From contig NZ_FZNN01000024.1 in assembly GCF_900188035.1 (NCBI RefSeq), positions 1-55,796 of the forward strand: DNA of 55,796 nucleotides, in the 5' to 3' direction. The stretch is from Puniceibacterium sediminis. Its GTDB lineage: Bacteria; Pseudomonadota; Alphaproteobacteria; Rhodobacterales; Rhodobacteraceae. The position numbers were made by a program, and so were the translations under genes. This document shows, piece after piece, positions 1-55,796 of this stretch. Position 1 is the stretch's first letter; each line of letters begins with the position of its first letter. Below the pieces are notes generated by a model that saw only the letters and a program-made list of their open reading frames with translations, was not told the origin of the DNA and made no database searches.

Positions 1-45
1 CACGCTGACGAAATCGGGGGACATTACCAGCCTGTCACCCTGATC

Positions 46-196
46 GAAGCCGGGAAACTCTGCCTTCGGGCGGTCCAACGTTGGGGGTCGGATCAGAAGC
101 CGGGAAACTCTGCCTTCGGGCGGTCCAACGTTGGGGGTCGGATCACGAAGCCGGGAAACTCTGCCTTCGGGCGGTCCAACGTTGGGGGTCGGATCA
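46..196. repeat. Tandem repeat, three 50-bp units
   Basis: Three near-identical copies of a 50-bp unit lie head to tail at 46-95, 96-145 and 147-196, with one extra base (position 146) before the third. Each unit starts GAAGCCGGGAAACTC and ends GGGGGTCGGATCA. No spacers separate the units, so this is not a CRISPR array. It lies just downstream of the flavin-reductase-like gene on the minus strand. Any role is unknown; slipped-strand duplication at the edge of the accessory region would explain it. Confidence 0.9.
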
Positions 197-271
197 GAAA
201 CCAGCAGACTCTCGTTATGAACGAAGGACCGGCGGGGGGCAGGTCACGAGGCATAGGGTCGCGGGCGGAAG

Positions 272-859
272 CTACAACAAAGTGCAAAGATCTGGCAGAT
301 GGAGGTCTGGAGAAAGCTGTATCCGGTCTGGGAGCTTGGAGCGCATCATCTCTTGTCGGTCGATTCTGTCCCCATCCATGATGAAGGTGCCATCACCAAC
401 GGCGTGGATGGTCCTTTTCTCTTTTCGAGAGCTGTCAAAATAGGCGGCTATGCCTTCCAGCACGAAGATGTTGTGTTTATCGATGATGTCGATGACCCGG
501 CATTCAATATTTGCAAGGCATTCCGTGATGAGCGGGGCACGAACATGCTTGGCCCTGCAGGGGGTGAGGTTGAATGCCTCAAATTTGTCTGTGTCTTTGC
601 CTGAACAAGTTCCCACTTTTATGACCGTATCAATCAGGTCCACGGTTGGGATTGAAATCACGCATTCTTTCGTGTTTCGAAGCGCAGCATAGGAATAATT
701 CCAGGGACCGGTGGTAATGGCGAAGGTGGCCGAAAAGTCCATCACCATGGTCCAGGTGATGGTCATGATGTTCTGTTTAACCCCGTCACTTGTGGTGATG
801 AAGATAACCGGCCCCGGCTCTATCAGAGTGAATGCTTTGCTCAGCGGCAGCGTTTCCAT
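272..859 (-). CDS. Flavin reductase-like FMN-binding protein
   Basis: Encodes 195 residues resembling the flavin reductase-like/flavoredoxin family (split-barrel FMN-binding fold). The N-terminal third has the pattern expected for the flavin-binding barrel (GPVIFITTSDG, then TITWTMVMDFS and NYSYAALRNTKECVIS). Length fits the family, whose members bind FMN or FAD and pass electrons from NAD(P)H or a partner protein. The start has a good ribosome-binding site (GGAGAAGGG just upstream). No partner oxidoreductase is adjacent; the nearest gene is a broken IS3 transposase. The substrate cannot be told from sequence. Confidence 0.75.
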   Translation of the reverse strand: METLPLSKAFTLIEPGPVIFITTSDGVKQNIMTITWTMVMDFSATFAITTGPWNYSYAALRNTKECVISIPTVDLIDTVIKVGTCSGKDTDKFEAFNLTPCRAKHVRAPLITECLANIECRVIDIIDKHNIFVLEGIAAYFDSSRKEKRTIHAVGDGTFIMDGDRIDRQEMMRSKLPDRIQLSPDLHLPDLCTLL

Positions 860-974
860 ATCCCTTCTCCGTTTTTCTGGGTTAACCCTGTCTGACGTCA
901 GCGCCTATGGGTCCTAATAGGGCAATTTGATAAGAGAGTGTTCTTTGTTCATCTTAACCACTGAGGAGTGGAAG

Positions 975-1187
975 ATGAGATGGGCAACTGGAACCCGCAA
1001 GAGCCCAAGCGCGAAGATCGTCAAAGATATCAAACGCGCCACGCGCAAACAGTATTCATCTGAACAGAAGATCCGGTCCGTCCTGGACAGCCTGCGTGGC
1101 GAAGACAGCATTGCCGGGCTATGCCGCCGTGAGGGCATCACCCCAAGCATCTACTATTAAGTGGTCGAAGGACTTCATGAAAGCTGG
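975..1187 (+). pseudogene. IS3-family transposase OrfA remnant
   Basis: The reading frame matches the N-terminal helix-turn-helix part of IS3-family OrfA (IKRATRKQYSSEQKIR, then SIAGLCRREGI). After IYY a TAA stop interrupts it; reading one base further on restores the family continuation KWSKDFMKAG, so a one-base insertion has broken the gene. It then ends abruptly at about 1187 against the araC-type gene. OrfB and the right end are missing. The decamer TCTGACGTCA occurs on both sides of the remnant (891-900 and 1190-1199). Confidence 0.75.
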
Positions 1188-2188
1188 TGTCTGACGTCAT
1201 ACAAAGCCGCCAGCGCGCGGTGTTCGCGTGGCGCAAAGCCTGTCCAACGCCGGTAGGCGCGGGTGAAATGCGCATGGTCGGCGTAGCCCAAGCGATCCGC
1301 AATTTCTCCGATGGAACACTCATCCGCGAGCAGGGATCTTGCTTCGTGGTATAGCGCGTCGGCGAGGATCTGGCCGTAGGTCGTTCCTTCTGCGCTCAGC
1401 TGACGCTGCAAACTGCGCCGTGATACCTGCAAGCGAGCAGAGACGCGATCTATCACAGGGCGACCATGCAACAGTTCTATCCGGATCGCCGCGCGGACAG
1501 CGGACAGCATGTTCGAGCGGTCAGGCATCCTGTCCTGCTGTGCCGTTGTGTCAGTGCCATGGTGCGCCGTGGTGTTCCCCGTCGCAAGAAGGTGGCCGTC
1601 GAACTCAATGCCGGGAACGAAGCTGTTCTTTCGGACCGGTGAGCCAAAAATCTGCGCGATGTCAGCGGCCTCTGCGCTGCTTGCCGTCCTCAGATGGATG
1701 CATCTCGGACGCCAGGTGCGGCCCAGAAAGTGGCGTAAGAGATCAAGCTGATATCCGATCGCCAGAAGCTCGTTCTGCCATCGCCCTGTGTCGCCCCGCG
1801 TGTGAAAGACCATCGACCACTTGACCCCGTCATGCAGCCGGAACAGCACAAGATCGGTATCTGTCTGCATCATCTGGTTCAGCGTAGCATTCAGGCGATT
1901 GACTGCGGCGCCTAGGGTCGGGGCCGCCGTGCTGTCGGAGCCGTATTTTCCGAGCATCGTGATTTTGGCGAGTGCGCCCATCTCTGCCCCGAAATGGGCG
2001 AGCCCTGTCTCCTTTGCCGCAGCCTGCAGCACCGCGTAATGGTCCTTCAGGGGCAGCGCCAGATCGGGCCGGTCGAGGATCTGAAGAGGCAGGTCTGCCG
2101 AGCGCAGAACGCGGTCTATACGACCGCCGTACCGCTCGACACAGCCCTGTATCGGGCTGAGCGCGCTGGCTTTCACGTATCCGCCCAT
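1175..2188 (-). CDS. AraC-family transcriptional regulator
   Basis: Encodes 337 residues. The N-terminal region of about 200 residues resembles the ligand-binding part of OruR/ArgR-like AraC regulators. The C-terminal region has two helix-turn-helix motifs typical of AraC (SARLQVSRRSLQRQLSAEG, then IGEIADRLGYADHAHFTRAY). The start at 2188 is chosen because GGAGGAACGGGC precedes it; a longer open frame upstream lacks family-like sequence. It is divergent from the secreted-protein gene at 2276, which it may control. The last few codons overlap the IS3 remnant, so its native C-terminus was probably replaced by IS-derived codons. Confidence 0.85.
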   Translation of the reverse strand: MGGYVKASALSPIQGCVERYGGRIDRVLRSADLPLQILDRPDLALPLKDHYAVLQAAAKETGLAHFGAEMGALAKITMLGKYGSDSTAAPTLGAAVNRLNATLNQMMQTDTDLVLFRLHDGVKWSMVFHTRGDTGRWQNELLAIGYQLDLLRHFLGRTWRPRCIHLRTASSAEAADIAQIFGSPVRKNSFVPGIEFDGHLLATGNTTAHHGTDTTAQQDRMPDRSNMLSAVRAAIRIELLHGRPVIDRVSARLQVSRRSLQRQLSAEGTTYGQILADALYHEARSLLADECSIGEIADRLGYADHAHFTRAYRRWTGFAPREHRALAALYDVRHQLS

Positions 2189-2275
2189 GCCCGTTCCTCC
2201 GAAAAGATGTTGGCACGGAATGGCAAACGCGGCAAGCGGCTCTGCTTTAGTTTCCGCAGGGAGGAGGATCACATC

Positions 2276-2797
2276 ATGACATTCAAACGTTTCGTCTCGG
2301 GCCTGGCTTGCATCACCTTGCTGGGAACATCCGCGTCGGCAGAGCAACTGCCCGCCGCGGTTTTCGACATCGAGTTCATCAACTTCAGCCAAGAGGTCGA
2401 CTACGGGGCCACCAATGAGGAGGAGAAAATACGTGCTCTCATGCTGTCCGAAGAGTTCCGGGCGTTACTGAAGAAAAGCGGCCGCTATTCGCTCGTCGAT
2501 ACGACCGGGGCAGCGGACGATCTGGCGCTGCACGGCAACCCATTCAGCTGCAATGCCTGCGAGGCAAAGATCGCAGCGAAACTCGGCGCGGAGCGGTCCT
2601 TCACTGGAGCGGTCCAGAAATTGTCTGTCCTGGTTCAGACAATCATCATCCGCGAGCGTGATGTGCGCAGCGGAGACGTCATGGCGCAGTACCAGACGGA
2701 TATCCGCGGCAACACTGATGTGGCGTGGCGGCGCGGGCTGGAATGGTTGATGAAGAACCGTATGGTTCCGGGAACAGCTGAACTGGACGCCGACTGA
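2276..2797 (+). CDS. Small secreted protein, DUF3280/DUF2380-like
   Basis: Encodes 173 residues with a signal peptide (about 1-22, ending ASAEQ). The mature part has the pattern of DUF3280/DUF2380-type proteins: an AAVFDIEFINFS strand, a SGRYSLVDT segment, a FSCNACE motif with a Cys pair, and a C-terminal DIRGNTDVAWRRGLEWL. The family is periplasmic, of unknown function, and often lies near periplasmic dehydrogenases. The ATG at 2276 follows a strong GGGAGGAGGATC site. It is divergent from the AraC gene with an 87-bp shared promoter region. I name the family from memory of its pattern. Confidence 0.6.
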   Translation: MTFKRFVSGLACITLLGTSASAEQLPAAVFDIEFINFSQEVDYGATNEEEKIRALMLSEEFRALLKKSGRYSLVDTTGAADDLALHGNPFSCNACEAKIAAKLGAERSFTGAVQKLSVLVQTIIIRERDVRSGDVMAQYQTDIRGNTDVAWRRGLEWLMKNRMVPGTAELDAD

Positions 2798-2948
2798 GCG
2801 CCGACAGTCACGAAGCGAAAGGGCGCTATTGCCGTGCTAACGGCCGCTGAACCTGCTGTCCCCTCTTGTCTCATGAATTGAGCAGTTCCTGTGTGAGGCC
2901 GGAATAGCTGCCCGGCACGGCGTTAATGCCGGGCAGCGGATCAGCGCC

Positions 2949-3096
2949 GGGATCAAGTTTCTCGGCGATGGAGACAGCCACGTCCGATATCCGCGCCGTC
3001 GAGTTCACCGCCAGCCGCGACGGCGACAGCCCGGTCCTGCCGGAATTACGCGACCAGAACCCGCAGGACGAGGGGATCTGCACCGTAACCTCTGAC
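2949..3096 (+). pseudogene. IS5-family transposase fragment
   Basis: Two short stretches match the middle of an IS5-type transposase: GIKFLGDG, then in another frame TATSDIRAVEFTASRDGDS and VLPELRDQNPQDEG. The usual basic segment between them is missing, and the catalytic DG motif after GTVT is replaced by SDH. No start, C-terminal part or inverted repeats are seen. This is a decayed internal piece of an insertion sequence. Confidence 0.7.
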
Positions 3097-3156
3097 CACA
3101 TTCGCTCCCGCGCCATGCTTTTGGTCCTGTTAGTCCCAGCCCCTTAAATAGCCCCG

Positions 3157-3560
3157 GGAGCGACGACTTTCCAGAGGTAGGGTGGAGTCGTCAAAACCCC
3201 GGGACACCACTCAGCGGAAAATTCGCGGGCTCTGCGGGGGCATGGTATCACGCCGCCCATTCGCGCCGTTATCAGTCCCGCTGGTCCTCGATCATTTTCC
3301 GAATTCCTTCATTATGTTGCTTGTGAAGAGATTGTAGGAGGTGGGCAGGAACCTTTGATTGGGTCGTGGGCTGGGGTCATGAAGTCCTGGAGCAGATCGA
3401 GGGATGTTCATGGGGGCATTCCGGCTGCTGGCCGCGGCAGCGTGCCGAACCTTGGAGGCGATGCGGGGCAAGATTGGCATCGATGTCCGCAAGGATCTAC
3501 TCAACGAGGAAGGCCCGGATCTGCCATCCAAACCAAGGTTCATGATTGACCTTTCCCTGC
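3157..3560 (-). repeat. Dispersed HTH module, copy A (regulator deleted)
   Basis: This shares both flanks of the dispersed module seen at 7695, 20020 and 27309: on the left the segment with CTCTGCGGGGGCATGG, on the right TGTTGCTTGTGAAGAG, GGGCATTCCGG and CCGAACCTTGGAG. Nearly the whole regulator gene is gone. The last codons (IEDQRD in the minus frame) are joined to sequence next to the gene's start, about 3290-3315. On the right, similarity continues past CCTTGGAG to about 3550, matching copy E near 33340-33370. It separates the AraC block from the aldehyde oxidoreductase operon. Confidence 0.75.
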
Positions 3561-3827
3561 CCGGAACGGACGTACGATCACGGTGCGCGCAAGGATAAGC
3601 TGCTGGGCTGAGCGACGACGAGACATGCCGACACGCGGTTCGGTGCCACTGTCTGCGCAAGCCGAGATGATAGCTTCTTTTTCCTGCCAGATCCGGCTGT
3701 TGGCGTTTCCGTGACAGTTCCTGAACGTCTTCCTTGGAACCCTTTCGCGGGACCATCCGTTGTTCAGCGGATGGCACAGCGGCAGTTCAGTATCGCCGGG
3801 GACGCCATACAGGCTCAGGAGGCAGCA

Positions 3828-4331
3828 ATGAAAACCACCCTCACCGTAAACGGCACGCAGCACGAGGTGGGGCATGACCCGCGACGCACGCTGCTCGATA
3901 CTCTGCGCGATGATCTTGGACTTACGGGTACAAAGAAGGGCTGCGATCACGGCCAGTGCGGCGCATGCACTGTTCTGCTGAACGGGGAGCGCGTGAATTC
4001 CTGCCTTTGCCTGACCGCGATGCACGACGGGGATGAGATCACCACCATCGAAGGGATTGGAGCGCCTGAACGGTTGTCGGCGCTGCAGCGGGCGTTTGTC
4101 GAGAGGGACGGATTTCAGTGCGGTTATTGCACGCCCGGTCAGATCATGTCTGCGACGGCGATGCTGAAAGAGATTGCAGAGGGCTCGCCGTCTTATGTGA
4201 GCGATGACCTCGATGCCCCGAAGTTGAGCGATGGCGAGATGGCAGAGCGAATGTCCGGTAATCTCTGCCGCTGCTCTGCCTATCCGTTGATCCGCGAAGC
4301 CATTGCCATGGCAGCGGAGGTCAAGGAATGA
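3828..4331 (+). CDS. paoA: Aldehyde oxidoreductase, 2Fe-2S subunit (PaoA-like)
   Basis: Encodes 167 residues with two [2Fe-2S] motifs of the xanthine oxidase family: CDHGQCGACTVLLNGERVNSC near 40-62, then CGYCTPGQ and NLCRCSAY. It is the electron-transfer subunit of a three-subunit molybdenum hydroxylase that oxidises aldehydes or aromatic aldehydes. The ATG at 3828 has AGGAGG upstream; an in-frame upstream start lacks one. Unlike E. coli PaoA, no Tat signal is seen, which suggests a cytoplasmic enzyme. The stop overlaps the next start by 4 bases, so the three genes form an operon. Confidence 0.88.
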   Translation: MKTTLTVNGTQHEVGHDPRRTLLDTLRDDLGLTGTKKGCDHGQCGACTVLLNGERVNSCLCLTAMHDGDEITTIEGIGAPERLSALQRAFVERDGFQCGYCTPGQIMSATAMLKEIAEGSPSYVSDDLDAPKLSDGEMAERMSGNLCRCSAYPLIREAIAMAAEVKE

Positions 4332-5338
4332 GACCGTTTGACTATGTTCGCGCGACGGCCCCTGATGATGCTGCGCTTGTCTCCGGTCAGATCATCGCAG
4401 GCGGGACCAATCTGCTAGACCTGATGAAGATCCAGGTGATGGCCCCCGAAACGCTTGTCGATATCACCCGGATAGATGGCCTGTCGGACATCACGACCGA
4501 AGGCGACGGGCTGCGCATCGGTGCGCTTGTGACGAACACCGCGCTGGCACAGGACGCGCGCGTAAGGGCGGGCTGGCCACTTCTATCGCGCGCGATCCTC
4601 GCCGGGGCATCTGCGCAGATCCGCAACAAGGCGACCACCGGCGGCAACCTGCTCCAGCGCACGCGATGCCCGTATTTCTACGACACTTCGCAGCCCTGCA
4701 ACAAGCGCAGGCCGGGTGACGGCTGCGCCGCCAAAGGTGGCGAGGGGCGGATGCTCGCGCTGTTCGGCACATCCGAACACTGCCTTGCGGCGCACCCGTC
4801 CGACATGGCCGTCGCGTTGACCGCGCTACGGGCCGAGGTTGAGATCCGCACACCGCACGGCGATCTGCGCCGCATTCCCGTACAGCAACTCTATCATGCG
4901 CCAAGCGACCGACCCGACCGCGACACCGTGCTGGAGGCGGGTGATCTCATAACGGCGGTGATCCTGCCTGCGCCGCTGGTTGGCAGTCGGCAAGGCTACC
5001 GCAAGGTGCGCGACCGGGCGTCCTATGCTTTTGCGCTCGTCTCTGTCGCCGGGTCTATCCAAATGGAGGGTGATATGATCAGCCGCGCGCACCTAGCCTA
5101 TGGCAGCGTCGCGCCCCATCCCTGGACGGACGGGGCTGTGGCGAAAATGCTGGAAGGCCAGAAAGCCTCAGATGCGCTGTTCGCAAGGGTAGCCGACGCT
5201 CTCGTCCCGGACAGGGCGCCACACCCCGACACCGAGTACAAGCGCAGGTTGTTGCGCCGGACCTTCATCGCCACTCTGCGCCAGTTGACCGGGTTGGCCG
5301 ACACTTCAGGTACTGACATCGCGAGGACGCAGTCATGA
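4328..5338 (+). CDS. paoB: Aldehyde oxidoreductase, FAD subunit (PaoB-like)
   Basis: Encodes 336 residues of the FAD-binding CO dehydrogenase medium-subunit family. The FAD motifs are IIAGGTNLLD near the N-terminus and the TTGGNLLQRTRCPYF segment. The latter is followed by a Cys-rich insertion (YDTSQPCNKRRPGDGCAAK) that in PaoB carries an extra [4Fe-4S] cluster; this separates it from ordinary XdhB-type subunits. It receives electrons from the 2Fe-2S subunit. Start and stop overlap its neighbours by 4 bases each, indicating translational coupling. The gene name rests on order and on the Cys insertion. Confidence 0.88.
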   Translation: MRPFDYVRATAPDDAALVSGQIIAGGTNLLDLMKIQVMAPETLVDITRIDGLSDITTEGDGLRIGALVTNTALAQDARVRAGWPLLSRAILAGASAQIRNKATTGGNLLQRTRCPYFYDTSQPCNKRRPGDGCAAKGGEGRMLALFGTSEHCLAAHPSDMAVALTALRAEVEIRTPHGDLRRIPVQQLYHAPSDRPDRDTVLEAGDLITAVILPAPLVGSRQGYRKVRDRASYAFALVSVAGSIQMEGDMISRAHLAYGSVAPHPWTDGAVAKMLEGQKASDALFARVADALVPDRAPHPDTEYKRRLLRRTFIATLRQLTGLADTSGTDIARTQS

Positions 5339-7524
5339 GCGACACTTTCACCATGGATAGCCCACAGCCCCGCCTGCTGGATCAGACAGGGCAGGGCGTG
5401 ATTGGCACGCCGATGAATCGCCCCGATGGCCCGCGCAAGGTGTCCGGTCAGGCGTGCTATACGGCAGACGCCGTGACGGAGGGCGTGGCACATGGCGTGC
5501 TGGTACGGTCGACCATTTCGCGCGGCAGGGTCACCGGTATGGATCTCGCCAGTGTCATGTCGATCGATGGCGTGATCGACGTCATCACCGACCCGCGCAT
5601 GATCCGCAACCCAGCGCAGGGCATGGCGGGAGAAGCGCCAGTACAGCCCGGCGACGCAGTCCACTATCACGGCCAGCCCATCGCGCTGGTGGTGGCCGAA
5701 AGCTTTGAAGCGGCACGTGATGCCGCCCAACGCCTGACTGTTCACTACGAGACGGAAGAGGCTTCCGTCACCCCAGAGGGGACGTCCGCAAGTGAGACGG
5801 ATGACCCTGAAACGGCTGGCGACTTCGACGCGGCTTGGCAGGCGGCTGAGGTGAAGGTTGATCTGAACTTCACCACACCATCGCAGGCCGCCGCCGCAAT
5901 GGAGCCCCACGCGGCGATCGCCGAATGGAAGGACAACTCCGTCACTGTGCACAGTTCACTCCAGATGATCCGCTTCAATAAGAAGGAACTTGCCGACACG
6001 CTGGGGATCGACCCCTCGCAGGTGCGCATTCTGGCACCCTTCGTGGGAGGTGGCTTCGGATCCAAGCTGGGACTTGGCCCTGAAGCCGTCGCCGCCGCCA
6101 TCGCATCCCAGAGGCTGGGCCGTCCGGTGCGGGTGGTGATGACGCGGCAGAACGTTTTCGATTGCGTGCTCCGTCGCTCGGAAACTGCTCAGCGAGTGCG
6201 ACTGGGAGCGACGCAGGACGGCAGAATTACCGCGATTTCCCATGATGACACAGTGTCCAATCTTGATGGTGAAGGGTTTTCCGAACCCGTGTCGCAAGCC
6301 TCGCAGTTCCTTTACGGCGCTGATGGGCTAAGCTTCACGCAGACCGTTGCGCGGATCGCAGCAACCCCGGCCGGGTCCGTGCGCGCACCCGGGGAAGCGG
6401 TGGGAATGCTCGGACTCGAAGCGGCAATGGATGAGTTGGCGGAGCGTCTGGGGATGGACCCCGTAGAATTGCGCCTAAAGAACCTGCCCGACAAGCACCC
6501 GATGGATGGGCGAGAGTATAGCACCCGTCGGCTCGCCGATTGTCTGCGCGAAGGCGCAGAGAACTTTGGCTGGGCACAGCGTGGCGCTGCGGGTATGCGA
6601 CGTGAGGGCGACTGGATGATCGGCATGGGCATGGCCTCGGCGGCCCGGTCCAGCATGCTGGTGAAATCCGCATCTCGCGTGCGCCTGACCGGCGACCGGG
6701 CTGTGGTCGAAACCGACATGACGGACATCGGCACAGGGACCTATGCCATTCTGGCGCAGATCACGGCTGAAATGCTGGGCCTCTCACCCGAACGTGTAGA
6801 GGTACGTCTGGGGGATTCCGATCTGCCCGGCGCATCGGGTTCCGGCGGATCCTTCGGTGCGAATTCTGCAGGCTCATCGACCTTCCTGGCCGCGCGCAAG
6901 ATCCGACGCCGGATTGCAGATCTTCTGGGCTGCGCCGAAGATGATCTCACGCTGCAGGGTGGTCGCGCCCGGGGCCTTAATCGCGACATGGCTCTTGCGG
7001 ACCTCGTGCAGGAAGAATTGGAGGCGGAAGCCACGATCAAAGCGGGAAAGACCGCCGAGAGCCACTTTTCATCTGGTTTCGGGGCCCATTTCGCTGAGGT
7101 CGCAGTCAACGAATGGACAGGAGAAGTTCGCGTGCGCCGCATGTTGAGTGTGATGTCGATGGGCCGCATCCTCAATGAAAAGACAGCCCGCAGTCAGGCG
7201 CTTGGCGGGATGATCTGGGGTATCGGCGCAGCCCTGACGGAAGAGATGCAGAACGACCAGCGTGATGGCCACGTGGTGACCCGTGACCTTGCAAACTACC
7301 ACGTCCCGTCCCACGCTGATGTTCCGGGTGACATGCAGGTGCTGTTTCTGGAGGAGCGCGATGACTGGGCAAATCCGATCCAGACCAAGGGCATTGGTGA
7401 GCTGGGCATATCCGGCGCGGGGGCCGCTGTTCTTAATGCCATCGCTCATGCAACGGGGCACCGGGTCTACGATTTCCCGGCGCTGCCAGACCGCGTGATC
7501 GCTGCGATGGAAGTCGAGATCTGA
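5335..7524 (+). CDS. paoC: Aldehyde oxidoreductase, Mo-cofactor subunit (PaoC-like)
   Basis: Encodes 729 residues, the usual length for the PaoC/YagR catalytic subunit. It carries the molybdopterin motif FVGGGFGSKLG, the segment TDIGTGTYAILAQI, the Gly/Ser-rich GSGGSFGANSAGS, and near the C-terminus KGIGELGISG, whose Glu is the expected catalytic base. It binds the molybdenum cofactor and hydroxylates the aldehyde. No XdhC/PaoD-type maturation gene lies nearby, so the cofactor chaperone must be elsewhere. The physiological substrate cannot be read from sequence. Confidence 0.9.
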   Translation: MSDTFTMDSPQPRLLDQTGQGVIGTPMNRPDGPRKVSGQACYTADAVTEGVAHGVLVRSTISRGRVTGMDLASVMSIDGVIDVITDPRMIRNPAQGMAGEAPVQPGDAVHYHGQPIALVVAESFEAARDAAQRLTVHYETEEASVTPEGTSASETDDPETAGDFDAAWQAAEVKVDLNFTTPSQAAAAMEPHAAIAEWKDNSVTVHSSLQMIRFNKKELADTLGIDPSQVRILAPFVGGGFGSKLGLGPEAVAAAIASQRLGRPVRVVMTRQNVFDCVLRRSETAQRVRLGATQDGRITAISHDDTVSNLDGEGFSEPVSQASQFLYGADGLSFTQTVARIAATPAGSVRAPGEAVGMLGLEAAMDELAERLGMDPVELRLKNLPDKHPMDGREYSTRRLADCLREGAENFGWAQRGAAGMRREGDWMIGMGMASAARSSMLVKSASRVRLTGDRAVVETDMTDIGTGTYAILAQITAEMLGLSPERVEVRLGDSDLPGASGSGGSFGANSAGSSTFLAARKIRRRIADLLGCAEDDLTLQGGRARGLNRDMALADLVQEELEAEATIKAGKTAESHFSSGFGAHFAEVAVNEWTGEVRVRRMLSVMSMGRILNEKTARSQALGGMIWGIGAALTEEMQNDQRDGHVVTRDLANYHVPSHADVPGDMQVLFLEERDDWANPIQTKGIGELGISGAGAAVLNAIAHATGHRVYDFPALPDRVIAAMEVEI

Positions 7525-7694
7525 ACCGGTTCAGGCTCCCGATGAAACGTGGAAGATATCATTTCGACATCGTCCACATTCTGGGGGCAGTGAGGTTAAG
7601 GATCGTGCGCTCGCGCAAAATTTGACGCTCTCACGTCGCACTTTAATCTAGAAGGGCGTGAGGGCTTAGATACTGTTCCGGACGCCCCTGCAGG

Positions 7695-8481
7695 CGTTTC
7701 GTCGTCGATCCGTTAATCGTGCAAATGACGCAGGCACTCCATCGCGCCCGCGTCCTGACTTGCCCGTTGAAACGCGCCAAGAGGGGTGATGTGCCAGAGA
7801 CAGGGGGTGCGTCAAAACCGTTAGATGCAACTCAGAAGGCAAATTTTGGGGCTCTGCGGGGGCATGGGCGCGCGCGCCCCGTTCTCGCCCCGCCTTCAGT
7901 CCCGCTGTTATTCGATCAGCTGATCGAACCTTGCCTCCGAGACCTCCATCATCCGCTCAAGGGGTTTGAAATAGGTCCGGCGCTTGCCACCGCAAAGCCG
8001 CTTGAACCGGTCGACGGCAGGTTGAGGCCCACGTATGTTGATCTGTGCCTCGGGCACTGGCTCAACCGTCCTGGAAATCGTGTTCCACGTTTCTGGCATG
8101 TATAGCCTCATCGCCACGCGGGTCAGTATCAGCGGGTCAATTCCCGGGCCCTGGAAAAGGCCGGGATCCGCTGGATCGGCATGCGCATCACGCCGGGCTT
8201 GAGCATGGAGATCACATTTGATCGCTCGAACCCGACTTAATTGGCAATCTCGGTTTGTGTCTTGCCGCTGGCGTCGATGGCCTCTGCCATCAGGTGGGCG
8301 GTAGGGCTGTCAGTCATGTCGTACCTCTTCATCATGTTGCTTGTACTGTGATGATAGAAGGCGCGCCGGGGTCCTTGATCGGGTCGTGGGCTTGTGGACA
8401 GAAGGCCCTAACTTAGATCGGAGGATGTCTCTGGGGGCATTCCGGGTGCGGGTCGTGCAATGGCACCGAACCTTGGAGTTG
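7695..8481 (-). repeat. Dispersed HTH module, copy B
   Basis: A 787-bp unit matching copy D (27309-28097) from end to end. It begins with TTCGTCGTCGATCCGT, continues through GCAAATGACGCAGGCACTCC, contains a decayed copy of the HTH gene, and ends at CCGAACCTTGGAGTTG. Here similarity continues further right (to about 8750) and is shared with copy E at 33181. It separates the aldehyde oxidoreductase operon from the VPLPA-CTERM/lysA block. No terminal inverted repeats or target duplication could be seen by eye. Confidence 0.85.
7896..8317 (-). pseudogene. Decayed HTH regulator of module B
   Basis: The same gene as the intact regulators at 20140 and 27511, but broken in at least three places. There is a TAA stop within the helix-turn-helix (ANEVGF became AN-stop-VGF, near 8237-8239), a frameshift near 8130 after SRA, and an early stop in the C-terminus (LIE-stop instead of LIEEQRD, near 7908). 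The promoter inverted repeat upstream has also decayed. This copy cannot make a working repressor. Confidence 0.85.
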
Positions 8482-8921
8482 TCGCGGGCAGGTGGGAGGA
8501 CGGTCTCGGTCTCTGCATGCAGGTCCGCATCATGGAAGGCTCAGAACTGTCCATCAATCCGGGATCTATCATGACCCGACTCCAGCCCTTTCGCGAAATT
8601 CATGCCAGGGGCAGGGAGCGCTCTGCTGCAGGCGCGAGATTCCGAGGCCGTTTTCCCGGAAGCCGACGCGCAGCGAACCGATGCTGCATCCTTTGATGCG
8701 GCAGGCTGCACTGGGATACTGCAGGCTGCACTGGCGGCGACAAGCGCAGATACGCGACAGCTGCGGCCATCGGAAGCACAAAATGCTTGATCTGCAGGCC
8801 GCGTCAGGCGAGTTTGGCACCAAACGTCAGGCCACTTGGGAAATGTCGGGACAAAAAAGGTCGGCTCACTTATTGTCCGACCATTAGTTTATATAAGATT
8901 TTTCTAAAATGGAGTTGGGAG

Positions 8922-9446
8922 ATGTGGAAATTATTGGCGGCCTTTGTCGCTTCACAAGCCTTGGCCCTGCCCGCGGCTGCAGCGACACTTGCTGGCGACA
9001 CTGTGAACGTAAGCCTGTTCGCCTCGTTCAGCTGGGGCAGTTATACTCGGACTGTCGGGCCCGGCGAGGACGGTAGCGTCAGCAGTCAGTACTTTGATTT
9101 CAACGCGGGTCCGGATGGCGATCTCTTCACGATCCGCTCGGGGGGGTTCTATTGCGGCCTCAACTGTGGCGGTGACACCGTGGTCTGGACATTGACTGAT
9201 CTGGACTTTGTAGACGGGTTGCCGCTGACGGATTTCGTGATCGTGCAAAGCTTCAGCGACGCGACCGCCTCGTTTACCGATGACAGTGTGACCATCAGCT
9301 ACACCGATACCTTTCTTCCAGCTGAAGTATACTTTCAAGGCCGCTTCGTAACCATCCCGCCGTCGGCTGTTCCCCTTCCGGCGTCTCTACCGCTGGCGCT
9401 CGCTGGGCTCGCCGGGTTTGGGATGTTTCGCAAGAAGCGGCGCTGA
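8922..9446 (+). CDS. VPLPA-CTERM sorting domain protein
   Basis: Encodes 174 residues. There is an N-terminal signal peptide (about 1-20, ending AAAATLAG). A central beta-rich acidic domain contains one CGLNCGG motif. The C-terminal sorting tag has the form VPLPASLPLALAGLAGFG then a basic end RKKRR. Such tags (PEP-CTERM relatives, common in Rhodobacteraceae) direct the protein to an exosortase that cleaves and releases or anchors it at the surface, often with exopolysaccharide. The exosortase is not in this window. The ATG at 8922 follows GGAGTTGGGAG; a nearby ATG at 8909 is out of frame. Confidence 0.85.
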   Translation: MWKLLAAFVASQALALPAAAATLAGDTVNVSLFASFSWGSYTRTVGPGEDGSVSSQYFDFNAGPDGDLFTIRSGGFYCGLNCGGDTVVWTLTDLDFVDGLPLTDFVIVQSFSDATASFTDDSVTISYTDTFLPAEVYFQGRFVTIPPSAVPLPASLPLALAGLAGFGMFRKKRR

Positions 9447-9634
9447 CCCCCGCAGAAAGACAGCAATGGAAGACGGCTGAATCGGCCGCCTTTCGCGCGT
9501 TTGATCGGGGTGTTCTTCGACCCCCGTCCTGCCGGGAGCTTTCCCAGGAATACCAGCTCTTGCGAACTGATTGACTGACGCGGCCGGTCGCTTTGCTATG
9601 GGATCCCGATCCCGGGGCAACTGAAGCGCGCGCT

Positions 9635-9890
9635 GGATCATTTCCTCTACAAGATCGGCAGCCTGCACGCCGAGGACGTCCCCCTGGCCGAGATCGCGGC
9701 CACGGTGGGTAACGCCCTTTTACGTCTACTCGACCGCCACGCTGACCCGCCGTTTCCGGCTCTTCGACGATGCGCTGGAGGGGATGCCGCATCTGGTCTG
9801 CTACGCCACGAAGGCGGCTTCCAATCAGGCGATCCTGCGGACTCTCGGTGATCTTGGCGCGGGCATGGATGTGGTCTCGGGTGGCGATTA
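9635..9890 (+). pseudogene. lysA: Fragment of diaminopimelate decarboxylase gene
   Basis: The translated sequence matches the N-terminal 85 or so residues of Lys[21 protein letters not shown], then after a one-base frameshift near 9713 [14 protein letters not shown], then [13 protein letters not shown] and [11 protein letters not shown]. The pyridoxal-phosphate lysine lies in ATKA. The start codon position reads CTG. The gene stops at about 9890, next to the IS91-type element. It is a truncated duplicate of a housekeeping gene; a functional lysA must exist elsewhere if the organism makes lysine. Confidence 0.8.
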
Positions 9891-10059
9891 TGCGTTTAGG
9901 TGCGGCCGCAGCAGCAGACACGAAGGGCGGATGGACTAAGCCGCTCCGCGGCATCGGCGCCTGATCGCAAGGTCGGCAGATATTTCATGGTTTTTCTTTG
10001 TGGCATGCCGGTCTGGGCTGACGATTGGGGTCTTTCCCACCGTCAGACAGGAGGTTCCC

Positions 10060-10947
10060 ATGAAGGAGGAGAAGGCCACCCCGCTGCGTCAGCGGATGAT
10101 CGAAGATATGGATATTCGGGGGCTGTGCGAGAAGACGCAAAAAGCGCACATCCGGAATGTGAAGCATTTCGCGTCATTCCTCGGGCGGCCGCCCGATACA
10201 GCCACCCCTGAAGATCTGCGCGCCTATCAACTCAAGATGACACAGGACGGCGTGTCAGCCAGCACCTTCAACGTGCGCATCATTTCCCTGCGGTTCTTCT
10301 TCGGGATCACTTGCGGGCGTGATGAGATGAAGCGCTTCATGCAGTTTCATCGCAAGCCCCGCAAATTGCCGATTGTCCTGAGTGTCGAGGAGGTGGCTGA
10401 TTTGATGGCCGCCGTGCCCGGCCCTGGGCTCAAATATCGGGCGGCTCTTGGCATCAGTTACGGTGCCGGGCTGCGTGCATCCGAAGTCTGCAACCTCAAG
10501 GTCAAAGATATCGACAGCGATCGGATGCTGATCCATGTCGATGACGGCAAGGGCGGGCGTGATCGAAAGGCCATGTTGTCGCCGAGCCTGCTGGATCTGT
10601 TGCGCGACTATTGGCGCGAGTCGCGCCCCGAGGGGTGGTTGTTCCCCGGCAAGCCAAAGATCAGCCCGCTGTCGCCCCGACAACTGAACCGTGCATTCAC
10701 CTCGGCCAAGCACATGGCAGGTATCCAGAAGGCCGCCACGCTGCACACATTGCGGCACAGCTTTGCCACACACCTGCTGGAAGCCAACACGGACGTGCGG
10801 GTGATCCAGGTGTTGCTTGGCCACTCCAAGCTGACGACCACAGCACGGTATGCCCATGTGGCGACAAAGACCATCCGCAGCACTGTCAGCCCTTTCGAGC
10901 AGATGAAGCTGTTGCAGGACGAGACCCTGCGACGAGGGATGCAATAG
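10060..10947 (+). CDS. Tyrosine recombinase associated with IS91-type element
   Basis: Encodes 295 residues of the phage-integrase/Xer-like family. An N-terminal SAM-like domain (about 10-95) is followed by the catalytic domain with GAGLRASEVCNL (first Arg), HTLRHSFATHLL (His-x-x-Arg), LLGHSKLTTTARYAHV (His and the nucleophile Tyr). Such integrases regularly precede IS91-family transposases in Proteobacteria and move with them. The ATG at 10060 follows CAGGAGGTTCCC. Only 12 bases separate its stop from the transposase start. It looks intact. Confidence 0.9.
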   Translation: MKEEKATPLRQRMIEDMDIRGLCEKTQKAHIRNVKHFASFLGRPPDTATPEDLRAYQLKMTQDGVSASTFNVRIISLRFFFGITCGRDEMKRFMQFHRKPRKLPIVLSVEEVADLMAAVPGPGLKYRAALGISYGAGLRASEVCNLKVKDIDSDRMLIHVDDGKGGRDRKAMLSPSLLDLLRDYWRESRPEGWLFPGKPKISPLSPRQLNRAFTSAKHMAGIQKAATLHTLRHSFATHLLEANTDVRVIQVLLGHSKLTTTARYAHVATKTIRSTVSPFEQMKLLQDETLRRGMQ

Positions 10948-10959
10948 CGCCAGGGGCCG

Positions 10960-12228
10960 GTGCCCCGGCCCAAGCTGGAGATCGCTGACATATTCCGCGG
11001 CTATGGTCCTGCATGGCGGCAGGCCAACGCCGGGCATGTCAGCCTCTCCCAGCTCAAAGTGATGTCGGCGATTGAAGCCTGCCGGACCGAAGCGCTCGGC
11101 GGGCATGTGGCCGGTTGCGCCAAGTGTGGCCACCACCATATCGCCTACAATTCCTGCAAGAACCGGCATTGCCCGAAGTGTCAGGGACCGGCCGCGCGCG
11201 ACTGGATGGAGGCCCGTGCCGAGGACCTGCTGCCGGTGGAGTATTTCCACGTCGTCTTCACGATACCCGCCGAGATTGCGCAGATCGCCTACTGGAACAA
11301 GAAGGCGGTCTACGGGCTACTGTTCAAGGCGTCTGCGGAAACGGTGACGACCATCGCCGTCGATCCCAAGCGTATGGGCGCGCGGGTCGGTATGACCAGT
11401 GTGCTGCACACATCGCGCCAGAGGCGCGTCTTCGACACGACGGGATCAGCGCTGACGCATCATCCCCACATCCACATGATTGTCCCGGGCGGCGGCCTGT
11501 CGCCCGACTCTGCGAAGTGGGTCGCCTGCAAACCGGGTTTCTTCCTTCATGTGCGGGTGCTGTCGCGGTTGTTCAGGCGCCTGTTTCTGGACGGGCTCAT
11601 GGAACTGCACCGGACCGGGCAACTGGCCTTCTTCGGTGATCTCGAAGGGTTGGCCGCAGCTGATGCCTTCAAGGCCTGGCTCGCCCCGTTCCGGAAGGCC
11701 GAGTGGGTGGTTTACGCCAAACCACCCTTTGGAGGGCCTGAGGCAGTTCTGGCCTATCTGAGCCGATACACCCACCGCGTCGCGATCTCGAACGCCCGCC
11801 TGGTCAGCGCCGATGCCCAAACTGTCGCCTTCAGCTGGAAGGATTACCGCATCAAATCCGGCGCACCACTGCCCGGCAGTGGTTTGCGCAGCACAACCAC
11901 GAGAGGGCGCCAAAAGGTCATGCGCCTGGCCACGCCCGAGTTCATCCGTCGCTTCCTGATCCATGTCCTCCCTGAGGGCTTCCACCGCATCCGGCACTAC
12001 GGCCTGCTGGCCAGTTCGACCCGCAAGGACAACATCACAAAGATCCGCGCCTTGCTCTGCCTCCAAGGACGGGAACAGGCCACCGTGTCAGGCCGCGAAG
12101 CCGAGATCACCCCACTCACCCTGCGCGAACCGTGCCCCTGTTGCGGCGGCCCCATGCGCATCATCGAGATCTTCCGCCGCGGGCAAAAACCGATGTCGCG
12201 GGCACCTCCGAGGCAGCAAGCCGCATGA
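10960..12228 (+). CDS. IS91-family transposase (HUH, Y2-type)
   Basis: Encodes 422 residues with the IS91 layout: an N-terminal zinc-binding region (CAKCGHHHIAYNSCKNRHCPKC), the HHPHIHMIVPGG metal-binding motif, and the SRYTHRVAISN segment that carries the catalytic Tyr. It drives rolling-circle transposition. Two in-frame insertions depart from the family pattern: about 9 residues at 11414-11441, replacing the usual Trp in LHTWGSA, and about 16 residues around 11857-11904 between KDYRIK and GRQKVM. Both carry short perfect inverted repeats. Whether the protein remains active is uncertain. Confidence 0.88.
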   Translation: MPRPKLEIADIFRGYGPAWRQANAGHVSLSQLKVMSAIEACRTEALGGHVAGCAKCGHHHIAYNSCKNRHCPKCQGPAARDWMEARAEDLLPVEYFHVVFTIPAEIAQIAYWNKKAVYGLLFKASAETVTTIAVDPKRMGARVGMTSVLHTSRQRRVFDTTGSALTHHPHIHMIVPGGGLSPDSAKWVACKPGFFLHVRVLSRLFRRLFLDGLMELHRTGQLAFFGDLEGLAAADAFKAWLAPFRKAEWVVYAKPPFGGPEAVLAYLSRYTHRVAISNARLVSADAQTVAFSWKDYRIKSGAPLPGSGLRSTTTRGRQKVMRLATPEFIRRFLIHVLPEGFHRIRHYGLLASSTRKDNITKIRALLCLQGREQATVSGREAEITPLTLREPCPCCGGPMRIIEIFRRGQKPMSRAPPRQQAA

Positions 12229-12720
12229 CACACCGCCTGTCAGATGGCACAGAACGCCACCGGCTGCACCCTGCAGATCCGGGAATGACAGGCTGTGCCC
12301 ATCTTCCTTTGGCGCGAAACACGATGGCAATCATGCCAAATCGTTCAGCGGTTACGAGGGCATCGAACGCACCCGCGCCCGTCTCAGGCGCCGTGTGCAA
12401 ACTCGGCCGCACCCCTGATACAAACGGTGCCCCCAACCGCCAGCACACTTTCCCCATAGGGTGATCCAAGCCCCCCGCGGCTTCCTCCTTCCGAGGTTTG
12501 TCAACGTGGGCCGCCATCTCATGGCCGCCACCGTCGCGCCGCGGCTCACATCGAAAAACATCGAAAAACCTTCAGGATTCCGGACTTTTTCTGCGGGCGC
12601 AAGCGAAACAGGCCGGAAACGAAGAGCGGACATTGCATGGCATGAAAGGCGATTGTGGAGCCAGACTACGGAACGGCGGAAGAAAATCGACATCCGTAAG
12701 AGACTGGAAAACACCCGCGC
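12229..12720. other. IS91 downstream region, no gene recognised
   Basis: Several open frames cross this stretch on both strands, but none resembles a known protein or has a convincing start. It probably holds the 3' terminus of the IS91-type element, whose boundary I cannot place by eye. Confidence 0.4.
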
Positions 12721-12726
12721 TGAAAT

Positions 12727-12890
12727 TTATTTCAAAATCTTTGAATATACAGCGTCGTTCGCATCCAGCGTCGAATTTTTTCGCCCACCAACAGGATCAA
12801 ATTACCGCCGTAGGTATTGTGCGGCACATCCGCTCCGGCCTGTATTGTTGCACAGTTCTTGGCGATGCCAAAGTTCAGATCGGCCAGCGG
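12727..12890 (-). pseudogene. C-terminal fragment of an RTX-like type I secreted protein
   Basis: Read on the minus strand this gives ADLNFGIAKNCATIQAGADV, then NTYGGNLILLVGEK. After a frameshift at a run of six A it continues NSTLDANDAVYSKILK and a stop. A run of this kind ending in LDANDxxF/Y is typical of the C-terminus of type I secreted, hemolysin-type proteins. A TAG lies just upstream in frame. It is a short decayed remnant with no calcium-binding repeats left. The family call is from pattern only. Confidence 0.45.
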
Positions 12891-13019
12891 CTAGGATGTT
12901 TCTGAAACGACGCTTGCGCCGAGAAAGGCGCAGAGGCATCGTCACATATGCAAACACCTGATAACAATGTCTCAAGGCAATCTATATGCTTTGGTTTTCA
13001 CATATATTCTGGGAATGCT

Positions 13020-15173
13020 ATGGTACGCGAGAGCATCTATCAAAACACCGCGACATACAGCGCTGGAATGCGAAAAACCCTGCATCGGGTATTGGACTTT
13101 CTCGCGTTCATTTCGATGCTCGGTGTTTTGCTTTCCGCCCTTCGGCTGTCCCAAGTCGGGCTGGTTTACATCGTAGTGGCCGCACTCCTGTTCGGAATGT
13201 GCGTGCTGCCATCGATCATTTTGCGTGCAGACAAGCATCTGAATCTTCGCGGTTTTCTTTTGATCGCTGGATATTTTTCCGCCATCTCACTGGGAATTTT
13301 CAACTTGGGTCTGGCTTCCTCTGGCGTCGGGGCCCTACCGTTCATTTTGGCGATTTGCGCAGCGCTGTTCAGCCGCAAAACGTCGCTCCTTGTATTCGCG
13401 TTGTTGCTCGCGGCCATGACGTTTTTCGCCTATCTGTTCGTTTCCGGGCAGGTATCTTCTCCGGACACCACTCTTGCTGACTGGAACCGCGATCCGCGCA
13501 GCTGGATCGTCGCAGTTTGGGCCATGGTCGTATGCAGCCTGATTGTCACCACGTTGATTTTCAACCTAAGCGCATATTGGAGGGAGACGGACACCGAATC
13601 CGAGAAGAAGAACAGGCAATTCGAGGCAATGGTCGAATTCTCTCCCGATGCAATAATGATATTCGACTTGGAAACCGAACAGATCGCGGCCGCAAATGCC
13701 CGCGCCGAAGAGCTCTTTGGCATAGCGCGCGATGATCTGGAGAATGCCCCAAAGATGGGTGCCCGGAGTCCCGAGAGGCAGCCTTCTGGAGAATCCAGCG
13801 TCGAGGTATTCAAGAGAAAATTCGCAGAAGCACTGGCCGGGGGCCATCCGACCTTTGAGTTGGTGGTGCTGAACGCCAAGGACGAAGAAATTCACTGCGA
13901 GATTTCCCTTTCTCGGATTCCCCCGTTCGAGCAGAAGCTGGTTCGGGCCAACATGACTGACATTTCGAAACGTCTGGCAAACCAAAAACAGCGCGAAGAT
14001 CTGCAAGCTCAACTGGCCGCGTCGCAAAGACTGGAAACCATCGGACAATTTACCGGTGGCGTGGCGCATGATTTCAACAACCTTCTGGCGGTTATACTGG
14101 GCAACCTCGAGATACTTCAGGAGGAAACGGACGACGAAACCCGAAAGCAGCTTCTTCAGCCCTGCATCGACGCCACGCTGCGGGGGGCAAACCTGACGCG
14201 TAGTTTGCTGAGCTATGCCCGGCAGGCCCCGCTGAAATCAGAAATCGTTGATCTGAATAAGCTTGTGGGTGAGACCCGTAAATGGACGGGACGCACATTA
14301 CCGAAGAATATCGAGCTCAAGATGTCCTTGATGGAGGGTTTGTGGAACGTGATGGCGGATCCGGCGGCGACGGAAAACGCGCTCCTCAACATGATCCTGA
14401 ACGCGCGAGATGCGATGCCCCAAGGCGGCCAGCTGACGTTTGAGACTGCGAACAGGTGGATCGATGAGAGCTGTCTGGAAAGCAACAATGAGGACGTGGA
14501 ACACGGCCCCTATGTCATGGTGGCGATAACGGACACCGGGACCGGAATTGCCGACGATAACCTCAAAAAGATTTTCGAGCCATTTTTCACGACCAAACCG
14601 ACGGGCGAGGGTTCGGGGCTGGGGTTGGCGATGGTCCAGGGATTCATGCGTCAGTCCCGAGGCATGGTCCAAGTTTTTTCTGAACTCGGCGTGGGCACAA
14701 CATGCAAACTGTATTTCCCCGCCTTGACAGACGAACCAGAAATCGAGGTGCCAGTCCGGTCTGAAAAGGGTTCACGGAAGGTTTCCGGAGAACGGATCTT
14801 GCTTGTCGAGGACGAAGAAGAGGTCCTGTCTGTCCTGGCGCGGATGTTGAAGGCAGCGGGATTTGCGGTGACCTGCGCAGAGTCGGGGGACAAGGCAAAA
14901 GCCATTTTCGAAGCCGACCCGAATTTCGACTTGCTGTTGACCGACATCATGATGCCTGGACAGCTGCAGGGTACGGATCTGTCGAAAAAGATCCGAGAGA
15001 TCGACGGCACGCTACCCGTGATCTTCATGTCCGGTTATCCATCCGAAGCGGCGGGTAATGGCAACGGCATTCCGCCGGAAGATATCCGCCTGATCAAGCC
15101 GGTTATGCGCAAGGATCTGCTTGCAGCGATTGCGCAAGTTCTCGAAACTCCGAGAACTCAGGCGGGGACGTGA
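13020..15173 (+). CDS. Membrane hybrid sensor histidine kinase
   Basis: Encodes 717 residues. Six or so membrane segments (about 20-180) are followed by a PAS domain ([16 protein letters not shown], about 205-310), a HisKA domain with phospho-acceptor His in [10 protein letters not shown], an ATPase domain (N box [11 protein letters not shown], then [14 protein letters not shown] and [10 protein letters not shown]), and a C-terminal receiver (LLVEDEEEV, phospho-acceptor Asp in [10 protein letters not shown], conserved Lys in IKPV). The HDFNN-type kinase core is common in Rhodobacteraceae. No separate response regulator is next to it. The ATG at 13020 puts the first membrane segment close to the N-terminus; an in-frame start at 12948 is possible. 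The signal is unknown. Confidence 0.88.
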
Positions 15174-15616
15174 TCCACGTGAGACCGCGCATGACGCGTC
15201 GACAAGCGGTTAAACTCTGTGCCTGTCCAGGCAGCTATATTGCTGTGCAGCCAACCAACTTCCGCACTGGCAAAATTGTACTGATGCACCCGCCAAGCAA
15301 GCGACCGGCCGCGTAACCAAGGGCGATCACGGGTAGCAACTTTGCAGCGACCGCTTCCTGCGCGTTCCTGCCGCTTGCACCAGGTCCGCAGTCAGCCCAG
15401 AGCAGTCGGTCGTTACCGTGCGTATGACACAGCGATCCGGTTCACCCAACTTCGACAGTTCGGACGCTGATTTGAGCAGCTTGCGGACTTCGGGTTACTA
15501 CTTTTCAAAGGGTTAGTGCGAGAGTGCGTGCAGAATTGAGTGGCGTTTGTCATCACACGCGTTAGGTATTTGATGCATTGAATTAATGGCTTTTTGCGTG
15601 GTAACGTCGCCACATA
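15174..15616. other. Gene-free stretch with a short dispersed repeat
   Basis: No credible gene is seen. A 31-bp sequence at 15336-15366 (GCAACTTTGCAGCGACCGCT and on) recurs exactly at 41289-41319, downstream of the IS110 element. The IS1634 remnant begins at the right edge. Confidence 0.5.
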
Positions 15617-16240
15617 ATGTATACGCGCATCTCCAAGACCGGAGGCCGCCAATACCTGCAACTGGTCGAGTCCTTTCGAAATGACAGCGGCAAGGTCCGC
15701 ACGCGCGTCGTGGCCAACTTTGGACGCCTCGACCAGATCACGCACGAACAGCTTGATCCGCTGATCAACGGGCTCAACCGGGCCGTCGGCCGGGCGCATA
15801 ATACGTCGTCGGAGGTCATCCAGGAGCCCGGGCTTCGCTTCGGCGATGTCTTCGCCCTCCACAAACTCTGGCGGGACATTGGGATCGATACGGCCCTGAA
15901 GCGTGCAATGCGGTCCTCACGCCGGGAAATCGACGCCGAGGCGCTGGTCCGGGCCATGGTGTTCAACCGCCTGTGAGATCCCACGAGCAAACTGGGCTGC
16001 CTGCGCTGGCTGGAGACGGTCGCGATGCCGACCATGCCCGAGACCGTCACCCATCAGCATCTTCTGCGCGCCATGGATGCGCTGATGGATCACGCCGAGG
16101 CCGTCGAGGTCGCCCTGGCCCGCCAGATCCGACCATTGGTCGATCGTGATCTGGCCATCGTCTTCTGTGACCTCACTACCGTGCGCATCCACGGCGAGGG
16201 GGATATGGGCGAAGACCTGCGCGCCTTCGGCTTGAACAAG
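15617..16240 (+). pseudogene. IS1634-family transposase, stop-interrupted and truncated
   Basis: The frame begins MYTRISKTGGRQYLQLVES, with VVANFGRLDQ following, typical of IS1634-type (IS4 superfamily) transposases. A TGA at 15974-15976 replaces a codon after VFNRL; the same frame continues afterwards (DPTSKLGCLRWLE, then AIVFCDLTTVRI, which holds the first catalytic Asp). It ends near GLNKE at about 16240, where it is fused to the AlpA-like remnant on the opposite strand. The C-terminal half is missing. Confidence 0.8.
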
Positions 16241-16379
16241 GAGAACCGCCCTGCTTCTGCGCCGGAGGAAATGTGCCACGTTTGATGTCGCGGTAGATGC
16301 TTGCCCGAGAGCAGGCCACGATTTCGCAAACTGCTTTGATAGGCAACAGGATGTCTTGGGGGCTGTCTTCGTGGTTCAT
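16240..16379 (-). pseudogene. AlpA-like phage/island regulator, truncated
   Basis: The first 45 or so residues match AlpA/excisionase-type winged helix regulators: ILLPIKAVCEIVACSRASIY, then RDIKRGTFPPAQKQGGS. The normal ending (RFSRAEVEAW-type) is lost where the frame runs into the IS1634 remnant. AlpA proteins control integrase expression in prophages and satellite islands. The start at 16379 lies 46 bases inside the left end of the IS21 element. With the HUH-type gene at 19112 it is probably what remains of a small replicating or integrative element. Confidence 0.65.
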
Positions 16380-16583
16380 TCTTCTTCTCCAGTTGGTGAA
16401 CTGAAGAAGAAATGATGTCGATCAGTGTCAATCCCGGAGCAAAATCGGCCAAGTTCCCGGTGTAAAATTGGACAGTTTGGTTGGGAGTTAGCCGCGCCTT
16501 GGCGCGCGTGCTCTCCAGATAGCTGACGCGTGCCAAGGCGCGCTGGCCGCAGGCGCGCCCTTTTGATCCAGGGTTTATGGATT

Positions 16584-17336
16584 TCAGATTTGGGCTTTAC
16601 GGCTTTCGCGCAACCGGAAGCTTTCGCCGTTCATTTCGAGGATATGTACGTGATGGGTCAGGCGGTCCAGAATTGCGCCCGTGAGGCGCTCTGAGCCGAA
16701 GACCTCGGTCCATTCATCGAATGGCAGGTTGGAGGTGATGACGATGGAGCCACGCTCGTAGCGTTGGGAGATTACCTCGAAGAGCAACTCAGCGCCGGTT
16801 TTGCTGAGAGGAACGAAGCCAAGTTCGTCGATGATCAGAAGGTCCTGGCTGACCAGCAGCTTTTGCAGACGCTGCAGGCGCCGTTCGTCGGCAGCTTCGA
16901 TCAGTTCATGGACCAGGGCAGCGGCGGTTGTGAATCGGACTTTCTGGCCTCTCTGGCAAGCCGCCAGTCCGAGCCCCAGGGCGACATGCGTCTTACCGGT
17001 GCCACTCGGGCCCAGGGCGATGACGTTCTCGCGCCGGTCCACGAAGGCGCAGCGGGCCAGTTCCATGGTCAGGGTCTTGTTCAGTGACGCAATCACCTTG
17101 AAGTCGAAGCTGTCCAAGCTCTTGGTTGCCGGGAACTTGGCGTCCTTGATCCGGCGTTCGATCATCCGGCGTTCGCGCTCGATCAACTCCAGTTCACAGA
17201 GCCGCAGCAGGTAGTGGACATGGTCCTTGTTCTCCGCCGCGCATTGTCGGGCCTGCTTGTCGTACTCGCTGTTGAAGGTCGGCAGGCGCAGCTTCTTGAG
17301 ATGATGCTGCAGCAGGACCTGCGGGGTATCGGTCAT
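16584..17336 (-). CDS. istB: IS21 helper ATPase IstB
   Basis: Encodes 250 residues, normal for IstB. It is a DnaC/DnaA-like AAA+ protein with Walker A GPSGTGKT (109-116), Walker B LLIIDELG (166-173), and the sensor segment IVITSNLPFDEW. IstB assembles on target DNA and recruits IstA. Its start overlaps the istA stop by 4 bases. It appears intact. Confidence 0.95.
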   Translation of the reverse strand: MTDTPQVLLQHHLKKLRLPTFNSEYDKQARQCAAENKDHVHYLLRLCELELIERERRMIERRIKDAKFPATKSLDSFDFKVIASLNKTLTMELARCAFVDRRENVIALGPSGTGKTHVALGLGLAACQRGQKVRFTTAAALVHELIEAADERRLQRLQKLLVSQDLLIIDELGFVPLSKTGAELLFEVISQRYERGSIVITSNLPFDEWTEVFGSERLTGAILDRLTHHVHILEMNGESFRLRESRKAQI

Positions 17337-18871
17337 GCCGCGGCTCCGGACATCAGCACCTTGTAGCTGGCCGGGTCCGTCGTCTCGACCTGTGCCTTGG
17401 GCAGGTAGGGATAGATGTCGAGATCAAGCCGCGGTGGGCGCTTCTCGATCCGGCACAGCACGAGATGCTTGACCGCATCGTAGCCGATGGTGCCGTGGCC
17501 GAGAGCGTACTTGATGGCGCCATGGACATGGGCCATCTCGAAGGTCTCCAGCAGGCGCAGAACCTGCACGTACTCGCGTTTGCCCTTCTTGCCCATCCGC
17601 GCTTCCAGCAACCGGTGCAGGGTGGCGAACTCGGTGGGCAGGTCCCAGCCTTTGAGTGGGGCGGCCTGATCCAATGCCCCGACCTTTTGCTCCAGCAGAG
17701 GCAGGTAGTGCATCGGATCGAAGACCATGTCAGCCTTCTCGTAGGACCGGCGGTGGCGGGCGATCACCTCTGCGCCGCAGCCGATGACCACCTCATGGAC
17801 GTAGCCCCGGACCTGAACCTCGTGGTGCGCATAGGCCACCGGAACGGAATAATCGTTGTTGCGGTAGCGGACCATCGAGATCGACGTCGCCCGCGTGCTG
17901 ACCTTCTCGCAGGCATCATAGGGCGTGGGCGGCAGTGCCATCAGCGCATCCAGGTCGCGCATAAGGCGCTCGCCGATTGGCTCGGTGTGGCCACGCACAG
18001 TATCGTCCTGGCGCCCCAGGCATTGTTCTTCCAACCAGGCGTTGAGATCATCGAAGCTGTCGAACCGGGGCGCAGGCACGAGAAAGTTCCGTCGCCCGTA
18101 GCCGATTACGCCTTCGACATTGCCTTTGTCGTTGCCCTTTCCCGGCCGACCGAACTTGTCCTCGAACAGGTAATGCGACTGCAACTCGGAAAAGATCCTG
18201 GTTCGCTCCCGCTTTCCATCCATTGCCTGGCAGGGCATGTCCTTACATGCCCGAGAGGGGCCGCAGATCTTCGCCACCGCGATCGTGGTGTTGTCATACA
18301 GGATCGACAACGGCACCCCGCCGAAGAACGCAAAGGCTGAGACATGCCCGTCGCAGAACGCTTCGGTGGTCTCGGCAGGATAGGCTTTGATGAAGAACGC
18401 GTCCGAATGCGGCAACGCCATCGCAAAATAGTGCAGCTTGCACTCGAACCCGTCAATCACACCAAGCGTCTCGCCAAAATCCACCTGCGCGTGACCGGGC
18501 GCGTGCGACAGTGGGACGAACACTTCCTTTGATCGGCGTTGCTTCTCGCGGACATAATCCGTGATGATCGTGATCCCCCCGGTGAAGCCATGCTCGTCCC
18601 GCAGCCGGGCATGGATGCGCTTGGCCGTATGCCGCTGCTTCTTGATGACCCGTTTGTCGTCTTCCAGGATCTGATCGATAATCGGAATGAACGGATCAAG
18701 CTTCGGGCGGACAGGCAAAGCAGTTCGCCGATATCCCGGGGGAACGGAATGCAGCAGGATCTTTGCCACCGTTTTGCGGTCGATCCCAAAAAGACGACCA
18801 GCTGCACTCTTGCTCATACCATCAACATGGCACGCCCGACGGACACGGTTGTATAAGTCCACAGAATACAT
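17333..18871 (-). CDS. istA: IS21 transposase IstA
   Basis: Encodes 512 residues with an N-terminal helix-turn-helix (DGMSKSAAGRLFGIDRKTVA), a second DNA-binding region, and the retroviral-integrase-type catalytic core beginning QVDFGETLGV, which holds the first Asp of the DDE triad. The C-terminal beta-barrel region is present. Length fits the family and the frame is open throughout. It cuts and joins the element ends together with IstB, whose gene overlaps its 3' end. Confidence 0.95.
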   Translation of the reverse strand: MYSVDLYNRVRRACHVDGMSKSAAGRLFGIDRKTVAKILLHSVPPGYRRTALPVRPKLDPFIPIIDQILEDDKRVIKKQRHTAKRIHARLRDEHGFTGGITIITDYVREKQRRSKEVFVPLSHAPGHAQVDFGETLGVIDGFECKLHYFAMALPHSDAFFIKAYPAETTEAFCDGHVSAFAFFGGVPLSILYDNTTIAVAKICGPSRACKDMPCQAMDGKRERTRIFSELQSHYLFEDKFGRPGKGNDKGNVEGVIGYGRRNFLVPAPRFDSFDDLNAWLEEQCLGRQDDTVRGHTEPIGERLMRDLDALMALPPTPYDACEKVSTRATSISMVRYRNNDYSVPVAYAHHEVQVRGYVHEVVIGCGAEVIARHRRSYEKADMVFDPMHYLPLLEQKVGALDQAAPLKGWDLPTEFATLHRLLEARMGKKGKREYVQVLRLLETFEMAHVHGAIKYALGHGTIGYDAVKHLVLCRIEKRPPRLDLDIYPYLPKAQVETTDPASYKVLMSGAAA

Positions 18872-19111
18872 CTCCCCACCCTCCGCTCATCAGCATCAGG
18901 TGTCAGAATGCGGAATTTTGATCCGCGACGGTCAGATCATCAGACCGTTTCTGTGGTCATTTTGTCTCCGGGAATCGCAGCAGGTGGGGAAGCATCTGTC
19001 ATAGCTTCGCGATTACGCAGGTCGGAGCAACGCGTTGAGGAAGATGTAAGGAGATTGTCAGGACCTCGCAGCGTTGCAGGCGACATCAAGACGGTGACCT
19101 AATGACGAAGA

Positions 19112-19621
19112 CTATACACGAATGTAGTCTAGATGGGAAGCAAAGTGGTCGCGATCCATGGCGCGGTGGTAATCTTTAGTCACATACTGGATGGCGCCCT
19201 CGTCACGGAAGGGTTGCACATCGCAGGTTCCGCCCGGGACCAAGTGTGACCAGATCCGGTCCATCTCCAAACTGATATCGATGCTGTCGAAGAATGCCTG
19301 TCGCCTGACAATTAGGTCAGGGTCCATCTCAGCGAGAAGGTGCCAGTGCGGGTTGCTGTCGGCTTTTTCAAGGAATGCGAACCAGAGCAGGCGCTCGTCA
19401 GGACGTTCCTGCCAGTTCGAGCCGACAATCAGCCTGTTTACGCGTGCATCCCAGTTTTTGAGTGCCCTCTTCATCTTGTCGTATGAGGCCGTCGGATCAT
19501 TCGCGGTCAACGTGATGAAATAGTCGAAATGGTGACGCCGCAGTCGTTCTCGCATTTCTTTGACGGCTCTGTACCGATCATCAGCCTTGAGAGAACTTGT
19601 GCCATGCGGCGGATAACTCAT
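19112..19621 (-). CDS. Small HUH-type replication/relaxase-like protein
   Basis: Encodes 169 residues. Three rolling-circle Rep motifs are visible in order: motif 1 FITLTA (35-40), motif 2 NPHWHLL (90-96, the His-x-His metal site), and motif 3 YVTKDY (146-151, candidate nucleophile Tyr with Lys). This layout resembles ORF2/G2P-type replication-associated proteins of small phages and plasmids. No helicase domain is present. It lies upstream of an AlpA-like remnant in the same direction, with IS21 between them. An origin for it is not identified. The call rests on motifs only. Confidence 0.55.
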   Translation of the reverse strand: MSYPPHGTSSLKADDRYRAVKEMRERLRRHHFDYFITLTANDPTASYDKMKRALKNWDARVNRLIVGSNWQERPDERLLWFAFLEKADSNPHWHLLAEMDPDLIVRRQAFFDSIDISLEMDRIWSHLVPGGTCDVQPFRDEGAIQYVTKDYHRAMDRDHFASHLDYIRV

Positions 19622-20139
19622 TTTGCTTTCCTTTCTGTCGCCTTCTTCCGCGCGATCCAGCGGACCCGATCGGCTTGTGGCGCGCGTTCACATGACCTAT
19701 GTGGTCAGTTCCGGATTGCAAGTCATTGAACCCAAGAGGCAAAAGTCTCGAGCTGGTAGTCGGCGCAAGCGCCTAAAATTCGCCTGTGAGCGTGATCCAG
19801 TTTTTCATGGGGTCAGCGAGAGACGGCTGCGAGATCGCACTCATGCGCGATATTTGGTGCTCTGGGGCGCTCTGCGACCTAGGGGCGGGCGTTTGGCAGC
19901 GGACGCGCCGATGCGATGTCCCTGTCGGACTATACCTGCCAGCTAGAACACATGGCGCGAGCACACCTTTTCATTCCCGCGCCAAGTGTATGTTCATGTG
20001 TCACCTGTAAAATCGCGTCAGGAGCGACGACTTGCCAGAGGTAGGGGCCGGGTCGTCAAACCCCCAAAAATGCCACTCGGCAGCGATATTCGGGGCTCTG
20101 AGGGCGCAGACGTGATGCGCCCCCACATTGTCGCCGCTC

Positions 20140-20553
20140 TCAGTCGCGCTGTTCCTCGATCAACTGATCGAACCGTGCCTCCCAGACATCCATCATCCGC
20201 TCAAGGGTTTCGAAATAGGTCCGGCGCTCAGCACCGCAAAGCCTCTTGAACCGGTCGACGGCAGGTTGCGGTCCCCGGATGTTGATCTGTGCTTCGGGGA
20301 CAGGCTCAACCGTCCTGGAAATCGCGCTCCACGTTTCCGGCATGTATTCCCTCATCGCCACCCGCGTCAGCATCAGCGGGTCAATCCCGGTGGCTCTGGA
20401 AAAGGCCGGGATCCGCTCGATCGGCATCCGCATCACGCCGGTCTTTAGCATGGAGATCACATTTGATCGCTCGAACCCGACTTCATTGGCGATCTCGGTC
20501 TGCGTCTTGCCGCTGGCCTCTGCGATCAGGCGGGCGGTGGGGCTGTCAGTCAT
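20140..20553 (-). CDS. Module HTH regulator (XRE-like), copy C
   Basis: Encodes 137 residues. An N-terminal Cro/CI-like helix-turn-helix (GKTQTEIANEVGFERSNVIS) is followed by a conserved middle (RIPAFSRATGIDPLMLTRVA) and an amphipathic helical C-terminus (YFETLERMMDVWEARFDQL). It is almost identical to the copy at 27511 but lacks three residues (IDA) before the HTH, a 9-bp deletion. The start at 20553 follows GAGGTACGAC. It probably represses its own promoter, which holds an inverted repeat. No toxin or phage gene is paired with it. Its targets are unknown. Confidence 0.8.
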   Translation of the reverse strand: MTDSPTARLIAEASGKTQTEIANEVGFERSNVISMLKTGVMRMPIERIPAFSRATGIDPLMLTRVAMREYMPETWSAISRTVEPVPEAQINIRGPQPAVDRFKRLCGAERRTYFETLERMMDVWEARFDQLIEEQRD

Positions 20554-20560
20554 GTCGTAC

Positions 20561-20592
20561 CTCTTCAATATGTTGCTTATGAAGAGATTATA
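20561..20592 (-). promoter_or_regulatory. Promoter and inverted repeat of module regulator C
   Basis: On the minus strand a TATAAT -10 box (20587-20592) is followed at once by the inverted repeat CTCTTCA-N12-TGAAGAG (20561-20586), whose second arm overlaps the ribosome-binding site. This is a natural place for autorepression by the HTH protein. The same arrangement is conserved in copy D. No good -35 box is seen. Confidence 0.5.
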
Positions 20593-20763
20593 GAAGGCGC
20601 GCCGGGGCCCTTGATCGGGTCGTGGGCTTGTGGACACGAAGTCCTAGGTCAGGTCGGAGAATGTCCCTGGGGGCATTCTGGGTGCGGGTCGTGCAATGGC
20701 ACCGAACCTTGGAGTTGAGATTTTCCACTCCCGGCGGCAGCCTGCGACAATTCCAGATATTGT

Positions 20764-21084
20764 TCAGCCAGGATCTCGGTCAGATAGTGTTGCTGTGCTG
20801 GCTCCTTCCTCCGGCAAGTGCAACTTGAGCACTGAGCGGATCGCGCTCCACATTTCGGGCATATATTCCGTCATCGCTGTGTTGAGCAACAACACGGGAT
20901 CGATGCCGGTGCTCTCCGCGATGGCCGGGATGCGTTCGATCGGAACGCGCATCTCGCCGGATTTCATCATTGAGACAACATTGGGGCGAGCAAAGCCCGT
21001 CTCGTTCGCTATTTCCCGCTGTGTCTTGCCGCTGGCTCGGATCGCCTGATCCAGGAGAGCCGCAGTTGTGCCGTGAGTCCTCAT
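20764..21084 (-). CDS. Second HTH regulator (XRE-like), possibly frameshifted
   Basis: Encodes 106 residues. The first 80 resemble the module regulator (GKTQREIANETGFARPNVVS, then IERIPAIAESTGIDPVLLLN), but the C-terminus differs and ends LSDRDPG. If one base is skipped near 20795 the frame continues with a sensible helical tail, QHYLTEILAEQYLELSQAAA, up to the edge of module copy C. The present gene may therefore be a frameshifted and truncated relative. The start at 21084 lies about 40 bases below a 12-bp palindrome. Confidence 0.7.
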   Translation of the reverse strand: MRTHGTTAALLDQAIRASGKTQREIANETGFARPNVVSMMKSGEMRVPIERIPAIAESTGIDPVLLLNTAMTEYMPEMWSAIRSVLKLHLPEEGASTATLSDRDPG

Positions 21085-21122
21085 GAAACTGTCTCTCCGA
21101 CTTCGCTCGGGCGAACTTGATT

Positions 21123-21134
21123 GTCAGCGCTGAC
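21123..21134. promoter_or_regulatory. 12-bp palindrome upstream of second HTH gene
   Basis: GTCAGCGCTGAC is a perfect palindrome 39 bases upstream of the start of the HTH gene at 21084, beside an AT-rich TATATAC stretch that could form its -10 region. It is a likely operator for that regulator. This is inference from position and symmetry. Confidence 0.35.
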
Positions 21135-21770
21135 TGATATATACTTGGGAAACGTGCCGCCGACCAGCGACATTTGCATATCCACCCAAATTCTTGACGG
21201 TGATTCCGGGAACATGACCGGCGCTATGAGGCAGTGGAAGCCGACAGGATCAGCACCTGGCGCTTTGCGCGAACGCTGAAAAGGACAGAGGCTCTGCGGG
21301 ACCGCATCCTCTGGCTCTCCGCTCGGCGGCTCATAGCGACTGGAGAGTGCTGGACCGTTGAGGTCTTAACCGCGTTTGACCCGAAGGGGTCAGGATGTCG
21401 GGGCTATTGCGGGAGCAAGGACGCCGCCCGCTGCGCAGATGGTCTGCTGTGCTAGGCCCTTATGCAGCACGTTCGACGGAGCAAAGTGTACATCCCCCGC
21501 CATCTTCTGGGTCGGCTCTTGCCGATTTCTCGCGTCGTGTAGTGCGATGCGTCACAGGAGGTGGCGGGGGATAAGACTGTCTCTGGAGCAAGGCGACAGA
21601 ATAGGACAACGTCTTCAAAGACATTCATGATCTGTTGAGATGATTGAATTCCTCCTTGAAATCAGAAGGCAGAACTGCAGCGAAGTTGAAGAGCTGTTCA
21701 TGAACGCACAGAGGATTGCTCACTTGCCCCATCTCGACAGGCGAAGGCAGGTCATCAGAACGCAACACAG
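21135..21770. other. Gene-poor stretch with an inverted repeat
   Basis: No convincing gene. An open frame near 21216-21455 reads RRYEAVEADRISTWRFARTL in part and may be a coding remnant I cannot name. ATCCCCCGCCA (21492-21502) and TGGCGGGGGAT (21562-21572) form an 11-bp inverted repeat about 60 bp apart, possibly the ends of a tiny IS relic or a hairpin. Confidence 0.4.
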
Positions 21771-22796
21771 ATGAGGGACCAGAAGACGAGCATGCTTGGA
21801 AATCGCTACTACACCGGCCCTGTCAGTGACCACTTCGATGGCAGAAGGTTCCACTCGCCTGGCCAGCCTTCGCCCGATCGTTCTCTGCGTGATCTCTTGC
21901 GCTGGAGGCGGGAGGGAAAGCGGGCAAGCTGGCCCGAAGACGTTCCGATCACCCCTGCCAGACCCCCTGTTCGCAGCGATCTGCCGCGGCTTACCATGGT
22001 CGGCCATGCATCGGTTCTGATCCAGGTCGCAGGGCTTAACCTACTGACCGATCCAGTCTGGTCGGACCGCGCGAGTCCGCTGAGTTTCGTTGGACCGAAA
22101 CGCGTGACCGCACCTGGGATCGACTTTGACCATCTGCCACCGATTGACGCCGTCCTCCTCAGTCACAACCACTACGATCACCTCGACATCGCGACCCTCA
22201 GGCGACTGCAGGCGGTACATCGCCCGCTGATGGTGATGCCGCTTGGCACGGATGCGACAGTTCGAAAATCCCTTCGGGATGCACGGATTGCGACCGGTGA
22301 CTGGCATGACCGGATCACGCTGTCGACTGGAGTCTCTGTCAGCCTGACGCCCGCCAACCACTGGTCGTCGCGCGGGCTTGGGGATCGGCGGATGGCACTA
22401 TGGTGCGGCTTCTGGATCGACTGTCCTCGTGGACAGATCTGGTACGCCGGTGACACAGGCTACGGCGATGGCGCCGTCTTTCGCGATATCCGCGACCGCT
22501 ACGGCGCGCCTGATATCGCGTTGATCCCGATCGGCGCCTACGAGCCGCGCTGGTTCATGTCCGCCCAGCATGTTGCACCCGAAGACTCTGTCCGCATCTT
22601 CAAGGACGTCGGCGCAGGCCGGGCACTCGGGTACCACTGGGGCACCTTCCAGCTGACCGATGAGCCGCGCGAGGAACCGAAAGAGCTCCTGCAAACCGCG
22701 CTTGCCGCCAAAGGGATCGCGCCGGACCGTTTTGTCGCCTTCTGTCCCGGCGAGGTCAGCCTAGCGAAAGCTGCGGGAGGATTCTATGGGGCTTGA
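21771..22796 (+). CDS. MBL-fold metal-dependent hydrolase (NAPE-PLD/RomA-like)
   Basis: Encodes 341 residues of the metallo-beta-lactamase fold, NAPE-PLD/UlaG-like branch. The zinc site is LLSHNHYDHLDI, with further ligands in NHWSSRG, the WYAGDTGYG segment and GYHWGTFQL. Relatives hydrolyse phosphodiester or lactone substrates or affect outer-membrane properties; the substrate here is unknown. Neither the ATG at 21771 nor the one at 21792 has a strong ribosome-binding site, so the start is uncertain. It is probably cytoplasmic, with no signal peptide seen. The next gene downstream is a DUF305 protein. Confidence 0.85.
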   Translation: MRDQKTSMLGNRYYTGPVSDHFDGRRFHSPGQPSPDRSLRDLLRWRREGKRASWPEDVPITPARPPVRSDLPRLTMVGHASVLIQVAGLNLLTDPVWSDRASPLSFVGPKRVTAPGIDFDHLPPIDAVLLSHNHYDHLDIATLRRLQAVHRPLMVMPLGTDATVRKSLRDARIATGDWHDRITLSTGVSVSLTPANHWSSRGLGDRRMALWCGFWIDCPRGQIWYAGDTGYGDGAVFRDIRDRYGAPDIALIPIGAYEPRWFMSAQHVAPEDSVRIFKDVGAGRALGYHWGTFQLTDEPREEPKELLQTALAAKGIAPDRFVAFCPGEVSLAKAAGGFYGA

Positions 22797-23021
22797 TTGT
22801 GTGAGCGAGCAAGATCCACAGAGTTGGGTCGGCAAAGTGGACTGAATTGTTCCGTGCTTCTGATATGTTCATCTGACATTGCATCAAATCCACCTGACCA
22901 AAGCGGCAGCGCGCCTATCAGAAGGAAATCTCACGGCAGGAAACAGCGCATTAATTTCACTTTCACGGGAACATCCCGCCACTGAAGGATCGTTGATCCT
23001 CTAACAGACATGGAGGTGAAA

Positions 23022-23846
23022 ATGACCTATACCCGCTTTTTCCTGATGATTGCCGTTTCGACGGTCGTGATGTTCGGGCTGATGTACCTGAACACTTACC
23101 TATTCGCTCACGTATTCTGGTCGGAAACGCGCGCCTACATGGCCGTATTGATGGGTGCTGTCATGGCCTTCATCATGCTTGCTTTCATGCTGGGAATGTA
23201 TCGCAACCGCGCCCTGAATGTCGCCATCCTCGTGGGATCCATCTTGGTTTTTGCGGCGACTCTTTGGCTCGTGCGCTCGCAGGTCACGGTGCAGGACCGC
23301 GCCTACATGCGGGCGATGATTCCGCACCACTCGATTGCCATCATGACGTCCTCGCGTGCTGAGATTACCGACCCGCGCGTTCGGACGCTGGCTGACGACA
23401 TCATCTACGCGCAGGACAAGGAAATCGCCGAAATGCGTTACCTGATTGCGGATATATCGGCCAATGGCGAAGCGCAGCCGCAGGGCACGGGTTCGATTTC
23501 CGAACTGACAGGCGCTGAAACCGCGCTCGCCACCGAGGTCGTCGCAAAGGTCGATCCTGAGTTCCTGGGCGAGGACGATATCACGAAAGTCTTCCCGGAC
23601 GGCGCTGCCTGCCGCTTCACCTATACCGAAACCAGTTTGCCCGTGCTTGTCACGGGCCAGAATGCCGCGCTGATCAAGATCAGCGGCGATCTTGTGCGCC
23701 TCGATGCGAATGGGGAAGGCTTTGCCGCCGGACCGATTATGGCAGAGGTTCGCCCTACAGATCACGAGGGCCTGCATGACCTGATCATCACCACTGGGCC
23801 GGATTACATGGCGGGGTTCCGCGGTCAGTACAATTGCGTGAATTGA
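23022..23846 (+). CDS. DUF305 membrane protein
   Basis: Encodes 274 residues. Three membrane segments (about 5-25, 40-62 and 68-88) are followed by a DUF305 domain with the diagnostic MIPHHSIAIM and an AQDKEIAEMRYLI helix. A C-terminal periplasmic-looking extension ends YNCVN. DUF305 proteins have a ferritin-like helical fold and are often found with copper-resistance or redox genes. The first in-frame ATG (23010) overlaps the Shine-Dalgarno GGAGGTGAAA, so the start is placed at 23022. Confidence 0.8.
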   Translation: MTYTRFFLMIAVSTVVMFGLMYLNTYLFAHVFWSETRAYMAVLMGAVMAFIMLAFMLGMYRNRALNVAILVGSILVFAATLWLVRSQVTVQDRAYMRAMIPHHSIAIMTSSRAEITDPRVRTLADDIIYAQDKEIAEMRYLIADISANGEAQPQGTGSISELTGAETALATEVVAKVDPEFLGEDDITKVFPDGAACRFTYTETSLPVLVTGQNAALIKISGDLVRLDANGEGFAAGPIMAEVRPTDHEGLHDLIITTGPDYMAGFRGQYNCVN

Positions 23847-24202
23847 GGAGAAGCCAGTGCCCAAGGATCGCAACCAGACTGGACGTGTCTCGCTTTGTGC
23901 CGCCCGGAGCGCTCGTTTGAGCCATGTTCCGTTCGGCGGCGACATGGCTTTTCCAGCCTGTCCTGAGCATTCTTGAGACACTGGCTCCCACCAGTATGCC
24001 TTGCCACGCTGTCCCAACAAAGACGACCGAGCGATCCAAAGTCAGGTCATTTGAAGCGGCGAATGGGTTCCACCAGATACTATCCACAGTGGCGCGCTTG
24101 TGAACAAAAAGACTGTCTCTTTACGGAACATCGTCACATGCCCAAACGTTTAAGAATTGTTACCGTGCTGGAGACGCACTTGAAGCGGCCATCGGCTCTC
24201 GC
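23847..24202. other. Gene-free stretch before glucose dehydrogenase genes
   Basis: Nothing in this 356-bp stretch is recognisable. Minus-strand open frames here are extensions of shadows of the DUF305 gene. It should contain the promoter of the glucose dehydrogenase genes, but no clear boxes are seen. Confidence 0.35.
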
Positions 24203-24595
24203 GTGCATGTAGAAGGAGACTTCGAAATCGCAACACATGATATAGCTTCGCAGTCACACTCTCCGCGACACCGAAACTGGTCTGTTTCGATCTTGGGTTG
24301 GGTTTGCATCGTGTTCGGACTGGTCATATCCGCCGGAGGTGTTTGGCTGATAGTGCTTGGCGGCAGCTGGTATTACGGGCTGGCAGGGATTGGCCTGATT
24401 GCTACAGGCGTTCTGCTGAATTATCACAAGATAGAGGCCGTTTGGCTCTATATCCTTGTATGGATTGGAACCCTCGGCTGGTCTTGGTGGGAGGTGGGAC
24501 CGAACTGGTGGGCCCAAGTTCCTCGTCTGGTGGCCCCTACGTTGATCCTTCTCCTCATTGTACTTTGTATCCCAGCTTTGGTGCGCCGACGGTGA
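24203..24595 (+). CDS. Membrane-anchor part of PQQ glucose dehydrogenase (separate gene)
   Basis: Encodes up to 130 residues with four or five membrane helices (VSILGWVCIVFGLVISAGG, IGLIATGVLLNYHK, LYILVWIGTLGWSWWEVG, VAPTLILLLIVLCI). Order and the WWEVGPNWW loop match the N-terminal ubiquinone-interacting domain of membrane glucose dehydrogenase (Gcd), which is normally one polypeptide with the PQQ domain. Here it ends in a TGA 23 bases before the catalytic gene starts in another frame. The GTG start at 24203 is uncertain. It probably anchors the catalytic protein to the membrane. Confidence 0.7.
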   Translation: MHVEGDFEIATHDIASQSHSPRHRNWSVSILGWVCIVFGLVISAGGVWLIVLGGSWYYGLAGIGLIATGVLLNYHKIEAVWLYILVWIGTLGWSWWEVGPNWWAQVPRLVAPTLILLLIVLCIPALVRRR

Positions 24596-24618
24596 TCCCC
24601 AATTTCAAAGGAACCCCC

Positions 24619-26757
24619 ATGCCCCGTTTCGTCTCAGCATTCGCGGTCAGCCTCCTGATCGCCTCAAATGCGGCCATAGCCCAGCAAGCGGACGCTCCCG
24701 CCTCGGATGCCACTGGGGATATGCAATCAGGGACTTCGGTCGCACCGCAGCCTGACGCTGCGGCGCGGCCCGTTGTGGTGACTGACACGGTGCCAACGGA
24801 AGGGACTGCCAGCCCGGTTGCGGCTACCGGCCCCCGACCCCTGCGTGACGTCGGAACCGATTGGCCCAACTGGGGCGGTGATGCCGATGCGACCCGCTAC
24901 TCGCCCCTCCACCAGATCACTCCCGAGAATGTTCACGAGCTTGAGGAGGTTTTTACCTATCATACCGGCGACCTTCCCGAAGGCGCCGCAGAGGGCAAAT
25001 ATTCGCCCGAGACGACACCTCTGAAGGTCGGCGATGACCTGCTGATGTGTTCGGCCATGAATGTCCTGATCTCCGTCGATGCAGCGTCAGGCGAGGAAAA
25101 CTGGCGCTTCGATCCGGGTGTGCCGAACGAGGCGATCCCCTACGGCGCAAGCTGTCGGGGCGTGTCGCTCTACACCGACCCCGACGCGGCAGAAGGCGCG
25201 CCCTGTGCGACCCGCGTGATTGAGGGCACACTCGACGCCAAGCTGGTCGCGGTTGACGCCGGCACCGGGAGCCCTTGCGAAAGCTTTGGCGAGGATGGCA
25301 CGGTCGATCTGTGGCAGGACATCGGGGAACGCGTGCCCGGCTGGTATGCCGTCACGGCTCCACCCGCCATCGTGCGTGGCGTGGTCGTGACTGGCGCACA
25401 GGTAAAAGATGGTCAGGCCGAAGATGCTCCGTCCGGCGTGATCCGTGGCTATGACGCCATCAGCGGCGAACTTCGGTGGGCCTGGGACCTGGCCGCGCCG
25501 GAGCAGAACCGGAACGGCCCGCCCGAGGGCGAAGTCTACACCCGCGGCACGCCGAACATGTGGATGACAGCCACCGCTGACGAAAACCTGGGATATGTCT
25601 ATTTGCCGCTCGGTAACTCTTCGGTCGACTACTATGGTTCAAACCGCAGTGAAGCCGAGAATGAGTATGCCACCTCGCTCTTGGCGCTGGACGCCACGAC
25701 CGGCGAGGAGGTCTGGCACTTCCAGACGGTGCGCCATGATGTTTGGGACTATGACCTCGGCTCGCAGGCGACGCTGATCGACTTTGAGGGAACCCCGGCG
25801 ATCCTTCTTCCATCCAAGCAGGGCGACATCTACATCCTGAACCGTAAAACCGGCGAACCGCTGACCCCGGTGGCCGAACTGACCGGGTTGCCTCAAGGCG
25901 AAGTCGAACCTGGCTTCATTTCCGACACTCAGCCCGTTTCGGCCTGGCACACGCTGCGCAAAGACCCACTGGAAGAGAAGGACATGTGGGGCTTCACCCC
26001 CATCGATCAGCTTTTCTGCCGGATCATGTATCGTCAGGCGAATTACGAAGGTTTCTTCACACCGCCCTCCTCGGACAAACCCTGGATCCAATACCCCGGG
26101 TATAATGGCGGATCCGACTGGGGCTCGGTCGCCGTTGACGCCGAGCGCGGCATCATCATCGCCAACTATAATGACGTTCCGAACTACAACAGGCTGCTAC
26201 CGCGCGAGGAAGCGGACCAGCTTGGGCTGGAACCGATCAACGAAAAGCAGGGCGTCGAAAGCTCCGGCACCAACGCCGAAGGGGCAGGCGATGCGCAAGC
26301 AGGCTCGCCTTATGCGATCGACGTCAATGCTGGCTGGCGCTCACCCCTGACGGGGATGCCCTGCACTCGCCCCCCTTATGGCGGCATCCGAGCCATAGAT
26401 ATGAAGACCGGCGAGACGCTGTGGGATCGCCCCCTTGGCACGGCACGCAGGAACGGACCGTTCGGCATCCCCTCCTTCCTGCCCCTGGATATCGGGACGC
26501 CCAACAACGGTGGGTCTGTGGTGACCGCGAGCGGACTTGTCTTCATCGCTGCAGCCACCGACAACCTGTTCCGGGCTATCGACATCGAAACGGGGGAGAC
26601 ATTGTGGTCCACGGTCCTGCCTGCCGGCGGGCAAGCTAACCCGATCACCTACGAACAGGGCGGTCGCCAATTCGTTATGGTCACGGCCATGGGACATCAC
26701 TTCATGGAAACGCCGGTGGGCGATGAAGTGATCGCCTGGGCGCTGCCGCGGGAGTAA
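24619..26757 (+). CDS. gcd: PQQ-dependent quinoprotein glucose dehydrogenase, catalytic protein
   Basis: Encodes 712 residues. A signal peptide (MPRFVSAFAVSLLIASNAAI, cut near AQQ) and an Ala/Thr-rich linker lead into the eight-bladed PQQ propeller: WPNWGGDADATRYSPLHQI at the start, GASCRGVSLY, VWDYDLGSQATLIDFEG, PYGGIRAIDMKTGETLWDRP, TASGLVFIAAATDNLFRAID, and a C-terminal MGHHFMETPVGDEVIAWALP. This is the membrane-type glucose dehydrogenase pattern (periplasmic aldose to lactone, electrons to quinone). Unusually it has its own signal peptide and lies apart from the membrane domain. PQQ synthesis genes are not in the window. Confidence 0.88.
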   Translation: MPRFVSAFAVSLLIASNAAIAQQADAPASDATGDMQSGTSVAPQPDAAARPVVVTDTVPTEGTASPVAATGPRPLRDVGTDWPNWGGDADATRYSPLHQITPENVHELEEVFTYHTGDLPEGAAEGKYSPETTPLKVGDDLLMCSAMNVLISVDAASGEENWRFDPGVPNEAIPYGASCRGVSLYTDPDAAEGAPCATRVIEGTLDAKLVAVDAGTGSPCESFGEDGTVDLWQDIGERVPGWYAVTAPPAIVRGVVVTGAQVKDGQAEDAPSGVIRGYDAISGELRWAWDLAAPEQNRNGPPEGEVYTRGTPNMWMTATADENLGYVYLPLGNSSVDYYGSNRSEAENEYATSLLALDATTGEEVWHFQTVRHDVWDYDLGSQATLIDFEGTPAILLPSKQGDIYILNRKTGEPLTPVAELTGLPQGEVEPGFISDTQPVSAWHTLRKDPLEEKDMWGFTPIDQLFCRIMYRQANYEGFFTPPSSDKPWIQYPGYNGGSDWGSVAVDAERGIIIANYNDVPNYNRLLPREEADQLGLEPINEKQGVESSGTNAEGAGDAQAGSPYAIDVNAGWRSPLTGMPCTRPPYGGIRAIDMKTGETLWDRPLGTARRNGPFGIPSFLPLDIGTPNNGGSVVTASGLVFIAAATDNLFRAIDIETGETLWSTVLPAGGQANPITYEQGGRQFVMVTAMGHHFMETPVGDEVIAWALPRE

Positions 26758-26824
26758 TCTGCGACAGCTCAGCGACGCCTCTTAGAGGTAAATGAGATGG
26801 GCCATTCGGATGTTTGGCGGGCAG

Positions 26825-27280
26825 TCAACCAACGTTTGCATGCCAGCAGTGGAGACTGGACCTGCCCAAAGGCTGCTTTCGCCTTAGCGGAGCATAAACT
26901 TCCTGACCGACCTCTCGCTCACGGCGTGAGGACTGGGAGGGCAGACAAATACGCCGATGGGCTAGATGGGGCTGCAGGTAGAGGGGCCGCCGGGTTTCAA
27001 TCCCTGAAAGTGCCGCCCTGATCAGAACATCAGCGCACGCGCGTGCCGCTTCAGCGTCCCAGTGCAGCGGTTTGTCTGATTTCGGCAGCGGTGCATCCGC
27101 GTCCGGGATTGCCACACCGTGCGGCCAGTCGGCCGGGCAGATCGCGACATACCATGCATATCTGCCGACGCCTCCCTTGAACTTCGGATAGCGGATCGAG
27201 ACCAGGCATCCCGTCGGGGGGACCTGATCCAGGTTGGCAACGCCTTCGGCTTGCGCATATCCGGGGGCGGTCGTGGTCAA
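26825..27280 (-). CDS. Hypothetical protein, probably a remnant
   Basis: An open frame of 151 codons. The first half reads like a real protein (GCLVSIRYPKFKGGVGRYAW, then YVAICPADWPHGVAI and LHWDAEAARACADVLIRAA). The second half is basic and low in order, and looks like read-through into non-coding sequence. The left end of module copy D begins 28 bases from its start. I do not recognise the family. It may be a fragment of a larger gene cut by the module. Confidence 0.35.
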   Translation of the reverse strand: MTTTAPGYAQAEGVANLDQVPPTGCLVSIRYPKFKGGVGRYAWYVAICPADWPHGVAIPDADAPLPKSDKPLHWDAEAARACADVLIRAALSGIETRRPLYLQPHLAHRRICLPSQSSRREREVGQEVYAPLRRKQPLGRSSLHCWHANVG

Positions 27281-27510
27281 CCAAGTTTGTTCGTAAATAT
27301 CTTGGCACGCTTCGTCGTCGATCCGTCAATCGTGCAAATGACGCAGGCACTCCATCGCGCCCGCGTCCTTACTTCCCCGTGGAAACGCGCCAAGAGTGAT
27401 GATGTTCCAGAGGCAGGGGTAGGGTCGTCAAAACCGTTAGATGCAACTCAGCAGCAAATTCCCGGGCTCTGCGGGGGCATGGGTGTCACGCCACCCCATT
27501 CACGCCGTTT

Positions 27511-27933
27511 TCAGTCCCGCTGTTCTTCGATCAACTGATCGAAGCGGGCCTCCCAGACGTCCATCATCCGCTCAAGCGTTTCGAAATAGGTTCGCCGCTC
27601 GGCACCGCAAAGCCGCTTGAACCGGTCGACGGCAGGTTGCGGTCCCCGAATGTTGATCTGTGCTTCGGGGACGGGCTCGACCGTCTGGGAGATCGCGTTC
27701 CACGTTTCCGGCATATATTCGGTCATCGCCACCCGCGTCAGCATCAGCGGGTCGATCCCGGTGGCCCTGGAAAAGGCTGGGATCCGCTCGATGGGCATCC
27801 GCATCACGCCGGTCTTTAGCATGGAGATCACATTTGATCGCTCGAACCCGACTTCATTGGCGATCTCGGTCTGCGTCTTGCCGCTGGCGTCGATGGCCTC
27901 TGCGATCAGGCGGGCGGTGGGGCTGTCAGTCAT
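27511..27933 (-). CDS. Module HTH regulator (XRE-like), copy D, intact
   Basis: Encodes 140 residues, the full-length form. The helix-turn-helix spans about 19-41 (TQTEIANEVGFERSNVISML). A conserved RMPIERIPAFSRATGIDP follows, then a middle region (INIRGPQPAVDRFKRLCG) and a helical C-terminus possibly used for dimerisation. The start at 27933 follows GAGGTACGAC at the proper distance; in-frame sequence upstream is promoter DNA. It is likely a small autoregulated repressor. With no adjacent antitoxin, toxin or phage gene, its wider role is unknown. Confidence 0.85.
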   Translation of the reverse strand: MTDSPTARLIAEAIDASGKTQTEIANEVGFERSNVISMLKTGVMRMPIERIPAFSRATGIDPLMLTRVAMTEYMPETWNAISQTVEPVPEAQINIRGPQPAVDRFKRLCGAERRTYFETLERMMDVWEARFDQLIEEQRD

Positions 27934-27940
27934 GTCGTAC

Positions 27941-27972
27941 CTCTTCAATATGTTGCTTATGAAGAGATTATA
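27941..27972 (-). promoter_or_regulatory. Promoter and inverted repeat of module regulator D
   Basis: Read on the minus strand, TATAAT (27967-27972) is followed by CTCTTCA-N12-TGAAGAG (27941-27966). The arrangement is the same as in copy C and degraded in the pseudogene copy B, as expected if it is the operator that an active repressor keeps under selection. Confidence 0.55.
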
Positions 27973-28144
27973 GAAGGCGAGCCGGAGACCTTGATCGGGT
28001 CGTGGGCTTGTGGACACGAAGTCCTAGGTCAGATCGGAGAATGTCCCTGGGGGCATTCCGGGTGCGGGTCGTGCCACGGTGCCGAACCTTGGAGTTGCTT
28101 CCAAAACAGGAGATCAAGCTTGAACTTCAATCTCCGTAATAACG

Positions 28145-28211
28145 ATAAAATCCGTACGAGGTATAAAAATCAGTACCGACGTTTTTGTTGATCTGCCTAA
28201 GGTTTTTGTTG
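28145..28211 (+). repeat. Short direct repeats upstream of the Rep-like block
   Basis: GTTTTTGTTG occurs at 28181-28190 and 28202-28211, 21 bp apart, about two helical turns. Just before these, two related motifs (ATAAAATCCGTAC and ATAAAAATCAGTACC) lie about 18 bp apart. They sit between the end of module D and the first gene of the block. They could be iterons of an origin, or operators. Only the repeats are certain. Confidence 0.5.
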
Positions 28212-28248
28212 CATGCAAACAGGACAACGAACGCGAAGGAAGCGATCA

Positions 28249-29226
28249 ATGGATCAGAACAAGAAATCAATGGCGGACCAAGCGTATGAGCGGCTTGTAG
28301 AGTTCGAGCAGACATTTGGGGGCTCTGAATTTTTCGAAGAAGGTTACATCCGTACCGTAGAGTATATCTGCGGCTTGTCGGAACTCCTTTTTGGAAGAGA
28401 TGAAGCATCAGCCTGCTTTGATGCGATGGCGCGCAAAACGTTCTCTCTAACTGACCAAGATCTATCATGGCGGCAGGTGTTGGAAGATGAATACAATAGC
28501 ATATTCAGCGAAACCGCGCTTGGCCAGTTGATCCACGACCTCACAGCGTATGCTGACTACGGGATCGTGGTGAAGTCAGCCTGTTCTCTGGACGACCGGC
28601 GCTTGATCTTGAAAGACGATATCGACGCCGCGGAGCGGTTCCTGTCACTTCTTCCTTTGCAACTCTGGAAGCTGCAGCAAGAGCACTTGGTAAAGATACT
28701 TCGTAAAGCTCTGGCAAGGTGGAAGCTAGACACCAACAAGCCCGTATGCGCGGACGAACTGGCCCTGCTGTCCGGGCGGGCGTTGCAGACCATCAAGAAC
28801 AACCTCGGCCTACAGTCAAAGCCGATTAAGGGGAATCAGAATAGGATCGATGCAACAGATGCAATGGACTGGCTGGCAACCCAGAATAATTTCCTATCGT
28901 CGATTTGGGAAGATCAGGACGATTTCGACGTGCCGGAAATGCAAGTTGAAGATCTCGGCGAGGTAGTCTTTGTGCCTGTGGCTGCTGACGGGAGCATCTT
29001 CCAGCCGAACCATCAACGGGACGGCAGATATCAGATCGATGCTGGCGGTGACATGCTCTCGGTGGCTGATTACCGTAACGCGCTCGCTCAATTGCAGAAA
29101 ATGCAGAATCCCTATTGGCGTCGCCCAACGAAACAGGGCTCGTGGACACGTGTGCGCGCAATCGAATGGCGTCGCGTGCCAGTCAGTGAGTTGATGGCAT
29201 TGGCAGCGGCAACAGTCACACCTTAG
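28249..29226 (+). CDS. Unrecognised protein with helix-turn-helix-like segment
   Basis: Encodes 325 residues of no family I recognise. The N-terminal 150 residues are helical and acidic. Residues 165-212 (CADELALLSGRALQTIKNNL, then KPIKGNQNRIDATDAMDWL) look like a helix-turn-helix of the excisionase/MerR kind, where a Lys-rich turn leads into a domain choosing a DNA site. The C-terminus (PYWRRPTKQGSW) is basic. The start at 28249 follows GAAGGAAGCG. It precedes a Rep-like gene by 128 bp in the same direction, so it may regulate or assist it. Codon use is less G+C-rich than the flanking metabolic genes. Confidence 0.7.
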   Translation: MDQNKKSMADQAYERLVEFEQTFGGSEFFEEGYIRTVEYICGLSELLFGRDEASACFDAMARKTFSLTDQDLSWRQVLEDEYNSIFSETALGQLIHDLTAYADYGIVVKSACSLDDRRLILKDDIDAAERFLSLLPLQLWKLQQEHLVKILRKALARWKLDTNKPVCADELALLSGRALQTIKNNLGLQSKPIKGNQNRIDATDAMDWLATQNNFLSSIWEDQDDFDVPEMQVEDLGEVVFVPVAADGSIFQPNHQRDGRYQIDAGGDMLSVADYRNALAQLQKMQNPYWRRPTKQGSWTRVRAIEWRRVPVSELMALAAATVTP

Positions 29227-29354
29227 CGCCAGCACGACTCCATAGTCCAACATTCACGTCAGAGAATTGGTTTCCCACTCGGGGCACCGATCCAAAAACT
29301 GTCGGCGAATGACTCTTCAAGCAACTAAACAGAGCAATCTAAGGAGAACGATCA

Positions 29355-30689
29355 ATGACATACCAAGCTTTTCGGCCAATCTTCAAAAGCGAAACCTTTC
29401 TTTCCGAGGTCCTCGGTGCCCGCCCGGTAATGTTCGAAAGTTCGTTCGCAGACACGGACGATGCGAAATTTTACTCTGCCGTTCCGGATGTGTCACTGGA
29501 GTATGGTATTTCAGAGGCAAAAAGGCAGCGCAGGTTTGATGGCAGGGTCGCGCTTCTTCCGCAGTTAAATCTGAGCGACTATACCTTTCGAGCTGTAATT
29601 GACTTCGTCGAGATCAAAGCGAAGTCGCGTGGGTATGTTAACTGGGCGCATCTCTCTGAATGGCTGAAGACCCGTACACAACTTTCTTGCTCAATCACTG
29701 GTAACGGAAAAGACAAAGTCTTCATCAAAGTCCAGGAGCCGGATCGACATCACTTAGTGCGATTACTGGACGCTATAAACGAGCATGCGTCGCTGAGCAC
29801 GGACGGGAATCTGAATGCAGTGGAAGTCAGCATCGATATCTGTCCGACCAAGCAAAGACTACACGAGTATTTACCCGAGAGCCAGCGCTTGAGCCTGGTT
29901 GACTACGAGAGGATGAATTGGAGAATGACCGAACATCTCAATCGACACTTTCTTCCACCGCAAGAGTTCTGGGACTATCAACGTGGCAAACCTAGAAGTG
30001 TTTATGAAGATGGGATGCACTGGCTCTTCACTCGCCCAAGCGTCGACAGGATTCTCCGCAGTTCCTGGAGTTCGCAGCACGCCTTGATGATCCAAGAATC
30101 CCACGGTATACAATTTCCTGTCCATCTGCCCTTCCTGCAGGAGATGGAACCTCGGAACTATCGACAGCCGAATGTGAATGGCACGACGTATTGGGGCGAG
30201 AAAAACGGTGATGTAAGCTTCAGGGTCATGTACAAACTCAAAGACAATCAGAATCGAGGCGACGGGGAATTCGAACTGCTTTCAGCTTACGACAGGCGTG
30301 CCCGGATTGAAGTCACGTTGAGGGGTAAAGCTCTCAGGGACAACAAACTCGAAAACTGCTGGAACATCGGTGATGGGTTGAGAATGCTGCGACGGAAGTT
30401 CTTCAAATTCTGGATCCCGACTTTGCCGCTGACTGCAGATACATGCGTCTCATCGCTAGACCTGGAGAGATTCCAGAGGGGTGGTGTCTTGGCCGTGCTC
30501 CAAGCGGCCAAAGCGGAGCGGGAGAGGCACTCACATCTCAATCGCCGCGTTCGAGGCCGTCGTCTCAGAAAAGGGTGGCGCAGGATGGCCAACGATGAAC
30601 ATGAGGGTCTTCAAGCTTACACCCAGATGAACAAGCGGTGTGCAGATGCTTTGTCTCGTACCGAGAAGAGCTGGGCAAATCTGGACTGA
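29355..30689 (+). CDS. Putative replication-initiation-like protein
   Basis: Encodes 444 residues with no certain family. Three features resemble Rep_trans/RstA-type replication initiators of small phages and plasmids: a beta strand VEVSIDICPT (156-165), a TTYWGEKNG segment (277-285) preceding a FRVMYKLKD strand, and RARIEVTLRG (315-324), the usual site of catalytic acidic residues. A strongly basic patch (RRVRGRRLRKGWRR) lies near the C-terminus. The start follows AAGGAGAACGATCA. Upstream repeats and a downstream hairpin suit a replication or mobilisation role. This is inference. Confidence 0.45.
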   Translation: MTYQAFRPIFKSETFLSEVLGARPVMFESSFADTDDAKFYSAVPDVSLEYGISEAKRQRRFDGRVALLPQLNLSDYTFRAVIDFVEIKAKSRGYVNWAHLSEWLKTRTQLSCSITGNGKDKVFIKVQEPDRHHLVRLLDAINEHASLSTDGNLNAVEVSIDICPTKQRLHEYLPESQRLSLVDYERMNWRMTEHLNRHFLPPQEFWDYQRGKPRSVYEDGMHWLFTRPSVDRILRSSWSSQHALMIQESHGIQFPVHLPFLQEMEPRNYRQPNVNGTTYWGEKNGDVSFRVMYKLKDNQNRGDGEFELLSAYDRRARIEVTLRGKALRDNKLENCWNIGDGLRMLRRKFFKFWIPTLPLTADTCVSSLDLERFQRGGVLAVLQAAKAERERHSHLNRRVRGRRLRKGWRRMANDEHEGLQAYTQMNKRCADALSRTEKSWANLD

Positions 30690-30749
30690 GGAAATAGATG
30701 CCCGGAGGGAAGAGCTTGGTTGCATCAGTTACTAGTGGGCGGTTCAGCT

Positions 30750-30836
30750 AGGGGCTTAAATTAGGCTGACCTTACCCGTCACGGACTTGGGCATCGGCCT
30801 TTATATCTAGGCCGATGCCATTCGGTCCAAGCCCCT
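30750..30836. repeat. Large nested hairpin after the Rep-like gene
   Basis: GGCATCGGCC (30790-30799) and GGCCGATGCC (30810-30819) form a perfect 10-bp stem around an AT-rich 10-base loop. An outer pair, AGGGGCTT (30750-30757) and AAGCCCCT (30829-30836), and an inner CTTGG/CCAAG pair extend the symmetry. There is no T run, so it is not a standard terminator. It may be a replication origin or single-strand origin for the Rep-like block, or a transcription stop. Confidence 0.55.
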
Positions 30837-31075
30837 GCAAAACTTCTGGGAATCCAGGAACGTTTCGGCGTAAACGCCACTTTCGTCCTGAATCTGCGCT
30901 AAAATCCTGCATTGTCGGTGACCTGCTCCTCGGTCAAGGGTGCGTCGCTGGTCCATCAAAGTGATCCGCCCAGTATCTGTCGTTCACGACCAGCACGGCA
31001 ACCGCGGTGCTCCTTGTGGCACATGATTGGCCGCCCCGGGTCACTCCGGAGCGGCGGAAAGGTCTGAAACAGCCT

Positions 31076-31672
31076 TCAGCCCGCGATCAGTTGGCGGATC
31101 TTGCCCATCGCGCGATCAAAGTCTTCCTGATAGCTGATGGGTTGATCAAAGCGACCGTGCCTGTCGAAGAGCAGCACATAGGCCGAGTGGTCCATCGTGT
31201 ACCCGCCATCCTTGAGCGGCACCTTCTGTGCATAGACGCGGAAGGCCCGGATCGCCTTGTCGATCTCTTCGCGCGACCCGGAAACGCCGGTCACGCCCGG
31301 CACCCAGGAGACGTAATCCCCCAGCATCTCGGGCGTGTCGCGTTCGGGATCGACGGTGACGAAATAGACCCGCAACTGTTCGCCGTCTTCGGCCAGGGTT
31401 GCCTGCCACTCTGCCACATCGCCCAGCGTCGTCGGGCAAACTTCGGGACAATGTGCGAAGCCGAAGAATACGGCCGACGGCGTACCGGTCAGCGAGTCTT
31501 CGGTGAAGGTGCTGCCATCGGTCGCGACAAGGCTGTAATCTCCATGGCCCAGAGTATCTGCTACGGAGGCGTTGAGCCGGGGTTCAAGCACCAGGAACCA
31601 GCCCGCCGCCAATAGGGCCAGCAGCGCCAGCCCTCCGGCGGAGGCAAGTGCGATCTTGCGTCCGTGTGTCAT
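31076..31672 (-). CDS. SCO1/SenC copper chaperone
   Basis: Encodes 198 residues with one N-terminal membrane anchor (about 7-29) and a periplasmic thioredoxin fold. The copper ligands of the SCO family are present: CPEVCP and the distal His in YTMDHSAYV. SCO proteins deliver copper to the CuA site of cytochrome c oxidase or act as thiol reductants. The start is set at 31672 because it follows the upstream stop by 7 bases with GAGG before it. It is the last gene of a three-gene copper cluster on the minus strand. Confidence 0.9.
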   Translation of the reverse strand: MTHGRKIALASAGGLALLALLAAGWFLVLEPRLNASVADTLGHGDYSLVATDGSTFTEDSLTGTPSAVFFGFAHCPEVCPTTLGDVAEWQATLAEDGEQLRVYFVTVDPERDTPEMLGDYVSWVPGVTGVSGSREEIDKAIRAFRVYAQKVPLKDGGYTMDHSAYVLLFDRHGRFDQPISYQEDFDRAMGKIRQLIAG

Positions 31673-31679
31673 GACCGCC

Positions 31680-32657
31680 TCATTTGCCGTCAGCGCCGTG
31701 GCCGGCACGTCCGCCATGCCCTGCACGGTTACGGGCCACGACGGGCATGGTCAGCGTTACCTCGCCCGCCTTTTCAAAGACCAGCGTGACCCTGGTGCTG
31801 TCTCCTTCGGCCAGGGGACCTGCAAGATCCATGAACATGATATGAAAGCCGCCGGGTTTCAGCATCACGGTTTCGCCTGCCGGGATCGGCAGACCTTGCT
31901 CAAGCTCGCGCATCCTCATCACGTCGCCGTCCATCGCCATCTCATGCACCTCCATGCGCGCCGCCGCGTCCGAGCGCGCCGCGATCAGCGTGTCGTCACT
32001 GTCCCCGGTGTTGGTGATCGTCAGGAACCCGCCCGCGACCGGCTGGTTCGGCAGGGTCGCGCGGGCAAAGGGGCCGGACAATTCGAGGTCGCCCAGCGTG
32101 ACGGTGCTATTTAGCGGCATAGCCATCGCGCCGTGCCCTTGATCTTCCATGCCAGCCACAAGCAGGATGTCGGGAGCGGGATTGGATACATCGCGGGACC
32201 CGCTGGTGTCGGTCCAATCCGCCGTCCCGTTCGCGCAACTCTGCAGCGACGGGAAATACAGCATGCTACCTGCCTCGGCATCCGGTCCGACCGTGCCCCG
32301 CAAAGTGAATTCGTCATACCACCCATCTTCAAGCGCTCCACCCGACCATGTGACCGCGCGTACGCCTTCGGTCATTTCTGTGCCGTGGTTGTCATAGGGC
32401 ACGGCATATGGACCTGTTTCCGTTGTCAGCGCCCAACCCGCCTTGGGCATCGGTTTGACCGCATAGAACCCTTCGGGGATGTCGATCCTGACTTCATTCG
32501 TCGCCTCGCCTTTGCAGCCATGGGGCACGCGAAGAGTGATCTTGGTGGTCGCACCGACCGCGGCTTCTGACTGTTCGAGCGTGGCATGGGCCTGGACCGC
32601 ACCGGCCAGACAGCCAAGGCCAAGTAGAACAGTGAGAGTTGTGTTCAGATAGTTCAT
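31680..32657 (-). CDS. YcnI-PCuAC fusion copper protein
   Basis: Encodes 325 residues. After a signal peptide (cut at VQA-HAT, leaving the N-terminal copper-binding His) comes a YcnI (DUF1775) domain with Trp residues in AGWALTTETG and AVTWSGG. A C-terminal PCuAC (DUF461) domain follows, with the copper motif H-E-M ... GGFHIMFM. Both domains bind copper in the periplasm; PCuAC hands Cu(I) to CuA, often with SCO. The His/Gly-rich tail (HGGRAGHGADGK) may bind more metal. The start at 32657 follows TGGAGACTC. Confidence 0.9.
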   Translation of the reverse strand: MNYLNTTLTVLLGLGCLAGAVQAHATLEQSEAAVGATTKITLRVPHGCKGEATNEVRIDIPEGFYAVKPMPKAGWALTTETGPYAVPYDNHGTEMTEGVRAVTWSGGALEDGWYDEFTLRGTVGPDAEAGSMLYFPSLQSCANGTADWTDTSGSRDVSNPAPDILLVAGMEDQGHGAMAMPLNSTVTLGDLELSGPFARATLPNQPVAGGFLTITNTGDSDDTLIAARSDAAARMEVHEMAMDGDVMRMRELEQGLPIPAGETVMLKPGGFHIMFMDLAGPLAEGDSTRVTLVFEKAGEVTLTMPVVARNRAGHGGRAGHGADGK

Positions 32658-32678
32658 ATGAGTCTCCAGAGAGATCCG

Positions 32679-32699
32679 GGCACACTTTAAATGTGTGCC
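32679..32699. promoter_or_regulatory. Inverted repeat between copper genes
   Basis: GGCACAC-TTTAAAT-GTGTGCC, arms of seven bases around an AT-rich centre, lies 22 bases upstream of the YcnI-PCuAC start and after the DUF2946-like gene. It could be a repressor site for the copper genes or a weak transcription stop. Position favours an operator. Confidence 0.4.
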
Positions 32700-32747
32700 G
32701 CATGACAGGATTGCGCCGATCAAACGACGCGCAAGTTTGTGTCGGGA

Positions 32748-33101
32748 TCAGACGGTACGCGGTGGCGCGCGCACAGAGACATGGGCCGAGAGAAACTGCG
32801 GGCCCAGAACAAGATTACGCCCGGAGAGCTGCACAACGACCTGCACGATCCGCTGCGACTTGTCGGGTGCTTTGATACGCGGCGCCTCTGGCAGCTTGTG
32901 ACAGAACGGGCAGCGGTGATCGTGTTCGGCACCGTCCAGCCCGCAGAGATCCTCGGCCAGAATTCCCATTGCGTGAAACGCATCGAGACGGGCCACATCT
33001 TCGCGGTCCGGAGCCAGGTGGTGCGCGGAAAAGACGCTGAGCACCGCGAGCATAAACGCGGTGCAGAACACAAACATTATCCGGCGCAGTTTTTGGACCA
33101 T
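32748..33101 (-). CDS. DUF2946-like membrane/periplasmic protein
   Basis: Encodes 117 residues with an N-terminal membrane segment (RIMFVFCTAFMLAVLSVF), a His pair (SAHH) and a CPFCHKLPEAP motif like that of DUF2946 proteins. These small proteins commonly accompany PCuAC, SCO and copper transporters and are thought to bind metal in the periplasm. It is first of the three copper genes, with 90 bp to the next. The start at 33101 is a choice; an upstream in-frame start exists. Confidence 0.65.
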   Translation of the reverse strand: MVQKLRRIMFVFCTAFMLAVLSVFSAHHLAPDREDVARLDAFHAMGILAEDLCGLDGAEHDHRCPFCHKLPEAPRIKAPDKSQRIVQVVVQLSGRNLVLGPQFLSAHVSVRAPPRTV

Positions 33102-33180
33102 GCCGGTTTCTTGCCGCAATCCGGGCGGAAGAGGAAGCCAGAAATCTGGCTGCAGCCATTTTGTGGCCGAGATTGACAAT

Positions 33181-33560
33181 CATGGGTTGAGGGCAGAAGG
33201 TCCTAGGTCAGTTAAGCCGATTTCCGTGGGGGCATTCCGGGTGCGGGTCGTACAAAGGCTCCGAACCTTGGAGTTGATGCGGGCAGGTGGGGGGGGGCGG
33301 TCTCGGTTTCTGCGAGCAGTTGCTCAACATGGGCGGCTCAGAACCGCCCTTCAAGCCAAGGTCCATGATGACCGGTCTCAGCCCGTTTCCGACATTTATG
33401 TTTGGCGTAGCGCCCGCTCTGCCGCAGGTGCGAGATTCCGAGGCAACTTTCACCGAAGCGGATGCTCGGCCTGGCGATGCTCCCGCTTGTGATGCTGCAG
33501 GCCGCTCTAATGGCAGCAACGCGCAGGGAGCCGCCTTTGCAAAGTCAGCCCGCTGACGAG
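33181..33560 (-). repeat. Dispersed HTH module, copy E (right part only)
   Basis: Begins with GGGCAGAAGGTCCTAGGTCA, then GGGGGCATTCCGGGTGCGGG and CCGAACCTTGGAGTTG. It carries on for more than 200 bp with similarity to copy B (GCGAGATTCCGAGGC motif at 33429 and 8634) and copy A (CCAAGGTCCATGAT). The regulator gene and left half are absent. It lies between the copper cluster and the nickel/cobalt cluster. The rest of the gap to 33703 has no recognisable gene. Confidence 0.75.
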
Positions 33561-33703
33561 ATCGGGCGACGTTTCATGCTGCGATGCCGCGAGCAGAAGC
33601 TGCCGTTCGCCGCAGATGCATCATTCAAGCGCACCCGACCGTCAGCACAGCGGACCTTGCAGACCTTGAACTTGGTCGGTTGAAAGTCCTCTATGGTGGC
33701 GAG

Positions 33704-35035
33704 TTAACGGTGCGCTCCACCTGCGCGGGGCCAATGCGGATGATAATCGTCGATCACGATGGGATGACTATGGGTCAGCCGACCGTTCAGGTGAGGGTGG
33801 TTCTGCGGCAGGTCGTCGTGGGTGTGAGCGACCGATATATCCTTCTCATGTGACCAAAGCAAAATTCCACCCAGAAGCCCCGCACCTGCCACCAGCGCCA
33901 GAACGATGAATGCGACGACGGGACCGAAGGCCGTGATCAGCCACCCTGACAGCGGATAGGTCAGCAGCCAGCAGGCATGCGACAGCGCGAATTGGGCCGC
34001 GTAGACCGCAGGGCGATCTTCAGGGTGGGCAGATCTTTTCAAAAGGCGGCCAGACGGCGTCAGCACGACCGAATAGCCAACGCCGATGGCGAGCCAGCCC
34101 ACGAGCAGGACGTTCCATACCGGGCCAGCGACGGCGACCCACAAGCCCAACGTCAACAGCACGACGACCAAGCTGGACGCGCCAGCGATCATGACAGGCC
34201 GATCTGGCCGGTTGTCGAGGAGGCGGGGCAGGATCAAGGCGGCCAGCATGGAGCCGCCACCAAAGGCCCCAAGAGCCATGGCAACCTGCGTGTCGCCCAG
34301 CCCCAGATCAGATTTGACCAGAATGACTGTATTCACGAGAACCATCGCACCAGCCGCGGCGGCGGCAAGGTTCAGCGACAGTAGCCCCCGCAGCCGTGGC
34401 GTCGCCAGATAGATACGCAACCCGCGCGTGGTGCGGTCATAGATGCCGCGGGGCGCGGTGGGTTGCGGACTTGGCAGCAGCACCGAGACGACCAGCAGCG
34501 CAGAGCCGATGAATCCGATCACGGTGCCATAGAACAGCACCTGATAGCTGACGAAGGCCAGCAGGATCGCGGCCAGTGTCGGACTGATCAGGTTCTCCAG
34601 ATCATAGGCCAGCCGTGAGAGGGACAGCGCCCGGGTGTAGCGGTCCTCTTCCGGCAGAATGTCAGGGATCGTGGCCTGGAACGTGGGTGTGAACGCCGCG
34701 GAGGCGGATTGCAGCACGAAGATCAGGATATAGACCTGCCAGATTTCAGTAACGAACGGCAGGCACAGCGCAACAACCGCTCGGATCAGGTCAAGGCTGA
34801 CCAGCATGGCGCGTCGGGGCCAGCGGTTTGCGAAGGCCCCCGCAATAGGCGCAATACCGACGTAGGCCACCATCTTGATCGTGAAGACCGTGCCCAGAAC
34901 GAGCGCCGCGCGGTCGCCTGCCAAATCGTAGGCCAGCAGTCCAAGCGCGATGGTTGCCATGCCGGTGCCCAGCAGGGCCACAATCTGAGCGAGGAACAGA
35001 TGGCGATAGGTGCGGTCGGCAAGAACAGAAAGCAT
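33704..35035 (-). CDS. MFS metal exporter with His-rich tail
   Basis: Encodes 443 residues with 12 membrane segments of the major facilitator superfamily (enterobactin exporter/NreB-like branch). The C-terminal tail has seven His residues in pairs (AHTHDDLPQNHPHLNG, then LTHSHPI and DDYHPHW), typical of nickel or cobalt exporters. It lies 10 bases downstream of a DmeR/RcnR-like repressor gene and forms an operon with it. The start at 35035 puts the first helix at the usual distance. It is likely to export Ni(II) or Co(II) from the cytoplasm. Confidence 0.8.
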   Translation of the reverse strand: MLSVLADRTYRHLFLAQIVALLGTGMATIALGLLAYDLAGDRAALVLGTVFTIKMVAYVGIAPIAGAFANRWPRRAMLVSLDLIRAVVALCLPFVTEIWQVYILIFVLQSASAAFTPTFQATIPDILPEEDRYTRALSLSRLAYDLENLISPTLAAILLAFVSYQVLFYGTVIGFIGSALLVVSVLLPSPQPTAPRGIYDRTTRGLRIYLATPRLRGLLSLNLAAAAAGAMVLVNTVILVKSDLGLGDTQVAMALGAFGGGSMLAALILPRLLDNRPDRPVMIAGASSLVVVLLTLGLWVAVAGPVWNVLLVGWLAIGVGYSVVLTPSGRLLKRSAHPEDRPAVYAAQFALSHACWLLTYPLSGWLITAFGPVVAFIVLALVAGAGLLGGILLWSHEKDISVAHTHDDLPQNHPHLNGRLTHSHPIVIDDYHPHWPRAGGAHR

Positions 35036-35045
35036 CGGCGGTACC

Positions 35046-35324
35046 CTACAGATATTTGACGATAGCCTTGAATTCGGCGACCGCTGACGGCCCATCGGGA
35101 TCATTGGCGGTCATGGCGGCATCCAGACAGTGATCGATGTGGTCCTGAATCAGCGTCCGCTTGGCTTGCGCGATCGCTTTCTCAACTGCATGCAGCTGCT
35201 GCGCGAGATCCGTGCAGGGCCGCCCGGCCTCGATCATACCGATGACGCTCACCAGATGGCCATTGGCGCGTTTCAGCCGCTTCACGATATCAGTGTGGGT
35301 TGCGTGGGTGGTCATGTCTGTCAT
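35046..35324 (-). CDS. Ni/Co-responsive repressor, CsoR/RcnR family (DmeR-like)
   Basis: Encodes 92 residues, a four-helix CsoR/RcnR/FrmR repressor. Candidate metal ligands are the N-terminal His pair (THATHTD), Cys in GRPCTD, and His in IQDHIDHCL. This HxH...C...H pattern fits the DmeR/RcnR nickel-cobalt sensors rather than copper CsoR, which lacks the N-terminal His. It should bind the G/C-tract palindrome 11 bases upstream and release on metal binding. The neighbouring His-tailed exporter and HupE support this. Confidence 0.85.
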   Translation of the reverse strand: MTDMTTHATHTDIVKRLKRANGHLVSVIGMIEAGRPCTDLAQQLHAVEKAIAQAKRTLIQDHIDHCLDAAMTANDPDGPSAVAEFKAIVKYL

Positions 35325-35334
35325 ATGAAACCGA

Positions 35335-35353
35335 TATCCCCCCCGGGGGGATA
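35335..35353. promoter_or_regulatory. G/C-tract operator for the DmeR/RcnR-like repressor
   Basis: TATCCCCCCCGGGGGGATA is a near-perfect palindrome in the 75-bp divergent region between the repressor gene (start 35324) and the His-rich protein gene (start 35400). RcnR/DmeR/CsoR-type repressors recognise such TA-flanked G tracts. Its central place suggests control of both directions. Confidence 0.8.
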
Positions 35354-35399
35354 GAGCAAGCGGGCGTCAGTCTGACAAAGACCTGCGGAATCGGGCGGC

Positions 35400-35759
35400 A
35401 TGAAACAACAGGCGATCTTCTTTCTGCGATACGCACTGGTCGTCATCCTCGCGGTTGGGATCGTCATGGCGTCCGAGTCGAAGATCCTGTCTCACAATCC
35501 TGCCGACCTTATGCAGATCGTGACGGACCACCAGATTGAGGCCACCGATCACGGCCACATACATGAAGACATCGTAGACATCGTCCATGCCTACGATGGG
35601 CACGCGCACGATATCGCCGATCACGATCATAGTCCGGCTTTGTTGCCCGCCAGGCGCGGTGCGAGCGCCCTCGATCCTGTCCGGCGCGGCTGGCCGATAG
35701 TCCAGCTTGCAGCCTCCGGACGCAAACCAATTGGCTTGGAACGACCCCCACGCGGTTGA
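35400..35759 (+). CDS. Small His/Asp-rich periplasmic metal-binding protein
   Basis: Encodes 119 residues. One N-terminal membrane segment or signal (FLRYALVVILAVGIVMA) is followed by a region rich in His and Asp (TDHQIEATDHGHIHEDIVD, then YDGHAHDIADHDHS). The C-terminal 40 residues are basic and without order, and may be read-through. I do not know a named family. Its place after the operator and before hupE suggests it binds nickel or cobalt outside the membrane. Confidence 0.6.
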   Translation: MKQQAIFFLRYALVVILAVGIVMASESKILSHNPADLMQIVTDHQIEATDHGHIHEDIVDIVHAYDGHAHDIADHDHSPALLPARRGASALDPVRRGWPIVQLAASGRKPIGLERPPRG

Positions 35760-35812
35760 GATAGCGCCCTCAGGCGCACGCTTTTTCCATCTCAACACAA
35801 CGGAAATCATAA

Positions 35813-36550
35813 ATGACAAACAACCGAGCCTTTGGTTCGGGAGTTCCGGTGCCGTCGCGGCCCCAACTCCTGTTCCTGCTGGCGATCGTGCTGGCCCTGA
35901 TGGCCTGCGCATCGTCTGCGTTTGCCCATGCCGTCACCGCCGGTGACAAGGGCTATATCCAGGAGGTCAGCGGCATGAAGCTGATCCCCTTCATGTATCT
36001 GGGGGCCAAGCACATGGTCACCGGCTACGATCACCTGCTTTTCCTCTTCGGCGTGGTCTTCTTCCTCTACAAGATGAAGCACGTCGCAATCTACGTCAGC
36101 CTGTTTGCCATCGGTCACTCAACGACCATGCTGGCGGGTGTCTACTTTGGCTGGAACGTCAGCTCCTACCTGATCGACGCTATCATCGGACTTTCTGTCG
36201 TCTACAAGGCGCTGGATAATCTGGGCGCATACCAGCGTTGGTTCGGTGTTCAGCCCAATACCAAGGCTGCCACGCTGATCTTCGGCTTTTTCCATGGCCT
36301 GGGGTTGGCTACCAAGATCCTCGACTACGACATCGCGCAGGACGGCCTTCTACCGAACTTGCTGGCATTCAATGTCGGGGTGGAACTTGGCCAGATTCTG
36401 GCACTCGCGATGATCCTGATCGTCATGGGTTATTGGCGCAAGTCAGGCAGCTTCTGGAAACACGCCTACACCGCAAACGTCGTCATGATGTCGGCTGGCT
36501 TCATTCTGATCGGGTATCAGATGACCGGCTATTTCGTCGCTCAATCCTAA
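35813..36550 (+). CDS. HupE/UreJ-family nickel/cobalt permease
   Basis: Encodes 245 residues with a signal-like first segment, then six or seven membrane helices. HupE/UreJ signatures are present: a His after the signal (SAFAHAVTAG), GAKHMVTGYDHLLFL with the H-x5-DH metal motif, FAIGHSTTM, and FGFFHGLGLA. HupE proteins move Ni(II) or Co(II) across the membrane. It lies 53 bases after the His-rich protein gene and 12 bases before the next gene. Together with an exporter and repressor this makes a metal balance cluster. Confidence 0.85.
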   Translation: MTNNRAFGSGVPVPSRPQLLFLLAIVLALMACASSAFAHAVTAGDKGYIQEVSGMKLIPFMYLGAKHMVTGYDHLLFLFGVVFFLYKMKHVAIYVSLFAIGHSTTMLAGVYFGWNVSSYLIDAIIGLSVVYKALDNLGAYQRWFGVQPNTKAATLIFGFFHGLGLATKILDYDIAQDGLLPNLLAFNVGVELGQILALAMILIVMGYWRKSGSFWKHAYTANVVMMSAGFILIGYQMTGYFVAQS

Positions 36551-36562
36551 AGGAAAATTGAC

Positions 36563-37195
36563 ATGCACAATGCAAACAAGCCCACCCCGGACGATCTGCC
36601 AAGCTCGGCGCTGCTTCTGAAGTCGACCGGTCTCGCCGCCGTTGCGGCAGCGGCCATTCTGGTGACGATCGTGCTGCCGTCGGAATACGGAATTGATGCC
36701 ACTGGAATTGGCGGTGTCCTTGGACTGAGCGAAATGGGTGACATCAAGACCCAGCTGGCCGAAGAGGCGGAAGCTGACCGGCTGATGGAACTGGAGAGCA
36801 GTGAGGCTGAAACCCAATCAAGCTTGGGAGATGCCATTTTTGGCCTATTCGTTGGTTCGGCCAGTGCCCAGACCGTCGAGGCATGGACGGACGAATACAG
36901 TGTGACCTTGGCGCCGGGTGATGGGATCGAGGTCAAGCTGGTGATGGAGGCCGGAGCCGAAGCGGAATACCAGTGGACCGTTGACGGAGGTGTCGTCAAC
37001 TTCGACCTGCATGGCGATGGAGGCGGTGAAAACATCAGCTACGAAAAAGGCCGCGCCGTTCCCGGAGACGAAGGCGTTCTGACGGCAGCCTTTGCAGGTA
37101 ATCACGGCTGGTTTTGGAGAAATCGCGACAGTCAGGATGTCACGGTCTCGTTGCTGGTGCGTGGTGCCTACAGCGACATGAAATTGCCAGAATAA
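36563..37195 (+). CDS. Membrane-anchored periplasmic protein of the Ni/Co cluster
   Basis: Encodes 210 residues. One membrane helix (about 19-42, GLAAVAAAAILVTIVLPSEYG) is followed by an acidic coiled segment (KTQLAEEAEADRLMELES). A beta-rich domain comes next, with WTDEYSVTLAPGDGIEVKLV, the WTVDGGVVNFDLHG core, and GNHGWFWRN. This resembles proteins annotated only as transmembrane anchor proteins next to HupE in other Rhodobacteraceae. Function is unknown; coupling to hupE (12-bp gap) suggests a shared role. Confidence 0.7.
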   Translation: MHNANKPTPDDLPSSALLLKSTGLAAVAAAAILVTIVLPSEYGIDATGIGGVLGLSEMGDIKTQLAEEAEADRLMELESSEAETQSSLGDAIFGLFVGSASAQTVEAWTDEYSVTLAPGDGIEVKLVMEAGAEAEYQWTVDGGVVNFDLHGDGGGENISYEKGRAVPGDEGVLTAAFAGNHGWFWRNRDSQDVTVSLLVRGAYSDMKLPE

Positions 37196-37696
37196 ACCGG
37201 GGTTGCCCCCGCGATCAGTGCAGAGGCAACATCCACAATTTCAAAATTAAGTCGGGCTTTTCGAACGCGTTTATAGCGTTGCGGACGTTCGCTGCGTTGC
37301 TGAATATCGGTAATGTGGGCTCCAAGCCGACTTGCGGCGGCGCAGCACGGAGTCATCGGGCCACAACCACCTCAGTGCTGCCCGCAGGCGACCGCAGCCA
37401 GCCCAAACTCGACACTCGCCCCCGGCCGTCGTCAGCAGGGGCCGTCAACAGACAGGGCGGAAAGCTCCCATTCGTCGCTGTTGTGGTATGATCATTCTGT
37501 CCTGCGGGGAGGCGGCCACTCGGTGGATAAACAAACTCGGGCACACTGTCGAAATTCTAACACTGACCCGAGTTCTTATGTTATTGCAAGCCTCCCGTAG
37601 AGCCAAAAATAAACCATAGGACTTAAAGATTTGGGACTTCTGATCTAGGCTAGGTCTGCAATGAGCCAGATCGGCTTAGCTTCTCTGGAGAAATTA
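37196..37696. other. Gene-free stretch upstream of restriction gene
   Basis: No recognisable gene in about 500 bp. The G+C content falls from about 37550 onward, marking the change from the metal cluster to the lower-G+C restriction gene. The last 150 bp should hold that gene's promoter. Confidence 0.4.
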
Positions 37697-39430
37697 ATGC
37701 CTGCCACGACGTTCAGCACATCAAACGACACCTACAAGCAACTACTTGCGGGTGGTGGCGTTTTTCAAATCCCCCGCTTTCAGCGCGACTACAGTTGGAC
37801 AGAGGAAAATTGGGAAGACCTTTGGTCTGACATTGATGATCTAATGCAGGGTAACGATGCGGACGCGCACTATATGGGATATCTTGTGCTTCAGCCCAAG
37901 CCGGACCGAACCCTAGATATCATCGACGGTCAACAGAGGATGACAACTTTGTCTTTGCTGGTATTGTCTGGGATGCGCAAGATCCGCGACCTTGTCCAAG
38001 CAGGAATTGATCCAGCGAATAACGAAACTCGCTTAGGTGAAATTCGGAGAACTTATATCGGACAAATTGATACCGTTTCTCTCTCCGTGGACTCGAAAAT
38101 CACCCTTAACCGGAACAACGACGATTACTACCAGACCTATTTAACAACGCTTCGTGACATGCCCGCCAGAGGCTTTAAGGCGTCAGAGCACTTGATGCGA
38201 AAGGCGACCGAGTGGTTTCAGCGGAGATTGAATGAGTACTTGGTCGCAACTGGTCGGCCTGAAGTAGAACACGGAGTGGCTATTGCCGAGCTTATTGATA
38301 CAGTAAGCCGGGGCTTGTTCTTTACTGTCATCACAGTTGATGATGAGTTAAATGCATATAAGGTTTTTGAGACATTAAATGCGCGTGGAGTAAAGCTTGC
38401 GGCTCCAGATCTTCTTAAAAACTATTTGTTCTCTCTTATTAGTAGGGACACTGCTGGTGCAGCTCATGATAGAGAGCTCGATCAAGTGGAACGTCGCTGG
38501 TCAGATATTCTGGAGCGACTACAGTCGGAGAATATTACAGCTTATCTGCGAACGTATTGGGGTGCAAATCATGCGTTTGTTCGGCAGTCTGAGTTATTCA
38601 AGGTAATTAAACGTAGTATTGCAGATAGAGAGCAAGCTTACAGGCTGATCACCGGGTTAGAGGATGGCGTCGAAACCTATCTCTCACTCACCCAACCGGA
38701 CCAATCCGGTTGGGCTGGTGAAGACCGGGAGAACGCAAAGTTATTAAAGCTGTTCAGTGTGAGGCAGCCTTTCGCACTGTTAATGGCAATGCAGGACAAA
38801 ATTCCAGAAGGATTTTCTCAAGTTCTTTCTGGCATCGTCAACATTACCTTCCGTTACAACGCAATAAGCAATCTGCAAGCGAATGAGCAAGAGAGAACCT
38901 ACTCTCGTGTTGCAATCGGTATCTCTCAAGGTAGCTATACGAGCGCCGCAGAGGTGCTTCGTGAACTTAGATCGATCTATCCAAACGATGAGGTATTTAG
39001 GGCAAACTTCTCAGTGAAGGCATTTGACACATCGAACAACAGGAACAAGCAAATCGTTCGCTATATCCTTGCAAAGATAGATGCCCAGAACTCACAAACT
39101 GCCTATGTGTCACCTCCTTCAGAAATAAGTGTTGAGCATATATTACCTGAAAACCCCGCCGACAACTGGCCGCTCTTCTCAGAAACTGAAGCTGCCTCAT
39201 CAGTCTACCGATTGGGAAATATGATGTTGTTGGAAGAGAGCTTGAACCGACGCGCCGGAAACTTAGCATTTATCCAAAAGAAGCCCCTGTATGCGGATAG
39301 TAACTTACTACCCCCAAGTCAGCTTGCCATTGTGGACTGGGACTGGGATGGATCTCAAATTGAAAATCGACAGCGGCAACTTGCAATAGTCGCGACAGGG
39401 ATCTGGCGGGTATCACAGCTACATCCGTAA
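37697..39430 (+). CDS. GmrSD-like type IV restriction protein (DUF262 + DUF1524)
   Basis: Encodes 577 residues. The N-terminal DUF262 (ParB/Srx-like NTPase) has IPRFQRDYSW (25-34), IIDGQQRMTTL (75-85) and a later VFETLNARGVKL. The C-terminal DUF1524 HNH-like nuclease has SVEHILPENP (478-487) and RLGNMMLLEESLNRRAGN (505-522). Fused GmrS-GmrD proteins cut modified phage DNA using nucleotide hydrolysis. The start at 37697 follows CTGGAGAAATTA; an in-frame ATG at 37661 has no such site. G+C is lower than in its neighbours, a sign of transfer. No partner methylase or defence gene is adjacent. Confidence 0.85.
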   Translation: MPATTFSTSNDTYKQLLAGGGVFQIPRFQRDYSWTEENWEDLWSDIDDLMQGNDADAHYMGYLVLQPKPDRTLDIIDGQQRMTTLSLLVLSGMRKIRDLVQAGIDPANNETRLGEIRRTYIGQIDTVSLSVDSKITLNRNNDDYYQTYLTTLRDMPARGFKASEHLMRKATEWFQRRLNEYLVATGRPEVEHGVAIAELIDTVSRGLFFTVITVDDELNAYKVFETLNARGVKLAAPDLLKNYLFSLISRDTAGAAHDRELDQVERRWSDILERLQSENITAYLRTYWGANHAFVRQSELFKVIKRSIADREQAYRLITGLEDGVETYLSLTQPDQSGWAGEDRENAKLLKLFSVRQPFALLMAMQDKIPEGFSQVLSGIVNITFRYNAISNLQANEQERTYSRVAIGISQGSYTSAAEVLRELRSIYPNDEVFRANFSVKAFDTSNNRNKQIVRYILAKIDAQNSQTAYVSPPSEISVEHILPENPADNWPLFSETEAASSVYRLGNMMLLEESLNRRAGNLAFIQKKPLYADSNLLPPSQLAIVDWDWDGSQIENRQRQLAIVATGIWRVSQLHP

Positions 39431-39460
39431 CCTGTTTCGTTCAATTTAAATAAGATCATG

Positions 39461-39492
39461 TGGTGTAGGGGGGGGAGGATTTGCACCTCCCC
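39461..39492 (-). other. tRNA-3'-end-like hairpin after the restriction gene
   Basis: Read on the minus strand, GGGGAGG-TGCAAAT-CCTCCCC forms a seven-bp stem with a seven-base loop close to a T-arm loop, and the strand ends CCCCTACACCA. No D-arm, anticodon arm or 5' acceptor strand is found beside it. It could be the 3' remnant of a tRNA-like gene used as an attachment site, or simply a hairpin terminator without a T run. Confidence 0.3.
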
Positions 39493-39562
39493 TCGCGGAA
39501 CTATCGGCTAAGACCTTGGCCTAAACCGTCTTCATTTTTGTTGGCGTAGCATCTCAACCAAG

Positions 39563-39760
39563 CTAGGCCCACAGAACCGCGAGAACGTCCAAACCAGTTT
39601 TAAACGTTTCTTTCATGAAATCCTCCATTTTCAGATCGAAGTTAAGAAACCAGTCAATGCAGACCCAGAGGATGATAAGCCACGCCCCAAGATTTCCAAT
39701 AGCGATAGCCAATGTCGTTAAAGCCAACCCCGAAACCTTGGATATAATGTAAGGTCCATT
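39563..39760 (-). pseudogene. C-terminal part of a small membrane protein, cut by IS110
   Basis: The minus strand holds an open frame of 65 codons ending TAG at 39563-39565. It reads SKVSGLALTTLAIAIGNLGA, then WLIILWVCIDWFLNFDL (a clear membrane helix), KMEDFMKETFKTGLDVLAVL and WA. No ATG or GTG opens it before an upstream stop, and the left side of the IS110 element begins close by, so the 5' part was probably lost on insertion. A short internal start (MKETF, after GGAGG) is possible. Family unknown. Confidence 0.5.
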
Positions 39761-39764
39761 TCAA

Positions 39765-39946
39765 ATTTTGTAAATGCAGTGTCGGGACCCGTCCGGGTAA
39801 CAACCCTTTACGAATGTTCACAAAGAGACAGCCGCAGCGCGGCGTTGCGGCATTCGATCAATGACCGGTAATGGGATGTGTCGGCTGCTTCCCCACCGTT
39901 GGGTTATCCTGAAGAGGGATCAACCGTGCATCAAGGAGAAGTAGCC
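39765..39946 (+). ncRNA. Candidate bridge-RNA region of the IS110 element
   Basis: In IS110-group elements the non-coding DNA upstream of the transposase encodes a structured RNA with loops that pair with target and donor DNA. This 180-bp segment has no gene, contains GC-rich inverted stretches (GTCGGGACCCGTCCGGGTAA near 39781) and lies in the right place. I have not folded it. The element's left border is not fixed by a visible repeat. Confidence 0.35.
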
Positions 39947-41014
39947 ATGTGTGCAAAGAAGTCAGGAAGCTTCGAAGACCTTGCCGTCGTCGGTGTCGAT
40001 ATCGGCAAGGACACGTTTCATCTGGTCGGGTTCGACCGGGCCGGCCAACTGGTCATGCGCAAGCAGATCAAGCGCTTGGCCCTGAATGCCACCTTTGAGC
40101 AACTCCCACGCTGCATCGTGGGAATGGAGGCTTGCCTCAGCGCCCATTTTGTCAGCCGAACGCTGCGGGGCATGGGGTTCGAGCCGCGGATCATACCGGC
40201 GATTTACGTGAAGCCGTTCAACAAGGGCCAGAAGAACGATTACAACGACGCCGAGGCGATCGCCGAAGCCGCGTTGCGGCCGAACCTTCGGACCGTTTCA
40301 GAGAAGGACCAGGATCAGCTCGACCTTCAGGCCCTGCACCGGGTCCGGGCACGGCTGGCATCGCGGCGCACGGCCACCATCAACCAGATCCGGGCCTTCC
40401 TGATCGAGCAGGGCATCACCGTCAGGTCGGGGCTGCGGGCGCTGAAGAATTCCTTCGAAACGATCCTCGAACAGCGGCGGGATGAGATCTCACCTCGAAT
40501 GCGTGGCATCCTGATCGGGCTTTACGGCGACTGGCTCTGGCTGGACAAACGGATCGGGGACGTCTCCGGCGAGATCGAAGAGATCAGCCGCACCGAAGAG
40601 AACTGCGCCAACATCATGACGATACCCGGCATCGGGCCAATGATCTCGACGGCGATGGTCGCGGCCGTCGGCAAAGGTGAGGCGTTCGACAGGGGGCGCG
40701 ATTTTGCAGCCTGGGTTGGTCTGGTGCCCCGACAATTCAGCACCGGCGGGCGAACGATCCTCGGCCGGATCACCAAACGCGGCAGTCGCTACCTGAGGAT
40801 GTTGTTCGTGCAGGCGGCGAAAGTAATCATGATGCGCCCACACCGATGGTCCGACTTCAGTTTCGGATCGTGGCTGACCGAGGCGGTCGCCCGTATGCCA
40901 CGAAACAAGGCGGCCATCGCGCTTGCCAACAAGCTCGCTCGAACCGCCTGGAGCCTTCTGCGGCACGGCACCCGGTTTGACGCGCCAAAAGACGCGGCCA
41001 TGGAAGCGATCTGA
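39947..41014 (+). CDS. IS110-family transposase
   Basis: Encodes 355 residues. The N-terminal RuvC-like DEDD domain begins VVGVDIGKDTFHLV and includes NDYNDAEAIAEA; the C-terminal Tnp20 domain contains IMTIPGIGPMISTAMVA and FAAWVGLVPRQFSTGG with the serine-recombinase-like region. The start at 39947 follows AAGGAGAAGTAGCC. It is intact. Current knowledge is that IS110 enzymes are guided by a bridge RNA made from a non-coding end of the element; the candidate region here is about 39765-39946. Confidence 0.92.
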   Translation: MCAKKSGSFEDLAVVGVDIGKDTFHLVGFDRAGQLVMRKQIKRLALNATFEQLPRCIVGMEACLSAHFVSRTLRGMGFEPRIIPAIYVKPFNKGQKNDYNDAEAIAEAALRPNLRTVSEKDQDQLDLQALHRVRARLASRRTATINQIRAFLIEQGITVRSGLRALKNSFETILEQRRDEISPRMRGILIGLYGDWLWLDKRIGDVSGEIEEISRTEENCANIMTIPGIGPMISTAMVAAVGKGEAFDRGRDFAAWVGLVPRQFSTGGRTILGRITKRGSRYLRMLFVQAAKVIMMRPHRWSDFSFGSWLTEAVARMPRNKAAIALANKLARTAWSLLRHGTRFDAPKDAAMEAI

Positions 41015-41538
41015 CGCTTTCCACGGTCACGAAGGAGTTCGCGATAGAGAGGACAGCATGGAACGGAGAAAATACGCCCCAGAGTCTGACGGCCCAAATG
41101 GTCGTAATGGACCTTGCCGGTAGTGAGACCACGGCGCGTGCGTAACCCCATCAAGGCCACGGCCCGCGAGCCGATCAACAGGCCGGATACATATGAGCGA
41201 TTTCCGAAATCGTGCCGAATTCTTGATTGCGAACAGCAGCCGACACATACATTTGGGCCGGTCGTGTCATCAAGGCCGACCACGGTTCGCAACTTTGCAG
41301 CGACCGCTTCCTGCGCGTTGCTGACATTCGTGAGTGGCTCGGCGAAGGGTAGCTCTCTGACTTTCGCTCGGTGAGTCAGCACACCGTCATGTGTGCTGTG
41401 ATCGATATGATGTGCTTTGAGTAGTGATCGCTCAGTTCTGGGGCCAGCGCCCCAGATCGCAGCCAGAACCTTCAAAGAATCCACCTGTCGCGTACGCTTG
41501 TTGAAAACCAAGCGATGTTCTTCTTCAGCTGGAAGAAG
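41015..41538. other. IS110 right flank and gene-free stretch up to tRNA-Phe
   Basis: The first 130 bp or so are probably the IS110 right end. A 31-bp sequence at 41289-41319 repeats 15336-15366 exactly. No gene is recognised; a long minus-strand open frame crossing this region is a shadow of the transposase. Confidence 0.5.
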
Positions 41539-41613
41539 TGGTGCCCGGGGGCGGAATCGAACCACCGACACGAGGATTTTCAATCCACTGCTCTACCCCT
41601 GAGCTACCCGGGC
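41539..41613 (-). tRNA. tRNA-Phe (anticodon GAA)
   Basis: The 75-base minus-strand sequence folds as a tRNA. Acceptor stem GCCCGGG pairs with CCCGGGC, D-stem GCTC with GAGC, anticodon loop TTGAAAA gives GAA, T arm is GGTGG-TTCGATT-CCGCC, and CCA is encoded. One T-T mismatch lies in the anticodon stem. It stands between the IS-rich accessory part and the core-like genes, a common place for island integration. Confidence 0.95.
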
Positions 41614-41763
41614 ACGGGAGAACGGCAAGCCGTTCGGATGGTGGCGTTCTAGGCGAGCGTTGAACGGGTGTCCAGAGGAGAAAACAGGAAAATTTGCAGG
41701 CGCGGCCCGGCAGGTGTGCTTTACATCGCCTTCGCGCTTTCCCTGCGGCACGCGCCAGAGTAA

Positions 41764-42834
41764 ATGCAGGCCATGACAATGGAAATCAGCCAGCTTGACC
41801 AGATCCTGACGCACGGCTTTGACACCGTGATTGACGTGCGCAGTCCTGCGGAATTTGCTGAGGATCATGTGCCGGGGGCGATCAACCTTCCGGTGCTTGA
41901 TAACGAAGAACGCGCCCGGGTCGGCACCATCTACAAGCAGGAGAGCCCGTTTCTGGCGCGCAAGATTGGCGCGGCCTTGGTGTTTCGGAACGCCTCGGCC
42001 CATATCGAGGGGCCGCTGGCGCAGTTCGATGGAGCCTGGCGGCCACTGGTCTATTGCTGGCGCGGGGGGCAACGCTCTGGTTCTTTCGCCTGGATGCTCG
42101 GGCAGATCGGTTGGCGCTCCGAACTGATCAGGGGCGGGTACAAGGCCTATCGTCGGCTGGTGACAGAGCGGCTATATGATGCGCCGCTGGGTCTGCGGGT
42201 GATTCAGTTGGGAGGCTATACCGGGACGGCCAAGACCGAGCTGTTGCATCGTCTAGCCCACCGGAACGTTCAGGTGCTTGATCTAGAAGGGCTGGCGCGG
42301 CATCGCGGGTCGTTGCTGGGTGGCATGCCGGGCGGACAACCCAGTCAGAAGGCGTTTGAATCCGCGCTTGTTCTGGCCCTTCACGGTATGGATCCGACCC
42401 GGCCGGTGTTGGTCGAGGCGGAGTCGAGCAAGATCGGCGAGCTTCTGGTGCCGCCCTCGATCTGGGCTGCCATGAAAGTGGCCCCCTGGATCGAAGTTAC
42501 TGCGCCGATATCGGCACGGTCGGTTTACTTGGCTGAGGCATACGATGATATTCTATCGGACGGAGAGGCACTGCGGGACAAGCTGCGCCATCTTGTGGCG
42601 TTTCGGGGCGCGGCTGTCGTCGATCACTGGTACAAGCTGATCGACGCCGGAGACCGTCTGGCGCTGACGGCGGCACTGGCCGAGCAGCACTATGACCCGG
42701 CCTATGCCAAGTCGATGCGAGCTGTGGAACCTGAAATCATTGCCAGATTCGATACTCAAAGTCTGTCGCCGTCAGCACTGGATACCCTGGCCAACCGGAT
42801 TGCGGACCAGTTTCAGTCTGGAGCGTTGATCTGA
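41764..42834 (+). CDS. selU: tRNA 2-selenouridine synthase
   Basis: Encodes 356 residues. An N-terminal rhodanese domain (FDTVIDVRSPAEFAEDHVPG) carries the active Cys in VYCWRGGQRSGS. A P-loop domain follows (GGYTGTAKTEL). SelU (MnmH/YbbB) replaces sulfur with selenium in 2-thiouridine at tRNA wobble positions, via a geranylated intermediate, using selenophosphate. Its partner selD lies next door, convergent, with a 22-bp overlap of the 3' ends. ATGs at 41764, 41773 and 41779 are all possible starts. Confidence 0.92.
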   Translation: MQAMTMEISQLDQILTHGFDTVIDVRSPAEFAEDHVPGAINLPVLDNEERARVGTIYKQESPFLARKIGAALVFRNASAHIEGPLAQFDGAWRPLVYCWRGGQRSGSFAWMLGQIGWRSELIRGGYKAYRRLVTERLYDAPLGLRVIQLGGYTGTAKTELLHRLAHRNVQVLDLEGLARHRGSLLGGMPGGQPSQKAFESALVLALHGMDPTRPVLVEAESSKIGELLVPPSIWAAMKVAPWIEVTAPISARSVYLAEAYDDILSDGEALRDKLRHLVAFRGAAVVDHWYKLIDAGDRLALTAALAEQHYDPAYAKSMRAVEPEIIARFDTQSLSPSALDTLANRIADQFQSGALI

Positions 42835-44978
42835 GGCATTCCCGTGGTGAGGCAGCCAATTGCTACGGCGGGATAACCGGCCGCTATGAGGGCGCTCAGC
42901 ACCTCTGATGCGCTGTCCTGCGGGACGGCCGCCAGCAGGCCACCGGCGGTCTGCGGATCGAACAAAAGGGCCGCGCGAGCGGTATCCGGCAGGTGGGGCG
43001 CGGCGCTCCGGTTCTGGGGATAGAGCGATGAGCGGTGACCACGCTCTGACAGATCAAGGGCCCCGGCCATGAGTGGAATGGAGGCCAGCCGCAGTTCGGC
43101 CTCAGTGCCGGAAGCTTCGCAGATGCTCAGCAGGTGGCCCGCCAGACCAAAGCCGGTCACATCTGTCATCGCATGGGCACAGGACAGGATGCGGGATGCC
43201 TGGGCCTGGGATTGCACCATGAGGTCAAGGCACTGGATAACGTCGTGCCCCGCCGCGTCACCGGCCATGTCGGCGGCCATGATGACGCCGCTGCCGATGG
43301 GTTTGGTCAGTATCAGCACATCGCCCGGCTGCCCGCCCGCCAGCGTGATCGGATCAGCCTCGCATAGCCCGGTGATGGTGAACCCGATGGTCAGCTCGTC
43401 TCCGACCGAACTGTGACCGCCGACGATCTCGGCCCCGGCGGCACTCATCGATTGATGAGCCGTCTGCATGATTTCGCTCAGCAACCGCCGGGTCAGGGTC
43501 TCTGACAGGCGTGGCAGGACGAGGCTTACCAAAGCCGCCTGCGGCTGCGCGCCCATGGCCCAGACATCCCCAAGCGCGTGGTTTGCCGTGATGCGGGTCA
43601 TGGTGTCCGGGTCGTCAGTGAGAGAACGCAAATGATCGGTGCTAAGCACCTGCCGCGTCTGTCCCATCCGCAAAAGCGCTGCATCGTCCCCCGGCAGGGC
43701 AGTGATATCGCTGCGCTGATGTGGCGGCAGATCCCGCAGAACGGCATTGAGGGTGCCGCGACCGACCTTGGCGCCGCAGCCGCCGCACATGGGTTTGGGC
43801 CCAAGCGCCTCTTGCATCTCTGCGGCGCGTGGCCAGGGCAGGGCGGGCTGGCGCATGACCGGATAGATCGTGAATTTGCGCATGAATTTCTGGTCGATAT
43901 GGTCCTTCCAGCGCCACATGAGCGGCCCGGACAGGGGCAGACCAAAGCGTTCGGCGACGGCCATCTTGCCGCCCATCGAGATGAGCTTGAGATAGTCACG
44001 TTGCGGCCGGTAGGACCGCAGCCTGCCTGTGCCGATAAGTGTGGCGCGAAGGTTGTGGTAGAGCACCGGTGCCTGCCGCACGGCAAAGACCCCGGCCTTT
44101 GGTCTGGGGTCTGCAGCAAAGTGCGCACAATCCCCCGCGGCAAAGATGGCAGCGTCGCTGCTGCACAGGCGGGTGTCGACGGTGATGTACCCATCGTGCA
44201 AGGTCAGGCCGGATGTCTGTAGCCAGTCATAGGGCCGCGCGCCTGCGGCACCGGTGACAAAACCGGCGGGGATTTGCGTGCCGTTGTCCAGAGTCACGGA
44301 GGTGTTGGTCACCGCAGCGATGCGGGTGTTTTCGTGCAGTTGGATATCCAGGGAATCGAGCGAGGCGAGGATTTTGCGCGCCGTCGCGCCGCCAAGGCCG
44401 CCGAGTATCTTGGAACGGTCTAGAAGGTGGATCGCATAGGGACGGCCGCGGCTGCGCAGCGCAAAAGCCATCGCCATGGCGATTTCAGCACCCGCCACGC
44501 CGCCGCCGATGACCGCGATCGAGGCCGGGCCATCAGTGTTCAGATAGTGATCCCAGGCCGAAGCGAACGGCCCGAGGGGTTTCGCCGGCACAGCGTGTTC
44601 CGAAAACCCCGGAACCGTGGGCATCGCACTCGTGATTCCGATATCGACCGAAAGCACGTCAAAGCCGATTGCGGGTCGATCTGGAACGTTCACGGTCCGG
44701 GTGGTCAGATCAATCCCGTCCACTGCCCCGTTCACAAGCCGGGCCCCGGCGAACCGCGCCAGTTTCACAAGGTCGATATCCAGTGCGTCCCGGCTGTAAT
44801 GCCCTGCGATGTGTCCGGGCAGCATGCCGGAATATGGTGCGGTCGGCCCGGGATTGACCAGCGTCAGCCGGACGCCGGGCAGGGGGGTCATTCCCCATTT
44901 CCGCAGGACAAGGGCGTGGGTATGCCCGCCACCGATCAGAAGGAGGTCACGTGTGAGGGGCAGGGGCGGCTGGTGCAT
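42813..44978 (-). CDS. selD: Selenide, water dikinase with N-terminal FAD oxidoreductase domain
   Basis: Encodes 721 residues, a fusion. The N-terminal 380 or so residues are an NDH-2-like pyridine nucleotide-disulfide oxidoreductase with two dinucleotide motifs (LLLIGGGHTHALVL, AVIGGGVAGAEIA) and an AAGDCAHFA FAD site. The rest is SelD, with the active Cys and Lys in CGGCGAKVG and the ATP-binding GDDAALLRMG. It makes selenophosphate from selenide and ATP; the flavin domain may supply reduced selenium. Cys, not selenocysteine, is at the active site. It works with SelU next door. Confidence 0.92.
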   Translation of the reverse strand: MHQPPLPLTRDLLLIGGGHTHALVLRKWGMTPLPGVRLTLVNPGPTAPYSGMLPGHIAGHYSRDALDIDLVKLARFAGARLVNGAVDGIDLTTRTVNVPDRPAIGFDVLSVDIGITSAMPTVPGFSEHAVPAKPLGPFASAWDHYLNTDGPASIAVIGGGVAGAEIAMAMAFALRSRGRPYAIHLLDRSKILGGLGGATARKILASLDSLDIQLHENTRIAAVTNTSVTLDNGTQIPAGFVTGAAGARPYDWLQTSGLTLHDGYITVDTRLCSSDAAIFAAGDCAHFAADPRPKAGVFAVRQAPVLYHNLRATLIGTGRLRSYRPQRDYLKLISMGGKMAVAERFGLPLSGPLMWRWKDHIDQKFMRKFTIYPVMRQPALPWPRAAEMQEALGPKPMCGGCGAKVGRGTLNAVLRDLPPHQRSDITALPGDDAALLRMGQTRQVLSTDHLRSLTDDPDTMTRITANHALGDVWAMGAQPQAALVSLVLPRLSETLTRRLLSEIMQTAHQSMSAAGAEIVGGHSSVGDELTIGFTITGLCEADPITLAGGQPGDVLILTKPIGSGVIMAADMAGDAAGHDVIQCLDLMVQSQAQASRILSCAHAMTDVTGFGLAGHLLSICEASGTEAELRLASIPLMAGALDLSERGHRSSLYPQNRSAAPHLPDTARAALLFDPQTAGGLLAAVPQDSASEVLSALIAAGYPAVAIGCLTTGMPQINAPD

Positions 44979-45077
44979 GGGGATCTCCGTGTTGGCGGCG
45001 ATCTAGCATGCGCAGGCAGGAATGTCTTGGCCCGAGGCGGCAGCCGCTGAGGTCTGCACGCGCAATTGATAGAGCCG

Positions 45078-45095
45078 CGATCTGACGTCAGATCG
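45078..45095. repeat. 18-bp palindrome at the urtE stop codon
   Basis: CGATCTGACGTCAGATCG is a perfect palindrome covering the end of urtE. It is too AT-rich and lacks a T run for a standard terminator; it may stall transcription between urtE and selD (109-bp gap) or be chance. Its core TCTGACGTCA also occurs at 891 and 1190. Confidence 0.35.
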
Positions 45096-45783
45096 ATACG
45101 CGGGCCAGCAAGGTTTCGCGATCAATCTCGGCCCTTGGGCCTTCGAGCACAACCGCCCCCCGGTTGACGGCAAAAAAACTGTCGGCAAGCCCGTAGGTGA
45201 AGTCGAAATACTGCTCGACCAGAATGATCGCCATATCACCCTGATCGCGCAGTTTCGAAATCACACGCCCGATCTGCTGGATGATGTTGGGCTGGATGCC
45301 TTCGGTCGGTTCGTCCAGAAGCAGGACACGGGGCTTGGTGATCAGGGCGCGGGCGATGGCAAGCTGCTGCTGCTGTCCGCCCGAAAGGTCGCCGCCACGA
45401 CGGTGGATGAATTCCTTGAGGATCGGGAAAAGTTCCCAAATATGGTCCGGCACCTGATGCTCGGATTTCGGCAGGCAGGCGAAGCCGGATTCAAGATTCT
45501 CCATCACGGTCATCAGCGGAAAAACCTCGCGGCCTTGCGGTACATAGGCGATCCCTGCACGCGCCGCCCTGTAGGCGGTCGGATGGTCCAGCAGAGTCCC
45601 GTCCAGCGTCATGGTGCCACCGGAATAGGGGTGCCGCCCGGCGATGGCCTTGAGCAGGGAAGTCTTGCCCACCCCGTTGGTGCCCATGACGGCCGTCACC
45701 TCACCGGGTTTGGCTGTCAGGGAAATGCCGTGCAGGATCTGGCTTTGGCCGTAATGGAGGGTGAGGTTGTCGACGCTCAGCAT
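45088..45783 (-). CDS. urtE: Urea ABC transporter ATP-binding protein UrtE
   Basis: Encodes 231 residues, a LivF-like ABC ATPase: Walker A GTNGVGKTSL, signature LSGGQQQQLAIARAL, Walker B RVLLLDEPTEG. It powers urea import with UrtD, the UrtB and UrtC permeases and the UrtA binding protein. It is last in the minus-strand urtABCDE operon, 3 bases after urtD. Confidence 0.93.
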   Translation of the reverse strand: MLSVDNLTLHYGQSQILHGISLTAKPGEVTAVMGTNGVGKTSLLKAIAGRHPYSGGTMTLDGTLLDHPTAYRAARAGIAYVPQGREVFPLMTVMENLESGFACLPKSEHQVPDHIWELFPILKEFIHRRGGDLSGGQQQQLAIARALITKPRVLLLDEPTEGIQPNIIQQIGRVISKLRDQGDMAIILVEQYFDFTYGLADSFFAVNRGAVVLEGPRAEIDRETLLARVSI

Positions 45784-45786
45784 GGC

Positions 45787-46530
45787 TTACCTTCCGAGGT
45801 AGACGTCGATGACGTCCTTGTTCTTGGTGACATGATCAAGCGAGCCTTCAGCGAGGACAGAGCCTTCGTGCAGCACCGTGACCTTGCAGTCGAGGCGGCG
45901 TACGAATTCCATGTCATGTTCGACCACCACAACGGCGCGGGTCTGAGCGGCGCGTTTCAGCAGGTCGGTCGTGTGTTCGCGTTCTGCCGGGGTCATGCCG
46001 GCCGCAGGTTCATCGACCAGCAAAAGCCGCGGATCCTGCGCCAGCAGCATCCCGATCTCAAGCCATTGCTTCTGCCCATGGCTCAGCTCGCCCGAGCGGC
46101 GGGTGAGGTGGTCGATCAGACCGATCTCTGCGGCGAGCTCTTCGATGCGATGGGCGCCTGTCGGCGTCTTGCGGTGAAGCAGCACATCAAACGGCCCGCG
46201 CGGGTTGGACAGCGCCATGGCAAGGTTTTCGCGCACGGTCTGTGCCTCGAACACCGTGGGTTTCTGGAACTTGCGGCCGATGCCTGACCGGGCGATCTGG
46301 CTTTCCGACATTTTCAGCAGAGAGACAGATTTTTCGCCAAAGATTACGCGCCCTTCATCGGGGCGGGTTTTGCCGGTGATAATGTCCATGAAGGTCGTCT
46401 TGCCCGCGCCATTCGGTCCGATGATGGCGCGCAACTCCGGCTCTCCGATTTGAAAGCTGAGGTTGTTGATCGCGCGGAAACCATCGAAGGAGACCGAGAC
46501 GCCGGAAAGCTCAAGCAGGGTATTCATCAT
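45787..46530 (-). CDS. urtD: Urea ABC transporter ATP-binding protein UrtD
   Basis: Encodes 247 residues, a LivG-like ABC ATPase: Walker A GPNGAGKTTFMD, signature LSHGQKQWLEIGM, Walker B RLLLVDEPAAGM. The SHGQ form of the signature is typical of UrtD. The start is placed at the ATG overlapping the urtC stop (AAATGATG), preceded by AGGGGG; the next ATG three bases on is an alternative. It pairs with UrtE. Confidence 0.93.
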   Translation of the reverse strand: MMNTLLELSGVSVSFDGFRAINNLSFQIGEPELRAIIGPNGAGKTTFMDIITGKTRPDEGRVIFGEKSVSLLKMSESQIARSGIGRKFQKPTVFEAQTVRENLAMALSNPRGPFDVLLHRKTPTGAHRIEELAAEIGLIDHLTRRSGELSHGQKQWLEIGMLLAQDPRLLLVDEPAAGMTPAEREHTTDLLKRAAQTRAVVVVEHDMEFVRRLDCKVTVLHEGSVLAEGSLDHVTKNKDVIDVYLGR

Positions 46531-47699
46531 TTCTGATCCCCCTTGCGCACAACCAGATCGAACAACCCGCCGATGCCTTTGGGAAAGAACAGCGTGACGG
46601 CGACAAAGCTGAAGCCGAGCAGGACCAGCCACCAGTCGGTCCACTGGATCGTGTAGAACCCGAGCGGGATGTTTGGTGCGCCGCCGCCCGTGAACCAGGA
46701 GGACAGCAGCGAAACGACTGCCGCGCCCAGAATTGCCCCGTAAAGCCGCCCGCGACCGCCGATGGCGACCCAGACCGCGAGGTAGATCGAGGCGATGGGC
46801 GCGACTTCTGCCGGGTTGATGATACCGGCCTGAGGGTAATAAAGCGCACCAGCGATGCCAGAGACGATGGCGGTAAGAGTGAAGACGAAAAGTTTGTAGG
46901 TTTCCACGTGATACCCAAGGAACCGCACGCGGGATTCATTGTCGCGGATTCCGCGGATCACGCTGCCCATCTTGCCCGAAACGACCCAGGCAAAGAGCAC
47001 ATAGCCAAGACCGAGGGCGAGGGCCGAGGCCCAGAAGAACCACAGAGAGATCACCGCCTGAGGCGTCTTTTCGAAGCCGGGGATGTTCTGCAGCCCGGAA
47101 AGGCCGTTGTTGCCGCGCAGACCGCTGTCGTTCTGGAACAGATAGAGCGACAGGGCGAGTGTCATCGCCTGCGTCAGGATCGACAGGTACACGCCGGTGA
47201 CGCGGCTGCGGAAGGCCAGCCAGCCAAAGGCCAGTGCAAGCAGACCGGGAACAAGCACGACCATCAGCAATTGCAGGAACAGCGAATCCGAGAAAGCCCA
47301 GAGCCAGGGGAAATCCGTGGCGCCGACAACACCAAAGATCTGCTGGCCGACGGCATCGGTAATCTCTTCCGGGGTTGGCGGGATCGCGGCGGAGTTGAGG
47401 CTGCGTATGACGATGATCTCGGTGCGCGCATACATCAGCCACATGCCGATGGCGTAACCGCCGATCCCGAAAAAGGCGAAATGGCCAAGGCTGAGGATGC
47501 CGCAATAGCCCCAGACCACGTCCATCGCCACGGCAATGAGGCAGAGGCACAGGGTCTTGCCCAGTGTCTTGATAAAGCTGGTGGAAAGCAGACCGACGCC
47601 GGCCGTTTCAGACAGGACCGTGACGCAGAGGGTAAAGAGGCCCAGTGCGGCCAGAAACCATAGAACTGAGGGGTTTTTCGACAGGAAACCCTGGGTCAT
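46527..47699 (-). CDS. urtC: Urea ABC transporter permease UrtC
   Basis: Encodes 390 residues with about ten membrane segments, LivM-like. Family features include DVVWGYCGILSLGHFAFFGIG, GSVIRGIRDNESRVRFLGY (the cytoplasmic coupling loop) and YLAVWVAIGGRGRLYG. It forms the membrane channel with UrtB. Separated from urtB by 70 bp and overlapping urtD by 4 bases. Confidence 0.92.
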   Translation of the reverse strand: MTQGFLSKNPSVLWFLAALGLFTLCVTVLSETAGVGLLSTSFIKTLGKTLCLCLIAVAMDVVWGYCGILSLGHFAFFGIGGYAIGMWLMYARTEIIVIRSLNSAAIPPTPEEITDAVGQQIFGVVGATDFPWLWAFSDSLFLQLLMVVLVPGLLALAFGWLAFRSRVTGVYLSILTQAMTLALSLYLFQNDSGLRGNNGLSGLQNIPGFEKTPQAVISLWFFWASALALGLGYVLFAWVVSGKMGSVIRGIRDNESRVRFLGYHVETYKLFVFTLTAIVSGIAGALYYPQAGIINPAEVAPIASIYLAVWVAIGGRGRLYGAILGAAVVSLLSSWFTGGGAPNIPLGFYTIQWTDWWLVLLGFSFVAVTLFFPKGIGGLFDLVVRKGDQK

Positions 47700-47769
47700 G
47701 TCATCGCTCCTGTCGGGTGGTGGATGTCTGTTACAGTTCGGGGCGGGAGGAGGATGGAACTTGCCATGA

Positions 47770-49734
47770 TCAATCCCCCGCCGCCCGGCCCTTGAGGGCG
47801 ACGATGCCCTTTGGGCGGAACTGAATGAACAGGATGATGAACAGGATCATGTAGGTCTGCGCCGCAAGTGTGTTGGACGGGTTGAAGAATTCGATGCCCT
47901 TTTGCAGGCCGCCGATCAGGCTGGCGCCTGCGAGAGTGCCCCAGACGTTACCGACGCCGCCGACCACGACGGTCATGAAGCTTTGCACGATATAGTCAGA
48001 ACCCATTTCCGATGTGACCTTGGCGTAAAGGCCGATGGCGACGCCGGCGATACCGGCGATACCGGAGCCGAGGCCAAAGGTCAGCATGTTGATGCGGTCG
48101 GGGTTGATGCCCATCGACGCCGCCATGCCGGGGTTCTGGGTGACAGAGCGGACTTCGAGCCCGAGGCGGGTGCGTTTGAGCACAAAGAGGATGAGGCCGA
48201 GGAAAATCAGCGCCAGAACGAATATCGCGATGCGGATATTCGCGATCTGCACCACATCGTTGATCACCCATGCACCATCCAGCCAGCCCGGAGAGGTTAG
48301 CGGGCGCGCCTGCGTGCCGAAGATATTCTTGGCCAATTGCTGCAGAGCGATGGAAATGCCGAAGGTCGCCAGCAGGGTTTCAAGCGGGCGGTGGTAGAGG
48401 TGACGGATCACCAATCGCTCCATCGCCACACCGGCCCCGAACGTCACGGCAAAAGCCAGTGGCAGAGCGACGAGCAGGGAGATGGTGTAGTCCGGAATGA
48501 ATAGCTGGACCACATAGCCGGTATAGGCGCCCATCATGATGAATTCGCCATGCGCCATGTTGATCACGCCCATGACGCCAAAGGTGATGGCAAGGCCAAT
48601 GGCGGCAAGGAAATAGATCGAGGCGAGCGAAAGTGCGTCCATGCTGATGTCGATGATCTGGTAGCGCGCGACGCGGGCCTCAACCTCGTCCAAGGCCGCG
48701 CGGGCGGCGTCGGTGACCGCTGCGTCCTTTTCGGTGTAGGCGTCATAGAAGATGTTCGAGGCCAGGGCGGCTCTCCGGATCTCTGCTGTGACCGAGGGCG
48801 GGACGGTGCCCGCGGCGGCAAGGGCATCGTAGGCCGCAGTGCGGCTGGCTTCGCTGCCAAGCTGGCCGACGGGAATACCGCCGACGCGGCCATCGGTGAT
48901 GTTCGCGGTCAGTGCGGCCTTGATCGCATCCCGGGGGATCGGGGCGGGGGCCAGGTTAGCAGAGACGAGGCGGGCGTAGGCTTCTGCCTCGGATATGTCA
49001 GTGCCGACGCCAAGAATGCGGGCCACATTGGTGCCCTCGGGCACCGAGGCCGCAACTTCGGACGTTGTCGTCAGGATCAGGTTCAGAACCGAGCGGGTTT
49101 CGACGTCCAGCGCCGAAGATAGTTCATTGATCGCGCCGATCCGGTCATCGGTCGATTTGCCAAAACGGGCGCGCAGATGGCCGGCCAGACGCTCCTTTCG
49201 GAGTCTGAGGACCGGATCGCCCTCGCCTTCGATCGAGTCGCGCAGGGGTTCAATCTGGTCCGCATCCGGGCTGCGCGAGATGGCATCAAGAGCGGCGACG
49301 CGGCGGGCCCGGTCGGGATCGGACAGCTGGAACTGCACGAGCGCGGCACCGATGACACGACGCACGCCGCCATTGGGGCGGATTTCGGTCATGATATCAG
49401 TGGGTACACTGCCAGCAGGCTCGCCGGTGGTCATGTTGGTCAGGGCATACTCGTCGCCCTGCCGTTTGGCATAGAAGAACAAACCATCGGTGGAGCGTTG
49501 ATAGACGCCCTTATCTTGCCAGCGTTCGAGGAATGTCGCGACGTTGGGCTGCCCCGAGCCGACAAGGTCTGCGATCAGATCACCGACGCTGCGACGCCCG
49601 GGATTTGCCACTTCGTCGGCGTGGCGTTGCAGGACGGTCTGAAGGTCCTCGGTCGGGCTTTGTCCCGTGCTTTGGGCGTGCGCCACGGACACAGGTAGGC
49701 AAAGCGCCAAGGCAATGATGAGCGCGCGAAGCAT
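47770..49734 (-). CDS. urtB: Urea ABC transporter permease UrtB, long form
   Basis: Encodes 654 residues. A signal peptide (PVSVAHAQS) and a periplasmic alpha-helical N-terminal domain of about 330 residues, rich in HEAT-like acidic repeats, precede the LivH-type permease (NMAHGEFIMMGAYTGYVVQL, FGISIALQQLAKNIFG, VTQNPGMAASMGINPDRINM). This extended form is known for UrtB in many Proteobacteria. It is second in the operon, after urtA, with 79 bp between. Confidence 0.92.
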   Translation of the reverse strand: MLRALIIALALCLPVSVAHAQSTGQSPTEDLQTVLQRHADEVANPGRRSVGDLIADLVGSGQPNVATFLERWQDKGVYQRSTDGLFFYAKRQGDEYALTNMTTGEPAGSVPTDIMTEIRPNGGVRRVIGAALVQFQLSDPDRARRVAALDAISRSPDADQIEPLRDSIEGEGDPVLRLRKERLAGHLRARFGKSTDDRIGAINELSSALDVETRSVLNLILTTTSEVAASVPEGTNVARILGVGTDISEAEAYARLVSANLAPAPIPRDAIKAALTANITDGRVGGIPVGQLGSEASRTAAYDALAAAGTVPPSVTAEIRRAALASNIFYDAYTEKDAAVTDAARAALDEVEARVARYQIIDISMDALSLASIYFLAAIGLAITFGVMGVINMAHGEFIMMGAYTGYVVQLFIPDYTISLLVALPLAFAVTFGAGVAMERLVIRHLYHRPLETLLATFGISIALQQLAKNIFGTQARPLTSPGWLDGAWVINDVVQIANIRIAIFVLALIFLGLILFVLKRTRLGLEVRSVTQNPGMAASMGINPDRINMLTFGLGSGIAGIAGVAIGLYAKVTSEMGSDYIVQSFMTVVVGGVGNVWGTLAGASLIGGLQKGIEFFNPSNTLAAQTYMILFIILFIQFRPKGIVALKGRAAGD

Positions 49735-49813
49735 GAGAACCGCCTGTCATGATGGGTCGTGCAAAAGAAAATGCGGGCGCGGCAGGGAGGGGCCGCGCCC
49801 GCGAAACACTGGA

Positions 49814-51100
49814 TCAGTAGTTGGATTTCATCTGAACGCAGGTTTCGGTCTGGGTGTTGTACATGCCGCAGCCAAGCTCTTTCCAATCCGAGGTCAGAAC
49901 AGCGGATTCCGGCAGGAAGTCGGTCCAGGCGTCGCCCGGTACCGGCTCGGTCTGCGAGATGATGTCGAACTGACCGTCAGCACGGATTTCGCCGATCAGG
50001 ACCGGCTTGGACAGGTGGTGGTTGGTGCCCATGACGGCGGTGCCGCCGGTCAGGTTCGGGAACTCCTGGCCCCACATCGCTTCGCGCACGGCGTCGACAT
50101 CGGTCGTGCCAGCGGCTTCGACCGCGTTCACCCACATGTTGAAGCCAATATAGTGGGCCTCCATCGGGTCATTGGTCACGCGCTTTTCGTCGCCGATATA
50201 GGCGTGCCATGCCGAGATGAACTCTGCGTTCGCGGGGGTGTCGGCAGTCATGAAGTAGTTCCATGCAGCCAGGTGGCCGACGAGGTTGGAGGTATCCAGA
50301 CCCGACAGTTCCTCTTCGCCGACCGAGAAGGCCACGACGGGGATGTCATCGGCGGATACGTTTGCGGCCGCCAGTTCCTTGTAGAAACCGATGTTGGCGT
50401 CGCCGTTGATGGTCGAGATAACGCCGACCTGTTTGCCGTCCGCGCCCAGTGCCACGACGTCGGACACGATTGTCGCCCAGTCGGACTGACCGAAGGGGGT
50501 GTAGTTCACAAAGATGTCTTCGGCGGCGATGCCCTTGTCCTTGAGATAGGATTCAAGAATGCGGTTCGTCGTGCGCGGATAGACGTAGTCGGTGCCGAGC
50601 AGGGCGAATTTTTCAACGCCCAGTTCTTCGAGGAAGTAATCCACGGCAGGGATCGCCTGCTGGTTCGGCGCGGCGCCGGTGTAAAACACGTTGCGCGAGC
50701 TTTCTTCGCCTTCGTATTGCACCGGGTAGAAGTAGAGCGCGTTCAGCTCTTCCAGAATCGGCAGCACGGCCTTGCGGCTGGAAGAGGTCCAGCTGCCGAA
50801 GGTCACGACCACTTCGTCGTTGGAGATCAGTTCGCGTGCCTTTTCGGCAAACAGCGGCCAATCCGAGGCCGGGTCCTTGACCACAGCTTCCAGCTGGCAA
50901 CCCAGAACACCGCCCTTTTCGTTCTGCTTTTCGATCAGCATCAGCATGGTGTCTTTGAGCGTCGTTTCGGAAATCGCCATGGTGCCGGACAATGAGTGCA
51001 GTACGCCGACCTTGATCGGGCAGTCCTGCGCCGCAGCGGCACTGGCAAGGCCAACTAGGGCCGTGGTTGCGAGAGCCGTGATTGAAAGCTTGGAAAACAT
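49814..51100 (-). CDS. urtA: Urea ABC transporter substrate-binding protein UrtA
   Basis: Encodes 428 residues with a signal peptide (cut after SAAAAQD). The mature protein begins CPIKVGVLHSLSGTMAISE, the Leu/Ile/Val-binding fold of urea and amide binding proteins, with TFGSWTSSSRKAVLP and YPVQYEGEESSRNVFYTGA, segments typical of UrtA. It captures urea in the periplasm. First gene of the operon; expression is usually raised in nitrogen limitation, but I see no clear NtrC site upstream. Confidence 0.93.
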   Translation of the reverse strand: MFSKLSITALATTALVGLASAAAAQDCPIKVGVLHSLSGTMAISETTLKDTMLMLIEKQNEKGGVLGCQLEAVVKDPASDWPLFAEKARELISNDEVVVTFGSWTSSSRKAVLPILEELNALYFYPVQYEGEESSRNVFYTGAAPNQQAIPAVDYFLEELGVEKFALLGTDYVYPRTTNRILESYLKDKGIAAEDIFVNYTPFGQSDWATIVSDVVALGADGKQVGVISTINGDANIGFYKELAAANVSADDIPVVAFSVGEEELSGLDTSNLVGHLAAWNYFMTADTPANAEFISAWHAYIGDEKRVTNDPMEAHYIGFNMWVNAVEAAGTTDVDAVREAMWGQEFPNLTGGTAVMGTNHHLSKPVLIGEIRADGQFDIISQTEPVPGDAWTDFLPESAVLTSDWKELGCGMYNTQTETCVQMKSNY

Positions 51101-51591
51101 TTAGTCCATCCCGTTGTGGTGCAGCATGTCGGAGACGCGTCGCGGGGTTGTCCCCGATGCGGAAACCCGCCCGTCTTCCCGCCGCAGCGTGTTTGTTTTG
51201 GTCGCGGGCAGCCATTAATGCAGCCGCGCGTCATGGTGTGCCTCCATTTCGGAAGCGCGCTCTCAAGGTGGGCTTGGAGGGAGGCACTTGCTACAAATCC
51301 TGTCAGTCGCTGAACGGGCTTGTGAGCGTTTGCTTTTTTTGTGGGCGGTTTACGTGGCGCGCGGTATATATTTGGGCATATGTGAATAGTGTTGCGTGAA
51401 ATCCGTTTTGCCGGGAGGTGACGGCTACGGTTTCTGGGTGAAATTACCTCTGTTCAGGTCGCGTTGTGCGTTTGATGCTCGAAGCGCCGCTTAAATATGC
51501 GGCGATTCCAAAGGCCATTGCCATGCTGCAGGATTATCGAATTTACTTACCTAGGCACAGATGATGTGTTCTTGTTGAACGACTTACACTC
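51101..51591. promoter_or_regulatory. Divergent regulatory region between urtA and the Anbu cluster
   Basis: About 490 bp without a gene. It must hold the promoters of urtA (minus) and of the ATP-grasp gene (plus). An inverted GTGCCTCC/GGAGGCAC pair lies near 51237-51293, with about 40 bases between the arms. AT-rich segments at 51355-51400 could hold a promoter. No regulator site could be assigned. Confidence 0.45.
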
Positions 51592-53016
51592 ATGAACGGA
51601 CGGAATAACCTCGTGTTCAATGAAATGCTCAACGGTGCTGAGGTGCGCGCGGCTTATCAAAGCCTCGAACGCTGGCACAAATCCATGCCCGACGATCTGC
51701 GCACCCTCAAGCAGAGCGAAGCCGAGAACCTTTTTAAACGCGTCGGCATCACCTTTGCGGTCTACGGCGAGGGCGGTGACCCCGAACGGCTTATTCCTTT
51801 CGACATGTTCCCCCGGGTCTTCACCAGCAGTGAATGGCGCAAGCTCGACCGCGGAATCCGTCAGCGTGCCGCGGCACTGAACGCGTTTCTGGCCGATGTC
51901 TATGACCGGCGCGAGATCATCAAGGCCGGCCGCATTCCGGAACATCTGGTCACCCGCAACGAGGCGTTCGAGAAGGCTGCGATCGGGTTCCGCCCGCCGC
52001 GCAACGTCTATTCCCATATCGTCGGGATCGACATTGTGCGCACCGGGGCCGACCAGTTCTTTGTGCTCGAAGACAACTGCCGCACGCCCTCAGGTGTTAG
52101 CTATATGCTACAAAACCGCGAGATCATGATGCGGATGTTCCCGCAGCTGTTCGTGGAAAACCGTATTGCGCCAGTCGACGGCTATGCCCGCTTGCTGAAA
52201 AAGACACTCGCGTCGGTCGCGCCGGAGAAATGCGACTCTGAACCAACCGTGGTCATCCTGACCCCCGGCCAGTTTAACAGTGCCTACTACGAACATTCCT
52301 TCCTCGCGGACCTCATGGGGGTCGAGCTGGTCGAAGGACAAGATCTGTTCGTCGAGGGCGATTTCGTCTGGATGAGAACCACAGAAGGTCCCAAGAAGGT
52401 CGACGTCATCTATCGCCGACTGGATGACCACTTTATCGACCCACTGTGCTTTCGGCCGGATTCCATGCTGGGTGTGCCGGGGCTGATGTCGGTTTATCGC
52501 TCGGGCGGTGTGAACATCTGTTCCTGCCCCGGCGCCGGCGTTGCGGATGACAAGGCCATCTACACCTACGTCCCAGAGATGATCCGCTTTTATCTGGGGG
52601 AAGCGCCCATCCTGGAAAACGTCCCGACCTGGCAATGCGCCAAAAAGGATGATTACAAATACGTTCTGGAACATCTTGCTGAGCTGGTGGTCAAGGAGGT
52701 CCACGGTTCCGGCGGTTACGGCATGCTGGTCGGCCCCGCATCAGACAAGAGCACGATCGAACTTTTCCGCCAGAAAATCATCGAAAATCCCGGCAATTAC
52801 ATCGCTCAACCCACACTGTCGCTGTCCGCTTGTCCGACATTCGTGGACGCAGGCATCGCGCCGCGCCACGTGGACCTGCGGCCTTATTGTCTGGTGGGTG
52901 AAACGATTGAACTCGTGCCCGGTGGTCTGACCCGTGTGGCGATGACCGAAGGCTCTCTGGTGGTGAATTCCAGTCAGGGCGGCGGGGTAAAAGACACATG
53001 GGTATTGGCGGAGTGA
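51592..53016 (+). CDS. Circularly permuted ATP-grasp protein
   Basis: Encodes 474 residues of the circularly permuted ATP-grasp family (DUF404/DUF407-like). Features include FVLEDNCRTPSGVSYMLQNR, IYRRLDDHFIDP, and VVKEVHGSGGYGMLVGP, the nucleotide-binding part. Known in a four-gene set with alpha-E, transglutaminase-like and Anbu proteins. It is thought to make or attach a peptide-like bond; the substrate is unknown. The next gene begins 4 bases downstream of its stop. Confidence 0.9.
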   Translation: MNGRNNLVFNEMLNGAEVRAAYQSLERWHKSMPDDLRTLKQSEAENLFKRVGITFAVYGEGGDPERLIPFDMFPRVFTSSEWRKLDRGIRQRAAALNAFLADVYDRREIIKAGRIPEHLVTRNEAFEKAAIGFRPPRNVYSHIVGIDIVRTGADQFFVLEDNCRTPSGVSYMLQNREIMMRMFPQLFVENRIAPVDGYARLLKKTLASVAPEKCDSEPTVVILTPGQFNSAYYEHSFLADLMGVELVEGQDLFVEGDFVWMRTTEGPKKVDVIYRRLDDHFIDPLCFRPDSMLGVPGLMSVYRSGGVNICSCPGAGVADDKAIYTYVPEMIRFYLGEAPILENVPTWQCAKKDDYKYVLEHLAELVVKEVHGSGGYGMLVGPASDKSTIELFRQKIIENPGNYIAQPTLSLSACPTFVDAGIAPRHVDLRPYCLVGETIELVPGGLTRVAMTEGSLVVNSSQGGGVKDTWVLAE

Positions 53017-53020
53017 CAAC

Positions 53021-53974
53021 ATGCTGAGTCGGACGGCCAATCACCTTTACTGGATGGCGCGCTACATCGAACGCGCCGAAACCACCGCGCGGCTGCTGGA
53101 AGTGGGCGGGCGAAACGCGCTGATGCCAGACATTGGCGGCGGATTTCGCAACGACTGGGAGGCGATCCTGCAAGCCAATGGCACGCTGGAAATGTTCAAC
53201 GACAAATACAGCGACGCGGTTCAGCGCAATATAGAAACCTTCCTGTTCTTTGATGCGGACAACCCGTCTTCGGTGCTGTCGTGCATGAACATGGCGCGGG
53301 AAAATGCGCGGGTTGTGCGTACAGCGCTGACATCGTCGGTCTGGGATGCGATCAACGGCGCCTTTCAGGAACTTAAGCAGTTTCAGCGCACCGAACGGTC
53401 CAAACTGGAACTCAGCGATCTGACGGAATGGACCCTGCGGTCCACCGCGCTGATCCGGGGCTGTATCGAAACGACCCAACTCCGTAGCGACGGCTATCAT
53501 TTCATGGGCACTGGCTTCGGGATCGAGCGCGGGGACAATACCTCGCGCCTGCTGGACGTGAAATATTACGTCCTGCTGCCGAATGTCAGCTACATCGGAT
53601 CTGGTCTGGACCAGTCGCAATGGGTGACGTTGCTTCGGTCGATGTCAGCGCATCGCGCCTTTAATTGGACCTATCCCGGAGAGCTTTCGGCGGCCAAGAT
53701 TGCCGATTTCCTGATCCTCAACCGGATGTTCCCGCGCTCGCTGCTGTCCGCGATCTCTCAGACCAGCGGGCATCTTGACCACATCGGGCGCGTCTACGGC
53801 AGTGTTACTCCCGCACAGACCAAGGTACACGAGATCCTTTCCGAACTAGCCGAGGCTCAGGTAAAGGATATCTTCGATGAAGGGCTTCACGAGTTCCTGA
53901 TGCGGTTCATGCGTCAGAACGGCGAATTGGCCCATACCGTCCAGGAAACCTATTTGCAGGGGATGCCGACATGA
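53021..53974 (+). CDS. Alpha-E domain protein (DUF403)
   Basis: Encodes 317 residues, all-helical, with the DUF403 opening MLSRTANHLYWMARYIERAE and repeated acidic helices. The family accompanies ATP-grasp and transglutaminase-like proteins and may be a scaffold or cofactor of the ATP-grasp enzyme. It overlaps the next gene by 4 bases, indicating coupling. Confidence 0.9.
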   Translation: MLSRTANHLYWMARYIERAETTARLLEVGGRNALMPDIGGGFRNDWEAILQANGTLEMFNDKYSDAVQRNIETFLFFDADNPSSVLSCMNMARENARVVRTALTSSVWDAINGAFQELKQFQRTERSKLELSDLTEWTLRSTALIRGCIETTQLRSDGYHFMGTGFGIERGDNTSRLLDVKYYVLLPNVSYIGSGLDQSQWVTLLRSMSAHRAFNWTYPGELSAAKIADFLILNRMFPRSLLSAISQTSGHLDHIGRVYGSVTPAQTKVHEILSELAEAQVKDIFDEGLHEFLMRFMRQNGELAHTVQETYLQGMPT

Positions 53975-54789
53975 GGCTGAGCGTCAAGCACGTCACACGC
54001 TACTCTTTCGACACGCCCGCCCGCTGGCTTGTGCAGACGCACAAGCTGATCCCGTCGACCTGCGCCAGCCAGAAGGTCCTGTCCTGGAAGGTGAACACGG
54101 GTGACGCCATCCGAGGCGCGGCGTTTCGGGACTCGGCCGGAGACATGGTCGAGACGATTTCGGTCCGTGGTCCGGTCGACGAACTGGTGATCGAAGTGAC
54201 CGGCGAGGTGGAGACACTGGATCTGTTTGGGGTGCTGCGCGATCATCGTGAATCCGTTCCGCCGACAACCTACCTGCGTTCAACGCGGATGATCCGGCCT
54301 GATGTTGCACTGCGCGATCTCTCGGTGACGGCATTGGACGGGATGGCAGACGATTCAGCGTTAAACCGCGCCCACGCGCTGGCCCGAGCGGTGAACGAAG
54401 CCATCGAATACGTGCCCGGTGAAACCGGGGAAGTGACCACCGCCGCCGAAGCGCTGGCAGGGGGGAGGGGTGTTTGTCAGGATCACGCTCATGCGTTGAT
54501 CGCCGTAGCCCATGCTGCCGAAATTCCGGCACGTTACGTTGCTGGTTATTTGCATTCGGGCGGGGACGCGATGGGCGAGGCAAGCCATGCCTGGGCTGAG
54601 CTTTTCGTGCCGGGGCTGGGATGGGTCGGCTTTGACGCCTCCAACCGCTGCTGTCCCGACGAACGTTATATCCGCCTCTGTTCGGGATATGACGCACTGG
54701 ATGCAGCGCCCATTCGCGGTATCATGAATGCCGGAGTTGAGGAACATCTGGACGTCTCAGTCGCTGTAATGTCGCAACATCAGCAGTAA
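53971..54789 (+). CDS. Transglutaminase-like cysteine peptidase
   Basis: Encodes 272 residues. An N-terminal beta domain (bacterial transglutaminase-like, RLSVKHVTRYSFDTPARW) precedes the papain-like core with catalytic Cys in GGRGVCQDHAHALI, His in SHAWAELFVPG and Asp in GWVGFDASN. It probably cleaves or transfers the peptide bond made by the ATP-grasp partner. Third of the Anbu cluster. Confidence 0.92.
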   Translation: MRLSVKHVTRYSFDTPARWLVQTHKLIPSTCASQKVLSWKVNTGDAIRGAAFRDSAGDMVETISVRGPVDELVIEVTGEVETLDLFGVLRDHRESVPPTTYLRSTRMIRPDVALRDLSVTALDGMADDSALNRAHALARAVNEAIEYVPGETGEVTTAAEALAGGRGVCQDHAHALIAVAHAAEIPARYVAGYLHSGGDAMGEASHAWAELFVPGLGWVGFDASNRCCPDERYIRLCSGYDALDAAPIRGIMNAGVEEHLDVSVAVMSQHQQ

Positions 54790-54894
54790 TACAGTTTCCA
54801 CACCTTTGTGGCAGGCTGGATTTCAGCGAGCGCATTGCAGCAGGTCGCGATTGGGACTAGCAGTGCTGCAAACCATCGGAGGGGTATGGGTTCG

Positions 54895-55623
54895 ATGACA
54901 TATTGTGTCGGTTTGCTTCTCGACGCCGGAGTTGTGCTTTTGTCGGATACGCGAACCAACGCGGGGCTCGACAACATTGCAATTTACCGGAAGATGTTCA
55001 CGTTCTCGGTTCCCGGCGAACGGGTAGTCGCGATCATGACAGCTGGCAGCCTGTCTGTGACACAGACAGCGATTGCCCGCCTGACGGATGCCGCCGAGGA
55101 CCCGGATGCCGACGAAAACGCCTCGATTCTGAAGGCGCCAACCATGCTCAAGGTGGCACAGATTGTCGGCAATACGCTGTCAGACGTCACTGTCGAGGTG
55201 TCCAACAAGGTCAACCGCATGAACCAGGGCGCAAGCGCATCGATGATCGTTGCAGGTCAGCGCAAGGGTGGCCCGATGCGGATGTTCCTGATCTACAAAG
55301 AAGGCAACTTTATCGAAGCGACTGCCGACACGCCTTATCTGCAAATAGGCGAGCACAAGTACGGCAAGCCTATCTTGGACCGTGTAATCACGCCGGAAAC
55401 CTCGCTCGCCGAAGCGCAGAAGGCGGTGCTTCTTTCGATGGATTCGACGCTGCGCTCCAACCTCAGCGTCGGAATGCCGCTGGATCTGGCAGTGATCAAG
55501 ACAGACGCGCTAGAAGTTTCCGAACTGCGACGGATCGAGGCCACCGACGAAGGTTTTGCCAAGATGAGTAGCGCTTGGTCCAAGGCTCTGAAGGACGGTT
55601 TCCAGCAGATCGATACTGTCTGA
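54895..55623 (+). CDS. Anbu-type proteasome-related peptidase
   Basis: Encodes 242 residues of the Anbu branch of proteasome beta/HslV-like Ntn hydrolases. It starts MTYCVGLLLDAG, where Thr2 becomes the N-terminal nucleophile after Met removal, followed by LLSDTRTNAGLDNI. The start is placed at 54895 for that reason, although the ATG at 54886 lies closer to the GGAGGGG site. Anbu forms open rings without a known unfoldase. It completes the four-gene set and lies 105 bp after the transglutaminase gene. Confidence 0.92.
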   Translation: MTYCVGLLLDAGVVLLSDTRTNAGLDNIAIYRKMFTFSVPGERVVAIMTAGSLSVTQTAIARLTDAAEDPDADENASILKAPTMLKVAQIVGNTLSDVTVEVSNKVNRMNQGASASMIVAGQRKGGPMRMFLIYKEGNFIEATADTPYLQIGEHKYGKPILDRVITPETSLAEAQKAVLLSMDSTLRSNLSVGMPLDLAVIKTDALEVSELRRIEATDEGFAKMSSAWSKALKDGFQQIDTV

Positions 55624-55796
55624 CGCTCGCGTTTGACCGCGCCAACCGCCATCGTAAGCGAAGGATCTTGTGAATCATTTCCGCCCCAAACGGGCAGTGG
55701 ACTTGCCAGTGTTTATTTCCGGTCTCTTTCGAGCAATGTTTGCGATGAAGGAGACAAGGAATGGCAACGAGATAGACAGACGAGTTTTGCCGTGAT
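55624..55796. other. Window end, no gene seen
   Basis: The last 173 bases contain no recognisable gene. AAGGAGACAAGG followed by ATG at 55761 could be the start of a further plus-strand gene, but its frame soon meets a stop (about ten codons). Confidence 0.3.

Follow-up and report, generated by a model that had tools for sequence, protein, structure and literature searches.

Directly repeated 75-bp sites and HTH genes 3′ of a tRNA-Phe gene in Puniceibacterium sediminis: a possible accretion island of decayed integrative elements

Integron cassette arrays carry short direct sites, conserved at their ends and variable in the middle, between their cargo units, and ISCR/IS91 elements also occur as directly oriented copies. 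The sites described here, from one entire contig of P. sediminis (55,796 bases, hereafter the window), resemble integron sites in this layout; however, their ends, AAGTCCTAG and CCTT(G/A) in our alignment A6, differ from the attC motifs, the cargo is multi-gene and the sites usually accompany an HTH gene. That decayed elements accrete at tRNA genes is already known, as far as the systems treated in two reports go (PMC5704250, PMC3146451). The CIME/IME/ICE tRNA islands portrayed in the first of these are alike in having decayed elements in tandem and uniformly oriented at a tRNA 3′ end, with unrelated cargo and the older integrases lost, whereas the window is without att repeats between units, its landmark being a 75-bp site plus an HTH gene, and, unlike those islands, shows no relaxase or transfer gene among the ORFs scanned. 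The Dehalococcoides ssrA tandem islands, in the account of PMC3146451, similarly have direct repeats enclosing variable cargo on the downstream side of a single RNA gene, although their repeat is the 20-bp ssrA end and the window repeat is not a tRNA core. One constant end with variable neighbours is shared with ISCR/IS91 as presented in PMC6218425 and PMC13393415, but the element here has no demonstrated HUH transposase and its copies lie at one locus only. No description of this element family appeared among the best-ranked literature matches. We consider it about an even chance (roughly 0.5) that decayed integrative elements of a single undescribed family have accreted 3′ of tRNA-Phe to form an island spanning ~3 to 41.5 kb of the window.

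Five module copies lie in the same orientation at 3158-3457, 7695-8481, 20011-20717, 27308-28097 and 33180-33276, as the original prediction had stated, and BLASTN added a sixth, divergent HTH copy that it had overlooked (20764-21084, - strand, immediately right of site 3, 60-65% protein identity to copy 4). When 27309-28097 was searched against the organism's whole genome (4.64 Mb, 69 contigs), seven places were returned, all on the window contig and on the + strand, among them 7698-8481 (87%, E 5e-272), 20011-20717 (89%, E 2e-271), 3307-3457 and 3158-3294 (80-81%, E 4e-32 and 9e-29), 33180-33276 (80%, E 1.6e-16) and, within the divergent HTH copy, 20839-21047 (71%, E 4e-18). Self-BLAST of the window returned these pairs as well, and chance is excluded as their source. 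Copy 4 is the fullest module; copies 2 and 3 each consist of a left flank, an HTH gene on the - strand (broken in copy 2, open at ~20143-20553 in copy 3), its promoter and the site. Copy 1 keeps both flanks, the left one as a remnant at 3158-3294 (81% to 27394-27533), and has lost its HTH gene between 3294 and 3307, while copy 5 is reduced to the site and ~18 bp preceding it, its homology with copy 2 continuing from 33180 to 33508. The stretch right of site 2 that is common to site 5 (8482-8712) includes a dispersed repeat of the genus (8582-8712). Alignment of the ends by self-BLAST showed that the left ends are unequal, at 7695 and 27308 in copies 2 and 4 and at 3146 and 20010 in copies 1 and 3. 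The copies themselves stand, yet what they have in common is less than originally described: just the 75-bp site, usually with an XRE-type HTH gene. As predicted, there is no transposase inside the module; an inverted repeat pair of at least 40 bp was also absent from the window.

The blocks between the copies are of diverse nature. A molybdenum aldehyde oxidase/xanthine dehydrogenase-type operon (3735-7529, + strand; Pfam Fer2/Fer2_2, FAD_binding_5 and MoCoBD) is 82% identical to G295:C29:18311-22104, and in this genome, inferred to be P. antarcticum, neither HTH module nor site was found in 15.5 kb; the flanking blocks therefore do vary. A PF04199 cyclase gene remnant (27010-27263, - strand) is 81% identical to 2164-2418 of the P. 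antarcticum locus L042, where the cyclase gene (Cyclase E 4.9e-31) follows the HTH gene. The Y2_Tnp gene at 10960-12228 belongs to a stretch found whole elsewhere without a module match, and the integrase at 10000-10947, which adjoins the IS91-type gene, was rejected as a family integrase with only 23-28% identity. To the right of copy 4 are P0002 (28213-29226, + strand, 337 aa), with homologues of 40-42% identity in same-family loci of G154 and G229 (E 9e-79 and 5e-82), and P0003 (29355-30689, + strand, 444 aa), which co-occurs with the HTH gene.

The 75-bp site is bipartite, AAGTCCTAG-N~58-CCTTGGA, and occurs on the + strand as site 1 in copy 1 (3381-3456; model R2, 51.7 bits, E 5.6e-14), site 2 (8404-8477, 49.3 bits), site 3 (20638-20713, 59.7 bits), site 4 (28018-28093, 60.2 bits, E 1.2e-16) and the solo site 5 without HTH gene (33198-33272, 50.6 bits). 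In 30 sources R2 found 27 instances at E <= 0.004, 24 of which had served to build the model, and two weaker matches (E 0.048 and 0.095) were left uncounted; A6 contains 24 sequences, with Ocean2 placed ~9 bp off and without its right end. Besides the window's, 16 contigs carry the site, most of them from Rhodobacteraceae. It is present in 16 of 19 HTH-bearing sources (absent in L045, L047 and L099), was not found in the 2.8-3.6 kb examined with the P0003 homologues L091, L093 and L096, and at G074:C3 is accompanied by neither HTH nor P0003 within 16 kb. Searched as an exact pattern, it turned up four times, on each occasion in a family locus, across 3 of 295 genomes, with 26 matches listed for the reversed control; a variant pattern gave eight places in 3 of 292 genomes and 0 control matches. 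A further 26 pattern matches in IMG/VR matched none of 13 family proteins by tblastn and were put down to chance. Orientation is uniform on all six contigs known to have at least two sites (16 sites: five in the window, three in G067 and two each in G154, L043, G107 and G074:C6), a result with a probability of 2^-10, or ~0.001, if the sites are independent. Uniform site orientation is also expected from tandem duplication. An RNA structure for the site was rejected, as folding of four site sequences was no better than that of shuffles (z -0.13 to -0.75), predicted folds disagreed among the 24 sequences and two-sided change was seen in 1 of 18 pairs of the consensus fold; Rfam returned just two miRNA-family matches, far under their gathering scores.

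In other genomes the same components recur. The HTH gene was found in 8 of 295 genomes and P0003 in 9, with both in 6, and the 19 HTH-bearing sources, some of which share a genome or contig, hold P0003 in 12 cases and the family integrase in seven. Site loci outside the window often include the 444-aa P0003-type protein, and some a conserved tyrosine integrase, found in G067 (partial), G088, G107, G154, G074 and L044; the G088 integrase has 63-77% identity to those of L044, G107, G154 and three G074 contigs. Module DNA matched 30 of 295 genomes, many through short matches within the HTH gene that were left out, and of the 18 of 295 genomes matched by model R1 at E <= 0.01, G000, G067, G088 and G107 were used and the other 14 (E 7.7e-4 to 0.0088) left out. 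Gene order inside the element differs from locus to locus. Direct sites enclose an amino-acid operon in G154; in G107 they enclose glycosyltransferase genes, and a 1.28-kb HTH module is present there in two direct copies, 79% identical and 11.2 kb apart. With the HTH gene and site in other genera, the module is not a tandem-duplication product of this genome only. A phage origin was rejected since IMG/VR searches for close relatives of the HTH protein and P0003 returned none; the single match of the L044 homologue, within a 1534-aa tape-measure-like tail ORF, was taken as chance.

An intact tRNA-Phe(gaa) gene (ARAGORN; 41539-41613, - strand) has its 3′ end facing the array, which lies on its 3′ side at lower coordinates with the nearest site 8.3 kb away. 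In the window, G067 and L046 the HTH genes share the strand of the tRNA gene and lie 3′ of it, and G067, of the same genus, holds two 48-bp tRNA-Phe 3′ halves 17 kb apart, with an integrase remnant ~1 kb from one of them and three sites farther on. These arrangements, and the integrases of the relatives, suggest that the window array was built by accretion through a family tyrosine integrase. A fuller element would comprise the 75-bp site, an XRE-type HTH regulator, P0003, sometimes P0002, captured cargo and the tyrosine integrase, and several decayed members of this family, which is found mostly in Rhodobacteraceae, would make up the island. The integrase would insert every element in a single orientation relative to the tRNA, and the HTH-site modules of successive elements would thus stay behind directly repeated, separated by cargo. 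Decay in the window would then have removed the integrase, broken one HTH gene, deleted another and brought one copy down to a bare site, while exchange at or near the sites may have mixed left and right arms of the modules. A family integrase is absent from the organism's own genome at E 1e-20, which is compatible with CIME. No 14-bp segment from the 3′ part of tRNA-Phe recurs in the window, and the contig may end before the island border. Of 29 sources examined, just four contained a tRNA-Phe match, too few to establish tRNA-Phe as a general target.

It is unlikely, in our estimate, that related plasmids or circular elements instead fused by homologous recombination at the HTH-site module, in which case direct copies would flank an absorbed replicon and the site would serve in replication or partition. 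Such a route demands the direct orientation observed, and copies 4 and 5 do have P0002-P0003 between them. In two closed Sagittula plasmids the site and HTH-P0003 lie beside repA, between repA and parA, without a family integrase, a finding that also tells against accretion, and G074 has homologues of HTH or P0003 on its contigs C6, C7, C8 and C14 (4-52 kb). However, a P0003 gene is found in just one window block, the stretch shared in G154 (site plus ~14 bp) is short for homologous exchange, and the array adjoins a tRNA gene. PLSDB held no match to the module by DNA and none by P0003, and the L101 and L044 homologues matched one and two Sagittula plasmids, respectively. The Sagittula E-37 plasmid has a second HTH place.

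Within the window, homology switches at both edges of the 75-bp site: copies 4 and 3 are 97% identical over 120 bp on its HTH side and at background on the opposite side, whereas copies 2 and 5 are 71% identical on the non-HTH side and near background (37%) on the HTH side. These switches, and the direct sites that bracket unrelated operons in relatives, partly support the proposal that the modules are recombination points, and they suggest more specifically that exchange may take place at the site itself. Breaks falling at the site are not explained by accretion alone. One could go further and see the site, with P0003 or its partners acting on it in place of the tyrosine integrase, as the joint for single-orientation multi-gene cargo, giving a cassette-like operon array with a regulator gene at its joints, which we hold to be rather improbable. 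The site is probably not the att site of the integrase because it does not adjoin the integrase in integrase-bearing loci.

The HTH gene of copy 4 (27514-27933, stop excluded, - strand) encodes the predicted 140 aa from ATG, with weak HTH_37/HTH_26 matches under the Pfam cut-offs. Copies 3 and 4, in which the reading frame is open, give a dN/dS of 0.05 for this gene and are thus under purifying selection; their promoters are 96% and their sites 92% identical, but their left flanks only 72%. Such a pattern is what one might expect if a regulator with its upstream control region had been duplicated locally in the island and kept for controlling its neighbours, the cargo borders being incidental. 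We regard this as improbable, since directly oriented sites of the same kind flank unrelated operons in other genera and, in relatives, also adjoin P0002 or P0003 without a neighbouring HTH gene. The proposed promoter inverted repeat, CTCTTCA/TGAAGAG, can be seen in copies 3 and 4, though not in copy 2 or the relatives L042 and L039.

P0003 is a candidate replication initiator or nickase, and if it nicked the site at its CCTT(G/A) edge and dragged adjacent DNA along, one-ended rolling-circle transposition of the sort proposed for ISCR elements would produce direct copies, fixed at one end and separated by cargo. Copies 2, 3 and 4 and several relatives indeed cease matching at CCTTGGAG while the opposite end varies, the letters conserved at this edge of the site are CTTG or CTTA, solo sites occur, and L091, a further P0003 homologue, has a Rep_trans match (E 0.026) below the cut-off. 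Nevertheless the copies are confined to one contig, homology breaks at the other site edge too (copies 2 and 5), hhalign of P0003 against a Rep_trans-like protein gave a probability of 0.3%, and P0003 is without demonstrated catalytic residues, all of which makes this route quite improbable. No Rep_trans match at E <= 1 was found in any of 11 A3 members, and a survey of 198 genomes gave one weak, sub-cut-off match. None of Pfam, NCBIfam and PHROGs gave a reliable match to P0003; an SMC identity was rejected, the NCBIfam match (E 0.0033 in 1 of 11 members) being taken as chance. Its two structure models were poor (mean pLDDT 43.6 and 48.9), a fold search with the second returned nothing at 1e-3, and no HUH (Y2_Tnp) domain was found in P0001, P0002 or P0003. 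A non-autonomous, MITE-like transposon, as the original prediction also offered, would fit a repeated unit without transposase and with a sharp right edge in several copies, but it is not supported and is very improbable because all copies lie on one contig, in one orientation, and the left end is not fixed.

If the island did arise by accretion of such integrative elements, roseobacter-type bacteria would hold an undescribed family of them with a diagnostic 75-bp site, and the family's 444-aa protein would be one that escapes three family libraries. The site pattern is specific enough to find the family, and it marks the positions of the oxidase, copper and glucose-dehydrogenase genes in the island, as well as those of other operons in other genera. 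Should the site itself be the joining point, it would represent a new route of operon capture.

The original prediction of five HTH-bearing module copies in one orientation was confirmed by searching all of the own genome (4,642,053 bases in 69 contigs, the window being the entire contig C53), which returned seven matches, all on the + strand of the window contig and with E 1.6e-16 or better. The HTH gene encodes an XRE-type regulator (140 aa in copy 4; 27514-27933, - strand) and is open in copy 3 (20011-20717) and copy 4 (27308-28097), broken in copy 2 (7695-8481), deleted from copy 1 (3158-3457) and absent from copy 5 (33180-33276); a sixth, divergent HTH copy (20764-21084) comes after copy 3. 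Between copies 2 and 3 lies a stretch with integrase and IS91-type Y2_Tnp genes (9917-12559), probably a recent arrival, with 98% identity to G296:C1:101989-104603. A 169-aa ORF left of copy 3 (19112-19621, - strand) falls slightly under the Pfam cut-off for a replication-associated ORF2/G2P protein, and no homologue was found among the other loci then compared.

When the window copies were aligned with relatives, conservation stopped at ..CCTTGGA in most sequences; the core of the module is a 75-bp bipartite site. Its ends read (G)AAGTCCTAG and CCTT(G/A), with a variable middle and a nearly fixed spacing of about 74-76 bp overall; no conserved RNA fold was found for it. The later sequence model of the site, built on 24 instances and run over 497 kb of loci, recovered all 24 and three further ones, all in G074, with E no higher than 0.004 (weaker matches at E 0.048 and 0.095 were left uncounted). 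Beyond the window, the sites so counted fall on 16 contigs, which belong to 13 genomes or records including L043, labelled an Oceanospirillaceae MAG. With a cut-off of E <= 0.01, an earlier model had matched 18 of 295 genomes, of which 14, at E 7.7e-4 or weaker, were left aside. The exact pattern, which like its variant overlooks many true sites (three of the five in the window, for example), occurred at four places in 3 of 295 family genomes, every one within element-family loci; its reversed control gave 26 matches by our own tally, a figure that may be too high an estimate of chance since CTAG is scarce in many bacteria. The variant pattern occurred at eight places in 3 of 292 relatives, with none in the control.

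On the HTH side, copies 3 and 4 are 97% identical across 120 bp and the site itself matches at 92%, whereas past it they fall to background (13% over 60 bp and 32% over 120 bp; shuffled 28%). The reverse holds for copies 2 and 5, where identity is 37% toward the HTH side, 80% within the site and 71% on the far side (shuffled 32%). The HTH side of copy 1 is common to copies 2 and 4 (62-66%), and on the other side it bears a weak likeness to copy 2 (50%). Since identity switches at the site between copy pairs, the site is where differing left and right arms meet. The arm homology of copies 2 and 5 is weaker proof of exchange, because their right arms partly consist (8582-8712 and about 33368-33670) of a dispersed genus repeat, seen at about 71-90% identity on many contigs of the same-genus genome G295, in G296 and in the own genome. 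Another repeat, of 66 bp (86%), occurs at 15305-15370 and 41258-41323 and on other contigs of own and related genomes. Three head-to-tail 50-bp repeats open the contig (45-212), and near-identical sequence starts contigs C24 and C40, suggesting that the window contig ends inside a repeat.

The HTH protein was found in 8 of 295 genomes (E <= 1e-15) and P0003, a 444-aa protein encoded right of site 4 (29355..30689, + strand), in 9 (E <= 1e-5), with both in six. By profile scan, 19 of 27 sources held the HTH gene, and among these 16 had a site, 12 P0003 and seven a tyrosine integrase; the counts are not independent, since certain sources come from the same genome or contig. Compared with the integrase of G088, those of L044, G107, G154 and three G074 contigs show 63-77% identity; the integrase in the window is 23-28% identical to them. 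A second conserved protein adjoins the integrase at L102:7014-8147, L041:12483-13193 and L044:6760-7449, with a sub-threshold Recombinase-type C-terminal match. In the G074:C7 element, 147-bp tandem repeats (2.6 copies, L098:10271-10657) separate the HTH gene from the integrase. P0002, the 337-aa protein encoded next to P0003 in the window (28213..29226, + strand), has homologues in G154 and G229.

Cargo varies between loci. A cyclase gene lies between HTH and P0003 in L042 (P. antarcticum), and a remnant of this gene persists left of copy 4 in the window; a cation-efflux gene takes this place in L044. The G154 site pair encloses PALP, M24 peptidase and Asp/Glu racemase genes, and that of G107 glycosyltransferase/deacetylase and DUF3131 genes with another integrase. 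G295 has an aldehyde-oxidase operon 82% identical to that of the window, with neither HTH nor site within 15.5 kb around it. Site orientation is uniform on all six contigs known to carry at least two sites (window five, G067:C67 three, and G154:C9, L043, G107:C18 and G074:C6 two each; most other contigs were scanned in part), for which chance gives 2^-10 assuming independent sites.

The only tRNA gene found in the window, a tRNA-Phe (41539-41613), lies 8.3 kb past site 5 with its 3' end toward the array; a GmrSD-type restriction endonuclease gene (37661-39430, + strand) stands between it and copy 5. Matches to this tRNA occurred in 4 of 29 sources: the window; L046, where the tRNA gene is intact and 5 kb from the HTH gene; and two stretches of G067. 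Each G067 stretch contains a 48-bp 3' half, the first about 1 kb from an integrase remnant and the second 17 kb away. In the window, L046 and G067 alike, HTH genes lie on the tRNA strand, on the 3' side of the gene. Within the window, no 14-bp piece of the tRNA-Phe 3' part was found to recur.

We consider accretion of decayed integrative elements at tRNA-Phe the most likely origin of the array, at a probability of about one half. Accretion at tRNA genes is a known process, as described in passages of two papers (PMC5704250; PMC3146451), and is favoured because it accounts for the direct orientation, the unrelated cargo, the missing integrase and the G067 structure, though it leaves the position of the breaks at the 75-bp site unexplained. 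Three alternatives are less likely. One is fusion of plasmids at the module; in each of two complete Sagittula plasmids, a single counted site and a single HTH-P0003 pair lie between repA and parA, and in one of them tblastn with the HTH protein gave a second match. Another is one-ended rolling-circle transfer starting from the site; P0003 resembles Rep_trans in motifs compared by eye, with weak backing from an L091 match (E 0.026) and no support from hhalign or fold search, and none of its 11 members had a reliable Pfam, PHROGs or NCBIfam match. The third is plain duplication, which in tandem would likewise yield uniform site orientation. That the module is a free non-autonomous transposon is unlikely.

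Between copies 3 and 4, the HTH genes show dS 0.24 and dN 0.013 (ratio 0.05), and the promoters are 96% and the sites 92% identical, compared with 72% in the left flank. Given this low ratio and the conserved promoter and site, the two regulators appear to have been maintained along with the regions upstream of them.
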